Below are positions 1 through 64,000 of a stretch of 64,000 nt of DNA, in pieces. This DNA is from Cubamyces lactineus. Its lineage: Eukaryota; Basidiomycota; Agaricomycetes; Polyporales; Polyporaceae. Numbering within the stretch: position 1 is the stretch's first letter; the number at the start of each line of letters is the position of its first letter. The position numbers and the translations under genes are program-made. The notes beneath the pieces are model-generated. The model was not told the DNA's origin, did no database searches, and worked only from the letters and a program-made list of their open reading frames with translations. The stretch is taken from the NCBI GenBank assembly GCA_022376465.1, contig JACDTU010000017.1, forward strand, positions 744,001 through 808,000, written 5' to 3'.

Positions 1-227
1 AGTCCCTCCTCGGCCACCCGCTCGTCATTGCACCCGCGTCTGGGCACTGCTCTAGTGGTGCCATCCCGGCGTCTTCGCCTTACGAAACTGTTGAGGACGA
101 GGAAGACGAACTCGCGCATCTTCCCGCCGTCTTCAATGTGCCGTTACCGTCGGGTGGTATGAGAGTCGAAGCGGCTTGGAAAAAAGATATATCAGAGGAA
201 GCTCCGCCTCCGTACAGGCCGCGATGA
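1..227 (+). CDS. CT1: C-terminal end of a CFEM-TM-PPxY family protein (partial)
   Basis: The reading frame is open from base 3 to the TGA at 225-227; the rest of the gene lies outside the window. The visible 74 residues are an acidic then mixed cytoplasmic-type tail ending EEAPPPYRPR. This ending matches the complete family members downstream (APPPYELR, APPPYEPRRT), which is the only reason for the assignment. The PPPY is expected to bind WW domains of Rsp5/Nedd4-type ubiquitin ligases, as known for that motif class. No CFEM or membrane segment can be seen here, so family membership is inferred from the tail and from the position at the edge of the array. Confidence 0.6.
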   Translation, partial: SLLGHPLVIAPASGHCSSGAIPASSPYETVEDEEDELAHLPAVFNVPLPSGGMRVEAAWKKDISEEAPPPYRPR

Positions 228-1278
228 TGTGTACGATGTTCCATCTCACCATCTTGTCAATGCAGCTCCTTATGTCACATTCGCACCCGCGAGCGCCTGG
301 ACTGTCAGTATGTACGATAGAAGTAGACGTCCAGCTCCGAGTTCCTCAAGATCCATACAGTTGGCCGAGCATAGAGACGGATGGGCCACAACAATTGTCG
401 CAACTCATCAGGTTCGTGTTCGTCACTGAGTCAACGTTCTATTCCGGCTTAGGTGGTAGCATACAGCATGGTTCGATTCTTGCTACAACGTCTTCAGCGG
501 CTGCTGTAGGTATGCCGAGCCCATCACCGAGCATTCTGAGAAGGATGATCGTTGCTGTGCTTTGCAGTACCACCCAAGCTCCTATCTTCGTTCGACGGGA
601 TCCTGTAAGCCAATCCAGTGGTCTAGACTCTGGAGTATTGACATCCGGCTACGCTGAGGTGCCACACCCGGACCCGGGTACGGCCCAACCCGCCAACTAA
701 CTCAGAATCTGGGAGAAACTCCAATCACCATCGACTGCTTCGCGCCGCCATCTGACGCCCATGATCGCTTCGCAGATGCAAAGTCAGTTCTCTCAGAGTT
801 CGCAGCATACTACCTGGCACTCGCTGACTTCGCTTTCTCACATCCTCCGTGGTATGCCATTGAAGCGGTATCTGCCACACCGTCTGCCGAACTTTGGAAA
901 ACAGCTCGTGGAGCCCGGAAGGCGCCTAGCCTAGTACTACGACCGCGCGTCTTTTGTATGACGAAGTTCTACAGAATACGGAGGCATCACAGTCCCTGAC
1001 GAGCTAACGGTTTCAGACTAGTCAAGCGTCTCAGGTTGTCGCTCAAGCGAAATTGTACGTCCTCCGCTGCGGTTAGGTAGCGCGAGTCACGTGCGCGAGG
1101 ACGACGTCGCGTCGTTCAGGCTTAGGCTGGCAGACCATAGGGTCCTCTGACAGCCCATGCGCGTGAGGATCATCTTGGCCTCATACCCACCTGCACGTAC
1201 AGGAACGCGGAATGCATCTCGCACTATTAAGTACACTCTCGATATTGAGTCTGTACATGCTAAAGCCCGACAGCAACG
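228..1278. other. Intergenic, with one unassigned open stretch
   Basis: No gene can be supported. A frame without start codon is open on plus from about 660 to 1000 and reads like protein (ITIDCFAPPSDAHDRFADAK) but I do not recognise it. Bases 540-560 share a 21-nt exact match with 4732-4752, so both may be remnants of an old repeat or gene. Confidence 0.4.
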
Positions 1279-2887
1279 TCAAGCAGCAGGCTCTCGCAGC
1301 TTCGCCTGGATGCTTCTGTACGTGTCGACCGCGGTCTCTCCGAGGCTTCGGAACGGCTTGAGCTGGAGAAGGCTAATCGTCTTGGACGAGTCGACGAACG
1401 CGCCTGGGAACGCAAAGGGGGGCGCGTCTGGGTTCCCGCGCACCACGCCTTCGAGGTCTGGGGCCACCTTGTGAACTGCGTCGTCTGTATGTGTGAAGTG
1501 CCCACTCGTCAACCTCTTTCCCTTACTCGAACGAGCGAAAGGTATCGGGACACGTACAGAGGTTCTGGTACGTGTACGCGCCCGCGTCGAGGAGGAGGCG
1601 CTCACCGCCGGCCTCCTCGACCTTGAGCGCGGCGACGAACGCGTCGGCTACATCGCGCACGTCGATGTATTCGGACGCGTACTCGTTGACCTTGTCGTCG
1701 TCGCGCGGGGTTGTGAGTTGCTGGTACATTACCTTGGAGGAGAGGTTGAGGTCGTCTATGGTCTTCCACTAAATTGCCATCACGGAGGTCAGTCCACAGA
1801 GCCTCTGCTGCTTGGTTCATGGGTGAGGGGTGCATACATCGTGAATGACTGGCTGCGTGGCATGCAGCATGGCGGTGTCAGTATCTTATTCTGTCAGACT
1901 TGTAGGAGCTTGTCATATCACTTACGCCGAAGATCTGCCAAAGAACGAGTCAGTAGATTGTCGAACAGACCTTCTGTTGCACGAGCGGAGTACTCACCCA
2001 TGCTGGTAGGATCCGCACTGCATCCCAGCCTATTTCGTTCTTATGGTTCTCAACGAAGTCGATGATCGCTCGCTCCGCGAGTACCTTGCTCGCGCGGTAG
2101 AGTGCCTGGCCGCCAGCCTCGCTGCCCTTCTCCTGCGCGAGCGCGAGGTCCTTCTCAGCCCAATCATCCTGCGCATTTGAACCCAGTAAGCATGGGAGCT
2201 CCTCCAGTAGTCCGTATCACCACGAACCTCGGTATAGACGTGAAATATGTCGTCGTTACCGAGCATTGCCTGCGCGGAAGACATATACATGACGCGCTTC
2301 ACATTCTTCCCACGTCTGAGCGTGCTGTTGAGGAGGTTGACTACACCATCTGTGTTAGGTCCGAAGATGTCTGATCGTCCCGATTGAATACGGGAGTGGG
2401 CGGGTATATGCTTAGAAGTTGAACACATTGATGAACGCGACATGAAACTCGTCCGTACCCGAAGAATTTGTAGCGTTGAGCTCCGCAACGCCAGCCTGGA
2501 TATCGCGTGCCCGTCGTCAGCGTCCCTGTATACTTGGGGTTCCTCAGTAGAGACGCGGAAGACGTACGACGTGGACTACAGCAGTGATCGACTCGTCGAT
2601 TGCGTTGTCGAACGCGTTGGGCTATGAGCAGGCAGTACAAAGTGTCATCAGAGCGTGATCGAGAGAGCGGGAGAGGGGCATGCCTTGGAGATGTCTGGTA
2701 CAATTACGGTTTTGAAGCGATCGCCGTGATTCTTGAAGGCCTCGGCGACATGCGCGCCCTTCTTGGGGTTGCGTACGGTGCCACGGACGTGGTAACCGTT
2801 GGCGAGAAGTGCGTGCGCGATCCAGATGCCACTGAATCCCGACACGCCAGTGACGAGCACGTTTCCAGGTGGCAGCACAGCGGGCAT
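1279..2887 (-). CDS. NAD(P)-dependent reductase, dihydroflavonol-4-reductase-like extended SDR
   Basis: Nine exons splice to 349 residues: 2887-2684, 2621-2568, 2495-2459, 2370-2228, 2168-1998, 1934-1926, 1852-1838, 1768-1558, 1484-1279. All phases match. The N-terminus holds the Rossmann motif VTGVSGFSG (about residues 12-20). NVKRVMYMSSAQA follows in the middle and YRASK is the catalytic Tyr-x3-Lys. VDVRDVADAFVAAL-type residues (YIDVRDVADAFVAALK) lie towards the C-terminus. Length and motif order fit fungal DFR-like ketoreductases, which reduce carbonyls of aldehydes or secondary metabolites with NADPH; the substrate cannot be told. Odd points: intron 1 needs a GC donor (AAG|GCATGC), and exons 6 and 7 are microexons of 9 and 15 nt coding IFG and PVIHD. 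There is no partner gene nearby. Confidence 0.85.
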
Positions 2888-5185
2888 GGTCCTGTCTCAC
2901 AGCTTGAGTGTAGGACAGGGTATGGAAGTAGGCTCGAAAGCGAGTGGCGGAGAGGAGAGCCTTAGTTTTGAGGTTTGCTGAAGTCTGCTGCGTCGGAGAG
3001 GAGCAGATGGGGGGCGCCGTGTTATGAGTGGACTGCAAAGGGCGCAACACTGTACGGGTGGTACTCCGAGGCCGGGTCGTCAGCTCAGGATCCGGACCCT
3101 AGCAGGGCGGCCTTACTTGGTCATGCGCGCGCCATGTCTCACTGTACCGCGAGCATGCCGTATGCTGCAGCGCTACCCTCGCCGAGCCGTTTTATGCGAG
3201 AATAGACCAATACTGCCCCTTGTGAGAACCTCGAAGATGAGGTCCACGCGATCACCAGAGTGCGCCCGTAGCATATCACCGCGCGCCCAAAGAGAACTTG
3301 ATCGTGGCTCGTAGAGTGGATTCCATCAAATCCTCCGTCTGGGCTGGGGGTAAGATTCGACCGCCTGAGGACTCTGTATGTAGATGGTCGGCATGCCTTG
3401 GTCAGTGAGACCACTCGACCATATAAACAACCGATGGCGTTGTTGTCGCAGCTGTGTCCGGAAGCTGAAGCCAGTCTGAGTGTCAGAGATTGAATGCCCG
3501 CCCAAACGCGAAAAGTTGAAAGTGATATGGAAACTTACATGTGTTCAGTATGGTTTTGCACTTCCGCTGCTCCTATGATTATGCGCCGTGATCATTACCG
3601 CGGCGGCCGTAATGACTGAGTACTGGGTGGTTGGTAGTACTCGAAAGGCTCGGCTCGGACGTTGCCGTGACGGCCACTCTACCCTATTCCCACGGTTATG
3701 CCCCAAAAATCTTGTCGTCTATACTGCACTACTTGACCTGGACCGTCATCCGCGCCAGCTATGTCTCCTCTGTGAACGACCACTGCGAAACGCATGCGAG
3801 ACGAGTCAATACAACAACAAAACTTCCACTCAATCAGCACTCGGCCGAGTATACTGCTATAGCTGTGCTTTGCTGCGTCCGATGACGACTCGGGAATCAA
3901 GTTGAACGCGCGCGCTGGCTCTGCCCATCGTCGACTACACAAAGGGGACTAGTTCGACTGCTGCACTGCATCTCGTCTTTTAGAGGCAAAGGTCCACCTG
4001 TTCTCGCTGTGGGATGTGGTTGTTCGTGCGTACGTACCCTTCGCTGCTTCTACTGTTCCAATTCATAAAAATACCCCCATCTAATGCTACATAGAACGCG
4101 TATCACTGACAAGATACCAAGCACTGCGATGTGACATTCTCAGCTATTAAGCAGGCGTCCCAAAGAGATGAGATGATGCCCGACATACCTCTACGCAGCA
4201 GGCCGACGTCAGAATCGTTGCGCACTCGGCCATCTTCGTTGGCATCTGCATCATACTTTCAGTTCTCATTAGTACAGTGCATTGCGCGGGTGTTAAAGAT
4301 GGGGAAGACGAAGAAGGCCAACCTACCCGCATACAACTTGCCACTTCTTTCGTCGTTGTCCTGGAGTACGCGCGGGATCAACGCACGTCGAAGATGCATG
4401 TAACGAGAGCCCTCAACCGCCATTCATGCTTTGCCGACATGGGGGGTTCCATTTGATCGTTCTGTCGGCCGATGTACGCTCCGTGATCCCCCTCCGCTCT
4501 CAGCAGCTACCGTATAAGAAGCCCCCACTTCCTGTTCGTCAAGATCCGCACCTTGGGCCGAGCAGACGGGTGAATAGCTCATCAGGTTCGCATTGACCAC
4601 CTGTATTGATGTTCCCTTCCGTGACATGTCATCGTACGTCGATGCCTTGATCCTTACTTGGCCATTCACGACTGAAGCTATAGGTACGTCGTATGTTGAA
4701 CCTTCGGCGTTCATCTGATTGTCGAAGTTTGGAAGGATGATCGTTGCTGTGCGCCGCAGTGCGGCTTAATTCTCCCATCTGTGCTTGGTAAAACGCTCAA
4801 GCTTGGAGGTCCAGAAACTCGTATTGGGCTGGTCGTTCTCAAGTTGGCCGGCTACGCCGATCTCCGACGCGTTGACATGAACACAGACCAGATCACCGAA
4901 CTCCTGATGGGTTGAAGCCGCAGAGGAGCAACGACGATTAGGGGCTGGCGTGACGTTGCTTCTTCTTACTGGCAACTACTTCGCAGGTGAGAAGTGCTAT
5001 CAAGGTCAGTTCTTACAGCATTGGCAACGTACTGTCCGACTCTTATTGACATCCCTTTTTCACAGGGGTTGTAGTACGGCCCCACCAAGCACATCTAGGT
5101 TTCTCTTCATACATATACAACGAACACGAACGGCCTTCGCGCGCGCGATCAAACATAGTTCTTCACCCCATAGTCTAACCTTGCT
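2888..5185. other. Intergenic, mostly featureless
   Basis: About 2.3 kb without a recognisable gene. Several short overlapping frames exist on both strands but none resembles a known family. The distal part contains the open stretch described separately at 4424-4744, and bases 4950-4987 encode a short hydrophobic leader (MTLLLLTGNYFA) followed by an ideal splice donor (GCAG|GTGAGA), a possible but unproven first exon for CT2. Confidence 0.4.
4424..4744 (-). other. Unassigned open frame, possibly a gene fragment
   Basis: Open frame of about 105 codons, with the first ATG at 4714. Composition is protein-like (for example VPIASVVNGQVRIKAS and DMSRKGTSIQVVNANLMSYS) but no family is recognised. 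Its upstream end reads TATIILP and overlaps the 21-nt sequence also present at 540-560. There the same strand reads TATIILLRMLGDG, so the two sites may be degraded copies of one gene. It could equally be a chance frame. Confidence 0.2.
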
Positions 5186-6808
5186 ATGCGAGAAAAGCTG
5201 TCTCTTATTACACGGGACGCCTTCAGCGGTTCCGTCCCGTCGTGTGGTGCCAGCTGTATTACGTCCGCTGAATCCCGATCTCAATGTTCGAGGTAAGCTA
5301 CTCGTTCCGCTGTGAATTCGCGTCGTACAGTCCACCTGCCACCATACTACCAATGCAGGCTCATGCTTGCTCCTGCTGACAGCTGTACTCTCTCACTAGC
5401 GACGACACGTTCTGTTTGTGTACATCCGGAGATTTCCTCGAAGACGCACTCGAATGTGCTGTAAAGTCCTGCGTCGTCGATGATGCCGAGTCCACACAAG
5501 AAGTCCTGGAACACCAATGCCAAAACGCCATAGAAAATGGAGGTACGTTCCGTTTCGAGGATCCATAGCGCAATCGTTGTAGACTCATGCTGGTTCTCGA
5601 CACCATGCATGGTAGATCCAAATCGGCCGCGCAAGAGTACCACGAGTCAACCGGAGTCTTCCCCTACACCGACTCAAACCTCAACGCATACCACCGCTCT
5701 ACCATCCTCAACGTCTTTTACCAGTACTGACAGCTCCTTGGACATTGGATCTCCGACTCTCACATCTTCATCCTCTCCCCCTGCCAGTACCAGTCGGTCA
5801 ACCCAATCGGTATTCTCCTCTGCGTCGTCGAATCCGAGTGGCAATACCGGATCGCAATCGCATTCTACATCGAGCAGCATCGTCATCAGCTCTTCATCGG
5901 GTTCTACCGGGCCCTCTCCTGTGAGTGTCCAGAGGGGCGCATCCTCCCCATCCTCTTCTGCGAACAGTACATCGACATCTTTCCCAGCAATCCCGTCATC
6001 TTTGTCAGGAGCGTCTTCCCGTGGACCTTCGACGACGGTCATCGTCGCGCTCGCGGTGTCGCTCGGAGCTGTCGCACTTCTGGCGCTCGCGCTCTCGTGT
6101 ATTCTATGTGCTAAACGGAGACGACATCGCAGAGCCATGACCCCCCTGGAGGCGAATAGCTTCGAGCCTATGCCCTCACTGTCACCCTCGTCCAGGGAAG
6201 AGATCGTCACCGTGAGCCAAGGCGGCAGTCAAGGTACAGAGGTCCCCGAGGGGAAACACGAGGAGACTGATTCGGCCTCGGTGGCTTCGAGGTTGCCTAG
6301 CTCCGGCGATGGCGGCGTCAGGCCGTGTTCCTCCAACGCGGATGTCAACCAACCATATCACGGTTCTGTGGCTTTGTCGGACATCTCTACCGCGATGCAA
6401 CCACAGGAAACCGAACAAAGTGCACCTGTCGGATCGACGGAGTCCGAGTCGGCCGCGGTGGCGTTGCAACCTCTCACTGCGCAGGTTGACATGTCGCCTG
6501 GATCTATACGAAGTTGCGAGCTGATACCGGGCGGTGCACCGCCATCCACGCGAATCCTCAGCGAGCTGACGACGCCCAACTCGGAGAAAAGCACGAACCT
6601 GCCAACGATGAGCTCTGCGCGCGACTCGGACAACACTGCATCGGGTTGGCATCTCAGATCAAGTCAACAGGAATCCGGTTCCTTGTCATCTTCTCGATAT
6701 CCCCTGTTGTCGCCTCAGGCTACGGCTTCTTCGGGAGTTCGTGTCACGATATGGGACGAAGAGTTTATGGATGAGGAGGAGCCACCACCCTATGAGCCTC
6801 GCTCGTAG
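5186..6808 (+). CDS. CT2: CFEM-domain single-pass membrane protein with C-terminal PPPY
   Basis: Exons 5186-5292, 5400-5542 and 5616-6808 join in frame to 480 residues. The eight-cysteine CFEM domain runs from CGASC through CS and DDTFCLC to a final cysteine in VLEHQC. The Asp three residues before CxC, the position of the haem ligand in Csa2-type CFEM proteins, is present. A long Ser/Thr-rich stalk follows, then a transmembrane helix (IVALAVSLGAVALLALALSC) with a stop-transfer cluster KRRRHRR, and a tail of about 225 residues ending DEEEPPPYEPRS. The two introns sit at the family positions (phase 2 and phase 1). Oddity: the start chosen, the first ATG after an in-frame stop, gives no signal peptide, so a leader exon upstream is likely. 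Confidence 0.8.
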
Positions 6809-7333
6809 GGAGTGGCGGGAAGCGTTTTCAGGTGATTGCTCTCGTACGCTCACCAAATCGACAGATCAACTGAAGCAATTGCATATCAAGCAGACTATCC
6901 TCCTTACTCCGTGTATCAGTATTCAGCATATTGGGACTTTCTATCTACGTCTGTTCTCGGTTCGAGAAAATGGACTATTGCCAACGCCAGCGACAGCTCA
7001 CATTCTGCAGTTCTGGAACGCGAAGGTTGCATAGAAAGGCGCCCTATCTGCTATCTCTCAGCCTTTCATCTATCTTAAGTAAATGCATCGACTCGGTTCC
7101 GGCCCATTAACGTTTGGGATCAACCGTTCAACCTCAGTAGATGTGACGAACGCCTCGGACGCAGGCACAGATCGACGAGCCCAACATGAACCGCCATCGA
7201 GAGTCCACAACACACACAGCTGTATGCATTGTACATTCTGGCACGACGTATATATGTATGTTGTATCTACAAGCACTGGGTAAATCATACACCGCTCGTA
7301 ACCCTCAAGCTTTCTACCATCCAGACAAGCAAG
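6809..7333. promoter_or_regulatory. Intergenic region with promoter of CG1
   Basis: Nothing coding is supported here. An AT-rich TATA-like run (CGTATATATGTATG, from 7248) lies about 85 bp upstream of the CG1 start and may be its core promoter. Confidence 0.35.
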
Positions 7334-8283
7334 ATGTTTTTCGTCACCCACCTAGCGGCAGCGACACTCTCTGGCACTCTACTGCTTTCTGCGAATGCGT
7401 TGCCTCATCTACGTCGCCAGTCAAATGGGACGATCTCCACGTGCATCCTCGACTGCATGTCCCAGAACGACTCTTCCGATGGATGCGAGGACTTGTACGC
7501 AGGAAAGCGTATGTTGTTCTTGATTGAAAGCTGACACATCTCTTCATGCACTAGCACTGACCTTCAATGCATATGCGAGAATGCTGCTTTCTTACAAGAC
7601 GTGGTGCTATGCACCCAGAAGTCATGCGATTCGACGGATATCACTGAAGTTCTATCCGTGTACATAGGCGAATGCGGGCTGCCGGGTCAGTCTACGCTCC
7701 TTTGACCATTGGTCTGCTACATATTTGCAGACACTGATATTCGTCCCATATATCAGCAACGAACGATGGATCATCGTTGCCCAACGGTGCTTCGAGCTTC
7801 GTACCCACGAATGGCCCGCCAGGCATCGGCTCCCCCACCATGACCACGCCTACCACTGGAACACATAGTACAAGCACAGATTCTATGGTGACGCATAGCT
7901 CTGGGCTATCGCCCCTCCTGTCCCTCCCAACTCAGGCCTCATCGCTTCCGTGGAGCGATAATCTCAGTAGCTCAGCGGCCATATCATCGTCGCTTATAGG
8001 TGCGAATACCTCGCGCTCAATAACGTCGGGAAGCGCCCTAGCCACATCTCAGCAAGCTCTTTCGACCGCTAACACCTCAGGGACGTCTTCGGTCTGGAGC
8101 GTCGATAGTCATTCGTCCACGCGGACGTCGAACGCATCCGTTTCCAGTACCCAAACAGGCAACTCCTCGTCTGAAGGTCCCGAGGATGTGTCACTTTCCG
8201 GAGGGTTATCCTTCCGTTCTGGCGTCGTGTGGTCGTCTCTATGCTGTCTGGTTAGCGTGTTCGTGGGCGCGAGTCTCCTCTGA
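7334..8283 (+). CDS. CG1: small CFEM protein with GPI-type C-terminus
   Basis: Exons 7334-7494, 7555-7685 and 7757-8283 give 272 residues. A clear signal peptide (MFFVTHLAAATLSGTLLLSA) leads into a CFEM domain with all eight cysteines: CILDC, CEDF, DLQCIC, CTQKSC and a last one in GECGLP. The haem-position Asp is present in TDLQCIC. A Ser/Thr-rich region of about 150 residues follows, predicted to be O-glycosylated. The protein ends in a hydrophobic stretch (VVWSSLCCLVSVFVGASLL) with no cytoplasmic tail, as expected for a GPI-anchored cell-surface protein. It is a close structural partner of the PPxY-tailed genes but lacks their tail. Introns are at the two family positions. Confidence 0.85.
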
Positions 8284-8943
8284 GTACCTACGACAGCCCA
8301 GCGACGCAATCGGTGACATGGAAGGATGGCGCGAGACGCGGAGATACCTGCGAAACGAGAGAGATGTGGACTGTGCTATTTATACTGGACTTGTAACATT
8401 CGCCTGATATTCCCCGTATCGTCGACTCGGAAAGGGTAGAGGGAGCTATGTACAGCGTCGTGCCAATGCTGCTAATATCATCTTGATCCTGCTTGTCGGG
8501 ATATCTTATAGACCATACTAGATAGTGGGATTGACATTGCATAGACGATACGCCTCGAGACAAACTCGGTGTAAAATTTGAGTCTTCTCTACGTGTCGCA
8601 CACTCCTACGCAACTGGTGGTAGCGGAATGGTATCGGTACGCGCGGGACCTGATTGATAGTTCAAGTCCGCATGGATGAGAATGATAGGTTGTCGCATAC
8701 GGGCTCAGCCAAGTTACATGCGTCAAGCTGAGCTTCATTCAAAACCGCTACGGAATTAGGAGAATCTAGTTCATGTGAGAGAACATCCTCGAGAACATCC
8801 AATAGCTGCTAGTCTAATACAAGTCACTTTCCCAGCCCACAGGTGTGTACATTAGGTCGGGTGGTGCGCGGTACCAGGTCCTCATGACGCCGTCCATTGT
8901 TTGTGAAAGCCACGCTGTGATAACGTTATCTGATATGCATACG
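8284..8943. other. Intergenic between convergent CG1 and the first F-box gene
   Basis: No gene seen. It should hold the 3' ends of both flanking transcripts. Confidence 0.4.
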
Positions 8944-10374
8944 TCAATTCCCGCTTGAGGGAGAACGCACATCTGAGTGCTCACCAGGTTGTATACCCCA
9001 GATAACCTGTATTTGTGTGGTCTTGCATGAACGGAAGATCGTCGTGCGTGCATAGAGTAGCACCTCTGCCAAAAGCGGGCGAAGAGCCGTCACGTTGTCG
9101 AAGTATTGCATGACAACAAGGGTGAGCTTAGGGAGCTCGCGGAGAGGCGAGTGGTGCAGCGCGATGTCGAGGGGCACGAGGTTATCGAGGAACTCGTTGA
9201 ACTCCTTCGGGCCGTCTTCTGTCGCGAAGTCCGCATAGTATAGCAGGAGGTGTTCTAAAGGCGCCTCTAGCTGAGCTACCCATGCGACGAGACGAGCATA
9301 GTCTGGGTGCGCCCTGCTACGCTCCTTCAGCACGTTCACGTGAAGGGTGCCTAAGCAACAGAGCCGACGGTATGACATCAGTTCTGGATTCGTATCCGAG
9401 TGTGCAAAGTAAGATCTTAGCTTCCGGTTTGAATGCAACTGCCTTACGACATTACTGACCTGGTGCCTCGTAAGGTATGCTCGTTTCTTCCAGGTACAAC
9501 GACTTGATTGTTTCTGCGGCTGCTTGGATGATCCCGTGTGACAACGGCTGCCAAACTTGGGGCTTATCCATGTGTGATTCGGCTTGTTAGTCAGCATCAG
9601 CTAGTGCCATTCATCACATACCTCGTTCTCTCCATCACTCTGGATAGCGAGCACTGTCAGCGGCGGAAAGCGACTGCGTGGAGGAACACGCAACTCCCGT
9701 ACTCCACGAGGGGTCCACGCGAACCCAACAAGCATCACTTCACGAAGATACCGGAAGGAAACCAAGAATGTCAGCAGGTCGTGGAAGGACCCCGAGCCCT
9801 TCCACGCAAGAGTCAGTGACGTGACGCCGCCAAATCCACGCAGAGATCTGAAGAAATATGGATGGCATCCCAGACCGCGTGCAAGGGTTAAGGTGAGGTC
9901 CCGAAGATTTGGCAGCTTTCCCGCAAGCAAGAGAGCCCATGTCCGCGAGATTTCCTCCCCTGCAGTCGATGATTGAGTTAACGACGGCGTAAAGTCCTCG
10001 TCGTTGTCAAGGACAGACAAGCCAAGAACGAGGGTTCTCAGCCACGGATTGGCATCCAGAGACTCGACCAGGAGTTCGAAGGAGGTCTTCTCGCAGCTTA
10101 TGAAGGTGAGGTCACGGTACAGGCACATACGACTTGTCGGTAGCCAAGCGCGACATGTCAAGGCACAAGAGCAGAGTGTGGACATCCTCATGCGACGTTC
10201 CAGGACTCCATCTTCTTCCATGGGTAAGTAAGGATAGAACGGCCCGAATTGCAAGATTATCTTCTCGAATATCTCCGTCGGGAAGGTCGAATTGAGGATA
10301 TCTGCAGAGTGGAATGAGTCGCGAGCTTGATCTTGAGCATCGGAAGGACGCCATGGGTTCCGGTCAGAGTTCAT
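8944..10374 (-). CDS. F-box protein, copy 1
   Basis: Three exons, 10374-9622, 9562-9460 and 9383-8944, join in frame to 431 residues. The N-terminal F-box-like region reads FPTEIFEKIILQF, then CSCALTCRAWLPTSRMCLYR, the usual form of basidiomycete F-box proteins. Leucine-rich segments follow (LPNLRDLTLTLARGL, VTSLTLAWKGSGSFHDLL). F-box proteins are substrate adaptors of SCF ubiquitin ligases; the substrate is unknown. Reading through the second intron gives a false in-frame TAA, but G|GTCAGT and a CAG acceptor remove it and restore homology to copy 2. The tandem neighbour at 11.3-12.7 kb is a clear paralog (ETSIPY, LLLYYADF versus LLLYYSDF). Start chosen as the first ATG before the F-box. Confidence 0.8.
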
Positions 10375-11296
10375 CGCTGTCGTGGTGTCCGTTGCTGTTG
10401 TCGTCGTCGTTATGGTTGAAGGTTAAGGTGATCCCAGCTGATGCCATTATTGAAAAATGGGCGCGCGTGGCGCTCGGGCCCCTTGGCAGGCAAGCGCTGC
10501 TGAGTTCCTATAGGGATGCTGCGGCCGCTGCGCGTCTGCACAACAACTACGTCGAGATACGTTGTTACATCTGTGTATCTGTATCTCATCTCTGATGTTA
10601 GACTCACTAGCGTATTTCCTGTCACTAGCGGAGAGGTTGAAGGCATTTGTTGAATATAGAGGCACGTCCACTGCAAGGAACGATCACTTTCTATGGTCGC
10701 GAGGATGAGTGTGGACTAACTAAAGCATATTAGCAGGACATTCCTCCATCAAATACAGTATACACAGACCGAAAGCTGACTTACATCGAAGGAATGGTGA
10801 GGCCGCCGAGGCACGGATACAACGCGTCTCCTCTGTAGCGCGCGGTCACGTGGTCGCGTTGGACGCGTCAGGTGTTGGGCGTCGGGCATCGTGTTGTGGC
10901 CTGCTTGTGGCCTACCCGCTTCCCTATATCGTTACACCTATGGCAGATCTACCCTACTACAATTTTCTAGTTTATCAATCCAATTCTCCCCTACCACGAT
11001 GCCGGTGCAATTTGTATGTGGGCATTGATACCTCGAACTTCAAGTTGGAGCCCGTGCTGGACTCCGCTCTGTCTCCAATACTGATATCGAGTTCGACACA
11101 GTCTTTGCGGTATTTACATCGACCTAATCCTGCACGAACATATAACCCCTAACCTTGGACAGGGTCACAAGCCCAGCTCAATGGGGGATGTGCAGGTCCG
11201 GAGGCAGATGTGTCCAACTCCGCATAACGCCATCCGCGGTATAGGATAGATACGTCCGTATTCTGCCCTCTATATTGGAAATCGTCAACGCTGGCG
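10375..11296. other. Intergenic between the two F-box genes
   Basis: Contains the upstream region of F-box copy 1 and the downstream region of copy 2. A GTTGCTGTTGTCGTCGTCG run lies at 10388-10406. No gene recognised. Confidence 0.4.
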
Positions 11297-12717
11297 TTAG
11301 CTAGGCTTCATGAGAGCTAGTGTAAAGCACCAACCAGGTCCCATCACACCCCAAACCACTTGTAATTGCAAACGTATTTCCTTACAGAGTCGGAAGGTAT
11401 TGGAGAATGCGTAGCGCGTTGCATCCGCGACAGATGTGCCCATGTCTACCCCATCGCGGGTAAATTGTGTGACCACTAGTGTGAGTTTCGGAAGCTTCCG
11501 GAGTGACGAGTAGCGTATGGCGACGTCGAGCGCAATGAGATGGTCGAGAAACTCCTTGTACTCCTTTAGACCATCTTCTTCCATGAAGTCCGAGTAATAC
11601 AGCAGGAGGTGCGTTAGGGGTGCCTCCGTTTGCAATATCCACTTGGCAAGGCGATGGTAGTCCGGGTGCTCCGAGTCTAATGTCCAAAGCACTTGCACGT
11701 GGAGGGATTCTAAGGAAGACAGTGGACGACACGGTGTCGATTGTTCGTCTGGGTCTACACATATTAACGTCATTTCTCGGGAGCGGACGAATGTTGTGCA
11801 CAAATAGCCACCATGGGAATCATACGGTATGCTAGTTTCTTCCAAGTACAGCGTCCTGATGGTAGCTGCAGCCGCATATAGGATACCGTATGTTACTTGT
11901 CTCCAAAGCCTTGGCTTCATGATGCACAACATCCCATACAATCGTTAGCTAGCATCATGGGAGATTGACTGTGTTGTTCACATACCCTGTTCCCGCCGTC
12001 GCTCTCAATTGTCAGCGCCGTCAGGTGCGGAAAGCTCCTGTTTGCAGAAACGTGCAACTCCCACCTACCACCCGGCGTCCAAAGCGAGCCGTGGATCATG
12101 AGGTTGCGAAGAGATGGAAACACCAGCAAAAGTTTGAGCAAGTCCTGGAAAGAGCCCGAGTGCTTCCATGCGAGAGACAGCGAAGTGACGGTACTGAATG
12201 TCTGCAGAGCGTTGATGACATGCGTATGACACGCCAGACCGCGTGCAAGGGCAAAACCAATGTTTTGCAGGTATGGTAGCTTTCCTGCCAGCATGAGGGC
12301 CCATGTATGGGAGATACTCCCTGAGGTGGCCGAGGGATGAGCCAGGGGAGGCGTAAAATCTTCGTCATTGTCGATGATGCTGAGACCTCGGACGAAGGTT
12401 TGTAGCCATGGATTGCTATTGAGTGATCTGACGAGGAGTTCAAAGGGCATCTTCTCACTGCTAATGAAGGTAAGCTGGCGGTACAGGCAAATACGGCTTG
12501 TCAGCGCCCATGCATGACATGTCATAGCACAGGAGCAGAGCGTGGATAATTTCTTGCGGTAATCAAGGAAGTCGTCTACCTCCAAGGGTAAAATGAGTCT
12601 ATGTGGACAAACTTTGCGAATGATTGCCTCGAATATCTCCGTTGGAAATGTTGGATGGCACATCTGGAAGAGATTGAGTATGTTGAGTATGTGCGTTGTA
12701 TCAGCGCGATACAACAA
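11297..12717 (-). CDS. F-box protein, copy 2
   Basis: Exons 12717-11986 and 11914-11297 give 449 residues. The F-box-like region is FPTEIFEAIIRKV then CSCAMTCHAWALTSRICLYR, followed by leucine-rich repeats and a C-terminal half matching copy 1 (LYLEETSIPY, LLLYYSDF, LRKLPKLTLVVTQF). A 63-nt segment equivalent to intron 2 of copy 1 starts with GT and ends with CAG but stays open in frame, so it may be spliced or retained; removal would give 428 residues. The frame is also open upstream of the chosen ATG, with an acceptor-like CGCAG, so a short first exon is possible. Expected role: SCF substrate receptor. Confidence 0.8.
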
Positions 12718-13152
12718 TGCATCGAGGTCTTTATCTTCTTCGTGGTACCGGTCCAGAACATCTCGAAGTAAACACCTGCGTAAAGCATGTGACGACTCGG
12801 TCTAGTCCATCGTACCTGTCTGTGGTCTTCTGCTCACCTGTCAGGAAATGCCCTGCGTCGAAAAGCGAAGCGTCTGAATCGTTAAGACCTGACCTCTAGC
12901 CTCGTTTGTAGTTGCAGCCTTGTCAGTGCAGGTGGGAAAGTGCTCAGCACAGTAGCGCGCGCTCTTCGGCGCTTCTGTCCGGAGACTCCATGTACACGCG
13001 CCGCCCTGCTCACCACTGTTCACAAGCCTCAGCTCTCTTGCCTTCGTTCCATATCTTCGTTACATCTAGTATTTGTTCTGTTCCTGTGTTTGTGCTACTC
13101 ATACTTCTTGCAATCAGCGAAATACCCTCTACTGGGATACTGGAATCGGCCC
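12718..13152. other. Intergenic between F-box copy 2 and the retroelement
   Basis: Upstream region of F-box copy 2. No gene recognised. Confidence 0.4.
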
Positions 13153-13157
13153 TTGGC
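13153..13157. repeat. Target site duplication of the chromovirus, left copy
   Basis: TTGGC directly precedes the left LTR and is repeated at 22523-22527 directly after the right LTR. A 5-bp duplication is usual for Ty3/gypsy integration and fixes both ends of the element. Confidence 0.9.
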
Positions 13158-13622
13158 TGTTATGACGAGCCTAGATCGGTCACGCGGTGGCTGAGCTAGG
13201 GGTCACGTCGCCTCGGAGAATAACGAAGAGGCGAGTCAGGGATTGAAGATCTTCTGAGAAGAGGCGAGTCGGGGTTCGGTGAATAGGCAATAGATAACCA
13301 GATCAAGCTGAGGTTCTTCAAAGAAGATCCTCGGCTTATATATATACATGGCCGAGACTAATAATAGACCGGATCGGTAAGCAAATGTTCAGTACGGCTA
13401 AGTATAGCTGGGGCTGACTGTACATGAGAATGAAGGTGATGTATCATGAGAATAACTGACGTGTCGCTGACGTGGCATGGGAGGATGCAGCTAAGTATAC
13501 AACACATGAGTAAGCTGTGGCAGGCTCGGCCTCCGAAACGTAAGCACGATACATAAGCATAGGACAAGTCACGAGACCAAGACATAACCGTAACAATGGC
13601 CGTGTCACGCACCATCGTAACA
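13158..13622 (-). repeat. 3' LTR of the chromovirus
   Basis: Begins TGTTATG and ends CGTAACA, an inverted terminal repeat. The copy at 22058-22522 has the same length and about 96 percent identity by eye. It holds the TATA-like TTATATATATACATGG, which on the minus strand would drive transcription in the element's direction. Confidence 0.95.
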
Positions 13623-13633
13623 TTACCCCCTTC
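13623..13633 (-). other. Polypurine tract
   Basis: On the minus strand this reads GAAGGGGGTAA directly before the 3' LTR. This is where the plus-strand primer of an LTR element is expected. Confidence 0.8.
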
Positions 13634-13658
13634 GTATGGTTGACGACGACCTCGTTGT

Positions 13659-14054
13659 TCACCAATCGTATTCGCAATTGTTGAGCCCGTCCGGGCCCTG
13701 GAGACCATGAGCGGGGTCATTGAGGGTAGCATTCGCGAGTTCGACAGGGGCCTGTACTCCCCATGGTGTGTTTGCGCGCGCGTCTCTCGTTGCCTCCTCT
13801 AGCGAACTCGGATAGAACTGCGAGTTGTTTGTCAGGGCCTGGCCATATGGGGGTGGCGGTATGACCAGGGCTTCTTCCGGGTATGCAGGTGCTGCGGTCG
13901 CAGGTCTTGTTGAGGGTTCATAAGACAGCGAGTGCGTTCGGAATTGAACGTCTGCGAATGGGATCCAAGGCACCGCTGTTGAGGGCCCAGGGTTGGCAGT
14001 GACTGGACCAGCTACCTCCGGAGCGTAGGGTGTCGGTGGTCGTGCTTGACGCAT
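13659..14054 (-). CDS. Extra retroelement frame, C-terminal part with PPPPY
   Basis: 131-codon frame from ATG 14054, rich in Pro, Ala and Ser, with IPPPPYGQA near residue 70. It lies in the same frame as the coiled-coil stretch upstream and is separated from it only by TGA codons at 14211-14213 and 14100-14102. Since the pol stops of this element are also TGA, the three pieces may once have been one protein of about 430 residues. PPPPY is a PPxY motif like the late domains by which retroviral proteins recruit Nedd4-type ligases; whether it works so here is inference. No homolog is recognised. Confidence 0.5.
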   Translation of the reverse strand: MRQARPPTPYAPEVAGPVTANPGPSTAVPWIPFADVQFRTHSLSYEPSTRPATAAPAYPEEALVIPPPPYGQALTNNSQFYPSSLEEATRDARANTPWGVQAPVELANATLNDPAHGLQGPDGLNNCEYDW

Positions 14055-14210
14055 CGACGTGCGTCGCGCTACACGAGATTCGACTCCTTGTTCGAGTCGT
14101 CACTGTATTATTGTCGCCTCTCGTGCTCGTCGGGTGTAGTTGCGGTGGTCGTGCGGTAGGTACGTGTAGTCCTCCCGCAAAGATCCAGGGATGGTATGGT
14201 ACATGGCGGG

Positions 14211-14717
14211 TCATTTGCCGGACGGAGGTTCGAGCAATGGAAGGAGATTGCGAGTGTACGGCTGGTGTCGAACGGTGAAGGAAGGGGATTCCATGTATTG
14301 GACGAGGTTTCGCCACTCTCGACCATTGCAGAGCCAGAATCGGCTGACGGACGCCTCGACGGAACGGGCGTACTCGGTGACTTCTTGCACCGATTCAAGG
14401 ATGCGCTCGGCATCGTCTTCGTAAAGGTGGGTGATGTCGGTGACTTCCTTCCTTATGTCATTGACAACCTCTTCGACGTGGTCCAGCGCTTCCGCGACAG
14501 TCTTCATGCTCCTCTGTATCCTGCCAAGTTGGCCGCGCGTGTCTTCCCTGATCAGGGACGCTGACCCTCGCAGATTGACCAGATGCCTGCAGATGTGGCC
14601 GAACTCCCGCACGTCGTTGAACATGTCCCGATATCTGGCGAGCGAGTTGACTAGCTCGGGATCAGCGCGCACCGCATTGATGAGGGGTCTCGGATCCGTG
14701 AGGAGGGCATTGACAAG
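14211..14717 (-). CDS. Extra retroelement frame, coiled-coil part
   Basis: About 168 codons, open directly after a TGA and lacking its own ATG until MFNDVREF. Heptad-rich helices dominate (QLGRIQRSMKTVAEALDHVE, VVNDIRKEVTDITHLYEDDA), so a rod-like or oligomerising segment is likely. It continues the frame of the PPPPY-bearing segment upstream across TGA 14718-14720 (context CGA TGA CTT). Expression would need readthrough, or the stop may be decay. At its end the sequence AAATGACCC overlaps a further ATG frame (14214-13918) of low complexity that I do not trust. No known family recognised. Confidence 0.45.
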   Translation of the reverse strand, partial: LVNALLTDPRPLINAVRADPELVNSLARYRDMFNDVREFGHICRHLVNLRGSASLIREDTRGQLGRIQRSMKTVAEALDHVEEVVNDIRKEVTDITHLYEDDAERILESVQEVTEYARSVEASVSRFWLCNGREWRNLVQYMESPSFTVRHQPYTRNLLPLLEPPSGK

Positions 14718-14960
14718 TCATCGTCCTTCTCGCGAATTGGGTTGGTCGGCGAGAGAGTCATTCGTAGCGAGCGACTCTAGATCGGACGTTTTGTCCAGTT
14801 CTTCAGGGTCGCTGTCTGCTTCGTCCGTCTCATCGTCATACGGAGGAGGAGGAGCCGCAGGAGGGGGAATATTTTCTTGGTCGCTTGGGTTTAGCGACTG
14901 CGCGGAGGTGACTGAGAAGCTTTCCGGGGTTAGGTTTTCCGTAAACTCGAAGTTAGGCAT
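14718..14960 (-). CDS. Extra retroelement frame, acidic segment with PPPPY
   Basis: 80 codons from ATG 14960, which overlaps the stop of the preceding small frame (ATGCCTAA). The sequence is acidic and disordered with ENIPPPAAPPPPYDDETDEA at its centre. The frame is also open upstream to an ATG at 15044. It ends at TGA 14718-14720 and continues in frame into the coiled-coil stretch. The PPPPYDDE motif resembles WW-ligand late domains. Family unknown. Confidence 0.5.
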   Translation of the reverse strand: MPNFEFTENLTPESFSVTSAQSLNPSDQENIPPPAAPPPPYDDETDEADSDPEELDKTSDLESLATNDSLADQPNSREGR

Positions 14961-15105
14961 GGTTGGGATAGATGGGGAGGCTGTCGGCAGGGATGTCACG
15001 GTGTTCGATGGTGAACTCGATGATACGAAGATAGAGGACGGCATAGGCGAGGATCCAGAGGAGGGCGAGGAGGAATGTGATGGTCATGCACACGACAACA
15101 ATCAT
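14953..15105 (-). CDS. Extra retroelement frame, 50-residue membrane peptide
   Basis: Starts at an ATG overlapping the preceding stop (CTATGA) and codes a 50-residue peptide. Its first half is one strong hydrophobic helix (MTITFLLALLWILAYAVLYL), followed by a short polar tail. Its stop TAA lies inside the overlap with the next ATG. The ATGA coupling and membrane character match its neighbours, which is the evidence that it is real despite its size. Confidence 0.5.
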   Translation of the reverse strand: MIVVVCMTITFLLALLWILAYAVLYLRIIEFTIEHRDIPADSLPIYPNHA

Positions 15106-15326
15106 AGGGTTCGTTCGTCATCAGACTCGTTGGAGCGAGCGGGGATTCTTATTGGAAGTGGGGGCGATCGGTTGTCAGTGTGATGGAACTCGCGCTCGAG
15201 GGAGTCGTGGGTGAGGCACGATGCGACGCAAAGGATTGGGAGGCAAACGGTAGCTGCAATGGTGGCGACGATAGTTGCGGGAACGGCGACAATGGCATAA
15301 GCAAGTCGTCCGATGAAATGGGGCAT
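15102..15326 (-). CDS. Extra retroelement frame, small membrane protein 2
   Basis: 74 residues. The ATG follows the stop of the preceding frame with no gap (TGAATG). A hydrophobic segment of about 35 residues (YAIVAVPATIVATIAATVCL plus LPILCVASCL) precedes a polar tail. The stop overlaps the next ATG. No homolog is recognised; the position after pol is that of an envelope gene, but nothing shows it to be one. Confidence 0.5.
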   Translation of the reverse strand: MPHFIGRLAYAIVAVPATIVATIAATVCLPILCVASCLTHDSLEREFHHTDNRSPPLPIRIPARSNESDDERTL

Positions 15327-15560
15327 TCACCAGGTGCTGGAGGGGTTGCGGTTCTTGAGTGTTTGCTCTGCGATGCGAGTGTGGAGATTGGAGAGATTGA
15401 AGTGTAGGAAGGTGAGGATGGAGGCGAGGACAAGGGTGCAGTAGAGGGCAAAGATGAGTGTGGGGGATGGTTGGTCTCGGAGGGTGAAGTGGAGGAAGGC
15501 GAGTGTGGCGGAAACGAGGACGGCGCAGTAGAGGATGTGGAGTGATTCAAGAGAGGGCAT
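15327..15560 (-). CDS. Extra retroelement frame, small two-helix membrane protein 1
   Basis: 77 residues, starting 10 bases after the TGA (15571-15573) of a chromodomain-like tail (TAETLERYKKARKL). Two hydrophobic helices (LHILYCAVLVSATLAFLHF and LIFALYCTLVLASILTFLHF) are followed by a polar end. First of the chain of small frames. An apparent TATAAAAAGG 40 bases upstream lies inside the chromodomain-tail codons and is probably coding, not a promoter. Confidence 0.5.
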   Translation of the reverse strand: MPSLESLHILYCAVLVSATLAFLHFTLRDQPSPTLIFALYCTLVLASILTFLHFNLSNLHTRIAEQTLKNRNPSSTW

Positions 15561-15634
15561 GGTGAGAGATTCAGGCGAGTTTCCTCGCCTTTTTATACCT
15601 CTCGAGGGTCTCGGCAGTGTTGAACTTCCAGGTT

Positions 15635-16135
15635 ATCGGCTGTGCCGGACCGGGAATGTGGACCTTGTGGCTGTGGCGCCTACAACGCGCACAGCATGGA
15701 CTTTGTTCCTTCCTTTTACGGACTGCTCAGCATACGTACTGTAGTTAGACATTCTTTCATTCCCTCCATCTTTCCGTTGCGTTCTACACTGCTACGGATC
15801 CTTCCAGAGGGTTCTATATCTATGACACCATATGTCGCGATACTCGCACCATGGTCTTACTCATCGTACATAGCGATCACATGCCTCCTTTCTTCGCTTA
15901 CTCATGGCACTCCTCTCTCAGTATATAAGGAGGACATTGTTCGCCCCTACTCTTCAGTCGTTCGCTCACAGACTGAAGAGTAAGTTCCTTCATTACCTAT
16001 GCCTTTATATGCAGTTACTTACCAAGTACTTGTAGCTCTCTTTGTGTCGCTTACAGGTACTTGTACTATGCAATATAGTCGTTCGCTCACAGACTGAAGA
16101 CTCTCTTTGTGTCGCTTACAGGTCGCTCCCAGCCT
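15635..16135. mobile_element. Probable nested insertion near the end of pol
   Basis: This 501-bp segment is flanked by the direct repeat TTCCAGGTT (15626-15634 and 16136-16144). It separates the chromodomain from a frame that looks like its natural tail. On plus it has a TATA-like AGTATATAAGGAGG near 15920 and two internal repeats: GTCGTTCGCTCACAGACTGA at about 15958 and 16078, and CTCTCTTTGTGTCGCTTACA at about 16034 and 16102. TG...CA LTR ends are not seen, so its nature is open. Confidence 0.4.
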
Positions 16136-16154
16136 TTCCAGGTTCAGAAGTTCG

Positions 16155-19100
16155 TCAGGCAGCATTCGGCAGGAGCGCTGACTCAGGTTCCCATGTGTTT
16201 TCCGCTGATGAGTAACCCCGCCACTTGATTTGAAATTGGGGTTTCCCTCGGATCATCTTGTGTCCCACAATAGCTTCGACCTCGTATTCTTCTTCTCCGT
16301 CAACCAGGTCAGGTGGGGGCCTCGTGTGATTGAGTCTGTGGGTGTCGTTTTCCTTATAGGGTGTCAGGAAACACGCATGAAACACGGGGTGGATCTTCCA
16401 CGACTTCGGCAGTTCTAGACGGTATGTGACCGGTCCGATGACTTCGGCGATGCGGAATGGCCCTTCTCATTTGGGTGCCAGCTTCCTCGAGGCATAAGCA
16501 AGGTGTAGGTTCTTCCCTTCTAGCCAGACCTTCTGTCCTTTAGTGAACTGGGTGAACTTTCCTCGATACCGGTTGGTCATGACGTTCCGTGCCAGTTCGT
16601 GCACCGCTAGTGCTTCATCCCTTGCTTTCTGCAGGTTCGTAAGTCGCTCTTGTACTGCTGGGACATTGGTTCGGGGGTACGCCAGCGGTATCAGTGGAGG
16701 ATCGTATCCCATCATGAGGTAGAATGGCGATGCGTTTCAGGCCGAGTGTAGGCGTTGATTATGCGTGACTTCCGCATCGGTGAGATGTTCTACCCATTCG
16801 TCGGGTCTTCCTTCGCAGAATATTTGGAGATAGACTTCAAGTTCCTGGTTAACTCTTTCTGTCTGTCCATCAGTTTGCGGATGATAGGCTGTGGAGGGTG
16901 ACAATGTGCTTCCAAGGAGTCATCCTAGTTCCTTGGTGACGTTGGATACGAACTGGGGTCCTCGGTCCGAGATGACTTTGCTGGGTAATCCAAACCTTCT
17001 GTAAACGTATCGATGATAGAGTTCTGCCGTTCCGATTGCGTCCACCGTCTTCTTGCAGGGTGCAAAAATCACCCCCTTCGTAAGGCCTTGGTCAACCACG
17101 ACCAGAATACTGTCATAGCCAGGCGATATCGGGAGGTCTGTGATGAGGTCCATGGTGACGTTTTCGAATGGTCGAGTGATGCCTGTGGCAGGGATGGCTT
17201 GTGGCGGTGGTGTCGTGGGATGTGTGTTCAGTTTTGCTTGCTGACAGATGGCGCAGCCTTCTACGTATTTGGATACCATGGTGTACATTCCTGGCCACCA
17301 ATAGGATCTTCGCAAGAGTTCCAGCGTCTTGAATTTGCCTGGGTGTCTGGCGGTGGGTAAGTGGTGATGCTGTCATACGAGATCGGTTCGGAGAGTTTCG
17401 TCTGCAGGGACATAACAGCGATTCTTGTAAAAGACCAGTCCTTCCCTTTCGGACCAATCTGTCAGGGTGCTTCGTATTGGCGGAGGTCCGTGGTTCCGTA
17501 GCGCTGCCAGTGCGTCGCAAAACAGGCGGTCTTGTTTTGCTAGTTCTTGGAATCTTGGTGCGACGGCTAGGTCGACCATTCGAACAAAGAGGTTGTCTGG
17601 GAGCATTGTGTGTTCCACATTGTCATTGTCGGTTCCTTGTCAATGGTCCGGTCGACGTGATAGCGCGTCAGATTGGACCATGGCTGTTCCAGGGGTATGT
17701 ACTAGTGTCATGAAATTGAGAAAGGAAGAGCACCCATCGTGCTTGTCGTCGGTTCAACTGTTGTGGATTTCGCCAGTAGGTCAAGTTCTTGTGGTCGGAG
17801 AGTATCGTTACTGGATGCCCTGATCCTTCTAGGTAGTGTCGCCACGCTTTGAGCGCTCAGATGATCCCTAATAGTTCTCAGTTGTAGATTTTGTAGTTCC
17901 GTTCCGCTTTGGTGAATCCTTCTGATAGGTACGTGCAAGGTCGCATATCGCCATTGATGTCGCGCTGTCGCAAGACCGCTCCAGTTGCCCATTGAGATGC
18001 GTCCAATTCTACTAGGAATGGTTTGGTGACGTCCGGCATCTGTAGCACAGGGGCCGTGGCGAAGCGGTTCTTGAGTTGGTCAAATGCTTTCTGGCATTCT
18101 GCGAACCATTCCCATTTGGTGTTCTTCTTGGTGAGTGCGTTCAGTGGTTGCGCGATCTCGGAAAAGTGGTCGATGAAGCGTCAATAGAAGTTCCCAAAAC
18201 CTAGGAATGATCGGACGTCCTTTACGGTCGTTGGTTCCAGCCAATCGAGAATTCCTTTTAGTTTGACCCGGTCCATCGCAACGCTGTTTTCCCGAATGAT
18301 CATTCCTAAGTATTCCACTTCTTCTGCGTCGAAGGTGCACTTTTCGAGTTTGAGGTAAAGGTCGTGTTCTCGTAAGCGTTCCAGTACTCGAAGTGTTCGT
18401 CGTCAATGGGTTTCCTCGTCTCCTGAGAATATGAGAATGTCGTCCATATAGATTACCACCCATCCTTCATCGATCATGTCTTTGAATATGGAGTTCATCA
18501 TGGCTTGAAAGGCAGCTGGCGAGTTGCAGAGGCCAAAGAACATGACCATCGGTTCGTATAGGCCCGAACTGGTTCGGAACGCGGCTTTCCATTGATTGCC
18601 ATTCTTGATTCGTACATTGTTGTATCCTGATCGTAGGTCCAGTTTCGAAAATATCTTGGCTCCTCGAAGCTTGTCGATTAACTCCGGAATCAGCGGTAAA
18701 GGATATTTGTTCGGGACGGTCCCTTCGTTCAGGTAGCGATAGTCTTGGCAGGGTTGCAACGACCCATCCTTCTTCCCTACAAAGAAGAATGGTGATGACA
18801 TGGGGGACTTCGAGGTTCTGATGTATCCTTTTTGCAGGTTTTCTCGCACGAATTCTTCTTCGGCTTCCAGTTCTTTGGGCGTTAACTGATACTGCTTGAA
18901 GTCTTTTGGTACAAAGCCTTCCTTCAGTTCGATAGCGAGATCCCATGGCCTGGCCGGTGGAAATCGCTCTGAGGCTTTCTTTTCGAAGACACTGGCGAAT
19001 TCTTGGTGTTACAAACGTACAATTGGTGGGTCATGAACTTTATGATTGTTATAGACTTGTGCTTCGTTCCCTGTACGATACAAATATGGCGGACTCTAGG

Positions 19101-20516
19101 ACTGTAGCTATGGTTCTTTAGTCCAGGAATGTTCTCGTCTCAGCTGGGACTTTCTAGCACTTACTCTACACTTACCATATAGGGATGCACAGTCGCTTCT
19201 GCGCAGCCGCCCGCGGTGCACAGCAGCACTGCCACAGTGGTAGTAGATTCAACTAGCGCTGACTACGAGGTACCGGAAAGTCCTTGAATACGCTAGAACA
19301 TTCCTCTCTTTACTCTCTGTACATGTATATAAGAGGCGACGCCCCAGAGCGACCCTAAGCTTTCGGTTGAACTCTGAGATCCACGGGCTTTCATTTGAAC
19401 TTCGCGAATTACGAACTCGGATTGCTCGTTAACTCGCTTTCAACTGAACAAGTTACTACGCGCTTATCTTCGAAAAGCTAGGGCTAGTAATTGAATAGAA
19501 ACAAGCTCTCTATTCATTGACGTCTTATGGCTTGATAGTTTAAGAGTCACGCTCGAAAGCGTAACACTTGGTACGCTGCCGGTAGCATCTCTTCAAATGT
19601 CTTCGGCTTCTCCTGCGCCTGCTGCTGCTGTGCCATTGCCATAGCGGGATTGACTTTCGCTCGTATCCAGACATTGTTGGCTATTGCAAAGCATATTCCT
19701 GCTGGTGCCTTTCGAATTCGTCCAATGCTGGGTCCTGGTCCTACACGTGCGTCATCATTGTGTTGATGTTCACCGGTCAATGGGTTTCCTGGTTTGGGAG
19801 CGTCTCCATGCCATTCAACCACGTGCGGATGGGTGGTTTTGTCCATTTCGTCTCGTAGATATGCGGTCAAGAGTTCTTGGTCATCTGGTTCTTCCTCCGG
19901 CTTGATGTCTGATGTGGTAACTCGTCCGATATCTTCGTATAGGGGTTCTTCGTCTTTGTCTTCTTCTGATTCTGTTTCGTTCGCGGGGTCTTCTTCTTCT
20001 TCTATTTCCCTGGGTCGTCCTGTGAATGGATCTTGATCTGGGAACCACATTTCTCTGAGGTGCTCGATGACTGTCTTGACTACCTTGCCAGGGTCGATAT
20101 CCAGTGTCCCTGCTGTGAAGTCAATGTTTGCATTGACTCGTTGAAGCCAGGGGAGTCCTAGAATGATTGGTTCCTTTCCTAGCGATGTGATGAGGAATCG
20201 GATGATGTGTCGGTGTCCTCCTGCTTCGACTTCGATCGAAGCGCACTTCTTGATGTCGCCTGCCTCGTTTCGGGTTCCGTCCGCATTGAAGACTCGAATG
20301 GGCTTCTTCAGTTCTGTGAGCTTTAACTTCTGCTCCTTCGCGAATCGGTAGTCCATGAAGGTTTCTCCAGCTCCTGTGTCGATTAGGGCTTTCGTTTCGA
20401 CGCTTTGATCCGTATGAATAAATAGCGGTATTCTCATAGACTGTTTCGAAGTCTGCACTACTATTACATTACGGATCGTCGTTCACGGTCGTGACGTCGA
20501 TGCACGCCGGTTCTTC
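16155..20516 (-). pseudogene. Chromovirus pol: protease, RT, RNase H, integrase, chromodomain (decayed)
   Basis: Reading on minus: aspartic protease (LIDTGAGETFMD, IILGLPWL), reverse transcriptase ([23 protein letters not shown]), RNase H ([15 protein letters not shown]), and integrase with its zinc-binding region (HHHLP to CAICQQAK). The integrase core has [16 protein letters not shown] and [17 protein letters not shown] chromodomain follows ([26 protein letters not shown]). The frame is broken by TGA at 20483, 18403, 18181, 17878, 17857, 17640, 17373, 16920, 16737 and 16467 (lower coordinate of each), by a one-base shift near 17705 and by a solo LTR at 19007-19566. No TAA or TAG interrupts it. 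Several stops sit at normally conserved arginines (FY-stop-RF). The copy cannot make a full polyprotein. Confidence 0.93.
19007..19566 (+). mobile_element. Nested solo LTR inside pol
   Basis: 560 bp running from TGTTACAAACG to AGCGTAACA with the duplication CTTGG on both sides (19002-19006 and 19567-19571). Removing it with one duplication joins AAYQ to [16 protein letters not shown] in the same frame, the normal protease-RT linker, which proves the insertion. A TATA box (ATGTATATAAGAGG, about 19321) suggests plus orientation. It is unrelated by eye to the LTRs of the host element. Confidence 0.92.
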
Positions 20517-21600
20517 AAAAACCCTCGTCCAGGAGGTCGGATACTACGTCCTTGCGATCTTCTTTGTCATCGAGGTCTTTGAGAGCAAGGCGGATGCGTG
20601 CAGCGATGAGCTTCTTAGAGGAGTTAGATGCTCGAGTGAAGGTGGACTTGGAGTCGCTGTCGCTGTCCTCTTCTTTGGCTACCTCCGTGATTCCGGCTTT
20701 CGTCTTCCCCTTCCGGTCTCTGTTCTTCCCCTTCTTGAGGGGGCATTGGCGTGCCAAGTGTCCCACTTGATGGCAATTGAAGCATCGTCCTTCTTTGTAG
20801 TGCTTCTCGCGTTCTTCCGGGAGCATTCGGTCGACGTCCATGGCGTCGGGGTCTCGTTCGCGCGTCTTGTGCTGACGCGGCTTATAGGTAGGGTTGTACG
20901 TGGTCTTTCCCTTCCTGTCGTATGTCTTGCTGAGCAACCATTGCTGCTCCAGTGTCGCGGCTCTCATGTAGAGGGTGTCCGTGTCGTTAGGCATGGGGTA
21001 CATCCCGAAGATCTTCTCGCGCAGTGGCCTATTCAATCCTTCGTAGAAGAAGTCAGCGATGATGCGATAGTCGGTGATTCCGCAGCGCGAGATCAGGGAT
21101 TTGAACTCGGTGATGTACTCTTCCACTGGTCGTTTGCCCTGGCGGACACTTCGCAGCAGTACTCTTGCACTGGCCTGAGTGTCGATGTCGTCAAAGGCTT
21201 CAGTGAGTTGCTTGGAGAAGTCTCGCCACGTGCCCCAGTTTAGAGGTGTTCCTGGTCCTTGTTTCTCCGCTTGTGCCTGTGTGTCTTCGATAAACGACCT
21301 TGCCCATGCTCCGGATGTCCCTCCGTTCATCAGCATGAGGCAGAAGATGATCTTCTTCTGATCGGTGTTGTAGGCCGCTTCGTTGATAGAGAGGTACAGC
21401 ATGCATTTCTGCAGCCATTCAACGACCTCTCCTTGCCTCCCTTCAAACTCCAGGGGCATCTTCAGTTTCATCTCAGGGGTCCGCTCGTATCGCGGTTTGA
21501 TGAGTGGTGCGGGGGCCACTGCCTGGGGCTCCTGTTGCCCTTGTTCGGCCATATCTTCTGATTCGTCTGAGGTGTCTTCCTCGGTTCCTGGTGCGGCCAT
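20515..21600 (-). CDS. Chromovirus gag
   Basis: 361 codons from ATG 21600. The capsid-like helical region (WARSFIEDTQAQ, WGTWRDFSKQLTEAFDDID, YITEFKSLISRCGI) is followed by one CCHC zinc knuckle, CFNCHQVGHLARQC, which binds RNA. The frame stays open and protein-like upstream to about 21986 (for example VYYGEDQVYWE) without an ATG, so the true start may lie there or have been lost. Gag ends at TGA 20515-20517 at the slippery site. Unlike pol, gag has no internal stop. Confidence 0.9.
   Translation of the reverse strand: MAAPGTEEDTSDESEDMAEQGQQEPQAVAPAPLIKPRYERTPEMKLKMPLEFEGRQGEVVEWLQKCMLYLSINEAAYNTDQKKIIFCLMLMNGGTSGAWARSFIEDTQAQAEKQGPGTPLNWGTWRDFSKQLTEAFDDIDTQASARVLLRSVRQGKRPVEEYITEFKSLISRCGITDYRIIADFFYEGLNRPLREKIFGMYPMPNDTDTLYMRAATLEQQWLLSKTYDRKGKTTYNPTYKPRQHKTRERDPDAMDVDRMLPEEREKHYKEGRCFNCHQVGHLARQCPLKKGKNRDRKGKTKAGITEVAKEEDSDSDSKSTFTRASNSSKKLIAARIRLALKDLDDKEDRKDVVSDLLDEGF
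20518..20524 (-). promoter_or_regulatory. Programmed -1 frameshift site between gag and pol
   Basis: The minus strand reads GAG GGT TTT TGA at the gag end. The heptamer G GGT TTT (GGGTTTT) has the X XXY YYZ form required for -1 slippage and lies directly before the gag stop. The -1 frame is exactly the protease-pol frame. Confidence 0.7.
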
Positions 21601-22057
21601 CGGTTCTTCCGATTCTTCTGTCGAGCTCTCGCCTTGCTGAGAGGTGTCTTCTGATTCGCTGCTGCTCGCTACTTCTACTCGAGAAGTTCGTGGAGTGGTG
21701 AAGTCGACTGGGGATGTCGGCAGCGAGTTCGGTTCTGTTCGGGTTTCTGTCTCCGTGGGTGCCGCTGGTTCCTCCGGGAGTTCTTCTTCAGCTAGTTCGT
21801 TGTACTTGACACGGTATTCAGGGGAGATTCGAAGGCACTCTTGCCAGGTGAGTGGATGGGGAGCGAAGTGCCACGATTTGTCCTCCCAGTAGACTTGGTC
21901 TTCTCCGTAGTATACTAGCTTGGTCTCCTTGTTCGCCGAGTAAACTGTCGGCTGTTCTTCCGTTTCGTTGGGTTCAGGCGCACTCTATTTCAGAGCTGCG
22001 CCAATCGGTGTCGTCTGAATCTGGGTAGATTGACGGCGATTCGAGAGCTCAATCTAA

Positions 22058-22522
22058 TGTTATGATGAGCCTAGATCGGTCATGCGGTGGCTGAGCTAGG
22101 GGTCACGTCGCCTCAGAGAGTAACGAAGAGGCGAGTCAGGGATCGAAGATCTTCTGAGGAGAGGTGAGTCGGGGTTCGGTGAATAGGCAATAGATAACCA
22201 GATCGAGCTGAGGTTCTTCAAAAAAGATCCTCGGCTTATATATATACATGGCCAAGACTAATAATAGACCAGATCAGTAAGCAAATGTTCAGTACGGCTA
22301 AGTATAGCTGGGGCTGACTGTACATGAGAATGAAGGTGATGTATCATGAGAATAACTGACGTGTCGCTGACGTGGCATGGGAGGATGCAGCTAAGTATAC
22401 AACACATGAGTAAGCCGCGGCAGGCTCGGCCTCCGAAACGTAAGCATGATACATAAGCATAGGACAAGTCACGAGACCAAGATGTAAACGTAACAATGGC
22501 CATGTCACGCACCGTCGTAACA
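22058..22522 (-). repeat. 5' LTR of the chromovirus
   Basis: Same length and ends as the copy at 13158-13622. Its inner flank on the minus strand reads TTAGATTGAGCTCTCGAATC, where a primer-binding site is expected; I cannot match it to a tRNA by eye. TTGGC follows the outer end at 22523-22527. Confidence 0.95.
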
Positions 22523-22527
22523 TTGGC

Positions 22528-22930
22528 AACTCCGAGTTGTATGGCTGTTCGCGTACACGTACAACGCTTGTCTCGTCGTGGATAGCCTGTTTAAGGGCAG
22601 GTGCACGAGGAGACATATGTGGGTGGTTGTAAGTGGTATAGCTCCTCTCTGCGAGTTGCGGCTCGCAATTTACCCATTCCAAAACCACCCAGGCTCTCAA
22701 TGGGATCAGATGAATGTGTTCAAAGTTGCAAGATGGCCCGAGTGGGCGCATCTCTGACCTCCAGGCACACGTTTTGGTATGTGGTAGCAAAGGATTCTAT
22801 CTGATGTGTTATGCATACCAAGATTTATCTAGGTTGCGGCCCACTTATGGCTGTAAGGCTCGGTGTGCCAGTACTCCCGGCCCCCCTCCTCTCTTTCATT
22901 TAGACTCTTACAGCGCACCGTCAAGGTGCC
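22528..22930. other. Upstream region of CT3
   Basis: No gene seen. The retroelement ends 408 bp upstream of the CT3 start. Confidence 0.4.
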
Positions 22931-24512
22931 ATGCATGCTCATTTTCTTCTACTATCTTTAATCTCTCTTGCATCAGGACACGAGGACACTACTCCTACGA
23001 GCACTCCGCTTCCATTCTGCACTCAGGATTGTATACTCCAGGCATTTCAACCAGGGGATTTGCCTTGCACAAATCTGTGGGTGGCATTTACGTATTCGTC
23101 CAGCACGTTCTCTAACATCTCAGCCTATGCTTGCATACATTGTGGATAGGACGGACTTGTCATGCATATGTGCTAATTCTGCTTTGATGGCAGCCGTGTT
23201 TGGTTGCTTCAACGATGTTTGTACCGACCCAGGGACCCGGAGCACTGTGCAAGAAGTATTCTACGCAGAATGCCAGAACGGTACGTGCGTTTCCATATAG
23301 TAGGCATGAATACTCTTTTTTAGAAGGCGTGGTGTACATTGGAATCATGGACGACTCAATAATGTGTTGCCTTCGTTGCGGATGGCTAACTCCTCCTGGT
23401 TTCATTCAGGCTCTTCCACAGGCCATATGCCAACCAGCTCTCCTACAACTGCACTGTCTTCCAGCTTTTCAACCAAGTCCTCCCCGGTATCTCCGATTGT
23501 GTCAACCAACAATCTCGCGGCATCAACAACCTCCGTCACAGCACGCTCGGCCTTTACGTCGAGATTGTCAGTCATGACCTCCTATCTGCAACTCATCCCA
23601 AGCCCTACAAGATTATCCACCGTGCGGTGTTCGTTGTCATCCTCTCATCCTCCGCCTCAAAAGTTTGAGTCAATGACCTCTCCTTCCGGCCCAGACGTAT
23701 CGTCTTCACTACAACTAGCTGGAGACGTATTGACATGCAACTCGTCCGGTAGTGCGGTCCCGGTCGCTCCGATCTCGACCATACCTTCGTCGTCCACAAC
23801 CGTTCCTACAGCTTCGACGACAGATGTGGACCAGTCTGGGTCTGTGACATCAGATAGACAGTCACGCGGTGTTATCATAGCGCTGGCTAGCGCTTTGGGT
23901 AGCACGGCGTGCTTCGCCGTCGTCGTTGTGTGGTTCCGAGCATCGGGCCGATGCAGATCGTCGAACACAGCGACCAAGGCAAAGGGTGTCACAGAGAGAC
24001 AACACTGCGACGCCCTCCACACAGCTCAAGACTCAAACACTCTTAGTGAGATAGAGATGCGTAGCGGATCCATCCAAGATACAAACTTCACGGGCGAGTG
24101 CGGACCGATCAGGGCCAAAGATGAACAACAGTCATCTGTGGCTGTCTCCAAAGATATGGGGGATACTGCGTCAAGCCAATGTAACGCCCTTAGGCAGATC
24201 GCTTCTACATTTGCAGCTAGAACCAGTGCTGAGCTACCAGAGGGCTTCTCGGATGATGCCAGTGTTAGCTCTGCGAAATACTCACCGGATGACACCGCGG
24301 TCGATTCGCCAGATGGTGCGGCGGGGGATTCACGGCGCTTTGAACGCGCCAACGATGTCGTGGGTCTCATGTCACATCCAATTGAGGCCTCTCCTATGTG
24401 CAGGCTATCGTACGCGAGCACGTACTTCGGCCTATCTAGGTCGGATTTCGGAGACGACAACGATCCTGAAGCGCCGCCGCCTTACCAGTCGAGGCGAGCG
24501 ACTCCGATATGA
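22931..24512 (+). CDS. CT3: CFEM-TM-PPxY membrane protein
   Basis: Exons 22931-23076, 23150-23280 and 23410-24512 give 459 residues. A signal peptide (MHAHFLLLSLISLASG) precedes a CFEM domain with eight cysteines: CTQDC, CTNL, DLSCIC, CFNDVC and a last in AECQNG. The haem-position Asp is present. A Ser/Thr stalk is followed by a membrane helix (GVIIALASALGSTACFAVVV) with basic residues after it. The tail of about 190 residues ends YFGLSRSDF then DPEAPPPYQSRRATPI. The GLSRSDF block just before PPPY is shared with CT4 and CT5. Introns are at family positions. Confidence 0.87.
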
Positions 24513-25260
24513 CTTGGCATGCAGTGCGTCTTTGTCTATTGATCTGTCTTTGCGTTACGTGTTGCTTATGGGTTTGCAGGAGCGCCCTTAAGCTGTCCGC
24601 GAATGTCCCAGGGCGCACGAGGAGCGCCAGCGCATGAGACGTGATGATCAATGAAGCTTCGCAGGGCAGTGGACAACCTGCGAACCGAACCGCTGTCTTT
24701 TTCTCTCTTGATGCTCCCTGGTTTCTCGCCAACCCCATGGTGCATTCATCCCGTGCGGCCCACCTCTCCCCTCCCATACATTGTCCCCGGGTTTCCCCAT
24801 ATGCCATATACGCAGTACTTGACGTTCTACGCACGTGGCAGCCTACTCAATTCACACTCTGTCATATCCATTTACGCCAACCGATGTGCTCGTCCATGGT
24901 CGTTTGTGTCTCCTGCAAATCTCTCTACGCCTAGCAGCCCCGTCGACATGTAGTCAGTCCAGACAGGTCCAGACTACCTTGTCCACTGGCTCGGCACAGT
25001 CCTGGCATATTCCACATCCGTCTGACACCTTCGATTTTGCCATACATATCATTAGATGATATGGCGTTGCACTCTCAGGCTCCCAGTCTTGACAGATGCG
25101 ATCTGATGGTGCACTACTATAGACAAGATGTCATCCTTTCTCAGCGGTATGAGGCTTCTACAGCGCTCAAACGAGACACGTACGCATCTATGTACTAATA
25201 GCTGCTCATGCACCGCCGCACACCGACTCCGAGGTCCCTCCCTGTCTCAACGAAGGAGAC
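24513..25260. other. Intergenic CT3-CT4
   Basis: Holds the CT3 3' end and the CT4 upstream region. No coding frame is supported. Confidence 0.4.
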
Positions 25261-26785
25261 ATGGACGTTCGTCTGGTGCTTTCCCTCAGCCTCTTCATTG
25301 CACACTCATATGGCGACCACGCATCCATACTCCGGGCATTAAGTTCGGATATCACCCTATCCGGCTGCACGCAAGGATGTGTGAATAATGCTTCGCAGTC
25401 CGCGCACTCCCCCTGCCCCGATCCGTGAGTGTTTTGCGTGGCGATTATCATAATGTGGCACCTCTCTGACGCCGCTCTCATCGACGACCAGAGCGGATTT
25501 AGCATGTATATGCGATAACTCTTCACTCTCAGCGGTCGTGATAGATTGCTTCAGCGTCAGCCCAAATTGCGGCAAGCGCCCGGATGATCGGATAGCGGCA
25601 CTACAGGAATTCAACGAGGCATGTGAAGACGCAGGTGGGTTCTTCCACAATCCTCCACTGCGTTTTGCATAACACGGGATGAAAGTCTTAGAGTCTACGC
25701 TCCAGTTTCAGATGCCGTGCCTAGCTCTACCAGTAGCAGTAGTCGCTCTCAGACGCCAACCGCTTCAGCGCCGATTTCCACACCGTCCTCAAACCACACC
25801 TCCTCAACCTCATTATCGAGCATTGCAAGTACTATATCTACGAAAACGTCTGCGAACTCCGTTGCAGTGTCTTCTGCCTCGGGTTCTTCTAGTGTGCCCC
25901 CGTCGGGAAACCCCTCAAGTGGTATAGGTAGAAGCCAAATGACCTCAACGCCCGGGCCTACGGCCATTGACTTTTCATCAGTCTCTTCTCCACCTTTCCA
26001 AATGTCCAATACCTCCATGCCTACGATACAAGGAGGGGCGTCGTCGACAGGTAAGCTGTACATTCTTGTGAGACTTTCATGGTTCAACGTGATCACAGAT
26101 TCCCACCGTAGACACGACGGGGACGGCCACAACAACTCTGAGGCAATCACCGTCAGGCAGCACATCTACTTCTACCGGGTCCACGAGAGCAAGAGCAATC
26201 ATCATAGCATTAGCGACCTTCCTTGGATGCGCTCTCTTCTTCGCGCTCATTGCAATTTGGCTCTAGCGAAAACGGAGGAACCGCGCACACAGGGCGTTGA
26301 ATCCCGTGCAAATCAGTAAGCATCGTGTAAAGATATCCACTGTAGACGATTCTAACATAATCCTAGGTGCTCACGATGATCAACAGGAGGACGGTATGCA
26401 TGGACATCCTGTTGAGAATTCGTTCGGAGACGAGATGGTCCAGAGTGGCTTCCCCGGGAACGGCGTGTCTACTTCTGAAGCGCTACATAACTCGACATCA
26501 AGGACATCAAATTCTGTGCTTACGTGGCCTGGGTCTACCGGTGCGACTTACTCTGAGTCGCCAGAGTATCCGGTCGACGGCGCAACCACAGCCGTTCCGG
26601 CCAAGGCTTTGTACACAAACCCGAGTGACAGGAATTATTCTGCCGCGAGATCTGTGGATGGATCAATACAGCGACCGTCCTCGTTAGATACGAGCACGTA
26701 CTTGGGCATCTCTCGCTCTCAACTCTCGCAAGACGAGGCGCCGCCACCATACGAAGCAATCTCAGGAGATCCGAGTCAATACTAG
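25261..26785 (+). pseudogene. CT4: CFEM-TM-PPxY gene with a stop codon directly after the membrane helix
   Basis: Exons 25261-25424, 25492-25634, 25706-26050, 26112-26315 and 26367-26785 are phase-consistent. Signal peptide MDVRLVLSLSLFIAHSYG; CFEM cysteines CTQGC, CPDP, DLACIC, CFSVSPNC and EACEDAG, with Asp present. The membrane helix is AIIIALATFLGCALFFALIA then IWL. TAG at 26264-26266 follows, at a place where CT5 has Trp, so TGG to TAG is likely. The remaining 156 codons stay open and keep LGISRSQL and DEAPPPYEA. As it stands the product is 268 residues with no tail. This may be recent inactivation, a natural tail-less form, or readthrough (TAG CGA). Confidence 0.75.
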
Positions 26786-27320
26786 GACGACAGACGGTAA
26801 GTGAACGTCTACAGATAGTTGATATTTCGCCCCTTGAAACGCAATTCGACAGGCCCGCAGAATGGTTTATGTCGGATCCTCAGACTGGGGGAGAGACGAG
26901 GTGCGGCTTCCTACTTCTCCTGTGTTGGCCTTTAAATGCCTGAGGAGCGGCCACGCTCGATACTCTTTATATACTGAACTGCACCGCTATCCGATGTATG
27001 GTTTGCAGGGGTTCTCTTTTGAGATCTGTCCACGCGCGACGAGCGTCGCTGCGGTTTTCTGCACCCAAAGTCTCACATCCTGTTTATCTGTGCAGTGACC
27101 CTCGATATGATGACTGAAACTCTGCTACTGCGATCTCTGAGCGCGGTCATGGATTAGGCCGACCTGACAGTTTTGATACGAAGCAACAGCTGTCATCCAT
27201 CGCTTTGAGCAAAGCGACTCCTTATATGCAGTAGGCCTGCACGGCTGCTCTCGGAAGTCCTTTCTCCCCTTCTTTCCCCTTTGAGTTCTCGATTCTTATC
27301 TCCGCCTTTGTGAACGAGCG
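26786..27320. other. Intergenic CT4-CT5
   Basis: No coding frame supported. TTTATATACTGAACTG near 26967 is TATA-like but about 350 bp from the CT5 start. Confidence 0.35.
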
Positions 27321-28864
27321 ATGATGCCCATCCGCCTTCTCCTTGTTCCAGTCATCTTCCCGTCTGGGCTAATGCAGATTGTGGGAGCCGCAAAGCCTAC
27401 GGATCCTCCTCAGTGCGCTGCAACATGCCCCTCGCAAGCGGTCAATCGCAATCCGGGCCTCTGTACGGACATGCAGTGAGCCGCTCTACGCGCTATGCAA
27501 TCTGCTGACGATGACGGAGTATGTTGACGATATCTGTATTCCGGGCAAGACAGGTCAGATATACAGTGCGTATGCACCATCCCGGAGTTGGACCTCCTGG
27601 TGGGGAGCTGCATCACAGACTCTTGTCCAAATGATGCTCAACACGTGGGCGTCGCCATCCAATGGCTCGGCGCCGCGTGCGCTCCGTTCCAAGCCTCTGA
27701 CAATTCGTCAACGTCGTGTGAGTACTTCTCCTGTGCCGTGTCCGTGGCTGCTCGATATTCGCGGTGGCAAGTCTCACGCGCAGCATATGCCGTGATGAGG
27801 AGTTTCTGGACGTCATCTAACAAATACTGTGGCGTGTCTATGTTCCCGAGTTATCACTCCTGTTCCTTGGCTCAGAAACGGTGCGATAACGCGTGTCCTA
27901 ACATTGATGTCCTCTCCCAGCAGATGCAAGCTCGACAGAAAACTCCGTACTCACCTCATCCGTTACGTTAGCGAGCAATACTAGCACATCCTCCCGGACG
28001 TTAGGAAACCCTCACGGCACCTCTGTAACGGAGATAGCGTCGACCGTCATGCCGAGCTCCACGATCTCGCCTGCCGGGAAACATAGCACTATGACTACGC
28101 CGACATCATGGTCTCTGGGGCACTCCGCATCCAGTGCATCGGACGCTACACCGGCTCGATCGGAAGCGATACCACAAACGCCCTCTACAGAGGCGCATCC
28201 GACCACGCCGACTTCTAATGCCCCAGCTGCCAAGCCCGTTGTGGTTGCACTCGCTGCTTCCTTGGGAGGGACCGCCGCCTTCGCCATAGTCTCTTTGTGG
28301 CTGTGGTGGCGACGACGGACTGAGGCTCAAGCAAGATCATCCTATGTCCCTCGATTGGAGGAGCACCCTCAGGACAATGGAGTCCCCGCCCATATGTGCA
28401 TCGAGGACCGCCTAGCAGGGGCCCCGGGGTATGGGGAAGGCTGCTTGGTTGAACAAACTCAGGATGCTTCTCGCCGCAGACTCGACAAGTGCACGACGGA
28501 GGATGAGCAGCTCATGCGCTCTTCATCTACCATTACGACGATAGGCTCGGGCTCGACGCCTACGGCGCTCCTCCTAGATTGTGGTTCACCGAGAACGGGA
28601 GTCGTCGGAAGAACGGATTCAGACTCTACGCCGATGCTTTCAAAGGAGGCCTCCCGGTCCGTTCTGTCTCGCGAACATCTGCACCGTGACCACGACGAAG
28701 GGATCCGAGAGGGGCGAGAACGGAATACGAGGGATGTGGTGAGCAATTTGCCACCACCGGGCCATTGGTATGTGCAAGGACGCGGCGGGCTTGTGGGTCT
28801 TTCCCGCACAGATCTGGCCGACGAGCTCGAGGATGAAGCGCCGCCGCCCTACGAATTGAGGTGA
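27321..28864 (+). CDS. CT5: CFEM-TM-PPxY membrane protein
   Basis: Exons 27321-27475, 27554-27717 and 27924-28864 give 419 residues (a second ATG lies at 27324). Signal peptide MMPIRLLLVPVIFPSGL; CFEM cysteines CAATC, CTDM, DIQCVC, CITDSC and AACAPF, with the haem-position Asp present. After the stalk comes the membrane helix VVVALAASLGGTAAFAIVSL with WWRRR as stop-transfer. The tail ends GLSRTDLADELEDEAPPPYE plus LR. The second intron is unusually long for the window (206 bp). The PPPY and GLSRTDL elements match CT3 and CT4. Confidence 0.85.
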
Positions 28865-29827
28865 ACGTTGATTGTGAGTGAGAACTTGGCCTCAGACTCG
28901 GACTCGGACTCAAGTCAATAAAGTTACCATGTGGTATAGTTTTTCAAAACTTGCAACACGAGGAAAGCGCATCGTCTGGCGAGGCATGATGAAACCGGAG
29001 GTTAGCGTTAACAGCCTCTCGCGCAGGACGTGTCGCGGCAAAAGGTGCGGTCACGTGATCGCGTTACTACCGCTGTATCGTACTCCCCCACTTCGTTCCT
29101 TCCCCTGTACCTCTTCGGTACTGATGACTCTCGACTCGACTATTCTCTCCTTTTCTCTCTCTTGGCTTTCCTTCTCTCTCGTTCCTTGGTCCTGACAGAC
29201 TCTATAAGAAACCCGCATGTATCTACCTGAACGACAGTCTTCTGGACGCGTCCCTGCACTGGATCAAGAATGAGACAAGTCCGGCTATCTATCTCGAGGA
29301 TAACGGGCGTTCTGGCTTAGATCCCTAGGAATGCTATACTGTACCTCGCGCGGCATCTCCCGCATGCGCTTGAACCCTAACAGTCATCCTCGCTGCCATT
29401 ACTTGAAGATGGGTACTGGGTGTCGCGTTTGGCATGGGTGCAATCTGCCAGTACGACAGACCGCAGCCCATAGAAGACCTTGCAGAATACTGTATAACGG
29501 CACCGGCCGGCTCTAGAACCCCTTGGAAGAGCTGGATGGGAGGTAGGGTGAGCCGCTGGGAAGGGAGAAGAGATGGTTCGCAGGATCTGGCAGATGTCGA
29601 GTTGTCATGATCGTTGGCGGCGGCGGGCTTCCTTCAAAGCTTCGTCATAGCTCTATCATCAAGTAACGAGGCTCCCGTTTGCTCTCAACAGGCTTCTCTG
29701 AATCTGGGATACAGCAACGATACCCTGGTCGGAAGTAGATGGATACCTGCTTATGTATGTCCTCCTCCCTCTCCAAGCCGCGCTTGCCGCCGCTCGCTCA
29801 TGCTCTCTGTTCTCCGACAGGAACACT
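28865..29827. other. Intergenic CT5-CT6, partly duplicated upstream of CG2
   Basis: The 29250-29590 part resembles 31870-32060 upstream of CG2; both contain CAATCTGCCAGTACGA and GAGAAGAGATG blocks. The duplicated units therefore included promoter-side DNA. No gene is supported. Confidence 0.5.
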
Positions 29828-31525
29828 ATGTTTACCGGCTTGTGTTTGGCCCAAGTGCTCGTCCTCATCGTGGTAATAGCGGAAAACGCCGCGGCTGCCA
29901 GCCCTTCGCCCACGAGCCCGCCTCCCTGTCTGAACACATGCGTTCCCGAGTCAGTGATCGATGTCAACTGCACGACCATGTATGTCACGCTCTCACTCTT
30001 GAGTTAACCCGCAAATACCGGAGTGCGGCTGTTCTCATCTCATATCCGACATCCAATGGAACAGGTCGGTGTACTTGCCCGAGTGCATGTGCACGAACAC
30101 GAACACGAACATGGCGTCTGATAGTGGCACGACCGGGATCTGTATCGGATTGTCTTGCTGGAACAGCGACCTCCCTGACCCCCGGTTTTTCTTCGATGGA
30201 TGTGTTGCTGAAGTGCTCCCGGGCTCGATAGCAGGTATGTTCTCCCCTTATTATATTCGTCGGTTTCCTCTGGCCAGTCGCGGCTCGAACCGCTGTCCTA
30301 GCCTGTCAGTACTAGTAGTTGCCTCGTACACACGTTGCGATGTACCATGGGCCGTGGCCGGTCGATGTCCTGCTTGTGCCAAGTTGTCCGAGTCTGAACG
30401 GCGATTCTCGACGTGCTCTGACCCGTTCTGCCGCTCAGGTGCCACACCATCGACGACACCTCCCACTAGAATGACTCTGTCCACAACGTCTATAAGTAGA
30501 TCCTCATCTGCAGCCCTCACCGCCACCACTACGGCGCTCTGGGGATCCAGCAATGGCAACTTGTCCTCCGAGTCCGGATCCCTGGGGCAGACCGCATCGA
30601 CCGGCAAAGCGCCCGGGCCTGATTCTCAAGACAAAGGCAAGTTGTGATTCATAGCTGCAACAACAGCCTCCCAACGGGGGACCTCACTAGCGTTCTGACA
30701 TCTTCGAGCGCAGGCACCGTGACGGGTTCCGCGACTCCGGCGGTGGCACCACCGACGGCCGCCACCGTGGAGGCCACATCAACGAGTGCGAAGCAGGGCC
30801 CGGCTGCGGCGGGCGCGGCCACGTTCCCCAAGACCACGATCTTCGCCCTTGCTGCATCTCTAGGAGCGTCTGCGTCTTGTGCGATCGTCTTGTTGGGGTT
30901 GTGTTGGCGGCGCAGGACCCGGCGCGGGATGGAGCGACACAACGTGGTACCGGCTGATCCTGGATTGCGGGAATCGGTCTGTCCAGAAGGGTCCCGCCAC
31001 GAAGACCGACATCAATGTGACAACGCTTTTTGCGGTTCAGACAGTCGCGAGAGGGAGGGAGGCGAATCCAGCAGGATCGGTCTGCCCACCGTGACTCGCA
31101 TTGGACCTACGCTGGAAGGTGCTGGCACAGGGAGGCGCGGATGCAAACTCGTGCATCGAGCCTCCGCCCTTTCCGGGACGGTACGGAACGATGCTGTTCG
31201 TCAGGAAACGCCTACAGTGGCGACGCAAGGAAGCATAGGACCACGAGCGGACTGTGAAGGTGCGGGAGGGCCAGAGAGTGTCCCTCCAAGTTGGTCGCAG
31301 GAGACACTGGGTGCCGTCGCCGCGGGTGCCCAGGCTGGCGCGTCAGCTAGGGTGGAGATGGAGTCACGGTCGTCGGGTAGCGCAGCGCCAACGTACACCT
31401 CAGAGGAGCCGATTCTACCCTGGACGAGAGACGCGCTGTCACGCCGCGAGTGGGTGGGGAGCCTTGCGTGCTCAGAGTCGGCGAGCGACGAAGCGCCCCC
31501 GCCGTATGAGCCACGGCGAACGTGA
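29828..31525 (+). CDS. CT6: CFEM-TM-PPxY membrane protein, variant CFEM
   Basis: Exons 29828-29979, 30065-30234, 30439-30640 and 30691-31525 join in frame to 452 residues. Signal peptide MFTGLCLAQVLVLIVVIAEN. The CFEM domain has eight cysteines (CLNTC, CTTM, PECMC, CIGLSC, FDGCVAE), but Tyr-Leu-Pro-Glu replaces the usual Asp context before CxC, so the haem-ligand position is lost. An extra phase-2 intron (GT...CACTAG, 50 bp) splits the stalk. The membrane helix is IFALAASLGASASCAIVLLG followed by CWRRRTRRG. The tail ends with SEEPILPWTRDA and DEAPPPYEPRRT. It is the closest paralog of CT7. Confidence 0.82.
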
Positions 31526-32290
31526 AGTCGACTACGAACTTGATTGGTGAGTTCCGAACTTTGTCAAGTTTCCCCATATCGCTTTAGCTCAGTCTGAATC
31601 GTCTTCCATGTCGCGTTGCTGATTGTGCTGGCGGTAGGGCCAGCGTAGACGTGTCCTAGGGGGCGAGCCGTCGACACATTGGCGGTCGCGGGGTGCATAG
31701 TAGCAAGTTATAGGACGCAGGACTTCGGTTAGGATGGAAGGTCGAACGCGTTGTGGCTGGCGCTCTGTTGGGGGAATCCTGAAGTACAGTGAGCGCTCAA
31801 ACAGAATTGTCGACCACACTAGCTGGGCTGGGTGCGTCCCTGTACTGCATGGAGAACAAGATCAGTCGGGATACTATTTGGGGAACAACGGGGGTTCTGG
31901 CCAAGCCTCGCGCCGTTTCTTCGACTCGTCCGCATACGGTCGAACCCTGAGAGTCCTCGCTGCTACGAGATGGATGTCGCGTTTGGGCCAATCTGCCAGT
32001 ACGAATAGACCACAGCGGATAGAATGGTGGGAGATATCCGAGGCTGGTGAGGGAGAAGAGATGTGACAGATGTGGGAGATATCACCAGGCTTCGATCTGT
32101 CCTCTTTGACACCTTCACTGGCCCTCACAGGGAATCCTCCTTCCTCTGTCCCAGGGCTATCATGCTATATAGGGCCGCGCGGGAGACGCGCACGGTTCGC
32201 TTCAACCTCCCTCGCTTTCGCCTCCCCGTCGCTTCAGTCTCCTACCACGCTCCTTCCCTCCTTCCCTCCTTGTTGTGAACACTCGACCCC
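31526..32290. promoter_or_regulatory. Upstream region and TATA box of CG2
   Basis: TATATAG at 32166-32172 lies 119 bp before the CG2 start, with GGAGACGCGCACGG just downstream; both recur in the relic at 36.47 kb. A short CCTTCCCTCCTTCCCTCCTT run precedes the start. No gene in this stretch. Confidence 0.55.
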
Positions 32291-33393
32291 ATGGCCGTCC
32301 GCACCCTCTTCGCTCCCATCATCATCGCTGGCCTCTTGGCGCACATCGCAGGCGTCGCCGCCGCCGCGGGCGCTGCCGGCCCGGACCCTCCTGCGTGTGC
32401 CACGAAGTGCTTGGCTCAAGCCGTGAGCAGCGGTAGCACGGGCTGCACGAGCGCGTGAGTCCACTCCGCCGGGCATGGTTTCTTGTTATCTGATTTACTG
32501 ATATTATGTATGTGTGTGTGTTGTGCCATAGCACGGACGTGCAGTGCTTATGCTCGGACCCGTCCGCCCTCTCCGCCATCGGATCCTGCATCAACGGCCA
32601 ATGTCCCAAGGAGGACCAGCAGGCGGCTATCGAGTTCTTCCTCGCGCAATGCCAGCCGTTCCTCCCGCTTTCGACTACAGGTAAGCGCTTTCCCCCAGAT
32701 CGTACCTGTGGCTGTCCCGCCCCCACGAACAGGAGTCGTTGTGGATGAAGTCTGCGGAGGGGCAGTATGCAAATTGAGACTGCGACCTTCTCTCGAACGA
32801 CGACCATCGCGGCCTTTCCTCGCGCTTCTCTGGATCGGGCTAATCCGCGCTCTCTTCGTCCAGATTCCACCGGCGCATCCGAGACCTCGAGCGGCGCTAC
32901 CACCATCCATGGAACCACCTCAGTGTCCATAACCGCCAGCGCGTCCTCCGGGACACAAACCTCGTCCGACTCCCACGCGCACGGGAGCTCCTCGAGCAGC
33001 GGGACGTCCAAGGGCGCAGCCAGCGCGACAGCCTCGACGGATACCGCGACAGCGACAGGGGCGTCCACGAGCGCGAGACCGACCACGACGCTCGTCGTCC
33101 AGCCCTCGTCGGGATCGGACACCGGGCCGGTGACGACGCTCGGGGTGTCCGCGACGGGGGACGCCGCCGCGGCGACGGATGCGGCGACGGACTCGGCGAC
33201 TGCTGGCGGAGGCGCGAATGGGACGGAGACGGTGCCGAGCGGGTCGATCGTGCCCACTGGGACGGGTGCGGCGTCGAACAAGACGAGCGGCGCGATCGCG
33301 CTGGGTGTGCAGGTGCGGGGTGCGGGAGGGGTGGCTGTTGGTGTGGTGGTTAGTGGGGCTGCTGCGATGTTTGGTGTGGGGATCTTGCTTTGA
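32291..33393 (+). CDS. CG2: CFEM protein with GPI-type C-terminus
   Basis: Exons 32291-32454, 32532-32680 and 32864-33393 give 280 residues. The signal peptide region is MAVRTLFAPIIIAGLLAHIA. CFEM cysteines are CATKC, CTSA, DVQCLC, CINGQC and AQCQPF, with the haem-position Asp. The stalk is Ser/Thr/Ala-rich with a few His (SDSHAHGSSS). It ends in a long small-residue hydrophobic stretch (GVAVGVVVSGAAAMFGVGIL) with no tail, as in GPI-anchored proteins. It sits between CT6 and CT7 in the same direction. A deleted copy of it lies at 36.45-36.78 kb. Confidence 0.87.
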
Positions 33394-33968
33394 GAGGGAG
33401 GTCGAGGTATGTTTGGGAGACGCGCGTGTCATCGTGGACTATTTGGAAGGTTGGGCAACGGATGTTTTGTCGGAGGGGTTATTGGAAGTGTAGGTTGAAA
33501 CTCGGGAGTCGGATGTACACGCTCTTTTTTGTAGTCGCTCGTTCGTGTTGTAATCGCTCGTCCTGGTTGTTTATTCTATGTTTTGGTTCCTGAAGGCCGG
33601 AAGATGCACATACCTGTAAGTGTGTGCCCATCCCACAGATTGGCTCGAAGAAATCCAACTCGCGTCGACCCAAATGTAAGCGCTCACGGCTCTACTGATC
33701 GCGAGCGCGAGCGTACGAGCTGAAGAAGCCTGTGCGCGCTGACGGCTTCGCGACCTGAAGAGCACTCCGACTCCGCCTGTGAGCTCGGCCCATCGAGAAG
33801 GAGAGATGGACGGCGAGCTGTCATGCATCATGAGCCAGCGCTGACACGTTTGACCGCAGAAAGGGATCAACTCTACTGGGCCGCTGGGTGCTGGGTATAT
33901 AGTCTAAGGCCCTCGTTCACAGGCCACCTCTCGCCCTCGCTCGCACTCTCTCTTGCGGATAGACGACC
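33394..33968. promoter_or_regulatory. CG2 3' region and CT7 promoter
   Basis: GGGTATATAG (TATATAG at 33896-33902) lies 67 bp before the CT7 start and resembles the element upstream of CG3. The segment 33510-33650 downstream of CG2 is matched in the relic at 36.66-36.78 kb. Confidence 0.55.
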
Positions 33969-35690
33969 ATGCTGGTCCTCCCCGCGTTTGCTCCGGTGCT
34001 CGCTATCGGCCTGGTGGTACTGCCAGTGGCACGCTGCATCGCCGATGCCCAGGCCACGCCGACGTCGACGCCGAGCTTCCCGTCCTGCGCGACCCCGTGC
34101 GTCTCGGAAGCCGCCTCCGTCCAGCCAAGCTGCGCGACCTCGTGAGTCTCCCCCCCCTCCCCCTACCCCCGCACCCGCACTGTCCCTGCAGGCTGCGTCC
34201 CGCGCTGACTATGGTGACTCGGATGTTCTACTTCTGCTCTTCCAACAACAACAACAACATCATCACCATTACCATCATCACATCGAACGTGGCGTGGCGT
34301 GGCGGATTGGTGTCGGGCCGCCAACGCGATTCGATTCGATTCGACGCGACTCGGGCGCAGCACTGCCAGTGCGGTCATGGCGTGCATATGCAGCGAGCCC
34401 GCACGGGCCGCCCTCTTCTCGAGGTGTGTCGGGGGGTGCCCCGACGAGTCCGCCCAGCAGCAGGCGATGCAGCTCTTCCAGGGGGAGTGCGATGCGTTGT
34501 TGGCGAGTTCTGGTTCAGGTGGGTGCTCTCGTTCGCTCTGAGCTCTGAGTTCTCGCTTGCGCGGCGTGGAGTGCGTCCAGTTTCGTGCTCTCTACTGTTG
34601 TCCTTGGTGGCGGGTCTTGGCTGGGTTCGTGGACGACGCGCCGGACGAGGGAGTCGGGAGGCAGAAGCTGGCGCTGCGACTTTGCGCTGCTCCTTTGCTC
34701 GATCCCCCACACTTGTGCGGGCGAGAACGTGCTGCTTGGATATGCCGGGTGCTAATCATCGGTTTCCCCCTTCATACAGCTGCCACGCAGCCGGCCGGGC
34801 CAACGCCCGACAACAACGACAACAATTTCACAGAGTCATCGGTCGCACTGACAAGCCTGATGAGTACGAGTTCCACGACGGCACCACCCACGGACGCCAC
34901 GGACGCCACATCTACCCCGAAGCAGCCCCAGGCCCCGGTAGCGGCCGTGGCAGCTACGTTCTCCAAGACCACCCTGATCGCCCTCGCTGCGTCCCTCGGG
35001 GGGTCAGCGTCCTGCGCGATCGTCTTGCTGGGGCTGTGTTGGCGGCGGAGGATGCAGACGAAGCGACACAACGTCGTACCGACCGACCCTCGGCTGCGCG
35101 TGTCGGTCTTTCCCGACGGGCCCCGTGAGGGCCACTGTGACGAAGCCCTCGGACGTGAATATGGCGACGCGTTCCGCGATTCCGATGGCCCGGAGAGGGA
35201 GCAAGGCGGTCTAAGCAGGGCCGGTCGGCCTGTCGCACGCGTTGGGCTCGGACTTGGAGGCGGCGCGACAGGAACCGGGATGCACGATGATTGCAAACTC
35301 GGGCTTCGAGCTTCCACCTCGCCTGCTCGAAGCGCTGCTTTGGATCGGGCGACAGCCATAGTGGCGACACAAGGGGAAGCTGAACCACCAGCGGACCGCA
35401 CAGGCGCGGCGGCGGGAGGGATACGGAGAGATCTGGGCTGGTCGTGGATGCGAGGTGTCGTCGCCGCAGATGAGGCCCAGGCCTTAGCTAGTAGCGGGGA
35501 GGTGCAGTCGGGTTCGTCAGAGTACACCGGCACGGCGCCAACGTACACCTCAGAAGAACCGATCTTGCCTTGGACGAGAGACGCGCCGTCGCGCAGGCTC
35601 CAGTGGGGCGAGGGCGTTGCACGCTCAGAGGCAGGGGCGAGCGACTCGGAGCCGCCACCGCCGTATGTGCCAGTGTATGAGCCGCGATGA
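33969..35690 (+). CDS. CT7: CFEM-TM-PPxY membrane protein, variant CFEM
   Basis: Exons 33969-34141, 34361-34518 and 34780-35690 give 413 residues. Signal region MLVLPAFAPVLAIGLVVLPV; CFEM cysteines CATPC, CATS, VMACIC, CVGGC and GECDAL. Ala replaces the Asp three residues before CxC. After a short stalk the helix LIALAASLGGSASCAIVLLG is followed by CWRRRMQTK, nearly identical to CT6. The tail ends SEEPILPWTRDAPSRR then SEPPPPYVPVYEPR. The first intron contains an AAC/ATC microsatellite run (34242-34280). CT6 and CT7 are recent duplicates. Confidence 0.86.
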
Positions 35691-36449
35691 ACGGCCGAGG
35701 GGGACGTGACCGGTGAGTTCCGACCTTTGACCACTTCGGTTGCGGGTTCGGATTTGTCTTGTTAGTCGCCCCTCCGCTCATGCTGGCTGTACGGCCTGCC
35801 TGCTTACAGCTCGAGAGGGCGATGAGGCGTGACGTCGGCATTGCGGTGGTCGCGCAGTGTATAGTAGCAAGTTGTATGCATACGCAACAGGCAAGAGTTC
35901 GGAAGGAAGAGCCTCGTGGCTGGTCCCGGAACCTGTTGACGAGATTATACAGTACGAGCGTTCAGTACAGGTTCGTCGGCCGTTCCAGTGCCAGGGGTCG
36001 CTGGATGCATCTCTGTTCTGCTGTTCTGCATCATCGAGGACAAGATTGGCCTGGCGGTTTCGGGAGCGACGGGCGTTTGGCAGGCCCATCCTCTGCACGC
36101 AGTCACTGCAGTTGAACATGACTGGTGATATGACTGACTGAGTGCTGATTGCGTTGAAGCGGTCGCGCTTGGTCCGGTCTGCCTTGAAGGCGAGAAGGCG
36201 AGTAGCCATGACCCATGCAAGTGGTTGCCTCTCGAACGCCTGAGAAGAGGATGGTAGACAACGCTGCGGTCTGGGACTCGGAGAAAGGGAGAGTCACTTT
36301 AATCGTGAGATCCGACCGTAACAGATCATCGATAGCAGGGGTAGACTTCCATCTGGAGTCTCGCAGGGACGTTGGCACGAGTGGCCGTTGAGGGGATATC
36401 CACCCTCTCGGTGCGATGAGCGCCGGGGCAGCGCAAGCATCGATACCGT
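35691..36449. other. Intergenic, degraded copy of the CT6-CG2 spacer
   Basis: Resembles 31530-32060: GTGAGTTCCGA after the stop, and GTGTATAGTAGCAAGTT versus GTGCATAGTAGCAAGTT. This supports block duplication. No gene. Confidence 0.5.
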
Positions 36450-36790
36450 TCATCTCTCTCGCTCTCTTATATAGGCCTACTCCGGAGACGCGCACGGATC
36501 CCTCGACTCTCGCGCTCCGAGGCCTCATCGTGGCCTGCCCTCGCGCTTCTCCGCATAAACGAAACTGACCATCGCCTTCTTCTCGCAGATTCCAGCGCCG
36601 CGTCCGAGACCTCGAGCAGGGGCACCGCCAGACTAGTCGGGGCCTCCGGATCTAGCTTTGGTTGCACATGCTCATTTTGTATGCACTCGCTCGCGTTGTG
36701 ATTGCTCGTCCTGGTTGTTAATTTTATGTATTTGTTCCTGGGACGTACCTGTGCGCAGACCCACAGAATCCAACTTGAAGCTCGACGCTT
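36450..36790 (+). pseudogene. Relic of a CG2-like gene, mostly deleted
   Basis: In order it keeps a TATA-box region (TTATATAGG near 36468 with GGAGACGCGCACGG), an intron-2 end (CCTCGCGCTTCTC, then CGCAGATTCCAG), about 40 bp of exon 3 (GCGTCCGAGACCTCGAGC) and the 3' flank (GATTGCTCGTCCTGGTTGTT). Each piece has its match in CG2, but exons 1 and 2 and the rest of exon 3 are gone. No product is possible. Confidence 0.75.
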
Positions 36791-37336
36791 GGGTTGTCGA
36801 TGTCGTTGAGTGCCCTAGTCTGTGCGTCCATGCACGCTGGGCCGAGGACAACGATTGGTCTGACTCTGACCGAACGACGCAGTCATAAACTCGCTTCTAC
36901 CTCCACCCCCTCCCTCCTACAACAAGACTCGTCGTTACCACTTGCAGATGCTCGCCAGCATGTATGACACCTGCCACGCCAGCGGCGCAGACCACACAGG
37001 CTGTGCACAGGCTTTCTCGCATACGGAAACTCCTCCGAGCGCCTGTCGCGTGCTGGAAAGGGATGTGGTTGCGGTCGAGATGGAGAAGGAGAGCGGGTTA
37101 GGAATGGGAATGGGAGAGAAGGAAGGACGCGTGGCGGGCTTCCGTGAATGGGCGGTGACATGTGTGGCTGCAGAAGGGAACCCCGTCCTGTTTTGGTCCC
37201 TAGGCCTTGGCTTAGCTGGTGGGTATATAGCCCTTCGTTCGGGACATGTACTGGTCGTCTCGACGCTGTGCACCCCTTCAACTCGTTCTCCTTCCCTCCC
37301 CCGCTCAGAGCTCTCCCCACTCACGCACAGACGATC
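36791..37336. promoter_or_regulatory. Upstream region and TATA box of CG3
   Basis: GGGTATATAG (TATATAG at 37224-37230) lies about 107 bp before the start and is shared with the CT7 promoter. No gene is supported despite long open frames on both strands. Confidence 0.5.
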
Positions 37337-38478
37337 ATGTTCCTCGACCCCGCCTTCGCTCCCGTATTCGCCATCGCCGGCTTGGCAGGACTGGCGCGTC
37401 TCGTTGGTGCCCAGACGACACCGACCATCCCGCCCTGCGCCCTTCCGTGCATCGCGCAGGCCGCCGCGAGCGGGTCGGGCTGTACGAGCTTGTGAGCCCG
37501 CTGTCGCTGTCAACTAGAGCTACGCTGACGGTTACTCATTCTTCTTTTCCGTGGCGTGGCGTGGTCTGGCGACTCGATTCAATCCGCAGCACGGACGTGG
37601 AGTGCATCTGCAAGAACTCGACGCTGATCAGCATGATAGGCAGGTGCGTCGCCGCCGCGTGCCCCGCGGACGTCCAGCAGCAGGCAGTCCAGCTCTTCCA
37701 GACCGAGTGCGAGCCGTTCTTGTCCACTTCCGAGCCAGGTCGGTGTTCTTTCGCTTGCGCTTGCCCTTGAAATTGGACTGCGCGTGGCTGGGACTGGGAC
37801 TGCAGCCGCTTCCTGTGCATGGTTCTCGCTCTATTCGTGGTGGCGGGCTTGCGATGAGGTAGTGTTCGTGAGTCGGAGGTCGGAAGCGGGCTGTGGCAGT
37901 CGTCCCATGTTCATCTGTCGTGCTGCTTCTCTGCTTGATCCTCTACGTTTCTACGGGCGAGTGACGGGTCCTGATTTTCGCTGCCCCCTCTAACAGCTAC
38001 ATCTTCGACCACGCCAGCTTCCGAGTCAAGCTCCTCTCACGCAGCGACGACCTCGGCGACAAGTTCACACGCGACGTCCGAGAGCCACACCGCGTCCGAG
38101 AGCCACACCGAATCTGGGACCCACTTAACTAGCGGGACGTCGAGAGCAGAATCGAGCGCTACCGGCACTGCGACTCGGACGGGGACCGTGAGCGGCTCGG
38201 GAATGAGCACGCTCACCGTCCCGCCTACCTCGATCACCAGTGGGTTGACGTCGGCGACGGCGCTGCCCGTTTCTGCCTCGGGAGATGCGGCGAACTCGAC
38301 TAGGCTTCTCGGCAATGGGACGATGACGGCGTCGAGTGGGACGATCGTGTCGACGGGAACGAGCGGCCCGTCGAACACAATGAATGGCGCGATGACGTTC
38401 GGCGTGCAGATGGGCCCTATTGCGGTGTTGACGGTGGCTGCTGCGATGTTCGGTGCGGGCGTGTTGCTTTCAGTCTGA
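37337..38478 (+). CDS. CG3: CFEM protein with GPI-type C-terminus and His-containing repeats
   Basis: Exons 37337-37491, 37590-37738 and 37997-38478 give 261 residues. Signal region MFLDPAFAPVFAIAGLAGLA; CFEM cysteines CALPC, CTSL, DVECIC, CVAAAC and TECEPF, with the haem-position Asp. The stalk holds a tandem repeat, TSESHTASESHTESGTH, then more Ser/Thr. The C-terminus VLTVAAAMFGAGVLLSV is a GPI-type signal with no tail. The His residues on a surface stalk could bind metal; this is inference. The second exon is very close to that of CG4. Confidence 0.88.
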
Positions 38479-39244
38479 AAGCATGAGTAGATGTTAGGAT
38501 AGTAGGCGGGATGGCTTGGAGGACGGATGCTGTGTCGGGCCTTGTCGGACAGAAGTGCAGGTGGAATCTCGGACTGCTCGTTTTGGTAGCTCGATATAAT
38601 ATCTTGGATCGTGGCTCCAGAAGGCAGAAAAGTGCGTGCGACTGGGATACTTTGTACAGATCGTCGACCGCTCTAGCCGCTCGCGCTCGTGGCCGTGTCC
38701 ATCGTTGTAGAGCAAACCGCACACGACGACGCACGTTCTGTCCTAGCTCAGTTCTCGTCCCACCCGAACGTCCGGACGAGCTCGCTTCGCCGGGTGGGTG
38801 GGTTCGTGCATCCAGCAAGATGTGGAGATGTGGAGATGTGGGAGAGGACGGACTGAGGGGGACGGCCGCACGCAATCTATCAGAGCAGCGCGAACCACAG
38901 CCTGTGCGCGGACTCGCCGATCGGGGCATCTTCCCTCCCCTTCCCCCCTCCCCCCATAACCGCCATGACCGCCTCCGAGCTGTGCGGTCGAACGTCGAAC
39001 ATCGAACGGTGAATGGTGGGCTTCCATACGTCCGGGGCTGACGTGCGTGGTGGCTGTTGGAGGGAATCCCTGGATCCCTAAATTCCTGATGTTCTCCTAT
39101 CGCCGTGCCTTTGGCCGAGGCTATAATATCGCAGCGTTGAGATCGTGCGGACACGGGTCGCTGTAGCCCTGCACCTGGTCTTGCACCTCTTACCTTTTGC
39201 CTCCTCTCACCGTGACTCAGTCCAACTCGAGCAAGCAAGTGAAG
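38479..39244. other. Intergenic CG3-CG4
   Basis: A TATA-like CTATAATAT lies at about 39120, 125 bp before CG4. Nothing else seen. Confidence 0.4.
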
Positions 39245-40548
39245 ATGTCTGTACGCTCTCTGGTCGCGCCTGCCATTGTCGTCGGGATCCTGGCGCGTTT
39301 CGCGGGTGCCCAGGGCGCGAGCCTCCCGCCTTGTGCGAACGCGTGCGTGGTGCAAGCAATCAGTAGCAACTCGGGATGCACGAGCTTGTACGTCTTCCTC
39401 TCCTTCCCCCTCCTCCCCTCCTCCTCTCCCTGAGGCATAGGACCACGCTAACATGAGACACGGGGACGGGGACGACACAGCATGGACGTGCAGTGCATAT
39501 GCACGAACCCGGCGCTCGTCGGCATGATCGGGAGCTGCGTCGAGGCGTCGTGCGCCGCGGACGTGCAGCAGGAGGCGCTCCAGTTCTTCGACGCGGAGTG
39601 CGCGCCGTTCACGTCGACGTCGACGTCGGCTTTCAGTTCGGGTGAGTCCCTGGTTTTTGCGTTGGGTCGCGGGAGTGCGGGAGTGCAGCCGTGTCAGTGT
39701 GCGTGTGCAACCGCGTCGGTGTGCGTGTGCAGCCGCATCGGTAGGCTATTTCCGCCGCAGCGCGCTTCGCTGTCGTTCTAGTGCGGTTGTGGATGTGGAT
39801 GTGGTCGTGGTCGCGTTCTTCGTACCGTATGCGGGACAGCGGGATCTCCCGCGGAATGGGCAGGCGGACATCTGTCGGCGGCGGACTCGCGTCTCGTTCC
39901 GATCTGTGTTCTTCAATTCTGACCACGCTTCTCATTCCCGCAGTCGCGTCGACGACGTCCGCCAGGCCCTCTAGCAGTCCCTCCTCCTCTCACACTGCGA
40001 CGACCCCGACGACTGCATCGTCGGCCCACTCGACGTCCAGGGCTGCGAGCCACACCCAGTCCGAGTCTGCGTCTAAGACGCAGCAGTCTCATACCGCGTC
40101 CACTCAGAAGAGCGCGACGTCGGAGAGTCATACCGAGCCCAAGCCCAGCACCGCACCCGAATCACACTCCGCCAGCACGACGACCGCGGTCGCCGCTACC
40201 GCTACCGAAGAGACGTCCTCGGACAGCTCCGTGAAAACTACGCTCACCGTGCCGCTCTCCGCGCTCGTCACCACGTCCGCGTCCGCGTCTGCGTCTGCGT
40301 TGACGTCGGTCACGGGCACGAGCACGGGGACGGCCCTGCCCGAGTCCACATCCGCGGCGACGAACATGACCGTCCTCGCGAGCGGCGGGACGATGACCGC
40401 GACGGTCCTCTCGACGACCACGGGCGCCCCTGCGGCGACTGGTACGACGAACGGTGTGGTGAGGGCGGGCAAGGGAGGGGTGGGGGCGAGTGTGCTCGCA
40501 GGTGTGGCTGTCGGTGCGGTGATGTTTGGCGGGAATGGTCTGTTCTGA
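39245..40548 (+). CDS. CG4: CFEM protein with GPI-type C-terminus
   Basis: Exons 39245-39387, 39481-39641 and 39944-40548 give 302 residues. Signal region MSVRSLVAPAIVVGILARFA; CFEM cysteines CANAC, CTSL, DVQCIC, CVEASC and AECAPF, with the haem-position Asp. The stalk has repeated SHT/ESH words (QSHTAST, SESHTEP, PESHSAS) and a six-base repeat coding SASASAS near 40276. It ends with VLAGVAVGAVMFGGNGLF, a GPI-type signal. Together with CG3 it forms the last plus-strand pair before the orientation switches. Confidence 0.88.
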
Positions 40549-41192
40549 GAGGGATGTTGGGTATGGGGGAAGGGAGAAGAGGCGTGGTTGTGCCTGGACA
40601 TAGACAATTTAGTTTTAGGATCCTTGGACGATCAACGGCGGAGAGTACGTACGATGGTTGTAATGAGTCCTCGGGAGTGTTCTTTTTTCTTGCGTAGTTC
40701 GCTCGTTCTAGGCTATCAGTAGCCGTCGTTGCTGTGTTCCGTACGTGCACCTTCGTACTTCGTAACTGGTTGATACCTGTGAGGAACAGCGTCCTCCGTC
40801 GCGGACAGAGTGCCGAGTCATGAGAGGTGAGGGTGCACCGCCATCCGCTGCAGCGCATCCTTGCTCAGTTGACAGCACGTACACCGCCATACGCTAAAGA
40901 CGCCGCTGCTGGTAACCGCCAATTTCCTCACCAAGGCCCGAGAACACGCCGTAGAACCCAGGCTCGATCAAGCACAGCAAACAGCCGCACAAATCGACAT
41001 CACCAGCCTTGGTCAGCCCGTCCATAGGCTACGCGTACCCACATTGTTGATACACGTCCAATCATATGGTATAACTGAGCAATCCACAGTCCAGATTCTC
41101 AGGAGCGCGTAACCACAGGCTCTCAGATACAGGACATGCGAGGACATGCGGAGACACGTCGAACCAAGCACGAGTCAAGTAGTGTCGCTCAA
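40549..41192. other. Intergenic between convergent CG4 and CT8
   Basis: Shared 3' region of two converging genes. No gene seen. Confidence 0.4.
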
Positions 41193-42713
41193 CTACGAGT
41201 CGTGCGCCGCACCTTCTCTCGGAGCGTGACCAGGAAGTCCAGGAGGCCCGTCGTACTCAGGCGGAGGCCCTAACGAGCCCTCGCTGTCGCCTTCGACCGC
41301 ATCCCAGAACCCCTGCATGCCGCGCGCCGTCGGGAGTGGAGGATGGGGAGACGCGGCGGCGTTCACGTGGCTCAAAGTAGAGAGGATGCGCTCGCCGAGA
41401 GCCCAGGGCAGGACAACGTACCGCTGGCCATTGGCTGCCTGTGCGCTTGGCGCTGACTGGAGCGTTACTGGGGAGAGCGGTAGAGTGATGGCAGCGGTGG
41501 CGGGGAGTACTGAGGATGGATCGGGGTTCGGCGTAGCGTCGTCCATGGCGTCTGATGGGTGAGCGGGCGCAGTAGGTAAAGGAAATGAAGGAGGGGCAGG
41601 ACGGGCATCGACGTCCTCGGGCTGGGGTACGCCTGCAGTCTTTGGCGACTTGGTGCGATGAGCGGCTGTACGCGCATGGACAGTCTCTATACCCTCGCCC
41701 GAGCGGACACTGCCTGGGGTGGATGTAGCGCTCCCTATCCGAGCTTCTGCGCTGAGTCCGCACAGGGGGGAGTGTGAATCAGCGATGCTGTTCTCTCCAG
41801 TCTCGCTGCACGCCATATCGTCGATGTCGGTGACTCCTTGCGAATCTTGCGAGACGGGTCGACGCGCATGCGGGGTGTAAGGGAACGCCTCGACGTGCTG
41901 TTCTGGGCCCTTGGTATCGCAAGGACTCGTTGTACACGACCTTGGGGCGTTCCGGGATTGGACGCGCTTGCGAATCAGGCAGCACACGGTGCCGAAGATG
42001 GCGAAGAATGAGGTAACACCAAGAGAGACGGAGAACGCGATGATCGTCCTCTTTGACAAGCCTCCTGGTCGGGGTGTCGCGGACGGCGTAAGCGTCGGCG
42101 TACTCGATTGTGTGCTTGTAACGGTGCTAGTACCGCCAGTAGACCCTGAGGCCGAGGTCGCAGATGTGCCTAGACTCTGAGTTTGCGCACCCCACTCAGG
42201 CCGCGATGACAGCGAGCCCCACGCTGCCCATGGGAATGGCGCACCCCATTCTGTTATGTAAGGTGTGTCAATAGAGTGCGCGAGATAAGGACGAGATCTG
42301 GGTAGCAGCAGCGGGCCGGGGGGATCACTTATCAGCGGAAACATTGGCTGACCTTGTTGAGTGGAGCACAGATTTGCGAGCTCTGCTTCGATCTCTGCAG
42401 CGTTCTCCCCAGTACAGTTGCCGAGCTTTGGGAAGCATTGTACGAGCTTAGACGAGCTGGCGCATACACAGGTCTTCTGGGAGAGACAGGTCGAATTCAG
42501 GCCGACGAGCCCAACGCAGTCGGGAATAGGACAGGCGGCATTTCCTGTGACCACGGGTGTCGCGGAGGTAGCGACCGCCGTCGCCGCCGTAGATGTGGCG
42601 GGCGCCCCAAAAGCAACACTAGGAAGCCAGAGCAAGAACCACAGTGTCGTTACTGGGAGATGGTGGGCTTTGTGGCGTCGTACCTCCTCGTGGAGGTATG
42701 ATGATGATCGCAT
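41193..42713 (-). CDS. CT8: CFEM-like TM protein with PPEY tail
   Basis: Open as one frame of 506 residues. A 102-bp segment (42352-42251) has GT and CAG ends at the family's phase-1 position after the last CFEM cysteine, so the mature product may be 472 residues (exons 42713-42353, 42250-41193). The leader has HHLPVTTLWFLLWLPSVAFG. Cysteines: CPIPDC, TCLSQKTCVC, CFPKLGNC and ANLCSTQ; there is no Asp before CxC and no intron inside the domain. The helix IIAFSVSLGVTSFFAIFGTV is followed by RKR. The tail carries VVLPWALGERIL and ends with LGPPPEYDG. It belongs to the minus-strand subgroup with CT9-CT11. Confidence 0.83.
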   Translation of the reverse strand: MRSSSYLHEEVRRHKAHHLPVTTLWFLLWLPSVAFGAPATSTAATAVATSATPVVTGNAACPIPDCVGLVGLNSTCLSQKTCVCASSSKLVQCFPKLGNCTGENAAEIEAELANLCSTQQGQPMFPLISDPPGPLLLPRSRPYLAHSIDTPYITEWGAPFPWAAWGSLSSRPEWGAQTQSLGTSATSASGSTGGTSTVTSTQSSTPTLTPSATPRPGGLSKRTIIAFSVSLGVTSFFAIFGTVCCLIRKRVQSRNAPRSCTTSPCDTKGPEQHVEAFPYTPHARRPVSQDSQGVTDIDDMACSETGENSIADSHSPLCGLSAEARIGSATSTPGSVRSGEGIETVHARTAAHRTKSPKTAGVPQPEDVDARPAPPSFPLPTAPAHPSDAMDDATPNPDPSSVLPATAAITLPLSPVTLQSAPSAQAANGQRYVVLPWALGERILSTLSHVNAAASPHPPLPTARGMQGFWDAVEGDSEGSLGPPPEYDGPPGLPGHAPREGAAHDS

Positions 42714-44473
42714 ATCGGCGTGTTGTCAGGAAACGACGTTGGTTGAAAGTGGCCTCAGAGAGAGCGAGTACGATATCGGAACCGAGGTGGATATGCGTGG
42801 TTCGCGGGAAGCCAAGAGCCACAAAGTACAGACCAGTAATTCTCAGACCGCGAGCGATATAGCTACCCCCGTAGCAAAGTCGGCGGCCTCTGCCGTACGG
42901 GCAGACAGGATAGATGTGGAGCAGAGCAGCAGAACTTACCTCGAGAGATTGGAACGTGTATCAGCAAATTGACTGGGCAGTGCTCTCGCACATCGACATC
43001 ATAGTTATTGGCAGGTTTCCGACCTACCTAGGCACTTCAGGGTGCGTGTGTTGCCTAGCGCTGGAAGAAGTTGATAGATTCCACGAGACTTACGGCAAGG
43101 CTATTGACGGAGGGTTTTGAGAGGAGATGGAACATTTGGTTTAGCCGTAGGGGCAGTGAGAGTGATACAGCCTCCACGTTGGACGCGTGATGCTTCTGGC
43201 GAGCTGAGAGACAAGTACCACGTTGTCGGCGAGATGTGCAATGTGCCAGCTGGCGGCGTGGGACGGTCGCGAAGAATGCTTCCATAAATCGCAGAGAACC
43301 AGTGATAGTTCGGCCACTTTGAGTGTTCGTACCCTACAGCGTCCTCCGAGGCCGAGATCTGTATGGAGGTGGACAGAACATGTCATGGGATGGAGGCGGG
43401 CACTTGACGACGAGCGACGAGAGCACCGGCCAGAACATCCGCAGAATACTCGAGGAACCAGAAACAAGACGTACATTCAATTCCCAGTCGAGTAGTTCCG
43501 GTATTACGCAGAAGCTACAAGTTAAAGTTCGATGAGTGTGTGTAGAGCGAGAATGGGAAGGTGAGGATGGTGATGGTCCGCAGCAAAGGGCCAAAGTCCG
43601 AATCCGCGCGCTTACAACCCCTCCGGGAAAGTCCGACATTACGGAAGGCGCTTGACAACAGTTACAAGACTTGTAGAGCACTTCAACGCCCCCCAATTCT
43701 GATTGGACAAGTTCAGCATATGTTCTCGAAGCGAGGGGGGTTTTCGAGCTATACTTGGTTTGGCGAAGGACTCAGCGGCACCGATTTGACAGAAGGCAGG
43801 TCCGATGCTAACTTAGCAGTTCTATCTGTTGTCGACGCGTGGTGACTTCCGAGCGGAGATCTACCCTGGGCCTTCGAACCTCGTGAAGCGCGAATTCGAA
43901 AGGCGCACTCAATCCTGCCATTAAGCGATGTGTTGACGATCTGCGATGCCAATGGAAGTACCAAAGGGTCGCTTTGCAAGCGATAACGGCAAATTCAAGT
44001 CCACATGCAATGCAGATTGCAATGAGATTGACCTTGAGATCGGGATGCAAGAATAGGGCAGAGGGATGGCGCTGTTATAGAAACCGGAGTTTCGGGAGAT
44101 GGACGTCACTAGATATGAGGAGCCGTTAGAGGTGTGCAAGGGCATAGAGGTGTGTGAGGACGTGCGAAAAGGCGTGGAGATCTGTGATGGCGCAGGGGTT
44201 CGCAAGGGCCGGGCATTGAGGTGTGCGAAGGAACAGATAAAAATGAGAACGTCAAGGCAGCTGAAGAGTAGGTATGCAAGCTCGTAGGAGACATTCTCCG
44301 TCAAGCCATGGCGTATGATTTACGAAAACGATCTATGAGCTTTCAAAAAGGCGAACGTCTCAGGAGTGTGAGCGCATACATTGCCTAGACTGAACGACTG
44401 AGCCTGACAAAGTTCGAGTATGACCTTTTCTCCCTGTAAAAGTCTATCCGACGTCTATGACCCATGTACTAAT
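42714..44473. other. Gene-poor stretch with an imperfect tandem repeat
   Basis: No recognisable gene in 1.76 kb. The segment 44118-44250 has imperfect repeats of GAGGTGTGC/GAGGTGTGTGAGG-like words. It presumably contains the CT8 promoter at its left end and the CT9 3' flank at its right. Confidence 0.4.
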
Positions 44474-45574
44474 TTATATGCAATGCTGAGAGAGCTCATC
44501 GTACGCGGGAGGTGGGCCGAGAGAAGTCGTATTGGACTGGGTATCGACCTCGCTACGCGGACTGGCTGATATTGCCCATACATCCAACGAGTGCATCGTT
44601 CCGCGATGTGCCCATACGCCTTGGAAGCGCTGAGTAATGAGGGTGCGCCTTGAAGGGGCTCTGGGGTGTGGGGCGGTGAAGTGGGATACCGGGGCTATCT
44701 GTACCTGTTGTGGATGTATCGCCGCCAAGTCGCCACCACATTTCATATCAGCGTCTTCTGTATATGCAACATCGCCATCGCCGTCAGTCAAAACGGAATA
44801 GGTAGAGGAAGCGCTGCCATTGCGACCGCGAAGGCTGAGTGCGCCTAGCGTAGAAGTAGGGCGATGCGGGGGGCGCGTGTGACTCTCGGCGACCGAGCGG
44901 AGCTGGCGTGGGGAGGAGAGGGTGGTCACGATCTCATTGTGAGAAACAGATGGCTGTGTGCATTGGACAGGTGGCACGAGTGAAGAGACTCGTCGACGCT
45001 GTAACCGGCGAGCAAAGATAACCGCGCCAGCAAGGACAGCAACTCCCAGAGCGATGGAGACTACGATTATGGCTATCTTCATTTGACGAGCCATATAGTC
45101 GTGTGAGCCGGTGAACGATTGACCTGGTGCTACTGTATCGGATGCTGTAGATGTTAACATTAGGAGGTGTATTGGAATGTATTAGATCGGCACCATCGGG
45201 ATTTGCAGTAAGATAGTTAGTAGGAAGATAGAGATTCTGATGGAATACTCACCCATGAATGTCGCACACCTCTCCGCAAGCTCTGCCTGGACGCCGAAGG
45301 CGAACGTGTCCGTGCACAGTTCGTGAAGGCATTTCACGAGGGTAGCTTGATTGGCGCATACGCAACTCTCTTGCAAGAGGCATGTATCTTCCAATCCAAA
45401 TAGTGCAGTGTAATCATCGAAGGGACAAGCGCCACTGCCGACGATAAAGGGCGTGGAGGAGACGGTAGTCGAGGTGGATCTGGTGCTTGTCGGGCCAGTA
45501 CTTCCTGAGCAGACTGCAAAAAGTAGTCCAAAGATTGGATAGTAGCCGACGATGAGCTGCGTGAGGTACTTCAT
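44474..45574 (-). CDS. CT9: short CFEM-like TM protein with PPAY tail
   Basis: Exons 45574-45253 and 45144-44474 join in phase 1 to 330 residues. An ATG 18 bases upstream (45592) would add MSGVTK. Leader MKYLTQLIVGYYPIFGLLFA. The CFEM-like domain has seven cysteines: the second is Tyr (ACPFDDY), then TCLLQESCVC, CLHELC and ERCATF; there is no Asp before CxC. The stalk is very short. The helix IAIIVVSIALGVAVLAGAVI is followed by RRLQRRR. The tail ends SLGPPPAYDELSQHCI, in which PPAY keeps the PPxY pattern. A degenerate CFEM with a conserved PPxY suggests the tail is the constrained part. Confidence 0.83.
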
Positions 45575-47799
45575 TTTGGTGACTCCTGACAAGAGACAGC
45601 GAGCTTTAGTCGAGCAGGTTGATGTTGTAGACGGTATAATTCCAACGGCTGCGGGTCTTTATACGGGTACATATGTACCTATGACCATTCCAGGACTTCA
45701 TATCAGCGTTACCCGGGCTACAGAACGCAGATTATAAGCTCAATACATGATGTTGGGCACTATCCCCATGTAAATTGTTCCGTGCGCGAGGTATTCTTTG
45801 ATCGCTCTCATCCATCTGATCTTGGATGCATCTCCGCAATGCTGTTCTGGCAGATATAATGCAATATATCAGTCGGTCTTGCACACGGTCCGCTGCCTAA
45901 GGCAGATGGTCATCACTATGAGCTGTGCGCTCTTAACGACAGCAACGAAAGTACTTCTATCTGTTGGTTAATCCTCCATTGGCAGTATGTTACTGTAATC
46001 CCGACTGTCGCGAACTTGGAGGTAGATAACGTGATGCATGATGGTGATGCGTATTCGCAAGTTGCGGTGGAACCCTCCAATAACTATGATCAGAGGACGA
46101 GATTGCGCTTGACCTGTGGACAGACGTGGCGGTCACCGGACAACCAACAAATCTAGGACGGCCACTCCGAGGTGACTAACAGGCTTTGTACGTATACCCG
46201 ACACACTATTGCTCTCGCGTGCCACTGGGTGTGTACGTAGGAATCATCGCGTCTGCGATTGTAGGCTTCATAACTGTTGAGAGTACTGTGAGCGTTTATA
46301 GGGAGTCAGGATGCGGTATTCGGTGAGGAGGATTTCTTCTCCCTGGAAGCATAGCTAATTGGAAGGACAATAGATGTGAGCCGACTCGCTACCGTAGCCA
46401 TCAAAGGTCTCAATGAGCAGAACCTAAGTTCGGATGATATTGGACGAGTACAAGTCATGTCGGTATGTTCGTTGGAAGGGCAAATCCGTCATCGACCTAT
46501 CCACAGAATACCTGTGCTATCACGACAGGGTTGCTGCTCCGGGTAGATAGCATGCTAAACGGCGAATAGCAGATCGTTGTATACCTTGTGCGGGTAAGCA
46601 GAGGTCACACTCTCCTGAAGATCGTGCAAGTTAGATAACACATCCGCAGCCCCAGATCGATACACAATACTCCCGGATGGGATCACTGTTGTAGTGTAGG
46701 CGTCTCGTACGAAGCCTGGCGCTTAACGTCGGAGCTTGAACCTTAAACCTTCGTCTGGTACACGGACATCGCATCTACGCTTTTTCTCGAGCCACAATCT
46801 ACCTGTTCTCGCTCCCGCGTCGCTCCTCTTCAACAATCACGGGGGAAATGATATATGCGGGGATTCTGGATTGACAAAATAGGGACAGATGATCTTAGAG
46901 CCAGTGTGCCACATCGAGCCTACAACGCTGCTTATAAGCAGCGTTATATTGTAATCACTGGCGACATGTAGCACGGTGTTCCACCGAATGTACCATGCTA
47001 ATCAAACTTGAAATGTTACGCAAAAACCGCGTTACATGCTAGTTACATCTTGAAAGACCGATGTAACTAGCATTAGACAAAGCTAGCACATATGGTGTTA
47101 CAAAGAACCGCATTTGACATCTAACTATCGTGTGTTTCTCGTGTAACGAGCAGTTCCACAGGCCGATGCCCCCGGTGTAATTACCTATGCCGGTCTTCGT
47201 ACTCCATGTATGGAATGTCTCATCCTCCTACCCTATCACTCGACAGTCCCAGACTCCTTGCCGCGCCTGGGATCTGCACTTAATCTTGCAACGTAGGAAA
47301 CGATGGCAGTCATTTAGTAACACCGCTCGCACTGGCAACCGGTTGAGTTGGATTCCTAAAGTGCCCGGATTATTGATGAGGTAAGACGAATGCTGTATTT
47401 TCGCGTGCTCGGGACGCTCACTGTGTAGTGAACGCTACAGTCAATACGGAACCGCTGACACCGGACGTATAGCAAGCCCGCATGGGATGTATGTCTGAAC
47501 GAAGATATATAATCGAACTACATCTGCGAATATCAGCTATAGACGTGCTAGGATCGACAATAACTCAACGCGTATGCGTATTTGGACTCTGAGTGCGATG
47601 TGTTGCAGATCACAGGGGCAAGGATAACAACTCTGTCCTGATTCTCATGACCGACCTCGTCATTTCAAGACGTGACATCTACGGCGATGATTTCTCGAAG
47701 AAGCAACCCGAACTAGGGCAAACAGACAGACAAAACAACGATATCGAGTGGATCCAGAGTACAAACGATAGAACCTATGAGTAAGATGGAAATTCGAGG
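45575..47799. other. Gene-free 2.2 kb with a perfect palindrome and a strong hairpin
   Basis: No coding frame is supported. A 22-bp perfect palindrome lies at 46924-46945. A 14-bp inverted repeat with a 10-nt loop lies at 47036-47073 (arms ATGCTAGTTACATC and GATGTAACTAGCAT). Direct repeats TGTTACGCAAAAACCGC (about 47014) and TGTTACAAAGAACCGC (about 47097) flank the hairpin. This may be the remains of a small non-autonomous transposon. Confidence 0.5.
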
Positions 47800-49407
47800 T
47801 TACGAAGGGCTAGGTCGATACTCGGAGTGATACGGCGGCGGAGGCTCGGTCTCCTTGTCCCTCACGTCCGTCGTCATTGAACTTCGTGCAGCTATCTCCA
47901 GCAGGCGCTGTCCGACCATCCACGGGAGCACCAAAACCCGGGGATTGCCACTCTCGTTGGCGGGACCCGCAGAATCGGTCACTATCGACGACGCGATGCC
48001 GCCGTATTCGAACTCGGCGCTTGACCTGGCTGCCGACTGGTGTGTTCCATTCCAAGAGTCCAGCCGTGAGCTGGTAGCTGAAGCGTAGCGCGGCGCTGTA
48101 ATCCCAGGTACGTTGTAGGTGGTAGGAGGAATTAACGGCGTGCAGATGGTGGATTCAAAGACCCGGAGGTCGTCGGGACCCATCCCAAGACCGCCCTTTC
48201 CCGAGTCCGTGCGCGCTGGGAGGCTAAGATCTTGGTTATCCGATCGTTCGCTGTGCGTAAGACTTGCATAGGACATGTTGCGCTCTCTAGCCGTTGGTAG
48301 AGGGATCGGAATCCCGGAGTGCGCGAGGGCGATAGATGGCGACTTGGTCACCGTTGACACATCGCCATAGTTGACGGAGGATGGACTAGACGCCCTGGCG
48401 GAGCAATGTTCTCCGGTAGATATCCTGCTCGTTTCCTCGCGATGCAAGTTGAGGACGAGTCGAGGTTGCGCTGTGGGCTCGACAGAAGCATCGGAGTCTC
48501 CTTGACCGTAGTTCCGCGGGTCCACGAGCGGTTCTCCGAGCTTGTCACAGGTTGGAGGGCGAGACGTGCGCGGCCTTCGCGGAAGGGTGAAGTTCGACGT
48601 CAAGCCGTGTCGCGAGGACCTTTTCCAGAAGATTATAGCGATGACAGCGAGAGCAATGAGTATCAAAACTGGAAGCAATACCGCGAGGAGAAGAAATGAA
48701 CGGTGCGGAGGCAACGAGCTTTGGGCTGCGGTGGCGGTCTCAGCAGGGTTGGCGGGTGGGGTAAGTGGTAAGATGGCCGTTGTACTGCTCGATGACATGA
48801 GTGGGATGTAAGGGTTCGCAGTAGGGATGGTATTGATAGGATCGGACTCCTGCGAGGTAACGGCGGGCCCTTTTGAAAGTGTAGTCATACTTGGGATGGC
48901 TGTCGCTGTTGTTGAGCTTCGGGTGGGAATCCCTGTGGATGTCGAGGCCGGTTTGGTGGTAGTCGTCGGGATGGTAATCAGAGGGCTAGATGGCACGCTG
49001 CTTGAGGAGCTTGCCGTGGTGCTCGATGTAGCACCGCATGCTATCTGATAGACATTCAATGCATTGGATACCTCTCCAGGGCATGTTTCGGCGTAGCACT
49101 CTGACAACCTCGAGTAGAACAAGGATGTCGAACATATACATGATTTATCGGCTCTATCGAAGTGCCAAGACCATGCGAAGATGAGTACAATTGATATGGA
49201 CAACACACAATAGGGTGGAAGCACGGGAAAAGCCCGTACACACGGGGTTGGCGAATAGAGGACTTACATGTTTTTGCAATCAACCTCTTCCGTAGCTTGG
49301 AAGAAGCACTTGACCGCACAATCGTCTCGAGAACTCAAATCGGTGTGCATCCAGCTGCGGCGAAGGTCGTAAGTTGCGGTGTCCAGGGAACCGGCCTCGA
49401 GGAACAT
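47800..49407 (-). CDS. CT10: CFEM-TM-PPxY membrane protein
   Basis: Exons 49407-49268 and 49153-47800 give 497 residues. CFEM cysteines: CAVKC, CKNI, DKSCIC, CYAETC and QIACG, with the haem-position Asp and the family's phase-2 intron; the post-CFEM intron is absent. A Ser/Thr stalk is followed by the helix LLLAVLLPVLILIALAVIAI and KRSSRHG. The tail carries VLVLPWMVGQRLLEIA and ends KETEPPPPYHSEYRPSPS, very like CT11. The first in-frame ATG (49407) gives no signal peptide, while hydrophobic codons (LIFIHLSPFILVIS) lie directly upstream in frame, so the true start is probably upstream in an exon I could not place. Confidence 0.78.
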
Positions 49408-52400
49408 TGGGGATATAACGAGGATGAAAGGAGAGAGATGGATGAATATCAATGCGTTCGGTAATGACTGTCGGGTCCCGGGACAATACGAGGGGGAGAG
49501 AAACGAAGAGAGTAGCAGGTACAAACGCGTACCACACTGGTTGTACCTATATCGCCGACGAGCATGTTAGCTAACCTAAACTGATAGATCGAGGGGGAAT
49601 ATCATCACCGTTCAAACGAAAGGGTGGTCAAAATTCCTATATGGAATGATTTCAGCATCTGTCAATGGAACAAGTGTGAGCTTCCTCATCTCACGCCGCC
49701 TGTCCCCTCCGGTATGCGCAAGCGTCGCTTTTACGTTATCTCAGGCATAGACATTAAATACGATCCATTGGGAATCCATCATATCTATCTTGACCAGCAC
49801 ACGGAGAAGGCGTGCTGTACTCACCTGAGTCGTCAATGCACTTTGAGAGATTTGGTTCGTCTCGTTCCAGATCTTGGCGGGGCATGTTAGAGGCAAGATG
49901 AGTGACAGATCCACCCAACTTGCTGCTCGAAGTGTGAACTACGTGTAGTCACGAAATAGCAGACATGCGGAACATGAGGGGAATGTAAGGAACTCGTTGG
50001 CAGCTTCCATCGATGACGGTGGGATCTGTCTCACAGGCGGCTAGTTCGCGCGTGAGTAGCGCTTTTCTGCTCTCAAGTCTTGGCAAAATGTCTTCCTCCC
50101 AGAGTCTGTTCCAAAATCGCCATCTGTCACCAACAAAGCCACCGTCAAACGTCTTTCCGAGCGTCAATCAAGCTCACACTGCCGTCCTCCCAACCACAAG
50201 CAAGGCATCGCAAACCCGTTCGAATCCATCGCCCGGTTCAAAGAGGCGCGCCGGCGACATCACATTGAACGCGCAGGTCTTCGTGGGCAAATGGTATGAT
50301 GGTGAACAGACGATGCACCTTACTCGGTCTAGGGATTCCCGAGCATGAGTGGGAAATGACGGGAAACGACGGGTAGCGGATGGCCTGCTCACTCTGCTAC
50401 GGAAGGGAAGGCGTCGCTGCAGCATATTACTGGACTGAGATACGCGAGCACGCGGAGAGGCCGATAAAGAAATCCGGTTGACATTCATGCTCTGATGTAT
50501 CACGTCTAGTGTGAGCATACGCATCTCTTCTAGAGTGCGGTGGCACCTACCTATCACTGTCAACCCCTGGACAGTCGCAAGGGCACACGACAATATTGGC
50601 GGCACGAAAACCGTATGCGACGGACGTGCACACGTTATCGACCTTCGGGAGCGCGTTCGCGACAGCTTCTTGGAAGCTCAAGTCCGGCTTTGCAGAGCTT
50701 ATTCTTCTACCCCTCCGTCGACAGTAGCATTGAGATGAACAGCGTCGCCACCTCGTGTGCATTCTGGAGTCGAAGAGAGAAGTACGCACGGAATCCGCGC
50801 CGGACCTGCATATGAGATATGCAACGAGATTCGACGCGACCCAGAAGGTGTTTCTAAAGTGATCTCTGCCTTGAACGAGCCTACGTGCTAATCAAAACTG
50901 TCAATAACACGTCTTCGCGCTTCTCCTGATATCACATCCAGTATCAGATGGACGTTCGCGCACGAGTTGAGCGAATGGGTGAGGACGTCAATGTCTAGAT
51001 GACCTATCTTTTCCACATGTGTAGGACTTGGCGCACTGTCCCGTGCAGCGCGCAAGTAATACCAATGAATATTATGTGATTGCACGTTGGGCCATGGACC
51101 CCGCGAGTTTGGTGAGGTTCGGTGACGCACTGGTGGCGAGCCGCAAAATACGTCCGGTTCAAGTCGGAGACCTTGCGCGTGTTTGCGACTCGCCTGTCTT
51201 TGCAGTGTATGATATTCCGTTCTTACGCGTAGGTTTGTATCAAGTGAGAAAGGTCAAGCGTTGATGTGAGGCCAAAAGCTGAGCGCTGAGAGGAGACGGA
51301 GCGAACCAAGCCAGCAAGCTGCTGGGGCGGGCGGCAATTGCCGCAAGTACCTTGACGCCCAGACTCGGCAAAGCATGCGACATGGCGAATACCAGCGGTT
51401 GCTCCCAACGTGAGCGAGAGCTCAAAACGTGACTCAACGTACAATATAAACCAGCTACAATAGCGGCATAACCACGCGACCTCCCACCGGGGCACGTACG
51501 TGAGGGTAAGATTGGGAGAACTCAGTACTATCACCTTACTATGGAACGCGACGTACAGTGGCGTGGTATACGGTGGAGATATATTTGCATGTGGAAGGTG
51601 GATAGTATGGCACGCAGACTAGGATACGTGATATATTATCAGGACTTCCTCTGTGTTGTGCAACGCCATAACGAAGGGGCGCATCTATCACGCCGTCTTT
51701 CGAGAGCGGTGCTTCCTCATGCGGTGGCGGACAACGCTGCTGCTATAGCTAGTACTATCTGCCTCCTCAGTCGATTTGTCTGAACCGGTGTAGATGCCGC
51801 CGGTAAATCAAATCGCGTTCCCAACGCATGAGGTGGCTGCCTGTCCCCCGTCGAGGAAGAGTGTCTTAGGCTGAGCCGCCGCTTGGCAACGTGTTGAACC
51901 CAGAGGTGCCAATGTTAGCCGAGACGCAGATGACATCATTTCAGTTGCTTGATTGAAGGTATTCGCATGGGTTACTGCGTGACTCAGAATGAAGGGGTGA
52001 GCAAAAACATGCTTGAAAGATACCCATATTGGATATGCACCCTTTAGTACTCAGTGTGGACGACGCGAAGGAGAAGACGCGTCCGTTTGCCATACCGCGC
52101 CATACCGTGAAATGCGGCTCGGATATAGGAATGCGCGAACTGGTCGTGCGAGTCATGGCTGGTAGATTCCGCGCATGGCGACTTCTTTTCACGCATGGCC
52201 AGATATTGTGCACACGATGTGGCGGAGGATCTGAGGACGACTGCGTGAATGTCCAGAGGCGGAAGCAGGAACTGAGACGTTGGATAGATATGAGCGCGCA
52301 CAGCCTGAGCGCGTGCTTCGGCTTCCTACTGGTCGCATGGAGATAGCCTCTTCTCTTCCTCATCGCCATCTGCCACCAGGCCACTCCGTGAAATGCCCAG

Positions 52401-52514
52401 CCTAAAGCTTCCTCGCCATATGTCCTTGTCCCTCTGCTCTTTTCCTACTGCCCCACAGCTCCAACGCTCCTTGACCTCGCCTCCTCCCCTCCTGGTTTAT
52501 CAGTACTCTTCATC
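49408..52514. other. Gene-poor 3.1 kb with unassigned frames
   Basis: Contains the CT10 upstream part and the CG5 promoter side. Open stretches at 50013-50348 (+) and 50888-51130 (-, HVEKIGHLDIDVLTHSLNSC) look mildly protein-like but match no family I know and could not be joined into a gene. Confidence 0.35.
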
Positions 52515-53672
52515 ATGGTTATCGTAGTGGGCTTCCTTGCGGTGCTTCCGCTCTTTGTGTCCAGAGGCAATGCCGGGGAAAGCAGAGGGACACCCACCGA
52601 TGCTCCCGGATTCACTCTCACACCCGGGATGCCAGGACAGACTCCATATGATCCCTCGCCAACCCAATGTGTGGATACATGCTTTACAAACATTGCCGTA
52701 GAAGTCGGCTGCCAGGATCTGTGAGTGCCATTGCGAAAAAGTCTCCGTCCTTCCCCTCGAAAGTGTGTTATCTTTCGCCTTCAACAGGATGCTCATACCC
52801 CTATCACCCCGCAGAAGCAACACTTCATGTCTGTGCTCCAATATCAAAGCCACGCAAGTCCTTTCCAAGGCAGCTCTGTGTCTACAGCAGAATTGTCATG
52901 GAGAGTTCCTGAATACTGCTCAGTACTACGAAGAAATATGCGGTCAAGGTGAGCCCTACTGTTCTCACATTCTCATCGTCCGGCGTATCGGCTCCCAGAG
53001 CCCTATGGTCAAGATTAGGCCAAATTCTGCCCGTTGCCTTGCCTGCAGGTGTTGTCTTTCTTTCCATCTATCCATCTATCCATCCACCCATCCATCTATC
53101 CATCCACCCATCCATCTATCATCGCATCTGTCCATCGCGATCACGTGATCGCGTCAACATTCGGCGCGACTGCGATCCGAATCCGCTGCAGCTCAAGTCT
53201 GTTGCTAACCCATGAACGCTTCCCAGAAACGCATCCTACTAGTCAGAGCTCTGCTCTACTGCCCGGAACCGGCAGCACGATTGTCACCTTCAGCTCGAGC
53301 ACAACCGATTCGGGCCACACCGGCACCGAGCCGACAAGAACCGACCCGTCCGCCACTGTATCTCCAACTACAGTGACAGTCATCAATGGTGAAAGCAAGG
53401 CCGCATCCACGGCCCTACCCAGCGCCGGAAGTGGAAACTCGGAGAAAGCGGGAGACGGCGTGAGTACGGCTGCACCCGCATCGAACGCGCAGGATGTGTC
53501 GGGCACGGGAGATGCGGTGACCCAGACGGTCACTGACGAGGTGTCGAGCAACACGAGCGCGCCCGGAGTCAACTCGCATATCAACGCAGGAACGTGCGTT
53601 CAGAGAAGGATTGCGGCAGGGCTCTTACTGGGCGGCCTGTGCGGTTTCTTGGGCATCGCTTCCGTGTGGTGA
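52515..53672 (+). CDS. CG5: CFEM-like protein with hydrophobic C-terminus
   Basis: Exons 52515-52720, 52815-52948 and 53227-53672 give 261 residues. Signal peptide MVIVVGFLAVLPLFVSRGNA. Cysteines: CVDTC, CQDL, NTSCLC, CLQQNC and EICGQG. Asn replaces the Asp before CxC. The stalk is Ser/Thr-rich. The end is CVQRR followed by IAAGLLLGGLCGFLGIASVW, compatible with a GPI signal, though the two Arg could also mark a tail-less membrane anchor. The second intron holds a CATC-type tandem repeat (about 53065-53125). A degraded second copy of this gene lies at 56.8-57.4 kb. Confidence 0.82.
53065..53125. repeat. Short tandem repeat CATCTATC/CATCCACC in the CG5 intron
   Basis: About seven units of 8 nt such as CATCTATC and CATCCACC. 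A shorter version (CATCTATCCAACTATCCATC) occurs in the CG5 relic near 56849. Confidence 0.7.
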
Positions 53673-54313
53673 GGGACAACGGGGGATCGCGATTGGTTAG
53701 GCAACTCGTGTCTATGTGATGTATTTATTGCTTGAATGTACCACCATTACCTCGGCCATGGATCCAACTTCCGTATCGTAGATACCTCTTGTACCTTCTT
53801 TCGCATTATGAAACTCTACACGTGCGCGGCCGCTATGACTCAATACCCCTGAATGTCCATACGGTTGTATGTGGAAGCCCATCAAGAACTCCACCCAGGC
53901 TAGGCTGAGCTCGGCTACTCCAATCGAGTGCCATCATATTGACGCAATTTTGAAGGACGCGCTACAACTGCTAGTACTCGTCCCTCCTCGGAGTCGTCAG
54001 GTTCCCCAAACCCTCCACTGAGGTAGCCTACTCTAATTTATGTTCCGGTCTTCGTCACCATGTCCGTCTTTCAAGAAACTCAGTCGTCTCCACAGTCTTG
54101 CGAGCATCCAATCTCACGTGTCGTGGAGAGCAGTTGATTGAGAGGTAAAACGTGGTCGAGATCAGGTTACCTACTTTGCAAGCATACACATACCACACCG
54201 AGAGAGAGACAGGGCTAGGGCCGCGGTGAATATCTGCAAGGGAACGCATGCTGTTATCTCACGCACCTAGACGACGTGACATAATAGTATGCATACCGTA
54301 GGATGTATAGTAT
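53673..54313. other. Intergenic between convergent CG5 and CT11
   Basis: Shared 3' region of converging genes. No gene seen. Confidence 0.4.
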
Positions 54314-55950
54314 TCATTCCCGATTACCCTGTCGTGATAGGAGGTGATAGGGAGGAGGAGGCTCTGTTGTTTCTCTGTCTGCAGGATGCGATGTTCCTAC
54401 GTGTGCGAGCTGTGGGGGATTTGCGGCCGCTAGGGACAGTAGATGCTGCCCGAAAGCCCATGGAAGTACGAGCCTGAGCATACGAGGTTCGGCATTCTCA
54501 ACTGGGCACGAATGGGTAAACGTGCTAGCGGCAGCTTCGTTCGCGGACCCGGGATGGACTCGTAACCTATTTCTTTGTAGCGCGTTGGCGGGTAGAGATT
54601 CCAGTTGTATCTCTGAGAACGAAATAAGCGGGAGCGCCTGAGATCGTATGATTTAGCAACATACCTGTTTGGTCCTTCTCCTGATCTGACACGTCGGGAT
54701 CGGTTCCAGTAACGGCGCCGTACTCGATTGTTTGATCAATGTGCTCTTGGGCACCTTGGCGAGACTGTCGTATGGAACGATTCTCGCCATTCAGACCTAT
54801 GCGCCCGGGCTTGGATGACTCGCTACGGTCTGGTTCGAGGATTGCGAGCTGCCCACGGCGCCTGGTTTCAACAGGTGAGCCGTACAGAGCTAGATCGCTA
54901 TGTGCTTCTCTGCTAGCGATATCTCCGCGAATATGCCAATCGGGCCCAAGTGAAATTCTTGTGAATAACGAACGAGCTTCTACCGCGCTATCCTCTCGTC
55001 GTTCTCGCCATAACCCCAGATGTTCGTCGCAATTTCCGTCCCAGGACAAAGGAGGAGGTGACCCAGAGCCACGCGCACGTGCGCGCTTGACTGGCCTAAT
55101 TAACGGACGTCGCGCTCTAAGGCATCTGTAGAGGATAATGACGACAGACAGGAGAACGACGAAGACAACAGGAAGCGATATGATGAGCGCGATAGGCCGT
55201 GGGTGCGACTCGGATGAGGACGGTGCAGGCTTGGAAATGGTAGGCGGAATGGACGAGCTGGAGCTAATAGTTGCCGTTGAGCTATCAGGCCCGCTGGTGG
55301 CGGTAGTGTAACTTGGAGTTGCGGTGCTAACGCCGTACGGTACTGGCGTAACGTTCGAGAATGCAGTCGATGTGGATGAGGGAGTGGGGCTCGAACTAGC
55401 TGGAGTGACGGACTCGCTGCTGGATGTCGAACTTGTAGAGGCCATGATCGTACTCGCTCGCTCGGAAGTACTGGTTTCTTGTGCCATTGTTGTTGCGATG
55501 CTGTGCGTGAGTGTTTTGACGGCCGAGCTGGATATGGAGCTTGAAGATTGAGACGGAGGCGGAGTGTCGCCTCCTCCACATAACGTTCCAAAGTAGTATG
55601 AAGCAGTGACGTTTGATTGATTCGACCCGCAGTTTATAACAACGCATGCCATAGTCTTTCCAAAGAAATTTGGGCCGTCGTGGTCCAAATTGCATACACA
55701 CGTTCGATTAGCCCTAGGAGACGGTTGGAAACTGTATGAGCATCTCGTATAACAAAGTTTACCACGCCCTAAAGAAAAGAACCCCTTCTCGAGGCTTGTG
55801 CAATTCAACTCACAGACTCCCGCAGCCTGCTGCTTGAGCGGACTGGGTAAAGCACGAGCCTACACATGGATCTGGCTGGCTGACAGAGTCTGAAAGACTG
55901 TGGAACGCGAAGAGAACGATTGTGAGGAGCGAAAGGGAGAGTATGTTCAT
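54314..55950 (-). CDS. CT11: CFEM-TM-PPxY membrane protein, PPPPY in a separate last exon
   Basis: Exons 55950-55814, 55731-54665 and 54612-54314 give 500 residues. Signal peptide MNILSLSLLTIVLFAFHSLS; cysteines CVGSC, CGSL, RTCVC, CVVINC and TLCGGG, with no Asp before CxC. The helix ALIISLPVVFVVLLSVVIIL is followed by RCLRARR. The tail exon carries RLVLPWAFGQHLLSLAA and ends TTEPPPPYHLLSRQGNRE, matching CT10. If the 52-bp last intron (GTATGT...CTCAG) is kept, translation stops at 54567 after 413 residues with no PPxY. A longer frame upstream of the chosen ATG exists, but the signal peptide supports 55950. Confidence 0.85.
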
Positions 55951-56829
55951 GGATGAGGGTTTCAGTGGTCCGTTGTTGAAGCCCGACGTAGACGCGAGGG
56001 ATATATGCCAATGGAGTTGCGTACGAGACTCGGCAAAATTCTGGCTGGCAGTCCCCATGATTGATCGAACAAAGATGCAGAGAAGAGGAGGCGGAATGAG
56101 CTTCACAATGTACCCTGATGCTGGTGGAATGAGTAGTGCCAGTACTATACCTAGGATCCGACCATATGATCCATGCCGACATGATGGGAGCGTATTCGTC
56201 AAAGCGATCACATCACCTATACTATCCTTCAGATGTTCTATGTTGTATCGTGTAGGTCTTACCATCTCGGGTAGAGTACGTCACGATCGTACCCGTTTCT
56301 AGACACATGACCAATTCGGTCGAGAGGACAAATAGTAGGGCGATACGTGTCGAGACGGACAGCATGAAAGGTGAGCTGCGACGAGTCAGTAGCTAGTCCG
56401 ACAAGACCGCGACGAGGTACCTATGAGGCAGGCGGATTTCCGCATCTATGACTCTGCGGCGACAACACTGAAACGATAAGTGCGAAAGGCTGAGGCCGTG
56501 ATAGTTGGCGTATTCCCAGTTGTCCGAACAAGCTGGTATGCACGAAGAACGTAGATGTACGTTATCGTGGCTGTGACCGCAAAAGCAATACGGTAATGGA
56601 AGCTGAAGGAAAGCGGCAGCGGCCCATATAACCTTGATAGTGATAGTGAATCAGAACGAGGTGATAAGGCATATGTATTCTTGACCGCACTCCACGTCCC
56701 GGGATACGGGAAGCATCGCTCTCATCTTGCTGATCCAGGTGCGTCTTTCTGCGTCCATTCTCCCGTCGTAGGTAGTATGTGGCACCATCTGCATCATTGT
56801 TCTCGCTCTGATCGTAGCCGCAAAGTCCA
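55951..56829. other. Upstream region of CT11 and flank of the CG5 relic
   Basis: No coding frame supported. Confidence 0.35.
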
Positions 56830-57390
56830 CCCTCCTTTCTCCAACGCCATCTATCCAACTATCCATCACGTTGCTCTGTCAAACACGATCACATGGTCGC
56901 GTCAGAACGACGCGCCTGCGATCCGAAGGCCATTGACCTTTGTATGCGCTCCTACAGCAGGCTCAACATTCCTTGATGTGAGCTCGTAGATACCAATACC
57001 ACTGATGTTTGCCGATAGCAGGACGACTGTGGCCTTCTGCGCTTGCGACCGCCGTGCGGGGAGTACGTTCACATGACTGACACCACGAAAGCCGCCGTGC
57101 GGCATGACTCCCATGGCGACGACGCTGTCAGTGCTTCCTTAGAGCGAGCAAGGTCTAGGGCGAATCCATATATCCACAGAGCGTCAGTGGTAGGAGCTCT
57201 GACAACGCAAGAGACGGCGTGAGCGCGTTTGCGCCCGCATCGGAGGCGCAGGATGTGTTGGGCACGGTCGCCCAGACGATTACAGATCAGGCCTCAGGTC
57301 TCGATGATAACCACATCAGAAGGCCATGGCTCGGTTCACATATCAATGCGGGGGCGTGTGTGTATGGAGAGACTGCGGTGACAAGTAAAG
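56830..57390 (+). pseudogene. Relic of a CG5 copy
   Basis: The part 56840-56935 matches the CG5 second intron (CATCTATCC repeats, GATCACATGGTCGCGTCA). The part 57180-57370 matches CG5 exon 3: DGVSAFAPASEAQDVLG against DGVSTAAPASNAQDVSG, and SHINAGACV against SHINAGTCV. The CFEM exons are absent and the ends are lost, so no product is expected. Confidence 0.75.
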
Positions 57391-57643
57391 TGCCATAAGA
57401 GCCAGATCGGGGGCTCGACGGGTGGATTGGCGGATGACCAAAACCGACTCCAGGTGGCGGGAACACACCACAGCCGCACTGTCAGAGTTCATGGGGAGTC
57501 GCGACCTCGAGACCGTGGTTGGCAGGACGAATCGGAAAACCGATGGTTTGACTCCTTATTTGGATTGCATACGTTTTCTACAGAAGCACGGCGCTGTTGA
57601 AGCGCAGACTCTACCGCATGATAACGATAGTACCACTGCCTCC

Positions 57644-59780
57644 TTACACAGGCACTGCAACGATGTACCCCCAGGGCAGCGGTGGGGGGCTCCGGTCGAC
57701 GTCCGTGATCCGCCATCCTGCGGCAAGCGTGAGCGCGCGCAGCTCCTCGAGTGTCCGTTCGCGTGCGTTCATGAGGGTCAACATCTACATCGTTAGCAGT
57801 GTCAGCGGAGAAGGAGGAGTAGGTCGCGTGGAGTGAAAGGATAAAGGGCAGGAAACGCACGGTGATATCGGCGAGGTGTCCTGGCGCAACGGCCTTACCC
57901 CAGTTCTCGAGCGGAGCCTGGAGGCCGGCGGAGGAGAAAGAAATCGGTTTCATGTCGGCGGTAATACCAGAGCTAGGCTCGGCGGACTCGGCGCAGAGAG
58001 GCTGGAGGATCATATCGTGAATGATGAGCTTCGTGTCTGCGCCCGCAGCAGCGCGGAGGTTTGCCAGAATCCTGCAGGGCGAGCGATCGGTATTGTTACA
58101 TGACGCCGCATACTGGCTGTATTGAAAGAGGAGAGGGAAAACAACACGTACTTGATACAGTCCGCGTCAGGCCAGTTGTGCAACACGCGAGTGACCAGGT
58201 ACACAGCGGGGTGCGCGACCGTGCCCGCTCCTGGAACTTGTAGGGCCTGGGGCTGTGGTTCGAAGAAGTCTTGCGCCTGAAACGAGACCCTCCCCGAGTC
58301 GAAGAGCTCCTTGTGCGCGCCGCCCCACATCTACAATCACATTAGTGTGAGTGTACATGATACATGATAAAACGCGCAGGAGATGACGCGTAAGATGACG
58401 CGTACCTTGCGCGCGATCGCGACAGTCTGCGCGCGATCCTGCACCACCAGGCGGAGGTGAGGGTGAGGCTCCGCGAGCTGTACGGACACGGAGCCAATCC
58501 CGCCTCCGACGTCGACCACGACCGAGTCCTTCGCAAGCTTGTCCCACGGAAAGACTGCAGCATTGACGGACACGTGAGCCCACAACCGGCACATGCTTTC
58601 TATGGAGACTCAGTACGCACCTGTGGTGTCGGCAATGCTCTTGCGGCCTGAGGCAGCGCGAGCGATGGCCATGCCACTCCCCACCTGCGCGAGACGGGAT
58701 GCGTTCTCGGGGCGTTCAAGCCAGTCGTAGTACCCTTCTTCGGTAGTATAGGCTAAATGGAACGGGGTCTCAGGCTTAGGCTTAGACTGCAAGTCACCGG
58801 CCCTAGCCGGAAGCAGCCAATCTCTGAGGTAGGTCACGCTCCGGAAGAGCTCCGACGTGCTAAAATACGGCAAGGGGTTGGCGTGAGCAGCGTATAGCAA
58901 GTTACGATGTGAGACAGTAAGAACTAACCTGAAGCCAATGAACGCAGGGAAGCCATTCGTCCCGTCATACTTCTTCTCTGGGCTGTAAGGCGGTCAGGCG
59001 AACCGTGCAAGCGGGGTAGAGCGACGTAAGAACGTACGTGGTGCGGAGTTGCTCAAGGGTCTTCCCGGAATCGAGGAGACTACTTAGGCGGTTGTTGGCG
59101 AAGACGTCGGGCTTAACCTCCTGCAGCCAGTGTTGCGTGGCAAGCAGGCGCAGGACGTGGCCTGTTACGAGCAGTTCCTCATTAGCGGCGCGCAAGCTGG
59201 GTTGCGGGAACATCGCATGAGCACATACTGATTTTCGCAGGTTCAATCTGTTCTCTTGGAGAGTCTGGCGCAGCCTCCTTACCCAGATGGATCTCCTCGA
59301 TCTTGCGAGCAATGTCCTTCGTGTGTAAGCCTTCCGGGCCGGCGTCACGGAGGATCTCGGCAACATTGCTTGCTTCAAGGAAAGAGAGGGCCGCAGCGAT
59401 ATGCCCCTATACAAAATAACATCACGTTAGATATAATCACCAGTCTCTCGTGGATAGCTTGAACCCTGACTCACGAGATGAGACGTCTCCAGTACGGAAA
59501 CGAGAGGCTGCTGGAGGGTAGCGAGCAAGCGACCGCCCGCGGCTACGGCGAGGTTGATCGCGTTCGCGACAGCGGGATCGGTCGTGAGCCGTTCCTGCTC
59601 GAGTTGCTTCTCGCTTGGCTTAAGCTCAGCGGGAAGAGGAGAATTGGCTGGGATGTTCTGGTAGGAAGGGACGTCGAGAGGAGGATAGTCGAGGCCCTGT
59701 GATTTGTAGACTTGCTCAATATCGCTGAGTGCAGCGCCAATGGTTGAGTGGAGGGAGCGTAGGGCAGCTAGGGTTGCCAT
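57644..59780 (-). CDS. SAM-dependent O-methyltransferase 1 (COMT-type)
   Basis: Nine exons give 526 residues: 59780-59475, 59406-59229, 59161-59038, 58982-58929, 58859-58621, 58554-58406, 58330-58152, 58071-57861, 57784-57644. The N-terminal half is the dimerisation and winged-helix region (LEASNVAEILRDAGPEGLHT). The SAM-binding motif is VVVDVGGGIGSVSVQ (exon 6), and VLHNWPDADCIKILANLRAA carries the probable catalytic His. These are the hallmarks of fungal O-methyltransferases that methylate phenolic secondary metabolites; the substrate is unknown. The second enzyme directly upstream has the same nine-exon layout. An ATG 12 bases earlier (59792) is possible, but 59780 matches the paralog. Two GATA palindromes lie about 290 and 330 bp upstream. 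Confidence 0.92.
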
Positions 59781-60067
59781 GATTAGATGCAAAGCAAGTC
59801 CGAGGGTACGAAGACGTGTGTTGTGAGTTTATATAGGTGGTGCGATGGGCGATAGACTGATGGCCATCGTGCCAGGTGGCCCCATGCGAGATGGCGGCGC
59901 GTGGAGTGGAATAGGGACGCGTATATGATCGGCTCGGCCGTCTGTGCGAGTGTCGCACGTCAATATGCAATTTACGCAACGTTTGGCAAAGTCAAGGGAG
60001 ATGGTTGTCGATGTCCACGTTAACGTTTGAGCTGGAGCCTGGATGGCCGTGGGCAGAGGATCTAGAC

Positions 60068-60080
60068 CTTATCTGATAAG
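60068..60080. promoter_or_regulatory. Palindromic GATA-factor site 1
   Basis: CTTATCTGATAAG is a 6-bp inverted repeat around one base, giving a WGATAR site on each strand. It lies about 288 bp upstream of the start of methyltransferase 1. Confidence 0.55.
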
Positions 60081-60109
60081 ATGGCCCCTCGCGGTGTCCG
60101 TCCCCGTCG

Positions 60110-60128
60110 CATCTTATCAGATAAGATG
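60110..60128. promoter_or_regulatory. Palindromic GATA-factor site 2
   Basis: CATCTTATCAGATAAGATG is a perfect inverted repeat around a central A, with GATA sites on both strands. It repeats the core of site 1 about 42 bp further upstream. Paired GATA sites are known targets of nitrogen- or iron-responsive fungal GATA factors. Confidence 0.6.
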
Positions 60129-60431
60129 ACACGACCCATTCGGGCTTTGTCGGACTCGCGGACTTTGGCTACTGCTTGCGTACGAACTTGATCTCGTCTA
60201 CGCTCTGGGCTCTGTATTCACTCCCCTTGCGCATCATCTCCGCTCTGCCCTCCTTCACGACCTTTCAGTACTCCGACGACTTGTTTAACTGGTGCACCGT
60301 GATAATCGACCGCATTCCATATAGCACAACAGGCCCTCTACCGTACTCTCACACTTCCAGAATAAGTTACGACATCCCTTCAAGCCTAAACCGCTCGAGG
60401 ACAGGCGTCACAGAATGAACCGCCCCCTCAC

Positions 60432-62479
60432 TTAGACGGGGACAGCGACAATGAAACCCCACGGGATGGGCGGCGAGCACCGATCCACGCTCACCACCTT
60501 CCAGCCCGCGCTCAGTGCAAGAGCCTTGAACTCCTCCAACGTCCGCTCCTTCGCGTTCAACACCGTCATCATCTGTATCATGCCCAATTTATCAGTAATG
60601 CCGTACAAACAAGACCCTGAAAGAACGCATATACTCACGCTGATGTCGAGGAGGTACCCACTCAGCGTCGCGTTGCCCATGTTCGGCAGGATCGCCGAGC
60701 CCTTGGGGACGAGCGGCGGCAAGGTCGGGCCATCCTCTGCGGACGTCGTCGCGGGATCTTCGCATGCGAGCGGGAGGATGGTATCGTTGATGATGAGCTT
60801 CGTGGCAGGGCCAGCTGCCGCGCGCAAGTTCTTCAAGATGCTGCGAAGCAATCCCAGGTGAACTACGCCGAAATATATTAAGCGGGTGAAACGAGACTCA
60901 CTGCCGACACTGCGCGTCAGGCCAGTTGTGCATAACGCGCGCGGTCACGTATGCAGCAGGGTGTGCGACGGGGCCGACGCCGGGTACATCGAGGGCAGCA
61001 GGCTGAGGCTGGAAGAAGTCCTGTGCCTGCAGGGAGACCCGGCCGGACTCGAACAGGTCCTTGTGCGCACCGCCCCAGAGCTGATCCCCGATATATGATC
61101 ACGCTGAGTACAGGCACATTGCGAATGCCAAAGAAGACGTACCGTGGGGGCCATGGCGACCGTTGGAGCACGATCCTGGACGATGAAGCGCAGGTGCGGG
61201 TGCGACTCTGCGATCTGGATGGACACCGCGCCGATACCGCCTCCGACGTCCACGACAACCGAGTCCTTCGGGAGCGTCTCCCACTTCAGCGCTATCGAAC
61301 ATGCATCGTCACGTTAGCCTCCCTAGTAGTGTATCCATGAGTGTAGTACACACCGGACTGCGTCGCGATCGTCTTCTCGCCCTGCGTCGCACGCGCACCG
61401 CTCATCGAGCGCGTGAACTGCGTGAGCCGGTACCCGTTCTCGGGCCGCTCCATGAACTCGTAGAAGTTGTCCGTGTCGAACGCGACCCCAAACGGCGTCG
61501 CGGGCTTCGGCTTGGTCGTCTTTACAGATGGAAGGAGCCATTCGGTCAGGTATGTCACGCTCCGGAACATCTCCTTCGTCCTGGGATGTTTGACACTGTT
61601 ATCCAGGGCAGTGGAGAGGTAGAGGAGTGAGAACGACGTACGCAAAGCCGATGTAGGCGCCGCCACCGTTAGTCCCGTCGTACTTCTTCTCCGGACTACC
61701 AATCATGGCGGGTAATTAGCGACAAAGCTCAAAAGAGGTGCACGCGTGTACCCACGTAGTCCTCAGCTGCTCAAGAGTCTTGCCCGAGTCGAGTGAGCTG
61801 CTAAACCGGTTATTCGCGAACACGTTCGGCGCGACCTCCTGCAGCATGTGGTGCGTCGCGAGCAGGCGGAGGACGTGAACTGTGAGCGAGGTTCAGTAAC
61901 AGGCTTATAGGAGATAACGGAGCAGATGGAGACGTACTCAGGTGGGCGGGGTCGAGGTGGTCGATGTCCTCGCGGGTTGGCGCATCCTTGCCCAGGTGGA
62001 TCTCTTCGATCTGGCGCGCAATGTCCTTCGCGTGCAAGCCTTGCGGACCTGCATCGCGCAGGATCTCGACGGTGTGGCTCGCCTCAAGGAACCCCAGTAC
62101 GGACGTGATATGGCCCTGTGGAACACGACAGTCAGCGATTCCGCGATCCCGCGATCGTCTGGCATGCACTCACATAGTGCGCGCCCTCGAGGATCGTGAA
62201 GAACGGGTGGTGAACGGACGCCGCGAGCTGCCCGCATGCGGCGACGATGAAGTTCGACGCCTTCACGACAGCGGGATCGATCGTCAGCTCCTCCGCCGCC
62301 TTCTGCTCCGGGGTAGGCGGGGGCGCGGCGGAGGAGGAAATGTCGACGGACAGCTGGTGGTAGTATGGCGCGGAGAGCGAGGGGTAGTCGAGAGACTTGG
62401 CGCGGTAGACGGACTCAATGTCCGCGAGCGCGTTGCCGATTGTGTCGTGCAGGGCTCGAAGGGCGGCGAGTGTGCTCAT
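60432..62479 (-). CDS. SAM-dependent O-methyltransferase 2 (COMT-type)
   Basis: Nine exons give 519 residues: 62479-62174, 62115-61938, 61879-61756, 61695-61642, 61580-61354, 61291-61143, 61080-60902, 60840-60639, 60572-60432. Seven exons have exactly the length of their counterparts in methyltransferase 1 (306, 178, 124, 54, 149, 179, 141). SAM motif VVVDVGGGIGAVSIQ; catalytic region VMHNWPDAQC; C-terminus PWGFIVAVPV against PWGYIVAVPV. The last intron (66 bp) stays open in frame if retained. Tandem duplication with clear sequence divergence suggests related but distinct substrates. Confidence 0.92.
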
Positions 62480-64000
62480 TATGCGCTTGGTCCGTTGGTT
62501 GGTGTGGGTAGGTTGAGTGTGGTGGGGTGGTTGGATGCGCCGGTTTCCGCTCTTTATGTGCAGTCCTTGGCGAACTTCGCTGGTGCTGAGACCACCACTT
62601 CAGCTGTTTGGCTTGGCTATACGGTGACCATCGCGTCGACTGGAGGACGATGGTTCATCCATGATCACGGTCGTGAGCGCATTTGCATATTCGATTTGAA
62701 TATGGTCTTCGCTCGTCGAGCACGCTGAGCGTGTCCATAGGTCTCGCCTGCAAGAAGGAAAGGGGCGAGGCAGTGCCCATTGTTGATTGTACCGTGAAGG
62801 ACTCGTGGTGGCGGTACACTCATTGCCCCTGCTGACCGTCAGACCTGTTCCGATATCGCGCGGATCTGTAGCTTGGGCACTGGGAGTGCGTACGTCCAGC
62901 TGATATGTGGAATACCAACCCAACTTGGCTTGCTGCCAGTGAGACTCTAGTATACTCGCAAGGAAGTACTTACGCTTCCATCGTTAAACGGAGCCGTACT
63001 CTAGGTGATCCTCAGATACGTAGAGCAAGAACATTCGTAACGCATCTAGGTGCTCACCTGCGGATTGTTTCGATACTGGCTAGCGTGCCTTGTGTTAACG
63101 TACGTTAGTATGGCGCGCACGCGCTGGCCCGGGCGCCGTCATTTGAAGTATGGGACTTTGAGACTCGTCAAACCCGAGTACACGATACCCTCCACTCACC
63201 GATCTCCGCAGCTTCTCGTGACGACCCAATGCCTACACAAGGACAAGAAGAAGACATCAACCGACACAGTAGCGCCCTTTCACTTGCCTCCACGATGGAC
63301 TGAGTATCGATACGACGCCAGGGGTGCATTGCAAACGCAAAGGAACGGTCCTCTCGGGTAGGTGGGCGCGTGTCTGACATCATTCACAACGTGGTCGCGC
63401 TGCAACGACGATATCCGCACCATGCCGGAGAAGAACCAAGCCAAGTTCGACGTTGCTCTGCCGCCCTGGCAGTTGTCAGCCGACCAGACGCTACTGAGAG
63501 TGTAGAGACTGAAGAGGTGCATTGGAGCGTAGGGGCGGACATCAGCGGGTTGAGCATGTATGCACAGCCTCGTACTGCAAGGGTAGCCCGTCGAGATATC
63601 GACGTTGCGCCATGATGGGACTGAGTGCGAGACTCGAAGAACGTAGCATCGCTGTGTTTGAAATTTCTTGGAGCCCCAGAGCATTACGAACTGCTGAAAG
63701 CTGAGTGGCACGAATGATGAGACCTCCACTGGTAGGTGAACTTGAAAGAAAGACTTACCACAAATAGTCCTTTGCGAGGTTGGTTACCTGTCAAGGACGC
63801 CTAGAAGACTCTTGACTACCTCATCCTTGGCATGGACACCAGCGACATCCTGATCAGATCTATTGTCCGCATTGACCTCGAAGAGCCGTGCAAAGGCGAC
63901 GTCGGCACCTAGTAAACTGCATTTAATGATTAACACAGACACTCACGTCTCATGCTCAGCTTGCGCTGGTGATGACAATCACCACATGTGATTTTCCTCC
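62480..64000. other. Upstream region and gene-free end of window
   Basis: Holds the promoter side of methyltransferase 2. No family-like frame is seen in the last 1.5 kb; a gene may begin beyond the edge. Confidence 0.35.

Follow-up and report, generated by a model that had tools for sequence, protein, structure and literature searches.

A tandem array of CFEM-type genes in Cubamyces lactineus, some of whose predicted single-pass products end in PPxY, a candidate docking motif for an Rsp5-type ligase

The 64,000-nucleotide stretch of contig C9 of the wood-decay fungus Cubamyces lactineus (Polyporales) analysed here, called the window, contains 15 complete genes for CFEM or CFEM-like proteins and one further gene, g1, cut by its edge. 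Ten of the complete genes, plus the partial g1, encode tailed single-pass proteins, and the remaining five (g3, g9, g11, g12, and g16) have a GPI-type end by hydropathy. The observation of a first-pass annotation, an array of CFEM proteins with PPxY tails, was confirmed in part. Its sixteen loci resolve into the 15 complete genes and the edge-cut g1, both of its relics were found, and its five GPI-type members stand as counted; its eleven tailed members correspond to the ten complete genes and g1, except that an in-frame TAG precedes the tail of g6. The features of the window are as follows.

1..227, + strand: g1, 3' end of a tailed gene; tail 1-224, PPPY codons 204-215
917..1135, + strand: relic of a GWHPSRMVR-type tail, as in the upstream subfamily (43% identity to it), with 3 stops
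5186..6808, + strand: g2, CFEM, stalk, TM helix, 237-aa tail; PPPY 6782-6793, end EEEPPPYEPRS
7334..8283, + strand: g3, CFEM, Ser/Thr stalk, hydrophobic GPI-type C-terminus; no PPxY
13158..22524, - strand: LTR element of chromovirus type, between g3 and g5
22931..24512, + strand: g5, CFEM, stalk, TM helix, 194-aa tail; PPPY 24474-24485
25261..26785, + strand: g6, CFEM, stalk, TM helix; PPPY 26741-26752 in the tail frame
27324..28864, + strand: g7, CFEM, stalk, TM helix, 189-aa tail; PPPY 28841-28852
29828..31525, + strand: g8, diverged CFEM-like domain, stalk, TM helix, 209-aa tail; PPPY 31496-31507
32291..33393, + strand: g9, CFEM, GPI-type end
33969..35690, + strand: g10, CFEM (22.9 bits), stalk, TM helix, 219-aa tail; PPPY 35655-35666
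36660..36740, + strand: relic, 80% identical to the 3' flank of g9 (33511-33592)
37337..38478, + strand: g11, CFEM, GPI-type end
39245..40548, + strand: g12, CFEM, GPI-type end
41193..42713, - strand: g13, Cys-rich CFEM-like ectodomain, TM helix, 259-aa tail; PPEY 41253-41264
44474..45574, - strand: g14, Cys-rich CFEM-like ectodomain, very short stalk, TM helix, 179-aa tail; PPAY 44501-44512
47800..49407, - strand: g15, CFEM, stalk, TM helix, 276-aa tail; PPPY 47830-47841
52515..53672, + strand: g16, CFEM-like 8-Cys domain, GPI-type end; start of exon 2 uncertain
54314..55950, - strand: g17, CFEM, stalk, TM helix, 254-aa tail with one intron; PPPY 54347-54358
57211..57267, + strand: relic, 86% identical to part of exon 3 of g16

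The TM helix of g1 lies outside the window, within the 270 bases preceding its start, and this gene is read from its tail and TM helix alone. The model of g2 has no hydrophobic N-terminus. In g6 the TAG falls at the membrane border and the rest of the tail frame is open as far as PPPY; g6 is a broken or truncated gene. The gene g15 corresponds to NCBI C8Q73DRAFT_191285 (P0001), whose protein starts further upstream than our model, and an additional stalk intron considered for it was rejected since the NCBI protein reads through that stretch. The LTRs of the chromovirus-type element (13158-13624 and 22058-22524) are 95.7% identical, and its chromodomain adjoins the integrase C-terminal domains. 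A subtelomeric location of the array was rejected, the last 711 bases of the contig containing no visible telomere repeat.

Two introns at fixed places had been ascribed to the family as a whole. Both, of phase 2 and phase 1 in that order, are present in 11 of the 15 genes, while g15 and g17 contain only the first and g13 and g14 only the second. Splice junctions were picked by hand and one scoring of the models favoured phase 2/1 introns; in a scoring without this reward, the top model also had both phases for g2, g3, g5, g6, g7, g9, g12, and g16. The third intron of g8 was read as GC-AG.

Domains of the CFEM type can hold haem in other fungi. Eleven of the 15 ectodomains in the window (g2, g3, g5, g6, g7, g9, g10, g11, g12, g15, and g17) matched Pfam CFEM (PF05730) above its curated cut-off, as did that of a further tailed member at 575 kb on the same contig. 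The match of g8 was sub-threshold (12 bits), and g13, g14, and g16 had no Pfam CFEM match in the profile search but retain seven or eight of the eight Cys columns in the alignment; we class these four, from their sequences, as CFEM-like only, so that the earlier description of all ectodomains as CFEM holds for the eleven. Across the 16 aligned ectodomains seven Cys columns are invariant and the eighth is present in 15, the exception being g14, and identity to g9 ranges from 18 to 52%. The residue aligned with the Asp before CxC in Csa2, which we take to be the axial haem ligand, is Asp in ten ectodomains, Asn in two, and neither in four; among the five GPI-type genes it is Asp in four and Asn in one. 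Haem binding by the four ectodomains with neither residue at the presumed axial position appears doubtful, and haem is thus unlikely to be the ligand of the whole family. No iron or haem gene was recognised among those neighbouring frames that were inspected, in a non-systematic way. A single origin of the GPI-type members was recovered in 0 of 200 bootstrap trees, but this tree, built on 64 columns, is saturated, no more than one change is required by its starred branches, and controls with shuffled labels performed equally well in 500 of 500 cases.

The claim that most members end in PPxY held. All ten complete tailed proteins contain exactly one such motif, followed by 3-19 residues to the C-terminus, and none of the five GPI-type proteins contains it. 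Shuffling the ten window tails and that of the 575-kb member placed a PPxY within the final 27 residues in 0.1-0.8% of trials, a range that covers all 11 tails. Mechanical calling gave 227 ORFs of 100 aa or more in the window, and 12 of them carry PPxY in the last 27 residues, ten being the last frames of array genes and two unrelated frames; at 14 other loci the corresponding count was 2 of 258. Chance occurrence was rejected on the strength of the 11 shuffled tails and the motif-centred conservation in relatives described below.

The 12 residues C-terminal of the helix have a net charge of +2 to +5 in all ten tailed proteins, so that the positive-inside rule supports a cytoplasmic tail, the orientation on which the first-pass reading depended. 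Of the 2520 tail residues, 34 are Lys and 224 are Arg; being this poor in lysine, a tail need not itself be ubiquitinated. Relatives were searched for two tailed members, g15 and the 575-kb member, with orthology presumed from best matches, which came from Trametes cubensis for g15 and from Cubamyces menziesii and Cubamyces sp. BRFM 1775 for the other. PPxY is retained in these relatives from three other fungi, and for these two members the expected conservation among orthologs was thus found. Between g15 and its T. cubensis relative, the 34-residue stretch that ends with PPxY has 29 identical positions, compared with 109 of 243 in the remainder of the tail; among the three Cubamyces sequences of the 575-kb member the figures are 27 of 34 and 121 of 314 (Fisher p 6e-6 for each comparison). 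Every equally conserved 34-residue window starts 9-35 residues before PPxY, indicating that no other part of either tail matches it. The 575-kb member has HPRFLAVLMDLQASDDQD-x-PPPYQPRPEG in common in all three Cubamyces. Of the tail lysines, three of four counted in g15 and three of six in the 575-kb member are invariant in relatives. Between g8 and g10, replacement rates were low in the TM helix (dN 0.12, dS 0.88) and the last 55 residues (0.24, 0.92) and higher in the mid tail (0.52, 1.21) and stalk (0.84, 1.36), rates that are rough because a gap splits PPxY in the alignment and the domain region aligns poorly. An AlphaFold model of P0001 (two sequences) had a mean pLDDT of 36.9, with the TM helix alone confident and a weak helix at 521-534, directly before PPxY. 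That the motif is a functionless side effect of proline-rich, GC-rich tails is hardly credible: the tails are indeed rich in Pro, Ser, and Arg, and the two unrelated window frames end near PPxY by chance, but the per-tail p is 0.001-0.008 in 11 of 11, the position at the end is fixed, and the motif is kept in relatives and missing from all five GPI-type members.

The array is not confined to the window but extends upstream on C9, beginning near 691 kb, and the frames there mostly lack a terminal PPxY. Only one of eight upstream stalk-TM-tail frames found ends in PPxY, suggesting that the motif marks a subfamily. The array contains two tail subfamilies, one with PPxY ends and one, upstream, with GWHPSRMVR or G-x-x-G-(M/V)-A-(M/L) ends. 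Six-frame searches of the genome with the tails, an insensitive method from which a few best candidates were taken, matched array members only. For the CFEM region of g12, a homolog search yielded 12 candidates, none of which passed, the record of the window itself included.

The Rsp5-type ligase invoked by the first-pass annotation has a candidate gene in the same genome. A protein on contig C5 has three WW domains followed by HECT, preceded by a stretch that looks C2-like by eye, and by these predicted domains it is a ligase of the Rsp5 type. It holds the three best WW scores of the genome; five further WW matches lie outside it (on C1, C41, C27, C8, and C13).

In the most likely reading, the tails call in Rsp5 so that the receptor or its partners are sorted in a ubiquitin-dependent manner, as happens with single-pass PY proteins elsewhere. 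In the specific form that we favour, for which we put the chance a little short of even, the tailed proteins would be tandem single-pass CFEM receptors whose PPxY docks an Rsp5/NEDD4-type ligase for ubiquitin-dependent endocytosis with bound cargo. The CFEM ectodomain would sit in or on the cell wall, raised on the Ser/Thr stalk. The tail would be a fast-changing, probably disordered spacer leading to a C-terminal module that has first a short conserved element, of LPW type or otherwise hydrophobic, frequently then an acidic run, and after these PPxY. Docking of this motif on the WW domains would bring the ligase to the plasma membrane, and the receptor, together with anything held by its CFEM domain or by a CFEM partner on a GPI anchor, may then undergo ubiquitin-dependent endocytosis. 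The earlier reading is supported in part, by the CFEM matches, the tail orientation, the motif in relatives, and the ligase gene; the neighbouring tailed frames that mostly have no PPxY, the shortage of lysine, and the doubt over haem in four ectodomains speak against a simple version of it.

The same lysine shortage favours a somewhat unlikely alternative, in which the tailed proteins are Rsp5 adaptors for other membrane proteins (transporters, reductases, or other receptors) rather than endocytic receptors, since a lysine-poor tail could deliver the ligase without the protein being the main substrate. Their architecture also resembles Comm/PRRG/CYYR1/Shisa/Rcr and ENTREP as far as the excerpts of PMC5578492 and PMC8811627 describe them, although Pfam RCR (PF12273) gave no evidence of homology with g2 (12.7 bits against a cut-off of 27.8, E 0.23). 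On the other hand, a pure adaptor has no need for a diversified extracellular CFEM domain, and some tail lysines are conserved. A further alternative is that the array is a diversified system for recognition or sensing (environmental, cell-wall, or self/non-self) whose tails are signalling modules, with PPxY and the upstream ends as alternative effector docks. The strong divergence of tandem ectodomains, the two tail subfamilies within one array, and the relics and interrupted copy, as in birth-and-death families, are consistent with this, but a dock of the PPxY kind is already in keeping with ubiquitin sorting, and we regard the idea as distinctly unlikely. It is more improbable still that the partner of PPxY is another WW protein and that the role of the tails lies in organising the cortex or a wall-integrity pathway instead of in ubiquitination: the five WW matches outside the ligase would allow it and yeast wall sensors are likewise stalked single-pass proteins, but the three best WW scores belong to the C5 ligase.

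Receptor-mediated endocytosis, our favoured reading, can be set beside known CFEM systems. The GPI-anchored CFEM hemophores Rbt5 and Pga7 of Candida albicans (Csa2 being soluble) have the CFEM domain and GPI-type end also seen in five window genes, but in this array the genes with a GPI-type end lie scattered among those of transmembrane proteins of the one family. For the Candida haem relay, the excerpts of PMC9635878 expect a transmembrane partner between GPI-anchored wall proteins and ESCRT-dependent endocytosis, and assign the transmembrane step in C. albicans to the FRE-related Frp1/2, which counts against our main explanation; Frp1/2 are related to ferric reductases, have no CFEM-like ectodomain, and act in haem uptake. 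Fungal ferric reductases, according to the same excerpts, are membrane proteins predicted to have a CFEM fold, with Asp/Asn at the metal site much as presumed here, but belong to a reductase family, and the array proteins have no reductase domain. A split relay would be an unlikely extension. GPI-anchored members would capture the ligand in the wall (haem, or a ferric chelate of another kind), Rsp5-coupled TM receptors of the same tandem family would carry it inward by endocytosis that ubiquitin drives, and the fate of each receptor would depend on its tail, the PPxY and GWHPSRMVR types being interchangeable.

Botrytis cinerea Bcin07g03260 also combines a CFEM ectodomain with a single TM helix and a cytoplasmic portion, and has an axial Asp of the kind presumed here in ten of the 16 ectodomains, but is a single ascomycete gene for which the excerpts of PMC7409268 do not mention PPxY; the CFEM-type Pth11 GPCRs in the same excerpts also carry CFEM on an integral membrane protein, but with seven TM helices instead of one and a PPxY tail. 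Rcr1/Rcr2, Commissureless, PRRG4, CYYR1, Shisa, and ENTREP combine a small or Cys-rich ectodomain, one TM helix, and a cytoplasmic L/PPxY, as here, but their ectodomains are unrelated, and the excerpts describe no tandem arrays with GPI-type siblings for them. Comm1, PRRG4, Rcr1, and ENTREP bind NEDD4-family ligases via cytoplasmic PY motifs, and Rcr1/Rcr2, Commissureless, PRRG4, and ENTREP are known or proposed to recruit the ligase to other membrane proteins (excerpts of PMC5578492; PMC8811627). In the literature searched, a CFEM ectodomain joined to a C-terminal Rsp5 dock was not found described: co-mentions of CFEM and PPxY in the excerpts were the xylanase name 'Ppxyn1', CFEM and Rsp5 occurred in separate contexts (in one case Rsp5 with the siderophore transporter Sit1), Rsp5, PPxY, and basidiomycete gave no match, and PMC8893723 contains no CFEM. 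The same ectodomain on GPI-type and apparently Rsp5-docking TM stems offers a testable version of the Candida relay link in basidiomycetes, and its tails form a natural series in which the influence of a PY motif on the fate of a receptor can be studied.

The array of CFEM and CFEM-like genes (g1 to g17, left to right) lies on a contig (C9) of 818610 bases within the 36.3 Mb assembly, the window spanning bases 744001-808000. Open frames, splice-site scores and the Cys pattern were combined manually into splice models, which gave 15 complete genes and one, g1, cut at the left edge; a protein search with g15 found an identical protein at NCBI, 'hypothetical protein C8Q73DRAFT_191285' (P0001). 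Ten of the 15 complete genes (g2, g5, g6, g7, g8, g10, g13, g14, g15, and g17) encode tailed proteins composed of a Cys-rich domain, a Ser/Thr stalk, a single hydrophobic helix followed by a net charge of +2 to +5, and a tail 159-276 residues long. The other five (g3, g9, g11, g12, and g16) were judged by hydropathy to have a GPI-type, hydrophobic C-terminus in place of helix and tail. A hydrophobic N-terminus exceeded a simple threshold in 11 of the 15 models and fell below it in g2, g5, g6, and g15. Read past the left edge, the last exon of g1 encodes a short stalk, a TM helix and a tail ending APPPYRPR. The division into tailed and GPI-type members made by the first-pass annotation thus held for the ten complete tailed genes plus g1 and for the five GPI-type genes, but g6 is interrupted by a stop. 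In g6 (25261-26785) the membrane helix ends at an in-frame TAG, beyond which the tail frame with PPPY is otherwise open; the TAG may be a recent nonsense change, mark a truncated product or be a sequence error.

Exactly one PPxY was found in each complete tailed protein (10/10), 3-19 residues from the C-terminus, and none in the five GPI-type proteins. The form is PPPY in eight of the ten, mostly preceded by an acidic run. When these ten tails and that of a further tailed CFEM gene on the same contig (the C9:575 kb member) were shuffled, the share of shuffles with PPxY among the last 27 residues was 0.1-0.8% in every one of the 11 tails, so that the motif near the end of tailed proteins, already pointed out in the first reading, exceeds the shuffled expectation. 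Among mechanically called ORFs of at least 100 aa, PPxY lay in the last 27 residues in 12/227 in the window (ten array genes and two unrelated) and in 2/258 in 14 other loci, a non-random set of which four carry other CFEM genes and the others came from WW/HECT searches or flank the window.

Conservation of the motif, named as a check in the earlier annotation, was borne out in relatives of two tailed members, g15 and the C9:575 kb member. A Trametes cubensis relative of g15 (P0002) was 51% identical over 90% of the searched region, and the C9:575 kb member was 48% identical to a relative in Cubamyces menziesii at 99% coverage and 55% identical to one in Cubamyces sp. BRFM 1775 at 62% coverage. 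CFEM exons are absent from the annotation of P0002 and of another relative, P0005, and partial in a third, P0004, a 60-residue piece of which had no Pfam match; relatives were therefore compared over their tails. The CFEM region of g12 as query found no relative, and its own-species record was also missed. The 34 residues up to and including PPxY were identical at 29/34 positions in the g15 family versus 109/243 in the remaining tail (Fisher p 6e-6), and at 27/34 versus 121/314 in the C9:575 kb family (Fisher p 6e-6). Only 5/244 and 24/315 34-residue windows, respectively, equalled this block, all beginning 9-35 residues before the motif; the 34 residues up to PPxY are the most constant tail part in both families. 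The element preceding PPxY varies by subfamily, being VLPWMVGQRLLEIAA in g15 (LPW relatives occur in g8, g10, g13, and g17), HPRFLAVLMDLQ in the C9:575 kb member, and GLSRSDL-like in g5, g6, and g7. In a comparison of g8 with g10, the TM region and the final 55 residues showed the least replacement change, though the underlying alignment is of low quality across the domain and has a gap inside one PPxY. Ahead of PPxY, P0001 has a weakly predicted helix at 521-534 (VLPW...LLEIA) that falls within a block shared unchanged with the Trametes cubensis relative; this helix could possibly be a second docking element.

The array extends leftward past the window edge. A detector for a stalk, hydrophobic helix and basic border on stop-to-stop frames found seven frames in C9:681400-744000, none ending in PPxY, although spliced last exons were inspected for the two genes adjoining the window and the other five may have PPxY in a separate last exon. 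The non-PPxY stalk-TM-tail frames, a second set within the array, are as follows (L023, a stretch of the array given in its own coordinates).
L023 2580-4266, 6098-7784: non-PPxY frames
C9:691.6-692.8, 694.0-695.3, 696.6-697.8, 714.8-715.9, 716.9-718.2 kb: non-PPxY frames
Several of these frames carry GWHPSRMVR-like motifs, and three end EEMGVAM, GELGMAM or GETGMAL. The two genes just left of the window contain GWHPSRMVR and end EEMGVAM and GELGMAM, and their ectodomains had no Pfam CFEM match. An eighth tailed frame, at C9 719.8-720.9 kb, was missed by the detector and ends SEVPPPYE. In the window the detector reported eight frames, seven with PPxY and the eighth being g17, which has a separate last exon; g6 and g14 were missed. 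In 15 other loci it found one frame with PPxY, the C9:575 kb member, and none in the remaining 14. Mostly absent from the upstream frames and present in the tailed window frames, PPxY thus marks one subfamily of the array. The stretch 917-1135 is a degraded piece of the upstream tail type, and g2 carries both a GWHLRS stretch and PPPY.

The first-pass annotation had placed a CFEM ectodomain in every locus, and the profile search upheld this for 11 of the 15 (g2, g3, g5, g6, g7, g9, g10, g11, g12, g15, and g17), which scored over the Pfam cut-off; g8, with 12 bits, stayed below the cut-off of 22, and g13, g14, and g16 had no Pfam CFEM match. When the 15 window ectodomains were aligned with that of the C9:575 kb member (16 in all), seven Cys columns proved invariant and the eighth was missing in g14 alone. 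Among solved structures, the best relative of g9 was Candida albicans Csa2 ('Surface antigen protein 2', PDB 4y7s; E 0.0047). Three residues ahead of its CxC pair Csa2 has an Asp, which is matched by Asp in 10/16 ectodomains and by Asn in two (g16 and g17), g8, g10, g13, and g14 having neither. We take the Asp aligned with Csa2 to be the haem-coordinating Asp of CFEM. PMC9635878 and PMC4183699 describe coordination of haem iron by the conserved CFEM Asp and near elimination of haemin binding by Rbt5 and Pga7 upon its change to Ala. Judged by this residue, haem or a ferric chelate would be the likeliest ligand of members with Asp or Asn and an unlikely one for g8, g10, g13, and g14.

Two introns, a phase 2 intron immediately 5' of the DxxCxC exon and a phase 1 intron directly after the domain, had been described as fixed throughout; both are present in 11 of the 15 models, while g15 and g17 have the first alone and g13 and g14 the second alone, the NCBI protein also lacking the second in g15. 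Junctions were picked by hand, and one model scoring favoured phases 2 and 1; scoring without phase preference returned both phases in the top model of eight genes. The g8 stalk contains a probable GC-AG intron with a GCAAGT donor (30637-30713).

On contig C5, a single frame encodes three strong WW domains, confirmed by Pfam, and is followed by HECT exons, while the frames 5' of the WW domains resemble a C2 domain by eye; this predicted layout is that of Rsp5/NEDD4. Five further WW matches occur elsewhere in the genome. PPxY is probably a selected cytoplasmic WW ligand, the best-supported step of the mechanism, and known WW specificity together with this ligase gene suggests an Rsp5-type ligase as its partner, the presence of the gene being an opportunity for tail docking and not proof of interaction. 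Going by the biology of Rsp5 and by published work on haem, the docked ligase would then cause the receptor to be endocytosed together with its ligand. Nearly as plausible, the tails may instead act on other cargo as adaptors, for which PMC5578492 and PMC8811627 offer precedents in Rcr1, Comm, and ENTREP, and with which lysine-poor tails are compatible. The 11 tails contain 34 Lys (1.35%) and 224 Arg (8.9%) in 2520 residues, and the sole comparison set, 728 residues of the C5 ligase exons, has 3.7% Lys and 6.9% Arg. Among counted tail Lys, 3/4 in g15 and 3/6 in the C9:575 kb member are invariant in relatives. This pattern is compatible with few dedicated ubiquitin sites or with an adaptor role in which the tailed protein is not the chief substrate.

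Tandem CFEM genes, GPI CFEM proteins, one single-TM CFEM protein (PMC7409268) and PY-motif membrane proteins (PMC5578492, PMC8811627) are already described. Nothing relevant joined CFEM with PPxY or Rsp5, or Rsp5 with PPxY in basidiomycetes, in a search whose coverage left out most subscription journals and preprints.

Three other elements lie in or beside the array.
9604-10422, 11920-12801, minus strand: tandem protein pair, F-box/leucine-rich-like by eye, with two stretches 71-73% identical in DNA
13158-22524: chromovirus-type LTR element inserted in the array, LTRs 95.7% identical
57489-62600, minus strand: two tandem O-methyltransferase-like copies, by eye from repeat and frames, adjoining the array on the right
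No Pfam match was obtained for the F-box/leucine-rich-like pair or for three of the several extra frames 3' of the integrase/chromodomain of the LTR element; one of the extra frames has hydrophobic stretches and two contain PPPPY.
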